Of a stretch of 20,503 bases of DNA, positions 1-20,503 are shown piece by piece. The translations under genes were made by a program, and so were the position numbers. A model generated the notes under the pieces. It was not told the origin of the DNA and did no database searches. It worked only from the letters and a program-made list of their open reading frames with translations. The stretch's first letter is position 1. Every line of letters starts with the position of its first letter. Origin of the DNA: a virus; IMG/VR virus record IMGVR_UViG_3300017776_006711, positions 1-20,503 of that record, one strand, 5' to 3'.

Positions 1-109
1 CTGGACCTTTGGACTGGTAAAAGGCTTGGTCCAAACTTCCTGGGCTCTTGCGGACTGCGTGTCCGGTTGAAATGAGGTAAACGACGTGTGTTGTTTTTTG
101 TGGTATCAT
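1..109 (-). CDS. Partial CDS cut by the left edge, unknown function
   Basis: An open frame starts with ATG at 109-107 and runs without a stop to base 1, giving about 36 residues that begin MIPQKTTHVVYLISTGHAVR. I do not recognise the family. It follows the 87-aa gene, whose stop is at 150-152, by 40 bp and lies on the same strand, so it may be co-transcribed with it. No Shine-Dalgarno sequence is visible; the bases before the ATG are AT-rich (TATATT-ATG), as for several other genes here. The short length makes this provisional. Confidence 0.4.
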   Translation of the reverse strand, partial: MIPQKTTHVVYLISTGHAVRKSPGSLDQAFYQSKGP

Positions 110-149
110 AATATAAAGAAAAGTCAAAGTGAAGAATTGGGGGGTTGGA

Positions 150-413
150 TTAAAGCTTGTTCTGTGCGAAGAGCTCGTCTGCTGTTGGCAGAGTGTCAGC
201 ATATTGCTGAAGATCGTAAATGATATCGTCAAGGATTTCACGATAGTGCTGATGGGTATCCCATTCACAGTTATTAGCGACCGTGGTAACAATCATGTCC
301 TTGATTGTCTGATGAAGGTTTGGGTCCTCCATGGCTTTGGCTTTGGCCTGTTGAATATGGGATTTCGCGACTCCGGTGAGGATTATTCGTGGTGTTGTGG
401 TAGTATTGCTCAT
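150..413 (-). CDS. Hypothetical 87-aa protein under its own promoter
   Basis: An 87-residue soluble, mostly helical-looking protein beginning MSNTTTTPRIILTG, with no family I recognise. It has no membrane segment or signal peptide. It is likely real because a promoter (TTTACA, 17 bp, TAGAAT) lies upstream with the -10 box exactly 6 bp from the ATG, the same geometry as the polymerase, clamp, clamp-loader and gp55 genes. That predicts a leaderless transcript. The promoter block is almost identical to the one before the 79-aa gene at 15196-15435, suggesting both are switched on together, probably early. The plus-strand frame over the same bases (129-491) has no support. Confidence 0.6.
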   Translation of the reverse strand: MSNTTTTPRIILTGVAKSHIQQAKAKAMEDPNLHQTIKDMIVTTVANNCEWDTHQHYREILDDIIYDLQQYADTLPTADELFAQNKL

Positions 414-419
414 GAGTAT

Positions 420-448
420 ATTCTACCACATTTCCGCAAAAATGTAAA
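420..448 (-). promoter_or_regulatory. Sigma70-type promoter of the 87-aa gene
   Basis: On the minus strand TTTACA (448-443), a 17-bp spacer and TAGAAT (425-420), with TGG just before the -10 box. Six bases separate the -10 from the ATG at 413, so transcription should start on the A of the start codon. Confidence 0.65.
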
Positions 449-466
449 TACTAAAATGCTAAAAAA
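420..466 (-). repeat. Duplicated promoter block, copy 1
   Basis: These 47 bp match 15477-15523 at all but one position and contain the complete -35, spacer and -10 of a promoter plus upstream A/T-rich sequence. Similarity fades beyond both ends. Confidence 0.85.
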
Positions 467-518
467 ATGCACTTTTTTCCTATTTTGCTGAAAATGATAC
501 AAATATTGCACCTTTTGG

Positions 519-1082
519 CTATTTTACGGTATGGCCGTAAGGAAGATTTTCTGGCAGGGGAAATAGGGAATCCATGGCCGAAAACAGATCAGAGAATTTG
601 TCCTCAAAAACATCACCAATGAGCAAATCGGTTAGGGTGCCTTTCAGCTCGCCATTTGCCTTTATCAAATCAGCGAAGTTAAAGGTAGGGTGGTAAAAGG
701 CATAAACGATTTTTCTCATTCGTTCAATGGCATCGCATAACGACTTTCCATATTCAGTAAAGCATTCAGCTTCTGACTTTGGCGTGGTAAGATAGGCGTG
801 AATTGAATCGGCGGCGAGTTCAGCTGATTTAAGAGCAAGAAAAACTCCTGATGAAAAGACAGGATCGAGAAAGGCAAAGGCATCTCCCACAAGAACTATG
901 CCAGGTGTTGAGCAATGGGTAGCACGATAACTGTAATCCCCGGTGGCCCATGTTTGACCAACCTGTTCTGCTGTGGCAAGTGAGTCCTTTACCCATAAGT
1001 TGTTTTCAATCTCTCGTTCAAGGATCTTCTTGGGATCTTGTGTATCAGAAAAAAGATAATCCCGCTCAGCAACAATGCCCAC
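519..1082 (-). CDS. Flavin-dependent halogenase-like protein, C-terminal part after an in-frame TAG
   Basis: This 187-codon stretch continues the frame of the gene at 1083-1772 directly after a TAG codon, and would begin with GTG if translated alone. It carries the second half of a FAD-dependent halogenase/monooxygenase fold, including the flavin-binding motif GIVLVGDAFAFLDPVFSSG (GDA...DP..S.G) about 50 residues in. It has no FAD-binding GxGxxG of its own and would not be a functional enzyme alone. No Shine-Dalgarno sequence precedes the GTG. Most likely it is the downstream part of one gene of about 417 codons, either broken by a point mutation, read through, or affected by a sequencing error. 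A promoter for the next gene lies just downstream. Confidence 0.75.
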   Translation of the reverse strand: MGIVAERDYLFSDTQDPKKILEREIENNLWVKDSLATAEQVGQTWATGDYSYRATHCSTPGIVLVGDAFAFLDPVFSSGVFLALKSAELAADSIHAYLTTPKSEAECFTEYGKSLCDAIERMRKIVYAFYHPTFNFADLIKANGELKGTLTDLLIGDVFEDKFSDLFSAMDSLFPLPENLPYGHTVK

Positions 1083-1772
1083 CTAAACACGGTCGCCTTG
1101 TTGAGGAATATGCCAGAACCAACCTTTATTGGGTAGTGCAGCAATGGTCGTTGAACCTTCGTCAATACCACAGTTTCTTTTACCGCCTTTGTAATAAGTC
1201 CAAATGGCTACCTTGTTTAGGTTTGGATCGCGCTGTCTCCATTTTGACTTACCCGAATAAAAACAGTCACGACCCGATGCATCAATTATTTGTTTACAAT
1301 GGAAAGAGCGTAAAGTGCCTTTGTGTTTAGCAACAAGTCCTGTGATCCTCGCTCGATCTTCATCGTAAGTGGTAGAAAGAACTTTGGTTTCGTCCGCAAA
1401 CGTGGCTCCGTTACTCACTGCCTTTTCAATCAGCATTTGATCAAAGTCGGCTCTCTCAACTTGCCATGTAATTGAAGAAGGATGGTCTTTATGTTCAAAG
1501 AAGTAAAACGGACTGCTTACCTTTCCTTCTTCAGACGCAAACTGAACACTGTGCTTTTTCTGAAAACCAATTTCATCCATTCGGGAAACCAGTCCAAGTC
1601 GGTCAAGTGTGTACCAACAAAAAGGCATCAGGCTTTCGCCAACGTGATACCTTGGAAACTTTTCCTTTTCCAATACAAGAACACTATGTCCTTGTTCGGC
1701 AAGCAGCGCTGCAGTGGTACTTCCAGCAGGGCCGCCACCAATTACAATAACATCCCATGTATCTTTAATCAT
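1083..1772 (-). CDS. Flavin-dependent halogenase-like protein, N-terminal part
   Basis: The 229 residues hold the N-terminal half of a flavin-dependent halogenase-like oxidoreductase. Visible are the FAD-binding GGGPAGS (residues 12-18), the family signature FPRYHVGESL near residue 40, and GWFWHIP near residue 218, which fits the WxWxIP motif used to recognise flavin-dependent halogenases. Such enzymes use reduced FAD, oxygen and halide to halogenate aromatic substrates; tryptophan halogenase-like genes are known in some marine T4-like phages. The frame stops at TAG (1085-1083) shortly after the WxWxIP motif and continues in the same frame in 519-1082. The start ATG overlaps the stop of the 68-aa membrane gene (TAATG), indicating one operon. 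The substrate is unknown, and a related dehydrogenase/reductase role is possible. Confidence 0.8.
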   Translation of the reverse strand: MIKDTWDVIVIGGGPAGSTTAALLAEQGHSVLVLEKEKFPRYHVGESLMPFCWYTLDRLGLVSRMDEIGFQKKHSVQFASEEGKVSSPFYFFEHKDHPSSITWQVERADFDQMLIEKAVSNGATFADETKVLSTTYDEDRARITGLVAKHKGTLRSFHCKQIIDASGRDCFYSGKSKWRQRDPNLNKVAIWTYYKGGKRNCGIDEGSTTIAALPNKGWFWHIPQQGDRV

Positions 1773-1978
1773 TAAAGCAAAAACTTTCCAATAATGCCAA
1801 CCGCGGTCATTGCTCCGTTGGTGAAGATGATTGGCTTGTCCTTCATTCTAATACCTGCGGCAAGCCAAATAAGACCGCCAAGGATTTGAAGATACCAACC
1901 TGTAGAAACACCTGCACTGAATAAGCCAAAGCCACAAATAAGAATGGCTGTTGCCGCCCATTTCAAAACACTGGTCAT
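1772..1978 (-). CDS. Small membrane protein, 68 aa
   Basis: A 68-residue hydrophobic protein with two or three likely membrane helices (about residues 5-25, 27-44 and 50-67) separated by the polar stretch GIRMKDKPII. The pattern of a glycine-rich helix, a short charged loop with K-D-x-P and a following asparagine resembles small PQ-loop-like inner-membrane proteins, but I cannot name a family with certainty. It is packed tightly: 5 bp downstream of the 94-aa gene and overlapping the halogenase-like gene through TAATG, so translation of the latter is probably coupled. There is no obvious Shine-Dalgarno sequence. Confidence 0.6.
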   Translation of the reverse strand: MTSVLKWAATAILICGFGLFSAGVSTGWYLQILGGLIWLAAGIRMKDKPIIFTNGAMTAVGIIGKFLL

Positions 1979-1983
1979 TAGAT

Positions 1984-2268
1984 TTACTTGATAATACCAA
2001 CAGCTTTCAGCTTACCTTTACCCCAGTCTTGTCCCAGCCTTTTAATATCTGCAGGGGTAAGGTCTTCAACGATATATGTTTTACGTCCAAGTTTTACTTC
2101 TGTTTTTGCGGGTGTTTCTTCAACAGGTTCTTCTTCGATAATAATATCTTGCTCGCCGCCCAGCGGTGCTTCATCTTCATCACTCGTGAATTGAGGAGCA
2201 ACTGGTTGTTGGTTTATAAGGGCATCTTGGCCGCTGTTCCATCCAAAGATTCTTTTAAGTAGTCTCAT
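1984..2268 (-). CDS. Hypothetical 94-aa protein with acidic middle
   Basis: The protein has a basic, hydrophobic N-terminus (MRLLKRIFGW), an acidic low-complexity stretch around residues 28-52 rich in E, D and P, and a compact C-terminal part with KLGRKTYIVEDLTPADIKRLGQDWG. I do not recognise it. It lies 12 bp after the primase-like gene and 5 bp before the 68-aa membrane gene. The sequence GATAAATA six bases upstream of the ATG (minus strand 2282-2275) differs by one base from the T4 late promoter motif TATAAATA, so late expression is possible. Confidence 0.6.
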   Translation of the reverse strand: MRLLKRIFGWNSGQDALINQQPVAPQFTSDEDEAPLGGEQDIIIEEEPVEETPAKTEVKLGRKTYIVEDLTPADIKRLGQDWGKGKLKAVGIIK

Positions 2269-2274
2269 AGCTTT

Positions 2275-2282
2275 TATTTATC
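2275..2282 (-). promoter_or_regulatory. Possible late promoter (GATAAATA)
   Basis: GATAAATA on the minus strand, one mismatch to the T4 late consensus TATAAATA, six bases before the ATG of the 94-aa gene. It overlaps the end of the preceding gene, so chance occurrence is quite possible. Confidence 0.25.
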
Positions 2283-3219
2283 ATGTGTTTTGTAATGCCC
2301 ATTCAATTGCGCGGGAAGCTTCTTTTTTAAATGGTCGGTTCTTATACCATTCTCCAGTTTCATTATCAATCTCTTTTGATAAAGATTCGATTTGTTGAGG
2401 AGTAATTGGGTAACCTTTTTTAATTGCGCTTACAGCAATAGAGCTCATGATAGCATACATCTTAGCATACCAACCTGTTTCTGAAATGCACCTGTATTCA
2501 CTTACAAGCGTTTGATTAACAAAAGGACAGTCGTGATAAGAAGACCATTGATAACTTGTATTGTTAAGTTGATCTCTTTTATACGCCATTAGCTTTTCTT
2601 GCATTTCAGCACTTAGCTTGGACTTAAATGAAGAAGAATTGGGCTCTGCAAAAGGATGCTTTTTCAAGAGATCCTCGCAGTTAAGGAATGGCGCATCACG
2701 ATGAAACTCAATGAACTGATAAGAATTAGGATACTGCGCGGGTACGTAATACATGCGTGAAAGATCCTTTGTTTGCGGATCACCTAGTTCGTTGTATTCT
2801 TTATTAAGAGCAAACCAAAAGTGCTTTATCTTATCAGCAGCAATGGGCTTGTCGCATGGAATAACAATACGAAACTTTGGATTCTCTTTTGTGCTGCTTG
2901 CCGATGAATAACAAATATGACGAATACCTTTAAAACTTTCCAGTGCTTCTTCAAAGGTACATTCATAATCATCAATGTCAAGAGCAGCCCATCCGCCCCA
3001 GCCCAATACATTTACATTACGCCGCTTTTCACCAGGCTTATATACAGCTGGGCTAATAAGAGGAGAGCTTTTTCCGCGCTCACCTTTCTTAGGCTTATAC
3101 CCAGGCTGCTGACTCAACCCTTGCAGGAGAGACTCAAATTCTTCCCACGTCTTGAACGCCATTCTACGATGTGTAGAATTGTCAAAGATTGAGTTGAATA
3201 TTGTAAGAGAGTATTCCAT
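2281..3219 (-). CDS. Primase-like (AEP-type) replication protein, possibly degenerate
   Basis: A 312-residue protein that resembles the archaeo-eukaryotic-type primase/PrimPol domain of phage and plasmid replication proteins. The pattern is ALDIDDYE near residue 80 (the DxD metal-binding motif), then ICYSSAS followed by KFRIVIPCDKP (the usual place of an S-x-H motif and the R-hhhP strand), then DLSRMYYVPAQYP near residue 150. In typical members a histidine follows the serine of the second motif; here it is absent, so catalytic activity is doubtful. The C-terminal third is helical. The gene lies 2 bp after the MazG-like gene and downstream of gp43, so it is expressed with the polymerase. A nucleotide-binding or regulatory role is an alternative. 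The domain call is from memory of motifs, not from a search. Confidence 0.55.
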   Translation of the reverse strand: MEYSLTIFNSIFDNSTHRRMAFKTWEEFESLLQGLSQQPGYKPKKGERGKSSPLISPAVYKPGEKRRNVNVLGWGGWAALDIDDYECTFEEALESFKGIRHICYSSASSTKENPKFRIVIPCDKPIAADKIKHFWFALNKEYNELGDPQTKDLSRMYYVPAQYPNSYQFIEFHRDAPFLNCEDLLKKHPFAEPNSSSFKSKLSAEMQEKLMAYKRDQLNNTSYQWSSYHDCPFVNQTLVSEYRCISETGWYAKMYAIMSSIAVSAIKKGYPITPQQIESLSKEIDNETGEWYKNRPFKKEASRAIEWALQNT

Positions 3220-3221
3220 TC

Positions 3222-3629
3222 TTATACGCCAGTAAGCGTACCGTGGTTACCTTCATGGCTAGGGTTTTCCCATTCTTCTGGCTTCACGAGATCTGGGAGC
3301 CCAAGAGGATTGGGCCGTTCTTCTTTGATACCAACTTCTTTTGACATGTTTGCCTTATGAACTGCATCCCATGCTTTATAAGCGTCAACGCCAAAGGCAT
3401 CAAGGGTTCCGATTGCGACAACGCACAAGTCAATCAACCCATCCACTACTTCTTCTGCATCAACATCATAAACCGCAGCGGACTTTGTTTCATCAAGTTC
3501 TTCATCAAGAAACCTTAACCTGAACTCAAGAAACTCTCTTAGCTTCTTTTTATCAAAGTCTTTAATAGCTTCGTGTACACCGAACTTACGGTGCATATCA
3601 TTTATGTCTTTTACCCAGTCTTTACTCAT
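3222..3629 (-). CDS. MazG-like nucleotide pyrophosphohydrolase
   Basis: A 135-residue all-alpha protein with the metal-binding pattern of the MazG/dUTPase-like NTP pyrophosphohydrolases: EFLEFRLRFLDEELDETKSA (E-E-x-x-E type, about residues 32-51) followed by DAEEVVDGLIDLCVVAIGT (E-x-x-D type, about residues 58-76) and a final helix with AWDAVHKANMSK. Members hydrolyse (d)NTPs or related nucleotides to monophosphate and pyrophosphate in the cytoplasm. In phages they clean or reshape nucleotide pools or lower host alarmone levels; substrate choice cannot be read here. The gene sits 19 bp after gp43 and 2 bp before the primase-like gene, which fits nucleotide metabolism around replication. Confidence 0.8.
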   Translation of the reverse strand: MSKDWVKDINDMHRKFGVHEAIKDFDKKKLREFLEFRLRFLDEELDETKSAAVYDVDAEEVVDGLIDLCVVAIGTLDAFGVDAYKAWDAVHKANMSKEVGIKEERPNPLGLPDLVKPEEWENPSHEGNHGTLTGV

Positions 3630-3648
3630 AGTTGTTATATAGATTTAA

Positions 3649-6126
3649 TTATCCAAAAAATTGTTCAAGGTCGGCCACAGGTTCTGCGTGCCAGCCAATT
3701 GCGTCGAGAATCATCTTAATAGGATCAACAAACGTTTTATTAAACTGCAGATCATAATCAATGTAACGATCAAGTTCAAGCTCAGTTGGAAGGTGATCGG
3801 GAAATGATATCACGTTCTGCTGAATAGGGTTCGGCTTTTTGAGATATATAAACTTAATCTTATCCCCACTTTGAATAAGTGGAAACTGTTTGTTTAAGCC
3901 GCGATCTTTAATAGCTTTGTTATACAGTAACGAACCTCGAACATGAATAGGAGTACCCTTTTCAAAAATTGTACTGGCGTTGGCCCATTTGCGAATAGCA
4001 TTAACTCCACGAGGAAAGGCAACCTTATCAGCAGACAGTACACTAAAATGCGATTTGAAAAGTTGAATTGCTTCTTGTGTTTTACCTTCATCACCAGTCA
4101 TGATTATCTTGAACATTGCGTTCATGGCTTCACGACAGACTTGAGGAGTTGAACTTTTGATAGCTTCAATACCCATGATCTTGATCTTAGGTTCTGCATA
4201 CTGAACACCTTCATTGTTATGAACGTTAAGAATGTATCGTTTCTTTGCAGTCCAGATTCCACGATCAGCAATGGCCTCTCGCTTCATTACCATACGGTTG
4301 CAATATGCAGATGAATCTTCAGCGAATTTATCAAAGGCTTCTGCCAACATTGGCTCGATAGCTTTACTGCCAAACTCGTCAAGAAAGGCAACAGGATCTT
4401 TTGGCTTGAACTTGTCAATCACATCTTTCACGCCAATGTATAAAGAGTCGGTATCAATCGCAATAACCCTATCCTTCTTTTCTTTAAGAAAGTCATCGAG
4501 AAAGTCGTTAACTTTTTCTTCAGCATACTTGATAACAGCTTGGCCGGTAAGAGTGATTCCAGACGCAATGCGAAGATCAAAGTAACGAAAATATTTGTTA
4601 CCACACGCACCGTATAATGAGTTAAGAAGAATCTTTACAGCCGTTTGAGAAGTATCAAGTCTTGCCACATCACTTTCTGCCGCCTTTCTTGCCGCTCGAT
4701 CCGACTTGGAAACTTTCTCCAGGCTGCGTTTTGCGGCAATCATTTCATCTTTAATGTCGACCCTTTTATCGTAAAGCTCTTCAACAATCGCTGGGATGAT
4801 ACCCTTTTTAGCTGTACTAAATACTGCACCATTTGATGCCTTTGCACCAATAGGATCTTTCATCTGCAGCAGTGTTTCGGGCGACATGTTATATTGAACA
4901 ATAAGATTGGGATACAAGGAGTTAAGGTCAAACGACATAACCCAGTCATGCATACCAACGTGAGGTTCCTTTACAAAACCACCAGGGAATGTTTCGGAAT
5001 AGTTTTCTTTACTTGGAGTTACGGCAATCTTTTTCTTTGCCAACCGCCGAAAGATAATGCTGTCCCATATCGCAGTGGTTCCAAGCGTGTCGGTGTAATT
5101 CACTCCACCTAGATAAGCCATGGTTAAAACCAATGTGATAAGACCTAGCTTTTCTTCCATGCGATCTACCAGCTCAACGTCCTTGATATTATAATCAACA
5201 AACATTTGATAGTCGGCATCATAAAGATCTCGGAGTGTACCAATCTCTGAGTAGTCAAGTTTCTTCTCGCCAAGAACCACACTCGCAATATGATTAAGTG
5301 AATAAGACTCTTGGTTACCATAAGTGTAAGCAAACTTTTTAAAGAGTTCCATATAGTCCAGTGACTGAACTCCGCTTATATCAAAAGTAACCTGTGTCTT
5401 ACCCATGATAGTAATCTCTCGGCGATCAATCTTACCCCAAGGAGAAAAGCTTTTAGCAATATCCTCGCCAAGTAAAACGGCAGAGCGAGAAACAAGATAA
5501 GGAATATCAAAGAACCTTGTATTCCAACCAGTGATAACATCTGGAGTGTATTCAGGTTGGGACCAATGATCAATAAAGTCGTGAAGCATCTCAGCCTCAG
5601 ATTCAAACTGGCGATATTCGATTTGCAAGTGAGTTAGTTTGGAGGCGGCAACATCATAAGGCTTTATACCCCATACACGATACCGATCTTCACGACTTGA
5701 CTTGTAAGCGATTGTGAGGATCTCGTTTGTAGGATTATCAACCTCGGGAAAACCATCGCCGTAACTTGTCTCAATGTCAAGAGAGGCAACGTCAATGTTT
5801 GCGCGAGAGTAATTTATCTCATCGGGAAACTGACTTTGAATAAAGGCAGGAATGTGGCGAGTGTTGCCATAAAGCTTAAAGTCGGCTACCCCGTCGTAAG
5901 TCTTTTCAAACTGACGTACTTCAGACATTGACTCGAACCGCATGGGCTCAACTGGAGTACCATCAAGGGCCTTCCATTCCGTGACATCGTTTTTGGACTG
6001 AAGGAAAAGCTGGGGGCGATACCTAATCTTGTGTCTTACTTTATTTCCCTGATCGTCATAACCTCGGTAAAGCAGTTGATTACCAAAGCGGTCGACACAA
6101 GTATAAAAACCTTCTATTGTAAGCAT
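3649..6126 (-). CDS. 43: DNA polymerase, family B (T4 gp43)
   Basis: The replicative DNA polymerase with 3'-5' proofreading exonuclease. Residues 117-120 (DIET) form Exo I, and the sequence DVITGWNTRFFDIPYL marks Exo II. Polymerase motif A is SFDLNSLYP near residue 400, motif B KILLNSLYGACGN near 500, and motif C AIDTDSLYI near 560. At 825 residues it is somewhat shorter than T4 gp43 (898). The last residues DLEQFFG form a hydrophobic tail at the position where T4-type polymerases contact the sliding clamp. It starts a cluster with MazG-like, primase-like and accessory genes. Its promoter has the -10 box 6 bp before the ATG, so the mRNA is probably leaderless. Confidence 0.97.
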   Translation of the reverse strand: MLTIEGFYTCVDRFGNQLLYRGYDDQGNKVRHKIRYRPQLFLQSKNDVTEWKALDGTPVEPMRFESMSEVRQFEKTYDGVADFKLYGNTRHIPAFIQSQFPDEINYSRANIDVASLDIETSYGDGFPEVDNPTNEILTIAYKSSREDRYRVWGIKPYDVAASKLTHLQIEYRQFESEAEMLHDFIDHWSQPEYTPDVITGWNTRFFDIPYLVSRSAVLLGEDIAKSFSPWGKIDRREITIMGKTQVTFDISGVQSLDYMELFKKFAYTYGNQESYSLNHIASVVLGEKKLDYSEIGTLRDLYDADYQMFVDYNIKDVELVDRMEEKLGLITLVLTMAYLGGVNYTDTLGTTAIWDSIIFRRLAKKKIAVTPSKENYSETFPGGFVKEPHVGMHDWVMSFDLNSLYPNLIVQYNMSPETLLQMKDPIGAKASNGAVFSTAKKGIIPAIVEELYDKRVDIKDEMIAAKRSLEKVSKSDRAARKAAESDVARLDTSQTAVKILLNSLYGACGNKYFRYFDLRIASGITLTGQAVIKYAEEKVNDFLDDFLKEKKDRVIAIDTDSLYIGVKDVIDKFKPKDPVAFLDEFGSKAIEPMLAEAFDKFAEDSSAYCNRMVMKREAIADRGIWTAKKRYILNVHNNEGVQYAEPKIKIMGIEAIKSSTPQVCREAMNAMFKIIMTGDEGKTQEAIQLFKSHFSVLSADKVAFPRGVNAIRKWANASTIFEKGTPIHVRGSLLYNKAIKDRGLNKQFPLIQSGDKIKFIYLKKPNPIQQNVISFPDHLPTELELDRYIDYDLQFNKTFVDPIKMILDAIGWHAEPVADLEQFFG

Positions 6127-6132
6127 AATATA

Positions 6133-6161
6133 ATTATATCAAAATTCTAGGAAAAAGTAAA
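6133..6161 (-). promoter_or_regulatory. Promoter of gp43
   Basis: Minus strand TTTACT (6161-6156), a 17-bp spacer and TATAAT (6138-6133), then 6 bp to the ATG at 6126. The predicted start of transcription is the A of ATG. Confidence 0.7.
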
Positions 6162-6186
6162 TCCTAAAATGTATATAAACTAAAAA

Positions 6187-6381
6187 TTATTGGTTCGCTT
6201 CTACTGCAAACCGTTTGGCTCTTTTTGCCAAGTATACTATAAAGCCGAAGAACGACATTAAAACTCCCGTTAAAACAAGTAAGAGTAGAAAGATAGCAGC
6301 ATTGGATGCAATCAGCTCTTGACCTTCTGCCCCACTCAAGCACATAGGACACGCTAAAAATACTTTGCTGGAAATAACCAT
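6187..6381 (-). CDS. Small CPxC membrane protein, 64 aa
   Basis: A short protein with ACPMCLSGAEG near the N-terminus, a strong hydrophobic helix around residues 27-52 and a basic tail (YLAKRAKRF), so it is probably single-pass with the tail in the cytoplasm. The layout of CPxC, G-rich turn, N-A-A-I and one membrane helix resembles small bacterial proteins encoded near cytochrome c oxidase genes in some phyla, which suggests a host-derived gene; that comparison is from memory. Unlike those proteins it lacks a clear signal peptide before the CPxC. It sits alone between the terminator after hsp20 and the gp43 promoter. The overlapping frame at 6164-6394 lacks these features. Confidence 0.5.
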   Translation of the reverse strand: MVISSKVFLACPMCLSGAEGQELIASNAAIFLLLLVLTGVLMSFFGFIVYLAKRAKRFAVEANQ

Positions 6382-6393
6382 TTGCTGTAAACA

Positions 6394-6424
6394 AAAGCCC
6401 GTCAGGGGTTGCCCAACGGGCTTT
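6394..6424 (-). terminator. Rho-independent terminator after hsp20
   Basis: A perfect 9-bp inverted repeat, AAAGCCCGT (6394-6402) with ACGGGCTTT (6416-6424) and a 13-nt loop that can pair further (GGG with CCC). On the minus strand it is followed by TTTTGTTT. It lies 11 bp after the hsp20 stop and separates hsp20 from the CPxC gene. T-rich sequence on the other side means it may work in both directions. Confidence 0.8.
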
Positions 6425-6435
6425 ATTATGTTTGT

Positions 6436-6864
6436 CTATTCGGACAGAAATTCTTTTTCTGTTTTACCGTTAATTGTAAACACCTTTGGTTGAAGTTCTT
6501 CAGGTATTTCTCTTTCAAGTTTGATCGAAAGGACTCCATTTGTCAGTGTCACACCTTTGATTTGGACGTGCTCGGCAAGGTCAAACACCTTATCAAACTT
6601 TCTTGTTCCGATACCTTTATGCAGGTACTGAACGTCTTGACTTGAAGATTCTTCACCTTCAATTTTAAGCTGACTTTTTTCGAGAGTAACCTTTAGGTCT
6701 TCCTCTTTAAAGCCTGCTACTGCGATCGCGATTTCAAATGCGTTATCCGAATGTTTAATAACATTATGCGGAGGATACGTTTGGTTGGTTTGCGATGATT
6801 CAATTCGATCAAAGAACTGATCGAACCCTACTGTCCACGAACGTGGGATACTATATGCTGTCAT
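6436..6864 (-). CDS. hsp20: Small heat shock protein, Hsp20 family
   Basis: A 142-residue alpha-crystallin-domain chaperone. The N-terminal part (SWTVGFDQFFDRI) matches the IbpA-like start, the crystallin domain spans about residues 32-130 with NAFEIAIAVAGFKEEDLKV and the signature NGVLSIKLEREIPEE near its end. Small heat shock proteins hold unfolding proteins without ATP; Hsp20 genes are common in marine T4-like phages, where a role in capsid or scaffold folding has been suggested. It has the clearest Shine-Dalgarno sequence in the window: AAGGAG at 6876-6871, 6 bp before the ATG. The stop is TAG, followed by a strong terminator. It lies downstream of the two paralogous small genes and is likely transcribed from the late promoters before them. 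Confidence 0.93.
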   Translation of the reverse strand: MTAYSIPRSWTVGFDQFFDRIESSQTNQTYPPHNVIKHSDNAFEIAIAVAGFKEEDLKVTLEKSQLKIEGEESSSQDVQYLHKGIGTRKFDKVFDLAEHVQIKGVTLTNGVLSIKLEREIPEELQPKVFTINGKTEKEFLSE

Positions 6865-6870
6865 GTTTTT

Positions 6871-6876
6871 CTCCTT
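6871..6876 (-). promoter_or_regulatory. Shine-Dalgarno sequence of hsp20
   Basis: AAGGAG on the minus strand, 6 bp before the ATG at 6864. It is the clearest ribosome binding site in the window, where most genes have none. Confidence 0.75.
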
Positions 6877-6900
6877 GTATTAAGCGAGTTTATGTTGGTC

Positions 6901-6943
6901 GGAACCCCGAAGGCATTCCTATTGACTGACCTTCTTGGTCAAT
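6901..6943 (-). other. Two stem-loops between the paralog pair and hsp20
   Basis: Read on the minus strand, an inverted repeat ATTGAC...GTCAAT (6943-6921, with an alternative TTGACC-AAGA-AGGTCA stem) is followed by GGAATGCC-TTCG-GGGTTCC (6919-6901), a stem capped by a UUCG tetraloop with one bulge. Neither has a T-run after it, so they look less like terminators than RNA processing or stabilising structures in the hsp20 leader. Confidence 0.45.
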
Positions 6944-6960
6944 CAAAATTGTGTTACGCG

Positions 6961-7260
6961 TTAAGCGTAAAATCCAGTCTTTGTGAATAGTACGTCGTTT
7001 GATCCGTTATCTCCGTCAAGATCATCGGTTGCGTATATCTCTTCATCGTAATCTTTACGAACCAAAACACTTTTATTACCTTGTATAGCAAATACAAAAT
7101 CCACAGAAGAATCATATCCTGAAGAACCGTTAGGTTGAATATGAATGTACCTTACTTGGGACTGGGTATTTTGAACAAGTACCTGCTGGGCTTCTTCAAG
7201 CGTTGTAGCAGATGATTGTCCTTCAGCAAAGGTAATTAAACCAAGCGGCTGAATCTTCAT
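6961..7260 (-). CDS. Small protein, second copy of a tandem paralog pair (99 aa)
   Basis: This protein and the one encoded at 7266-7553 are clearly related: both contain QQVLVQNT, RYIH, SVLVRKDYD-EI and end in DVLFTKTGFYA, with variable glycine and serine-rich loops between. I do not know their function. The strand-rich, loop-variable pattern without membrane or catalytic motifs would fit a small structural or decoration protein. It starts 5 bp after the first copy and is followed by hsp20. The late promoter cluster upstream of the pair supports virion-related or late use. This copy has a longer acidic loop (DDLDGDNGSN) and a less conserved N-terminus. Confidence 0.75.
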   Translation of the reverse strand: MKIQPLGLITFAEGQSSATTLEEAQQVLVQNTQSQVRYIHIQPNGSSGYDSSVDFVFAIQGNKSVLVRKDYDEEIYATDDLDGDNGSNDVLFTKTGFYA

Positions 7261-7265
7261 TTGCG

Positions 7266-7553
7266 TTATGCGTAAAAACCAGTTTTTGTGAAGAGCACGT
7301 CAGTTGCTGCACCTGTTCCAGAAGAAGCTGTTGAAGCAAAGATTTCATCATCGTAATCTTTACGAACCAAAACACTTTGATTTGGCTGCAAGTAAAATGA
7401 TGCAATACGAGTTCCCGTACTACCTTGTTCAACATGAATGTAACGCCCACTTGAAGATGTGTTTTGAACAAGCACTTGTTGCGAGTCGTCAACAGTGGAA
7501 GCATTTGCTGTGAGAGATGCAGCGGCGGCGATATTTAATGGATTAACTTTCAT
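7266..7553 (-). CDS. Small protein, first copy of a tandem paralog pair (95 aa)
   Basis: A 95-residue strand-rich protein related along its length to the neighbour at 6961-7260. Shared blocks are QQVLVQNT, RYIHV, SVLVRKDYDDEIFA and DVLFTKTGFYA. The N-terminus MKVNPLNIAAAASLTANAS is alanine-rich but lacks a lysine-hydrophobic-cleavage pattern good enough to call a signal peptide. Three TATAAATA motifs lie 23-47 bp upstream of the ATG, a strong sign of T4-type late transcription by gp55. A structural role is inferred, not shown. The ATG at 7553 is the natural start; no Shine-Dalgarno sequence is visible. Confidence 0.75.
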   Translation of the reverse strand: MKVNPLNIAAAASLTANASTVDDSQQVLVQNTSSSGRYIHVEQGSTGTRIASFYLQPNQSVLVRKDYDDEIFASTASSGTGAATDVLFTKTGFYA

Positions 7554-7575
7554 AAGTAAAATGCTATTGTTATTC

Positions 7576-7600
7576 TATTTATATTTATAGACTATTTATA
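7576..7600 (-). promoter_or_regulatory. Cluster of three T4-type late promoter motifs
   Basis: TATAAATA occurs three times on the minus strand within 25 bp, at 7600-7593, 7589-7582 and 7583-7576 (the last two overlap by two bases). All are exact matches to the T4 late promoter core recognised by gp55 with gp33 and the clamp. The first overlaps the end of regA; all point at the paralog pair and hsp20. Confidence 0.65.
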
Positions 7601-8029
7601 CTGTTTCTTAACATTACCAATTGTATATTTTTCTTTAAGTACCCAATTAGACTTTTCTTTAAACGAAATAATCTTAATCTTTTTCAGATCAGTTGTTTCG
7701 GTTATCTGGTCGCGTTGGGCCAAGCGAATCAGTCCCCAGTCGGAAAGTAAAATTGAAATAGTATTCCTTCGTCTAAGATCATCAAGAGTAAAGTCAGCAG
7801 GCTTTCCATCAAGCATAAACAATTCTTTGAAGTGAAGAATAAAGTAACGTCCTTGCTTGTGTAGAATATGACAGCTTTGGAAAAGAGTGTTGCCATCTCG
7901 ATTTGAAGCAACCCCAATTCTGGAAAGTGTTTCCTTCACCTTTAAAAAATCGTCAGGTTCATTCAAATGGACTTCGAGCATATTCTCGGGTGTCCATTCA
8001 ACATAATCATTTTGAAAATTATCATTCAT
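7592..8029 (-). CDS. regA: RegA-like translational repressor
   Basis: The protein matches T4 RegA through DDFLKVKETLSRIGVAS, LFQSCHILHKQGRYFILHFKE, LLSDWGLI, ISFKEKSNW and the C-terminal EKYTIGN. RegA binds the translation start regions of early phage mRNAs and blocks initiation. At 145 residues it has about 15 extra N-terminal residues and 6 extra C-terminal residues compared with T4 RegA (122). As in T4 it follows the clamp loader genes 44 and 62 (19 bp after gp62). A TATAAATA motif 5 bp before the ATG suggests late expression from a start at or next to the ATG. It stops with TAG. Confidence 0.93.
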   Translation of the reverse strand: MNDNFQNDYVEWTPENMLEVHLNEPDDFLKVKETLSRIGVASNRDGNTLFQSCHILHKQGRYFILHFKELFMLDGKPADFTLDDLRRRNTISILLSDWGLIRLAQRDQITETTDLKKIKIISFKEKSNWVLKEKYTIGNVKKQYK

Positions 8030-8034
8030 AATCT

Positions 8035-8042
8035 TATTTATA
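8035..8042 (-). promoter_or_regulatory. Late promoter motif before regA
   Basis: An exact TATAAATA on the minus strand with 5 bp to the regA ATG (8029). With T4 late promoter spacing, transcription would begin at about the A of ATG. It lies in the 19-bp gap between gp62 and regA. Confidence 0.5.
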
Positions 8043-8048
8043 TTCTTA

Positions 8049-8486
8049 TTAGCGGCCTCCTTTATCCCTTAGCTTATGCAGCTCGGTTAATGCGGATTGG
8101 GTAAACAACGGAAGTACTTCTCTTGCCTTTTCAGAGCTATACCCATAGTGTTCTTTAATAACTTCAATATCTTTATCATCAGGCACAGCTTTAAACCACT
8201 TACTAAACCGTCGGCGGGGACGAATAGTATTTCGCAAAAAGTCATACTGCATACGGGCTGGTAAGCTTGCGTATTGATTCATCTCATTAGCAAACAAAAC
8301 AGTATCCTGAAAGTAAGACATGGCTCGGTTAATCATAAATGGAACATAAGCCTTTTCAGGTGAGTCAACCGCTACCGCTTCATCACTATATGCGGTTGCA
8401 TCTTCTAAAATGTCTTTTGAGTTAGGTCCACTATTGATGTTTGTTACCACATCAAAGAAAGAAAGCTTCTTTTCTTTTTTAGCCAT
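8049..8486 (-). CDS. 62: Clamp loader small subunit (T4 gp62)
   Basis: A 145-residue protein directly after gp44, separated from it by 1 bp. It has no ATPase motif. The pattern YVPFMINRAMSYFQDTVLFANEMNQ, LPARMQYDFLRNTIRPRRRFSKW and KEHYGYSSEKAREVLPLF is that of the gp62 family in marine T4-like phages; T4 gp62 is longer (187). The protein forms a 4:1 complex with gp44 in the T4 model that opens the gp45 clamp and loads it onto primer-template DNA. Gene order gp44-gp62-regA equals T4. Confidence 0.88.
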   Translation of the reverse strand: MAKKEKKLSFFDVVTNINSGPNSKDILEDATAYSDEAVAVDSPEKAYVPFMINRAMSYFQDTVLFANEMNQYASLPARMQYDFLRNTIRPRRRFSKWFKAVPDDKDIEVIKEHYGYSSEKAREVLPLFTQSALTELHKLRDKGGR

Positions 8487-8487
8487 C

Positions 8488-9432
8488 TTACTTCTTCCAA
8501 GCTACGTTAGCCATAAGTTCGGTAAGGCAAGCAACCATGTTTAACTCTCTGTCAGCTACAAATGCCGACTTATATTGATAATCCGCAAGAATAAGAACGG
8601 CAGAAGGAACACCAGTTGCATCAGCGTGATCATTCAAGACATCATATATCTTTCGGAAAATAGCAGAAGTATCCAATGCTGCGTTGTTTGCTACCCACGA
8701 TCGCATACTCTTAAAGTCCTTTGACTTGAGATGCGTAATTACCTCGGCAACACTTTCATCGCTGTTACCAATAAGAATGGCTGCTGGGATCTCTCCAGTG
8801 CTGCTGTATCTCTGACACTCGCCAATAACCCTACGCCAATCTGGCGCATGGCGAATAATAAGTTCGGCAATAACCTTTTCGTTATAAGTGATACCTTCCT
8901 TGTCAAGAATATCCTTGAGCCGACCCATGAACTTACTTGCAAGTCCGGCAAGTTGTTTCTTGTTTGTATTAAACTCAACAACTGCGCACCTGCTATGAAG
9001 AGGTTCAATAAGGCGATTCTTAAAGTTGCACGTAAGAATAAACCGACAGTTATTACTAAACTCTTCAATGAATCCGCGAAGAGCGGGCTGTGTACTTTGT
9101 GCGTTTAAGTAATCGGCCTCGTCAAGAATGATAACTTTAATTCCGCCAGTTAGACTTACAGTACTAGCAAACTGTTTAATCTTATTTCTAAGAACGTCGA
9201 TTCCGCTTTCTTCCGATCCGTTGATCAGCATCCAGTCCAAACCCAGTTCATTACACAATGCTTTGGCAATGGTTGTCTTACCTGTGCCGGCGGTTCCAGC
9301 GAGAAGCATGTTGTGCAGCTCACCGCTTTTTACGATTGCATTAAAGGTGTCTTTAAGATCCTTGTCAAGAATGCATTCATTAATAGTTTGGGGTCTATAT
9401 TTTTCGACCCACAGGAATTCACTTTTATTCAT
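8488..9432 (-). CDS. 44: Clamp loader ATPase large subunit (T4 gp44)
   Basis: An AAA+ ATPase of 314 residues. The Walker A motif GTAGTGKT is at 46-53, Walker B IILDEAD near 101-107, sensor 1 in TCNFKNR near 134-140 and the SRC motif, which supplies the arginine finger, at 147-149. The N-terminal LWVEKYRPQTINE is typical of clamp loaders. With gp62 it loads the sliding clamp gp45. Length matches T4 gp44 (319). The promoter upstream has its -10 box 6 bp from the ATG, predicting a leaderless mRNA. gp62 follows 1 bp after the stop, so their translation is probably coupled. Confidence 0.96.
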   Translation of the reverse strand: MNKSEFLWVEKYRPQTINECILDKDLKDTFNAIVKSGELHNMLLAGTAGTGKTTIAKALCNELGLDWMLINGSEESGIDVLRNKIKQFASTVSLTGGIKVIILDEADYLNAQSTQPALRGFIEEFSNNCRFILTCNFKNRLIEPLHSRCAVVEFNTNKKQLAGLASKFMGRLKDILDKEGITYNEKVIAELIIRHAPDWRRVIGECQRYSSTGEIPAAILIGNSDESVAEVITHLKSKDFKSMRSWVANNAALDTSAIFRKIYDVLNDHADATGVPSAVLILADYQYKSAFVADRELNMVACLTELMANVAWKK

Positions 9433-9438
9433 AATAAT

Positions 9439-9467
9439 ATTATAACATATTTAAAGGTATATGTAAA
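9439..9467 (-). promoter_or_regulatory. Promoter of gp44
   Basis: Minus strand TTTACA (9467-9462), a 17-bp spacer and TATAAT (9444-9439), followed by 6 bp and the ATG at 9432. Confidence 0.75.
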
Positions 9468-9483
9468 CCATAAAGGTTAATAC

Positions 9484-9570
9484 TTAAGGACTGGTAAGAT
9501 CAATAAGCGCATAAGCGCAAATCAATACCATTGCAATTCCTGCAAAGCCAAAAAGTATTTGCTCATTCAT
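9484..9570 (-). CDS. 28-aa membrane microprotein
   Basis: A 28-codon frame beginning MNEQILFGFAGIAMVLICAY and ending in TAA, with one hydrophobic segment covering residues 5-24. It lies 7 bp after the 97-aa gene and just before the gp44 promoter. A strong AGGAGGAG (9590-9583) lies 12 bp before the ATG, wider than usual but rare in this window. Small single-helix peptides are common in phages, but the function is unknown and the short length keeps confidence moderate. Confidence 0.45.
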   Translation of the reverse strand: MNEQILFGFAGIAMVLICAYALIDLTSP

Positions 9571-9577
9571 GACGCAT

Positions 9578-9871
9578 TCACTCTCCTCCTAAAGTCCTAA
9601 ACCCTTGAAAAAGTTTGGCAAAAATACCTTTGGCTGGGACTTCAATAATCTTTGGAGCGGAAGGAACAGGATCAACAAAATTAATTGGGATAATGTCCTC
9701 TGGATTTTTTTCAGCACGCTTGGCTGCGTTGGTCAGTTCAGACGCAGTAAACAAAAGAGGCTTGCTGTCTTCAATAAACACTTGAAAGTATTCACTTGAA
9801 GCCGAGGTCCTAGCCTTACGATTTGGCACTTTACAAACATACGCGCGTTTTTGTGTAGGAAGATCTTTCAA
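9578..9871 (-). CDS. Hypothetical 97-aa protein
   Basis: A 97-residue protein read from a TTG at 9871, since no ATG exists in the first part of the frame. It includes RAYVCKVPNRKARTSASSEY, a short strand FQVFIED, TASELTNAAKRAEKNPEDIIP and an amphipathic C-terminal KGIFAKLFQGFRTLGG. I do not recognise it. The FTASEL-AA-RA-KNPEDI pattern looks like a small helical domain common in phage hypothetical proteins. It starts 2 bp after the lipoprotein stop, so it is probably translated by coupling, which would explain the weak start codon. Its last codons contain the AGGAGGAG that may serve the 28-aa gene. Confidence 0.6.
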   Translation of the reverse strand: MKDLPTQKRAYVCKVPNRKARTSASSEYFQVFIEDSKPLLFTASELTNAAKRAEKNPEDIIPINFVDPVPSAPKIIEVPAKGIFAKLFQGFRTLGGE

Positions 9872-9873
9872 AA

Positions 9874-10176
9874 TTAATAATTGTAATAAGGTGAGCGGGG
9901 ATAACTATAACTAGGCCGGGGATGATTATAAGGTGGCCGTGGATAATTGTAATAAGGTTGCGGTTGGCGGTTGCGATAAGCTCGGTTCTTAGTGAGTTCT
10001 GATCCAGCCACTGCGCCTACGGCACCGCCGATAAGAGCTCCTGTGCTATCACCAATTAGGGCACCAACACCAGCACCTACGGCACCACCAGCAACAGCAC
10101 CGCGTTCGCCGGGTGTACAGGAAGAGCCAAGAAAGGCAGTTACCCCAAGAAGAGAAAGTAAGATTGTTTTTTTCAT
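9874..10176 (-). CDS. Glycine-zipper lipoprotein-like protein
   Basis: The 100 residues begin MKKTILLSLLGVTAFLGSSC, a lipoprotein-type signal peptide with a candidate lipid-modified cysteine at residue 20 (the box GSSC is not ideal). Residues 24-55 are a glycine zipper (AVAGGAVGAGVGALIGDS and GALIGGAVGAVAGSE), as in outer-membrane lipoproteins of the SlyB/YmgG type. The tail has Y-x-x-P-R repeats with a 7-residue period. Such proteins insert in or coat envelope membranes; in a phage it could take part in host envelope change or lysis, but that is inference. The ATG at 10176 is preferred because upstream codons fall in the tRNA. The gene is 13 bp from the tRNA 3' end and shares its transcript. 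Confidence 0.75.
   Translation of the reverse strand: MKKTILLSLLGVTAFLGSSCTPGERGAVAGGAVGAGVGALIGDSTGALIGGAVGAVAGSELTKNRAYRNRQPQPYYNYPRPPYNHPRPSYSYPRSPYYNY
9879..9958 (-). repeat. 21-bp repeats at the end of the lipoprotein gene
   Basis: About three and a half imperfect copies of a 21-bp unit; the GAT in each unit falls at 9900, 9921 and 9942. They encode the P-R-P/S-x-Y-x-x heptad tail. Such repeats can change copy number by slippage or recombination. Confidence 0.6.
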
Positions 10177-10189
10177 AATCAATTTAAAA

Positions 10190-10262
10190 TGGAGGCACGG
10201 AGATTTGAACTCCGGACCGCCTGCTTGCAAAGCAGGTGCTCTACCAACTGAGCTATACCCCC
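10190..10262 (-). tRNA. tRNA-Ala (anticodon UGC)
   Basis: A 73-nt cloverleaf on the minus strand. The acceptor stem pairs GGGGGTA with TGCCTCC (two G-T pairs), the D arm starts with GCTC-AGTTGGTAGAGC, the anticodon arm is CCTGC-TTTGCAA-GCAGG with anticodon TGC (10229-10227), and the T arm is CGGAG-TTCAAAT-CTCCG. The discriminator base is A and CCA is not encoded. It lies between the 75-aa gene and the lipoprotein gene in what looks like one transcript from the gp45 promoter. It is the only tRNA in the window and reads alanine GCN codons, mainly GCA. Confidence 0.96.
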
Positions 10263-10268
10263 TTATTC

Positions 10269-10496
10269 TTATTCAGCAAAGTTGAACTCAAGCTGTTCAG
10301 CTGATACTTCTTCTTCTTCCTCTTCTTCGGGAGGTGAAGGAAGATGCACGACAAGTCGTTTAAAAAGATCACCAACAACGCTTAGTTCTTCAGCCTTAAA
10401 CGCTCCTCGCTTTGAGCAAATGTCAATAAGTTGTGCCGTGGTTGCAACGTCAGCAAGCAGCACAGGAACGGTAGATGTGGATTGTTCTTCTGTCAT
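10269..10496 (-). CDS. Acidic 75-aa protein with possible clamp-binding tail
   Basis: A small protein with a helical core (VATTAQLIDICSKRGAFKAEE and LFKRLVVHL), a run of seven glutamates near residues 57-65 and the C-terminus QLEFNFAE. The tail resembles sliding-clamp binding peptides, and the gene lies 10 bp after gp45, the clamp. In T4 the late co-activator gp33 is a small acidic protein that binds the clamp with its last residues; this protein is a candidate for that role, but sequence similarity to T4 gp33 is not evident and the assignment is inference. It precedes the tRNA by 6 bp. Confidence 0.65.
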   Translation of the reverse strand: MTEEQSTSTVPVLLADVATTAQLIDICSKRGAFKAEELSVVGDLFKRLVVHLPSPPEEEEEEEVSAEQLEFNFAE

Positions 10497-10506
10497 GTTT
10501 TATATA

Positions 10507-11181
10507 TTAAGCAGTAAACGTTGAGGATTTTTCAAGAGCAATAAAGTACTCGATGGGAGCTGCAGTATTTTCCCAGCGAGAGATAAACTTGGAGCTAACA
10601 GCAACATTATAATCACCACCAATTACACGAATGTTTGAGATGAGAAACTGAAAGTCAAACTCAGACTTACAATCATTGTCTTCATCAACCACCATGTCAA
10701 ATGTATTGGCGGAAGAGTTTTTATTATCGGTAACACTAAGGCTAACAGCACCTTCTTTACCAACAATCGAAACAACCGAGTGGCCAAGAACAGCAGCTGC
10801 TTTACGAACTTGAGAAAGTTGATCGGCAGTAACCGTTACGCTTACATCGGCAGCGGGCATGTTGATTTGGCTCGTTGGAGCTGTAAGAATATTGGCATCA
10901 GCAAAACGATAAGAAGCTTTACTCCGGCCGTTCTTAAGCAAAACAGATTCATCACTAAACTCAAGAGTAGGATCGCCAACAAGGTTCACCACGTTAATGA
11001 ATTCATTTAAATCGTAAATGCCAAAGTCGCTTTTAAAAGGATCCGGAATGGTTGCCTTTGCGAATACGTTCTTTGCTTCTGCGATAGTCGAGAGAGGCTC
11101 ACCGGCCTTCACAACAAGGTTAGGATTAATACTTGCGAAGTTCTTAAGTACTTCAAGTGTTTCAGTAGATAGATTTGTCAT
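10507..11181 (-). CDS. 45: Sliding clamp (T4 gp45)
   Basis: A 224-residue DNA polymerase processivity factor, the same size as T4 gp45 (228). The start MTNLSTETLEVLKNFASINPN and the stretches SDFGIYDLNEFINVV, VTADQLSQVRKAAAVL and FDFQFLISNIRVI fit the gp45 family, which forms a trimeric ring. It tethers gp43 to DNA and, in T4-type phages, also activates late transcription with gp55 and gp33. The ATG at 11181 is preferred over an earlier in-frame ATG at 11247, because the extra 22 codons would lie across the promoter and terminator. The -10 box is 6 bp from this ATG, so the mRNA is probably leaderless. Confidence 0.95.
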   Translation of the reverse strand: MTNLSTETLEVLKNFASINPNLVVKAGEPLSTIAEAKNVFAKATIPDPFKSDFGIYDLNEFINVVNLVGDPTLEFSDESVLLKNGRSKASYRFADANILTAPTSQINMPAADVSVTVTADQLSQVRKAAAVLGHSVVSIVGKEGAVSLSVTDNKNSSANTFDMVVDEDNDCKSEFDFQFLISNIRVIGGDYNVAVSSKFISRWENTAAPIEYFIALEKSSTFTA

Positions 11182-11187
11182 GGTTCT

Positions 11188-11216
11188 ATTATATAATAAA
11201 TTCAGGGAAATGTAAA
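11188..11216 (-). promoter_or_regulatory. Promoter of gp45
   Basis: Minus strand TTTACA (11216-11211), a 17-bp spacer and TATAAT (11193-11188), followed by 6 bp and the ATG at 11181. It begins right after the T-run of the terminator at 11229-11261. Confidence 0.8.
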
Positions 11217-11228
11217 TAAAAAAGTAAT

Positions 11229-11261
11229 GGTGGCTGGGCACCACCACAATACCCAGCCACC
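11229..11261 (-). terminator. Strong rho-independent terminator
   Basis: A perfect 10-bp GC-rich stem, GGTGGCTGGG (11229-11238) with CCCAGCCACC (11252-11261) and a 13-nt loop. On the minus strand it is followed by ATTACTTTTTT. It lies 16 bp after the 85-aa gene and insulates the cobS-like unit from gp45. Confidence 0.9.
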
Positions 11262-11277
11262 CTTCTAATTAGCACTA

Positions 11278-11535
11278 CTAGGAGTGCTGCTTAGGTGTAC
11301 CCAAACGGTAGCGGCTAACACGAGAGCCGCGAGAGTCGTATCGGTTATTAAGATAAATTGGCGCACCTTGCTCGTAGCGTAGTGTATTCACGACGCGATA
11401 AGGATCGGTTACACCAGCTGCTTTGAGGTCAGCGGGTGAAGGCTCGTATCCTGCTTCAAGTGCTGTCATCACAGCTTCTTTTTGTGTCTTAACAAGAACA
11501 AGTTTTGTCAATCGGTTGATTTGTCTTTTAGTCAT
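11278..11535 (-). CDS. Winged-helix-like 85-aa protein
   Basis: A basic protein with MTKRQINRLTKLVLVKTQKE, then a probable helix-turn-helix (ALEAGYEPSPADLKAAGVTDPYRVVNTLR) and a likely wing (PIYLNNRYDSRGSRVSRYRLG). The pattern resembles small winged-helix domains seen in many phages, where a helix is followed by R-x-x-G-x-x-I and a basic hairpin. DNA binding is inferred. It ends the transcript that begins at the CobS-like gene and is followed by a strong terminator. It could regulate either neighbour or replication genes. Confidence 0.6.
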   Translation of the reverse strand: MTKRQINRLTKLVLVKTQKEAVMTALEAGYEPSPADLKAAGVTDPYRVVNTLRYEQGAPIYLNNRYDSRGSRVSRYRLGTPKQHS

Positions 11536-11606
11536 ATTATGTTTTATTACTTTGTGTTTTGGCCTGTAGTGTTGTTAATTGGCGAAGGCCACGCCAAATT
11601 GTTAAA

Positions 11607-12791
11607 TTAGAATGGGACTGGACCGTCTTTGTCGAGTAGTTCAGCAGCTGGGGTTTCCTCGGCATCAGGATCAATTTCTCCTGCGTCAATCTTAGTATAA
11701 AGATCAAGAAAGGCATCTCGTGTTTCGGTTTCAAAGCGAGAGATACACATCTTGATTGCGGTAAGGCGGTTACCAAAGATAGAATAGGCTTTAGCAATAT
11801 GGCAGAGTCGGCGAGTAGAAACCACTTCATCAACACCGTCATCATCAAAGGTCTTTCGAATGATCTTGCTCCAAGCAACCAATTTGGTAATAAATTCCGA
11901 ATCCTCTACGTCGTAACTGTTCATGTGCTTTCCAACAATCTTGGATTCAATAGGGGATGATGGAAAGGACTGTTCAATGTTAGCAACGAAACGTTCAAGA
12001 AAGGCTTCATCAATAACCTGAGCTGCAACAAATCGACCATCATCACTGCCTTGACCTTTTGTATTTGCAGTGGCAATAATGTTAAATCCATTTGCAGGAG
12101 ATACCGTTTCCCCTGTCTTTTTAATCAAAACAGGGTTACCTTCAAGAACACCTTGCAAGCACATTATCTTGTTTGATCCTCTGTCGATTTCGTCGATAAG
12201 AAGAATGGCTCCTGCTTCCATGGCCTTGATAACAGGGCCTTTCTGAAAAACCGTTTCTCCGTTAATAAGACGAAAGCCACCGATCAAATCATCTTCATCC
12301 GTCTCAGGTGAGATCTGGACTCGAACATATTCGCGCTTGGTTTTAGCACACGCTTGCTCGACCATCATGGTCTTGCCGTTGCCGCTCAGGCCTGAGATAT
12401 AAACTGGGAAGAACCTTTGTGAATCAATAATCTTCTTGATGTTCTTGTACTCGCCCCATTGAACAAAGTTTTTATTAACGGCTGGAACATAAACCTCTTC
12501 ACTGTGAACGCTGCGAACGGAACCACTGGACATTTGAAATGCAGTGTTTGTAGTTGGTGCTGGAGCAGGAACCGGAACCGAGATTGGCGCTTGACCGTTT
12601 TCAAAGGCTTCAAGGTTCCAAACCCCTCTCTTGCCTGCAGAGGCTGAAGGAATAAGGAAAGTTGATTTGGCACTGTTGTAACTATGGCCATTCTTTCGAG
12701 CGGCGGTGTATACGTCAGAAGTCTTGGCAACAGGAAATTTGCCCATTGCTTTTAGTTCATTTATGGTGTTAATCACGTTATCGTTTTTCAT
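11607..12791 (-). CDS. cobS: CobS-like MoxR-type AAA+ ATPase
   Basis: A 394-residue AAA+ protein of the CobS/MoxR group. Residues 1-100 include a small N-terminal domain (GHSYNSAKSTFLIPS) and a P/A linker. The ATPase core has Walker A SGLSGNGKT near residues 133-141 and Walker B ILLIDEIDR near 195-203, sensor 1 in IIATANT near 238 and the following helical lid. CobS is named for the cobaltochelatase subunit, and CobS-like genes are frequent in marine T4-like phages. Here its upstream neighbour is a CobT-like VWA protein, as in MoxR-VWA pairs that remodel protein complexes. A cobalamin role is therefore not assured; no large chelatase subunit is in view. It has its own promoter with a leader of about 26 nt. 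Confidence 0.88.
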   Translation of the reverse strand: MKNDNVINTINELKAMGKFPVAKTSDVYTAARKNGHSYNSAKSTFLIPSASAGKRGVWNLEAFENGQAPISVPVPAPAPTTNTAFQMSSGSVRSVHSEEVYVPAVNKNFVQWGEYKNIKKIIDSQRFFPVYISGLSGNGKTMMVEQACAKTKREYVRVQISPETDEDDLIGGFRLINGETVFQKGPVIKAMEAGAILLIDEIDRGSNKIMCLQGVLEGNPVLIKKTGETVSPANGFNIIATANTKGQGSDDGRFVAAQVIDEAFLERFVANIEQSFPSSPIESKIVGKHMNSYDVEDSEFITKLVAWSKIIRKTFDDDGVDEVVSTRRLCHIAKAYSIFGNRLTAIKMCISRFETETRDAFLDLYTKIDAGEIDPDAEETPAAELLDKDGPVPF

Positions 12792-12823
12792 AATGTAGTG
12801 GAGTGTAGTTTGGTTACTAGTAT

Positions 12824-12852
12824 ATTATACCACAGTTTTCGGTAAATGTAAA
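12824..12852 (-). promoter_or_regulatory. Promoter of the CobS-like gene
   Basis: Minus strand TTTACA (12852-12847), a 17-bp spacer and TATAAT (12829-12824), with TGG before the -10 box. Unlike the replication promoters, 32 bp separate the -10 box and the ATG at 12791. Confidence 0.75.
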
Positions 12853-12867
12853 TAATAAAGTTACCCT

Positions 12868-15171
12868 TTATGATATAAGATCGCTAAATTTGGATAGAAA
12901 CACACGGGATGTCCGCTTGTCTCTGTTCTGAGTGGAAAACTTTTTAGCAAGTTTGTTGACATCAGCTGCTTTACTATAATCAAGATCTTCTTCTACTTCA
13001 AGCTCAGTGTTTTCAATCCTCACCCTACTTGTTTCAATAATAAAGTATCCGTCATATCCTAAGCCGTCCTCAATAAAGAGGGTCCTGCTTTTGTCTTTTA
13101 CACACTTCTTTCGCAACTCCCTGTATTCCTCTGTACCTTGATACCAATCGGTCGCCTTAAATTTAGATGAATGAGTTATTGCAGTAATCCCTGCGCTCTT
13201 GGCGTCACGGCATTCTCCAAGAAAGAAGCAAATCGCGGAAGAACCCGTCATCTTTTTAAAGTTAAGAACAAGCTGCCTATAAGTTGACTGCCGGTGACGA
13301 GCTCTAAAGGCATCAGGCCCAATTAAAGTATTACCCCAACGAACATATTCCTTTCTAGCTGAGTAAGAGTAATAGCCTTTAGGTGCATCGCCATTGGCCA
13401 CCATAGGTTTTTCAAACTTTTCGTTTTCATCATCAGAAATATAATTTAAAGCGCTTGACTCGCCATCAGTAAGAAACATGGTGTGGAGCTTTTGAACTTT
13501 GTGCTGAGCTCGAAACTTATTTACAATTTCCGCAGCGATGAACACGGTATCAAAAAGAGGGGTTCCTCCTAAAGACTCAAGGTCGCTCTGAAACGTATTG
13601 CCCCATGATCGCGATCCAACAAACAATTCCTTACACGCATCTTCAAATTCTCTTTTGCAAATACTTGAGTTTAACAGCTCAAAGACGTGGGTTCCTGATA
13701 AGGATACCGTAGTGCCAACTTGGTCGGCAAGAATCTCTTTCTCTTGGCGCCAATTTCTTCCAGTTGTAAAACCGTAAACCTCGAAAGGTATGCCAATTGC
13801 TTTACAAAAGAAAGCCAATTGAAGGGCTTGTTCGATCACATCGTGAAGTACTCTACTCATACTCCCGCTCCAGTCAATAAAGAAGACCATTCCGTGATCC
13901 TTTGAAGTAGCCAATTTGGTAACCGACTTAAAGATCTGCTCTTCATACTTGTAAGAATGAAGTTTGTTTGGGTCAATGGCTCCGGTAGAGGAGCTCTGTG
14001 CTCGAGAGTATTCGTAAGCAGACTTTTTACGCTCAAATTCTCTGACAAGAAGAGCAACACTCTTTTTAGAATCTTTCTTGAATGCTGTCCACGAATGATC
14101 CTCATTCAGATCTGTCATCAGATTATTGTATATTGAAAGATTCACCTTTCTTCCCGCTCGGACTTTATCAAGAGGGCAAATGCATTTCTCTATCTGCTCA
14201 CGACTAGGAGCATCGGCGTAAATTGTTCCGTCCCAGTCTTCTTGGGAGTTTTCCAGTTCTTCATCAAAGGCGCGCTGGGTTTCTGAAATGGCATCGGAAT
14301 AGTCATAGTCATCATCACCTTCACTGCCGACGGAATTTTCTTTTCTCAATGATTCTTCAGCTTCTTCATCTTGATTAAAAGGCTCGGTTGTTTGACCGGA
14401 TTCATCTTTATCATTTTCGTTTTGATCTTGGTCAGAAATAGAATCATTTTTATCACCGTCTTCTTCATTCATTGAAGGGTCAGGCGTGTTTCCACGAATG
14501 TCAATGTCTAGACTATCATCATCTCCACCATCCTCTCCAGAATCTTTCCCAGGGTTGAACGGTTCTTCTTGTGTCGAAGGATTATCTTTTGGAAGCTTAG
14601 AAATAATCTCTCCGCAAATATCAAGTACCTCTTCGTAGGTTTCAGCCTTTAAGCAGCGGTTGTAAATCTCTGTTTCCCATTCGTCAAACTGCACATTAAT
14701 AAGATGGCGGAGTTTACCTTTAAGGTTAAGACGATCAATAAAGTTAAGTTCATTGACGTCCCGTCCTCTTATTTTAAAGAAGTCATTATTAAGAAGATGG
14801 GTATAGCCTTTTGTAAATGCTCTTACCAAGCCAGGGAATGCAGCAAGAATCTTACGTTCAATACGAATGTCCTCAACAACATTGGCGATATCAAATGGAG
14901 CCTCTTTACCAAATCGCTCGTGGTATAATTTAATACCATCTTGCGGTGTCCAATGCGCGTGTCCTACTTCGTGTCCGACAAGAAGGTCGGAGACATCCTT
15001 TGATTCAAGGTTCCAAGTGGGAAGACCTAGTACACGCTTCTTAACATCAAAGAAAGCGGTTTTGTAATTCCCTTGGCGGACTCGGATGTTCTCTTTAGCA
15101 AGAAGCTTGGCGAGTTGCCGCTGATGCTCAAAGCTAATGTTATGCTGTGGCTGATCAAGTGTATCTAACAT
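12868..15171 (-). CDS. CobT-like protein with HExxH and VWA domains
   Basis: A 767-residue protein in three parts. Residues 1-200 hold HEVGH (67-71) and NVVEDIRIE (97-105), a zinc-metallopeptidase-like site of the kind found at the start of CobT-type proteins. Residues 200-310 are an acidic low-complexity linker (D, E, S, N, Q). The C-terminal half is a von Willebrand A domain with MIDAS DWSGSMS near 433-439 and a later FLTDGESS. VWA proteins of this type work with MoxR/CobS AAA+ ATPases, and the CobS-like gene is the next one downstream. CobT is the VWA subunit of cobaltochelatase, but the peptidase-like motif and lack of a large subunit leave a protein-remodelling or proteolytic role open. 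It starts 24 bp after the 79-aa gene. Confidence 0.82.
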   Translation of the reverse strand: MLDTLDQPQHNISFEHQRQLAKLLAKENIRVRQGNYKTAFFDVKKRVLGLPTWNLESKDVSDLLVGHEVGHAHWTPQDGIKLYHERFGKEAPFDIANVVEDIRIERKILAAFPGLVRAFTKGYTHLLNNDFFKIRGRDVNELNFIDRLNLKGKLRHLINVQFDEWETEIYNRCLKAETYEEVLDICGEIISKLPKDNPSTQEEPFNPGKDSGEDGGDDDSLDIDIRGNTPDPSMNEEDGDKNDSISDQDQNENDKDESGQTTEPFNQDEEAEESLRKENSVGSEGDDDYDYSDAISETQRAFDEELENSQEDWDGTIYADAPSREQIEKCICPLDKVRAGRKVNLSIYNNLMTDLNEDHSWTAFKKDSKKSVALLVREFERKKSAYEYSRAQSSSTGAIDPNKLHSYKYEEQIFKSVTKLATSKDHGMVFFIDWSGSMSRVLHDVIEQALQLAFFCKAIGIPFEVYGFTTGRNWRQEKEILADQVGTTVSLSGTHVFELLNSSICKREFEDACKELFVGSRSWGNTFQSDLESLGGTPLFDTVFIAAEIVNKFRAQHKVQKLHTMFLTDGESSALNYISDDENEKFEKPMVANGDAPKGYYSYSARKEYVRWGNTLIGPDAFRARHRQSTYRQLVLNFKKMTGSSAICFFLGECRDAKSAGITAITHSSKFKATDWYQGTEEYRELRKKCVKDKSRTLFIEDGLGYDGYFIIETSRVRIENTELEVEEDLDYSKAADVNKLAKKFSTQNRDKRTSRVFLSKFSDLIS

Positions 15172-15195
15172 AATATAAAAAGTTGGATATTAACC

Positions 15196-15435
15196 TTAAA
15201 GGAAGTTGTAGATTTTAGCGTTTTTCCTTGCCACCTTTATGCAGGTGGTGGCATCCTCCGATCCAGCCTCGAATTGCTCCGAGTAAACCAGCTTGGAGAC
15301 GGGAGCCTCCTTACGGAATTCCTCCAGTTTAGCTGAGCCGTCAGCAAATTCCGAATAACAGGTATAAGTCCCATGCAGGGCGTTAATGTGATAGGAGGAA
15401 TTTAAGAGGCGTGTTGGGTTAGCGGCTTGAGTCAT
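15196..15435 (-). CDS. Hypothetical 79-aa protein
   Basis: The protein starts MTQAANPTRLLNSSYHINAL and includes a tract with YTCYSEFADGSAKLEEFRK. I do not recognise it. An in-frame ATG further upstream (15486) is rejected because it lies before the -10 box of the promoter at 15477-15505; a transcript from there would start near 15470 and leave a leader of about 35 nt to the ATG at 15435. It sits directly upstream of the CobT-like gene. Its promoter is a near copy of the one before the 87-aa gene at the left of the window. Confidence 0.6.
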   Translation of the reverse strand: MTQAANPTRLLNSSYHINALHGTYTCYSEFADGSAKLEEFRKEAPVSKLVYSEQFEAGSEDATTCIKVARKNAKIYNFL

Positions 15436-15476
15436 AATATAGTAGGTGGTGGGGATTGTAGTACCGTTACAGATAT

Positions 15477-15505
15477 ATTCTACCATATTTCCGCAAAAAT
15501 GTAAA
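15477..15505 (-). promoter_or_regulatory. Promoter of the 79-aa gene and CobT-like gene
   Basis: Minus strand TTTACA (15505-15500), a 17-bp spacer and TAGAAT (15482-15477). It belongs to a 47-bp block that matches 420-466 with one difference. Confidence 0.65.
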
Positions 15506-15523
15506 TACTAAAATGCTAAAAAA
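15477..15523 (-). repeat. Duplicated promoter block, copy 2
   Basis: Second copy of the 47-bp block found at 420-466, in the same orientation and with one mismatch in the spacer. The two copies lie about 15 kb apart before different small genes. Confidence 0.85.
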
Positions 15524-15532
15524 GAGCATTTT
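15510..15532. terminator. AT-rich hairpin, possible terminator
   Basis: A perfect 8-bp inverted repeat AAAATGCT (15510-15517) and AGCATTTT (15525-15532) with a 7-nt loop, followed on the plus strand by more T residues. On the minus strand it lies between gp46 and the -35 box of the next promoter, where a terminator would be expected, but the T-run there is interrupted. Confidence 0.4.
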
Positions 15533-15541
15533 TTTCGCAAT

Positions 15542-15558
15542 CCCCCAGAATACGGGGG
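15542..15558. other. GC stem-loop in the gp46 downstream region
   Basis: CCCCC (15542-15546) pairs with GGGGG (15554-15558) over a 7-nt loop. No T-run follows on either strand, so it is only a possible terminator or RNA stability element. Confidence 0.35.
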
Positions 15559-15665
15559 TTCGAAGACCAGTTTCCTAGTAAATCACGAGAAATGGGTAGT
15601 TAATATCCAAAAGCAGTATAATTTACCTAATAATCCAAAACGAGCCACTTTTCACAGATTTCACA

Positions 15666-15698
15666 ATTGTAACTCGTTAATAACAATAGAGTTACAAT
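15666..15698 (-). other. Stem-loop just after gp46
   Basis: A perfect 10-bp inverted repeat, ATTGTAACTC (15666-15675) with GAGTTACAAT (15689-15698) and a 13-nt loop, ending 5 bp past the gp46 stop codon. No T-run follows, so it may protect the mRNA 3' end or be a protein-binding site. Confidence 0.5.
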
Positions 15699-15702
15699 CT
15701 TA

Positions 15703-17424
15703 CTATGTAATGGATTTCACGTTTGTAAAGTTTTGGCGGCGTTCAAACTCGATCTTTCGCTCGAACTTTCCTTCAAGAAGATCCTGCTTGTGGCTAATAA
15801 CGCATACCCGTGTTTCTTCATCAAGGGTATTCATAATCTTCAAGAGATTGTCAATTCCATCAATATCAAGGCTTGCATCAAATACCTCATCAAGCATAAG
15901 CAAGTTTGTATTTGCGGAGTTCTTCATTTTGGCGATTTGTCTCCAAGCAAACAACAAGCTTAAATCTATCCTCTGCTTTTCACCTTCAGAAAAAGATGAA
16001 TATGAAAACGCATCGCGGTGTCGAGACTTGATTGTTTCAGTAAAGTTTTCGTCAAGCTCAAAGCTAACAAAGAAGTCAAGTACTTGAAGGTAGTTGTTAA
16101 TCAGCTTGTTCATTACTGGAAGGTATTGCTGAATAATCTTAGTCTTGATTCCGGTATCCTTTAACAGTTCAGAAAGAACTTCATTATAATGTCTTTCCTC
16201 AATCAGAGCAGACTTATCGTTACTGATTGTTTCACGTGATTCTCTAAGATCGTCAAGATCGGCCTTTGCGGTTTCCAAGTCTTTATCCGAGGATATTGAA
16301 CCTTTTTGCTTTTTAAGTTCATCTGCTCTTTTATTGAATTGAGCAATCAGAGACTGGTTGGTAGTTAGCGTATGATTAAGCTGGAGAATACGATTAAGCT
16401 CTTCTTGACTATCTTTAAGATCGGAGGTAGCCTTAGTAAGATGCTGTTGAAGAGCGGCTTTACCGTCCACGAGTTTACCTCTCCACTTTTTACTTTTCTC
16501 AATCTTGTTTTCGCAAAAAGCTTCGCTCAATTGCTGCTGACAGGTCGGGCAAGAACGGTTATCAGTATAAAACTTAATGTCATTATCAACCGTACTAATG
16601 TTTGTTGCAATTCCTTTATCACTATCGCTGATGCTTGCAATTGATTCATTAAGCTTGTCGACCTTTGCTTTAGCAACAGGATACTTTTCCTGATACTCTT
16701 CAAGCAGCTGCTGATTACTTTTAATGTATACGTCAATCTGCTCTTCAACTTCTTTCAGTTCTTCATCATATTTTGCGTCGTTACTTTCGCCAATCTTTAC
16801 CAATTTGTCAATGTGTTTATTTTGCATTGCCACTTTAGACTTGACCAACTCCAGATCGTGTTCGGCTTCAGTTAACTTATCCTTAAGCTTACCACTCGAT
16901 TCCTTTAGCACTTGGTTCATCTTCGAGAAAATACTAATATCAAGAAGATCTTCAATTACCGCCCGTCTTTGATAAGTAGGCAGCTGCATAAACGGAACAA
17001 AGTTTGAACTACCAAGAACCACAACCTGGTGAAAGCTTTTATGATTAAGCTTGAGGATGTTTGTTTCAAGTAGCTTTTGATAATCCCGTGAATGTGATTC
17101 TTGGTTAATCATTTCACCGTCAACCCAGATCTCAAAGATGTTAGGTTTAATACCACGAACAATCTTGTATTCCTTTGTGCCGATACTAAACTCAACTGTT
17201 ACTTCGCACTTCTTTCCGTTGATACTATTAACAAGTTGAGGCTTATTAATTGCTCTATGGGGTTTACCGAAAAGTCCAAAGCTTAACGCATCAAGCATAA
17301 GACTCTTACCCGAACCATTATGTCCAACGATCAGCGTTGAACGAGAATCCATGAAGTTAATCTTAATTGGGTTTGATCCCACACTAAGAAAGTTTTTATA
17401 TTCCACTGTCTTAAAATTAATCAT
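15703..17424 (-). CDS. 46: Recombination endonuclease subunit (T4 gp46, SbcC/Rad50-like)
   Basis: A 573-residue SMC-type ATPase. Walker A GHNGSGKS is at 34-41, a long coiled coil runs from about residue 165 to 430 and is broken by a zinc hook CPTC near residue 290, the ABC signature FSEGEKQR is near 485, and Walker B LLMLDEVFD follows. It pairs with gp47 to form the Mre11-Rad50-like nuclease that processes DNA ends for recombination-dependent replication and degrades host DNA. Length matches T4 gp46 (560). The start overlaps the gp47 stop by 4 bp, so translation is coupled. It stops with TAG. Confidence 0.96.
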   Translation of the reverse strand: MINFKTVEYKNFLSVGSNPIKINFMDSRSTLIVGHNGSGKSLMLDALSFGLFGKPHRAINKPQLVNSINGKKCEVTVEFSIGTKEYKIVRGIKPNIFEIWVDGEMINQESHSRDYQKLLETNILKLNHKSFHQVVVLGSSNFVPFMQLPTYQRRAVIEDLLDISIFSKMNQVLKESSGKLKDKLTEAEHDLELVKSKVAMQNKHIDKLVKIGESNDAKYDEELKEVEEQIDVYIKSNQQLLEEYQEKYPVAKAKVDKLNESIASISDSDKGIATNISTVDNDIKFYTDNRSCPTCQQQLSEAFCENKIEKSKKWRGKLVDGKAALQQHLTKATSDLKDSQEELNRILQLNHTLTTNQSLIAQFNKRADELKKQKGSISSDKDLETAKADLDDLRESRETISNDKSALIEERHYNEVLSELLKDTGIKTKIIQQYLPVMNKLINNYLQVLDFFVSFELDENFTETIKSRHRDAFSYSSFSEGEKQRIDLSLLFAWRQIAKMKNSANTNLLMLDEVFDASLDIDGIDNLLKIMNTLDEETRVCVISHKQDLLEGKFERKIEFERRQNFTNVKSIT

Positions 17425-18506
17425 AGTGCATCTAGGGTTTGAGCTTCGACGTAAAGCTCTTGAAGTTTATTTTTAATGCGATCTCGATTCAAGTCAGTTT
17501 GAACCGAATCCACATATGTATTTAAAAGGGTGATTGTATCAGTTAACTCAAGCGCAGTTTCATCTACGTTTTCGGAAAGGTATTCGTCAAAGTTTTCAAC
17601 AATCTTTAAATCAAATGGATTCCTAGCAACAATTTCATCAATGTATTTGTCAAAAAGAAACGGGTTCTTCTTGTTAACCACAACCACTTTAATGTATGAT
17701 CCACTTACCACATCAAAGTTAATCTTTTTCAGCTCCGCCGCAACATCATCGGTTGAGTTAATGTCGTCATATCGCATTCGGTTGTAAATCGTAATCTTAT
17801 TTCTAACCGGAGTAAGCTCCCGTGTTTCGGTATCAATTACGTGAAAGTATTTTGGATCATCGCAGTCAGCCCAAGTAAGCTCATAAGGAGTACCCAGATA
17901 ATGAACGTTACCCTTTGTACTTTTTGTATGATAGTGACCGCTCATCACGGTTTCAAATCTGGAAAAGATATCCGATGCCATTCCATGGCTAGAAGACTGA
18001 ACGCCTTTCATCATATCAAATCCTGCAAGCTCAAGGTGGCCACCAAGAAACGGTGCCTTTACTGTTTTGATAAAGTCAATACACTCTTCGTAATTTTCTT
18101 CATTGATCCAAGGTAGTAAACCAATATCCAAGCCATCATAACTGACTACCGTTGGATCCATGTGAAGGTTAATTACGTCATCGTAATGACTAAGAATTTC
18201 TGTTAAGCTATTTAAATCATTTGTGTTTTTGTAGAAAACATCGTGGTTGCCTGGGATCAAATCCATGGTCATACCTTCTTCTCTAAGGCGATCAATGAAC
18301 ATACTTCTGTTACGGGCAAGTACCTTGATATTGGCAAACCGCCGATGATCAAAGTAATCACCAAGGTGAAGAATCTGTGTGATACCGTTCTTCTTGCAGT
18401 AAGGAAAGAATACTTCTTCGTAAAACCTTTCTGCGTAATTTAAGAAGATCTCACTGCCGTTCTTAACACCGGTATGTGTATCTGTAATTACTACTATCTT
18501 ACTCAT
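17421..18506 (-). CDS. 47: Recombination endonuclease subunit (T4 gp47, SbcD/Mre11-like)
   Basis: A 361-residue calcineurin-type metallophosphoesterase. The metal-binding motifs are in order: VVITDTHTG (D8, H10), LHLGDYFDHRR near 46, IPGNHDVFY near 84, and GHLE and GHYHTKS further on. It is the nuclease partner of gp46. Length is close to T4 gp47 (339). It overlaps gp55 by 8 bp at its start and gp46 by 4 bp at its end, so the three genes form a translationally linked unit. The T4 order 47-46 is kept. Confidence 0.96.
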   Translation of the reverse strand: MSKIVVITDTHTGVKNGSEIFLNYAERFYEEVFFPYCKKNGITQILHLGDYFDHRRFANIKVLARNRSMFIDRLREEGMTMDLIPGNHDVFYKNTNDLNSLTEILSHYDDVINLHMDPTVVSYDGLDIGLLPWINEENYEECIDFIKTVKAPFLGGHLELAGFDMMKGVQSSSHGMASDIFSRFETVMSGHYHTKSTKGNVHYLGTPYELTWADCDDPKYFHVIDTETRELTPVRNKITIYNRMRYDDINSTDDVAAELKKINFDVVSGSYIKVVVVNKKNPFLFDKYIDEIVARNPFDLKIVENFDEYLSENVDETALELTDTITLLNTYVDSVQTDLNRDRIKNKLQELYVEAQTLDAL

Positions 18507-19134
18507 CTTCTTTAAAGAATTCGTTTAAAGGACCGTTGGTGACAGCCTTTTTTGCAGGACGTCCACGTTTCTTTTTCTTTGGTGGTGGTTTGTCCTCGTC
18601 TTGATCGACCCAGCAATCATCGTCCCACATGCCATTGCGGTGACGCATTCTTTCAACGATTGATTCACCAATGGCGTTAATATCGTCGGTACCAAATTCG
18701 GCAAAGGCATCAATAGAAGTGTTGTCGATAATCCTTTGCTTGATTTCGGTTTGTCGCTTTTCCTTTGCGATTCGACGAAGAAAGCAAAAGTAACTGATTT
18801 GAGTAAAGTAACTAAAAGCGTTTGGAACACCGGTACGGGTTGGCTTATCAATATCAAAATTGTTAATCACCTTAACGCAGTTTTCTACAGCGTCCATAAC
18901 CATATCCTCTCTGTAGGTATAGTTAATAAAGTTGGGGCTACGGGATAAACCATTTGCGATTTTATAAAGACATAAACCAACATAATCGGTTATTGGTCTC
19001 GTCTCTTCGCCTTTGGCTTCGTCTTCTTTTACTCCTCGGACATGCGCCGCTACAGCTTCTCCGAATTCTTTGTTATTAACGTAGTCAACAGAGTCCTTTC
19101 TCCGCCTAGTACGTTTCTTACTTGGATTTGGCAT
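18499..19134 (-). CDS. 55: Late transcription sigma factor (T4 gp55)
   Basis: A 211-residue phage sigma factor. The core stretch DYVGLCLYKIANGLSRSPNF, YTYREDMVMDAVENC and the ANAFSYFTQISYFCFLRRI-like region (here PNAFSYFTQISYF) corresponds to sigma region 2, which binds RNA polymerase and the TATAAATA late promoter. T4 gp55 is 185 residues. The extra C-terminal part has KKKKRGRPAKK, an AT-hook-like RGRP core (190-193), and ends in PLNEFFKEDE, a possible sliding-clamp contact. It starts the gp55-gp47-gp46 unit from a promoter that predicts a leaderless mRNA. Exact late motifs occur in this window at 7576-7600 and 8035-8042. Confidence 0.94.
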   Translation of the reverse strand: MPNPSKKRTRRRKDSVDYVNNKEFGEAVAAHVRGVKEDEAKGEETRPITDYVGLCLYKIANGLSRSPNFINYTYREDMVMDAVENCVKVINNFDIDKPTRTGVPNAFSYFTQISYFCFLRRIAKEKRQTEIKQRIIDNTSIDAFAEFGTDDINAIGESIVERMRHRNGMWDDDCWVDQDEDKPPPKKKKRGRPAKKAVTNGPLNEFFKEDE

Positions 19135-19140
19135 ATTCTA

Positions 19141-19169
19141 ATTATATCAATAAACAGGACTTATGTAAA
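19141..19169 (-). promoter_or_regulatory. Promoter of gp55
   Basis: Minus strand TTTACA (19169-19164), a 17-bp spacer and TATAAT (19146-19141), followed by 6 bp and the ATG at 19134. Confidence 0.78.
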
Positions 19170-19212
19170 TAAAAATCAGCTAAAACTTTTTTAACTTTTC
19201 TTACTTTTATCC

Positions 19213-19241
19213 TTTACATGTTTATCGAATTTTGGTATAAT
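19213..19241 (+). promoter_or_regulatory. Plus-strand promoter, antisense to the 103-aa gene and uvsW
   Basis: TTTACA (19213-19218), a 17-bp spacer and TATAAT (19236-19241) with TGG before it, the same consensus as the minus-strand promoters. Transcription would start near 19248 and run to the right, against the 103-aa gene and uvsW. No supported plus-strand gene follows, so the product would be an antisense or other non-coding RNA. Confidence 0.6.
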
Positions 19242-19273
19242 AATCTTATCGAGATTTAAAACACTGCTGAAGT

Positions 19274-19585
19274 TTAATCCAGAGTTTCATCCTCGAACAT
19301 CTTGATTCTATAGTCAGTATACTGATCATAATACTGTTTCTTCAAGGCAATTCCTGCAGCCATCTCTGATTCAATTCGTTCGTCAAGAATCAGGAAAGGA
19401 ACATTAAAGCTAAAAGGATAAAGTGGTTCAACCGCGAAAGGTTCAAATACAAACGCATTAATCAGGAACAAACCATGTTCATCGCTGCTATGGTATTCAC
19501 CAACAATGCATCGACCAGCGGTAGTTGTGATTGCGCGGATATCAACATTGTTAAGGTAGTTAAGGTAATCGTCACTTGGTATCAT
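19274..19585 (-). CDS. Hypothetical 103-aa protein, possibly Sm-like barrel
   Basis: The protein has NNVDIRAITTTAGRCIVGEYHSSDEHGLFLINAFVF, a strand pattern that could form a small Sm-like barrel, followed by a loop rich in F and P and a helix EMAAGIALKKQYYDQYTDYRI (shortened here). I do not recognise the family; the fold suggestion is inference. It overlaps the 3' end of uvsW by 14 bp, so it is probably translated with it. A plus-strand promoter at 19213-19241 would make RNA antisense to the whole gene. Confidence 0.65.
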   Translation of the reverse strand: MIPSDDYLNYLNNVDIRAITTTAGRCIVGEYHSSDEHGLFLINAFVFEPFAVEPLYPFSFNVPFLILDERIESEMAAGIALKKQYYDQYTDYRIKMFEDETLD

Positions 19586-20503
19586 CAGGCATATTCATTT
19601 GAATTTCAAAAACTTTGTAATTGAAACCTTCTCTAGTATATATCTCAATTCTTTCCTGCGCATGTTTCATTGTATAGTTCTTTCTTTTGCGCCATGAAAG
19701 GTTGTCGGATATATCGTAAATGGTAGTACCTTGGCCGTCATCTGACTTTCTTAGTCCTCGACCAATACTTTGCAGAACTCTGATTTGACTTTTTGTTGGC
19801 GCTGCAAATACAATGTTGTGAAGGTTTTTAATGTTAATGCCTGTACTAAAAGTTCCTGCAGAAGCAACAATAATCGCATCCTTTTCCGATTCGGTAATTT
19901 CACGAATCGTTTCTCTTTCAGTGGCGTTAACTTCTCCACTAACATAAAAGATTTTTCTGTCATCGTCAGCCATTTCTTTTATCATATTATAAAGTGGCTT
20001 ACCGTGTTTCTTGACAAGATTGAATATCACCAAGCTGTTTCCTTTTTGGCTTAGTGCCAACTTTGATATAAACTCGTTGCGCAGCGGATGCTCTACAATG
20101 GTTGCAATCTCCGCCTGATAATCCATCTTAGCGGCAGCCTTTCTCAACACGTCATCATGCTTTAAAACAATACATTGAATCTTAAGATTGGCGAGTGTGT
20201 CGTTATCAATAAGGTTCTTTGTAGTAATCACTTTGTGTATAGGACCAAAGTTTCCAATAAGAACAAGTTCATTACACTGGCTTCCATCTAAAGTACCTGT
20301 TGTACCAATTCTATATCCAGCACCTGACAAATTGTTCATGATAGAATTAAGGCTTTTAGCTTTGAACAAATGTGCTTCATCCCCTATCACCATACCGTAT
20401 TGAGTGAACCATCCTTTACCACACTTAATAGCGCTTTGCCAAGTAGTGATAACAACATTAGCTTCAAAGTTGTGCTTCTCCTTTCCTGAATAAATTTGGT
20501 GGC
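19572..20503 (-). CDS. uvsW: UvsW-type DNA/RNA helicase, partial (N-terminus beyond the right edge)
   Basis: A superfamily 2 helicase. The frame is open to the right edge, so the first part including Walker A is missing. Visible are VVITTWQS (motif Ia/Ib region), VIGDEAHLF (DEAH box), GTTGTLDGS (motif III), KNEF-type linker, YVSGEVNATERE, IIVASAGTFSTGINIKNLHNIVFA (motif V region, written only in part as FSTGINIKNLHNI) and QSIGRGLRKSDDG (motif VI). T4 UvsW unwinds R-loops and branched DNA, shuts down origin-dependent replication and supports recombination. T4 has DECH where this protein has DEAH. The 103-aa gene overlaps its end by 14 bp. Confidence 0.94.
   Translation of the reverse strand, partial: HQIYSGKEKHNFEANVVITTWQSAIKCGKGWFTQYGMVIGDEAHLFKAKSLNSIMNNLSGAGYRIGTTGTLDGSQCNELVLIGNFGPIHKVITTKNLIDNDTLANLKIQCIVLKHDDVLRKAAAKMDYQAEIATIVEHPLRNEFISKLALSQKGNSLVIFNLVKKHGKPLYNMIKEMADDDRKIFYVSGEVNATERETIREITESEKDAIIVASAGTFSTGINIKNLHNIVFAAPTKSQIRVLQSIGRGLRKSDDGQGTTIYDISDNLSWRKRKNYTMKHAQERIEIYTREGFNYKVFEIQMNMPDDTK

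Follow-up and report, generated by a model that had tools for sequence, protein, structure and literature searches.

Replication genes of phage T4 are a well-known case of control through leaders, exerted by RegA and by gp43 autorepression. T4 RegA sites overlap the AUG or sit immediately 5′ of it, and T4 gp43 binds an operator composed of a hairpin some 40 nt 5′ of the AUG and a sequence overlapping the ribosome-binding site (passages on T4 in PMC3014915). Leaderless mRNAs known from other systems (lambda cI; Mycobacterium, Deinococcus) have AUG at the 5′ end, no Shine-Dalgarno (SD) motif and an ATG start (passages of PMC9031893). Giant phage AR9 has leaders of 26–491 nt and encodes its own RNA polymerases; the AR9 paper notes that leaderless transcripts are common in phages (parts of PMC5312081).

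The locus described here, termed the window, is the whole stretch of virus DNA analysed, 20,503 nucleotides in length (IMG/VR record IMGVR_UViG_3300017776_006711, positions 1 to 20,503). Its replication genes resemble known leaderless mRNAs in AUG at the predicted 5′ end, absence of SD and ATG start. They differ in that they encode the replication core and late sigma factor of T4-like phages, that SD motifs in their lineage are at background level, and that their 5′ ends are predicted from sequence. They differ from AR9 in their predicted lack of leaders and in RNA polymerases of the phage's own, and from T4 in leaving no room 5′ of the predicted terminal AUG for the gp43 operator or RegA sites.

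The window carries a T4-like core replication cluster in T4-type order: gp43, gp44, gp45, gp62, RegA, gp46, gp47, gp55 and UvsW-type proteins (PHROG matches and coordinates). Gene names follow PHROGs matches (gp43 phrog_262, gp44 phrog_168, gp45 phrog_223, gp55 phrog_234, RegA phrog_242). An 87-aa ORF has no matches in PHROGs or Pfam at E 0.001. Rfam at gathering thresholds gives tRNA-Ala only. T4-type phage RB32 (L437) shares with the window the order 45-44-62-regA-43, with other genes between, and a RegA with the cited RNA-binding residues; unlike the window genes, its gp43, gp44 and gp45 carry SD-like motifs (AAGGA, GAGGA) before ATG. The same gene cluster as in the window is present in the Kyanoviridae isolates Phage C48C1, Pelagibacter phage HTVC008M, Methylophilales phage Melnitz, Synechococcus phages syn9 and BUCT-ZZ01 and Prochlorococcus phage P-SSM2, in which SD motifs are commoner (.29–.60). 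The nearest named gp43 is that of Phage C48C1 (48.5% aa), which its record places in Kyanoviridae. Gene gp43 of C48C1 has TTGACA-17-TATAAT-7-ATG, but the distances from −10 to ATG (gaps) of its gp45, gp44 and gp55 are 29, 36 and 27 nt; the gp43 gap of HTVC008M is 12 nt. At the genes read in RB32 and these six isolates, a gap of 5–8 nt is seen in C48C1 gp43 alone. No host is claimed from genome contigs (225 relatives, 15 of the best 80 inspected, best 54% aa among the best 80 of 225). Many of these best 80 are MAG bins.

Promoters of the window

Five genes, all on the minus strand, have the layout TTTAC[A/T]-17-TA[T/G]AAT-6-ATG.

411–448, minus strand: promoter (448–420) and ATG of the 87-aa ORF (150–413), TTTACA-17-TAGAAT-6-ATG.
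6124–6161, minus strand: promoter (6161–6133) and ATG of gp43, DNA polymerase (3649–6126), TTTACT-17-TATAAT-6-ATG.
9430–9467, minus strand: promoter (9467–9439) and ATG of gp44, clamp loader (8488–9432), TTTACA-17-TATAAT-6-ATG.
11179–11216, minus strand: promoter (11216–11188) and ATG of gp45, sliding clamp (10507–11181), TTTACA-17-TATAAT-6-ATG.
19132–19169, minus strand: promoter (19169–19141) and ATG of gp55, late sigma factor (18499–19134), TTTACA-17-TATAAT-6-ATG.
11229–11261, minus strand: hairpin resembling an intrinsic terminator (15 counted pairs), its T-run reaching the gp45 −35 element.
12792–12852, minus strand: same-type promoter (12852–12824) of the AAA-ATPase gene (11607–12791, start 12791), 32-nt gap, predicted 26-nt leader without SD.
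15436–15505, minus strand: promoter of a 79-aa ORF (15196–15435, start 15435), 41-nt gap, predicted 35-nt leader.

The first-pass annotation had reported this layout, with a 17-nt spacer and exactly 6 nt to ATG, at five genes, and all five are found in place. No SD is seen before the five ATGs. The T4-type leader with SD before genes 43, 44 and 45 is thus absent (gap 6, no SD). The hairpin at 11229–11261 would cut gp45 off from upstream transcription.

The layout was also called uniform. This holds at the five named genes and does not extend to the AAA-ATPase and 79-aa ORF promoters, both missing from that account, which are of the same type and feed the 26- and 35-nt leaders. That the layout rules the entire phage is rejected, since the window and records G001, G002 and G003 also contain leadered promoters. 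Among 40 AAA-ATPase orthologues, the gap is 25–49 nt in 30 and 6 nt in one, with no recognised promoter in nine. Promoter cassettes of the 79-aa and 87-aa ORFs are identical at 55 of 59 positions. Inverted repeats are not found at these twin promoters at default settings; AT-rich hairpins appear there on folding.

The 38-nt pattern, at no more than two mismatches, has seven matches in the window vs a mean of 0.14 in 100 dinucleotide shuffles. Of these seven, five include the ATG, and the remaining two are the AAA-ATPase promoter (12852–12824, minus strand) and a plus-strand promoter (19213–19241). The 29-nt promoter, at no more than one mismatch, has nine matches vs 0.30 expected. Generic promoters at 9 of 12 positions, scanned for in bases 1–20000, are not clearly in excess (48 vs a mean of 42.2, sd 6.7); the excess belongs to the strong, 17-spaced form of the promoter. 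Chance matches in AT-rich intergenic DNA, with which the flat generic scan would agree, are rejected as practically out of the question on the shuffle counts for both patterns and on conservation of the layout across orthologues. The layout is, as had been proposed, hard to explain by chance.

Gap length in relatives and predicted transcription start

Non-redundant orthologues of gp43, gp44, gp45 and gp55 were surveyed (351 rows; promoter called at no more than one mismatch). Rows were dropped when the match started after query residue 30, when the upstream was shorter than 80 nt or contained N, and when it was >80% identical to one kept. The gap is 5–8 nt in 84 rows, 9–19 nt in 23, at least 20 nt in 87 and below 5 nt in one; 156 are without promoter. 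The short-gap class (5–8 nt) has its mode at 6. Across nine genes (n = 103), gaps of 5, 6, 7 and 8 nt occur in 3, 67, 25 and 8 rows. With the −35 element ignored, exact TATAAT peaks at gap 6 (48 rows), followed by gap 7 (15 rows). Exact TATAAT at gap 5–8 is found in 0 of 342 rows of the control genes gp47, gp62, regA and hsp20. After shuffling, gap 6 arises in 0 of 7,020 upstreams of gp43, gp44, gp45 and gp55 and in 1 of 1,920 of regA. The short gap is rare for gp44, where 11 of 102 orthologue rows have it and 75 are without a recognised promoter. Upstream of the 87-aa ORF the same gap is found in L083; only two upstreams are informative for this ORF, and a third, L005, was matched without promoter.

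Gap length is kept while gap sequence is lost. In 21 gp43 gap-6 orthologues the 6 nt are 36% identical, the spacer 39% and the −10 element 98%; N-terminal length differs by several codons and the gap is unchanged. A variable distance in close relatives, proposed earlier as a refutation, is mostly not seen. Where aa identity is at least 87%, there are 22 distinct upstreams, including the window's own, and the distance is 6 nt in 18 and 7 nt in 2 of them; it is 14 and 15 nt in the close relative L085, both of whose genes are among the 22. In the gp43 tree the clade with the window's own species has 22 rows: 17 leaderless-type, 5 without promoter at threshold and 0 leadered; 6 of 90 rows, L085 (gap 14) among them, are omitted from this tree because no protein of at least 500 aa was recovered.

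A purine just before ATG occurs in 2 of 66 gap-6 rows vs 131 of 457 others (p = 5e-7), as a +1 at the A of ATG would predict. Among 53 leadered promoters, those of the AAA-ATPase and 767-aa genes, a Y-R step is found at position 7 in 45, at positions 6 and 8 in 2 and at position 9 in 43. The step is weaker in leadered gp43, gp44, gp45 and gp55 (n = 87; 43 at position 7, 37 at 9, 36 at 3); with this and the second peak at position 9, +1 might shift by a base or two. Placement of +1 at the A of AUG, claimed in the first-pass annotation, is supported as a prediction by gap conservation, pyrimidine at −1, the Y-R step at the equivalent position of leadered promoters and the lack of a fitting SD. 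The start codon is ATG in 84 of 84 gap 5–8 rows, which is weak evidence given the bias of the start picker towards ATG. Leaderless and leadered rows are not told apart by folding of their first 40 nt (p 0.81). A structure-free 5′ end is rejected as a mark of leaderless messages, since these 40 nt fold weakly in every class.

Shine-Dalgarno use and alternative readings

SD is missing in 82 of 84 gap 5–8 rows and present in 64 of 87 rows with gaps of at least 20 nt; at gap 6 its absence is partly forced, because the −10 element sits where SD would be, and is confounded with lineage, because these phages are without SD elsewhere too. The SD-motif fraction is.06 in the window,.08 in G001,.05 in G002,.07 in G003 and.08 in G008; internal-ATG background is.05–.21. 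In window-type records SD motifs are merely at background level (5–8%), hsp20 excepted.

6436–6876, minus strand: hsp20 gene (6436–6864) with canonical SD AAGGAG at 6871–6876.

SD is present before hsp20 in 24 of 25 SD-poor loci. SD-poor loci hold 42 of 61 gap 5–8 rows vs 7 of 58 leadered rows. Leaderless-type gp43 is also found in SD-rich phages, e.g. C48C1 (L002), L232, L206 and L235. Ribosomal protein bS21 (PF01165) is encoded in 0 of 16 SD-poor virus records vs 6 of 12 SD-rich records, classed by the SD fraction of the locus, with three bacterial assemblies left out. This contrast is a lead only, because the SD-poor set includes several near relatives and many fragments.

Very probably, sigma70-type promoters start RNA at the A of ATG and yield leaderless mRNAs of gp43, gp44, gp45, gp55 and the 87-aa ORF, the gap being held by selection. 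Promoter placement would direct RNA polymerase to the start-codon A. Under selection, the distance would stay at 6 nt, or at times 5, 7 or 8, and the sequence it spans would drift; ribosomes would then start on the 5′-terminal AUG. The layout would be one part of a largely SD-free style of initiation in the phage lineage. By analogy with known leaderless mRNAs, ribosomes on a 5′-terminal AUG probably act as 70S particles.

Very short leaders, with +1 off by 1–3 nt, messages that have 1–3 nt before the AUG or an AUG a little way in, and SD-free initiation near the 5′ end in place of strictly leaderless messages, are unlikely. The mode at exactly 6 and the near absence of purine at −1 in gap-6 rows oppose them; the rows at 5, 7 and 8 nt, gaps of 9–15 nt without SD in relatives L085, L276 and L292, the second Y-R candidate at position 9 and the wording of leaderless-mRNA literature, which in passages of PMC9031893 puts AUG 'at or near' the 5′ end, are in their favour. 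True starts further downstream, which would make the promoter-adjacent ATG incidental, are very improbable: the first 5–6 residues of gp43 are poorly conserved and many matches start only at residue 6 or 7, but the base before ATG is constrained, and in 71 of 84 gap 5–8 rows the ATG coincides with the start expected from homology or follows it by up to 4 codons.

It is possible, short of probable, that the layout has no special function: the host lineage would read mRNAs mostly without SD, leaders would be dispensable, and the layout would be the shortest tolerated junction. This agrees with background SD levels in window-lineage records and with the share of gap 5–8 rows in SD-poor loci; retention of AAA-ATPase leaders in the same genomes, the SD of hsp20 in SD-poor loci and leaderless-type gp43 in SD-rich phages speak against it. 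Such a reading is compatible with leaderless mRNAs and is not exclusive of selected transcription starts at the A of ATG.

RegA and biological meaning

7592–8029, minus strand: RegA translational repressor (phrog_242), residues matching K14, T18, R21, W81 and F106 of the T4-type protein kept.

All five cited RNA-binding residues are thus present. Because T4 RegA sites reach 5′ of AUG and the predicted messages start at AUG, the 5′ part of such a site could not exist; nor could T4-type leader operators for RegA and gp43. The earlier suggestion that a RegA target would have to be inside the coding sequence is reasonable, since RegA is encoded and the predicted messages are without 5′ room. Downstream of gp44, the internal starts of gp62 and regA could still be targets of RegA. 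We infer that the leaderless messages may be immune to leader-acting control. A wider picture is doubtful: a T4-like lineage would have abandoned SD initiation almost genome-wide, with 5′-terminal AUGs as a dedicated class for replisome and late sigma, set apart from RegA/gp43 leader operators and translated according to the 70S/initiation-factor state, and with hsp20 on the host SD route.

In a group of T4-like aquatic phages, replication-gene messages probably begin at the start codon, without the T4-type ribosome-binding leader. Many relatives have leaderless-type replication genes, and other orthologues have a leader and SD; near-identical gp43 is sometimes in both classes (L232 vs L221 and L218). 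This offers a natural comparison for leaderless initiation in lytic infection and for the role of RegA when its usual target site cannot exist. The layout is also an easy guide to calling starts correctly in viruses of this kind.

Gene content and promoters of the window

The 20.5-kb IMG/VR virus record is a portion of a T4-like phage genome. PHROG family matches comprise gp43, gp44, gp62, RegA, gp45, gp46, gp47, gp55 and UvsW-type proteins. Among named phages, C48C1 has the nearest gp43 (48.5% amino acid identity); its record assigns it to Kyanoviridae. Features of the window are as follows.

420–478, minus strand: promoter cassette of the 87-aa ORF, leaderless-type (5–8 nt between -10 element and start codon)
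6871–6876, minus strand: canonical Shine-Dalgarno (SD) sequence of hsp20
10190–10262, minus strand: tRNA-Ala (TGC), between gp45 and gp44
15477–15535, minus strand: promoter cassette of the 79-aa ORF, with a predicted 35-nt leader
19213–19241, plus strand: perfect TTTACA-17-TATAAT promoter, directed away from gp55, antisense to the adjoining 103-aa and uvsW-type genes

Consecutive 229- and 187-aa ORFs at 519–1772 (minus strand), in the same frame with one stop codon between them and a tryptophan halogenase match for the first, look like a split gene. Neighbouring 99- and 95-aa ORFs at 6961–7553 (minus strand) resemble tandem paralogues by eye.

The five promoters of the first-pass annotation (gp43, gp44, gp45, gp55 and the 87-aa ORF; TTTAC[A/T]-17-TA[T/G]AAT-6-ATG) are present precisely as described, with no SD before the five ATGs. 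The layout far exceeds chance, as was claimed: 7 matches at no more than 2 mismatches were found in the window against 0.14 expected, with ATG at the end of 5/7. Its uniformity holds for the five named genes and breaks down at the AAA-ATPase gene and the 79-aa ORF, where TTTACA-17-TATAAT/TAGAAT promoters stand at gaps of 32 and 41 nt. Cassettes of the 79- and 87-aa ORFs are identical at 55/59 positions with unlike gaps, so promoter sequence by itself does not set the layout. A terminator-like hairpin adjoins the gp45 promoter.

The promoter divergent from gp55 has no Rfam match in its region of the window. Such a promoter lies within 250 nt in 44/64 gp55 orthologues, and in 0/89 gp43, 0/91 gp45 and 0/98 gp44 orthologues. 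Present upstream of gp55 in HTVC008M, syn9, P-SSM2 and C48C1; absent in Melnitz and BUCT-ZZ01.

Spacing in orthologues and relatives

Viral-contig scans with gp43, gp44, gp45 and gp55 (best 80 matches per scan) gave 318 loci; homologues were sought in 320, the C48C1 region and the window's own stretch included. The orthologue start was the one closest to the homology-expected start, chosen blind to promoters. Upstreams no more than 80% identical were retained (90 gp43, 102 gp44, 94 gp45 and 65 gp55 among the listed loci), and the gap was measured from the best promoter (no more than 1 mismatch, spacer 16–18) to the start codon.

Among the listed loci the gap is bimodal: 5–8 nt in 84 upstreams (gp43 34, gp44 11, gp45 17, gp55 22), 9–19 nt in 23, 20 nt or more in 87 and below 5 nt in one, with no such promoter in 156. 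The peak at 6 persists with exact TATAAT as the sole criterion (48 upstreams); gap 6 occurs in 0/7,020 shuffled upstreams of these four genes. Gaps of 5–8 are absent at gp47, gp62, regA and hsp20 (0/342) and occur at gp46 (2/44), a 767-aa gene (8/59), a 312-aa gene (5/64), mazG (3/63) and the AAA-ATPase gene (1/40). Virus records G001, G002 and G003 show the short gap at further genes and retain longer gaps at the AAA-ATPase gene, as do G001 and G002 at a gene which, from its protein start, we take to be uvsX-like.

Gap length is preserved while the intervening sequence diverges. Mean pairwise identity in gp43 upstreams with gap 6 and spacer 17 (n = 21) is high at -35 (0.92) and -10 (0.98) and lower in the spacer (0.39), in the sequence preceding the promoter (0.30) and in the hexamer next to ATG (0.36); the hexamer value is 0.61 for gp44, 0.46 for gp45 and 0.37 for gp55 (n = 6, 8 and 7). 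The variable -10-to-ATG distance in close relatives that had been named as counter-evidence was mostly not seen: at 87% amino acid identity or more, the gap is 6 in 18/22 and 7 in 2/22 distinct upstreams, the window's own counted. Both exceptions belong to one locus, L085 (87–89%), with gaps of 14 nt at gp43 and 15 nt at gp44, predicted leaders of 8–9 nt and no SD found at either gene.

The 22-row gp43 clade to which the window's own species belongs comprises 17 leaderless-type rows and 5 in which no promoter passes the threshold; it has no leadered row (here, gap 9 or more). Over the gp43 tree (84/90 rows), the 57 labelled rows require at least 9 changes of layout. Near-identical gp43 genes differ in layout (gap 7 in locus L232 against 29 in L221 and 28 in L218), so the layout can have switched recently. 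Even in phages with a leadered, SD-bearing gp45, C48C1 and L232 among them, gp43 is of the leaderless type.

Start site and Shine-Dalgarno use

By convention +1 lies seven bases past -10, which with gap 6 is the A of ATG. A purine precedes this A in 2/66 gap-6 rows (nine genes), and precedes the start in 131/457 rows without a promoter or with gap 20 or more (36/142 in the latter alone). Leadered AAA-ATPase and 767-aa promoters have a pyrimidine-purine step ending on the seventh base in 45/53, flanking positions scoring 2/53, but position 9 also scores 43/53, which counts against position 7. Leadered gp43, gp44, gp45 and gp55 give a weaker signal (position 7, 43/87; position 9, 37/87; position 3, 36/87). 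A predicted start within 1–2 bases of the A of ATG is well supported by these base patterns; the exact +1 would probably be the A itself.

SD fractions (share of ORFs of at least 100 aa preceded by an SD 4-mer) are rough, since starts are simply the first ATG. They are near the internal-ATG background (.05–.21) in the window (.06, 17 ORFs), G001 (.08), G002 (.05), G003 (.07) and G008 (.08), and higher in G004 (.55), C48C1 (.44), HTVC008M (.52), BUCT-ZZ01 (.60), the T4-type phage RB32 (.54), syn9 (.29) and P-SSM2 (.32). SD-poor loci host 42/61 leaderless-type against 7/58 leadered rows. The exception is hsp20, which has an SD in the window and in 24/25 SD-poor loci; host ribosomes are thus presumably able to use SD. 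A bS21 gene (PF01165) was found in 0/16 SD-poor against 6/12 SD-rich virus records, kinship and fragmentary records being caveats; the IMG/VR records compared include those behind loci L162, L184, L274, L172, L187, L091, L099 and nine more.

Predicted initiation and translational control

Transcription would begin at the A of the start codon, yielding a leaderless mRNA; ribosomes would initiate on the 5'-terminal AUG, likely as 70S particles. Leaderless mRNAs are known, phages included (lambda cI; passages of PMC9031893). In open-licence titles and abstract openings no report of this layout at T4-like replication genes was found, and the word 'leaderless' is absent from two T4 reviews searched.

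Passages of PMC3014915 place T4 RegA sites over the AUG or adjoining its 5' side, including a 5' poly(A) tract; the T4 gp43 operator combines a hairpin about 40 nt upstream with sequence at the ribosome-binding site, and T4 RegB cleaves GGAG motifs, many of them SDs. RB32 has SD-like motifs at gp43, gp44 and gp45, whereas the window counterparts have none. RegA of the window retains residues matching K14, T18, R21, W81 and F106. gp43 autoregulation is absent in some T4-related phages (same passages of PMC3014915), so losing gp43 control would not be unique. In contrast to T4, the predicted leaderless messages would have no place for upstream RegA, gp43 or RegB sites. The earlier expectation that a RegA target, if present, would lie inside the coding sequence is reasonable; control would be absent, inside the coding sequence, or elsewhere in the operon.
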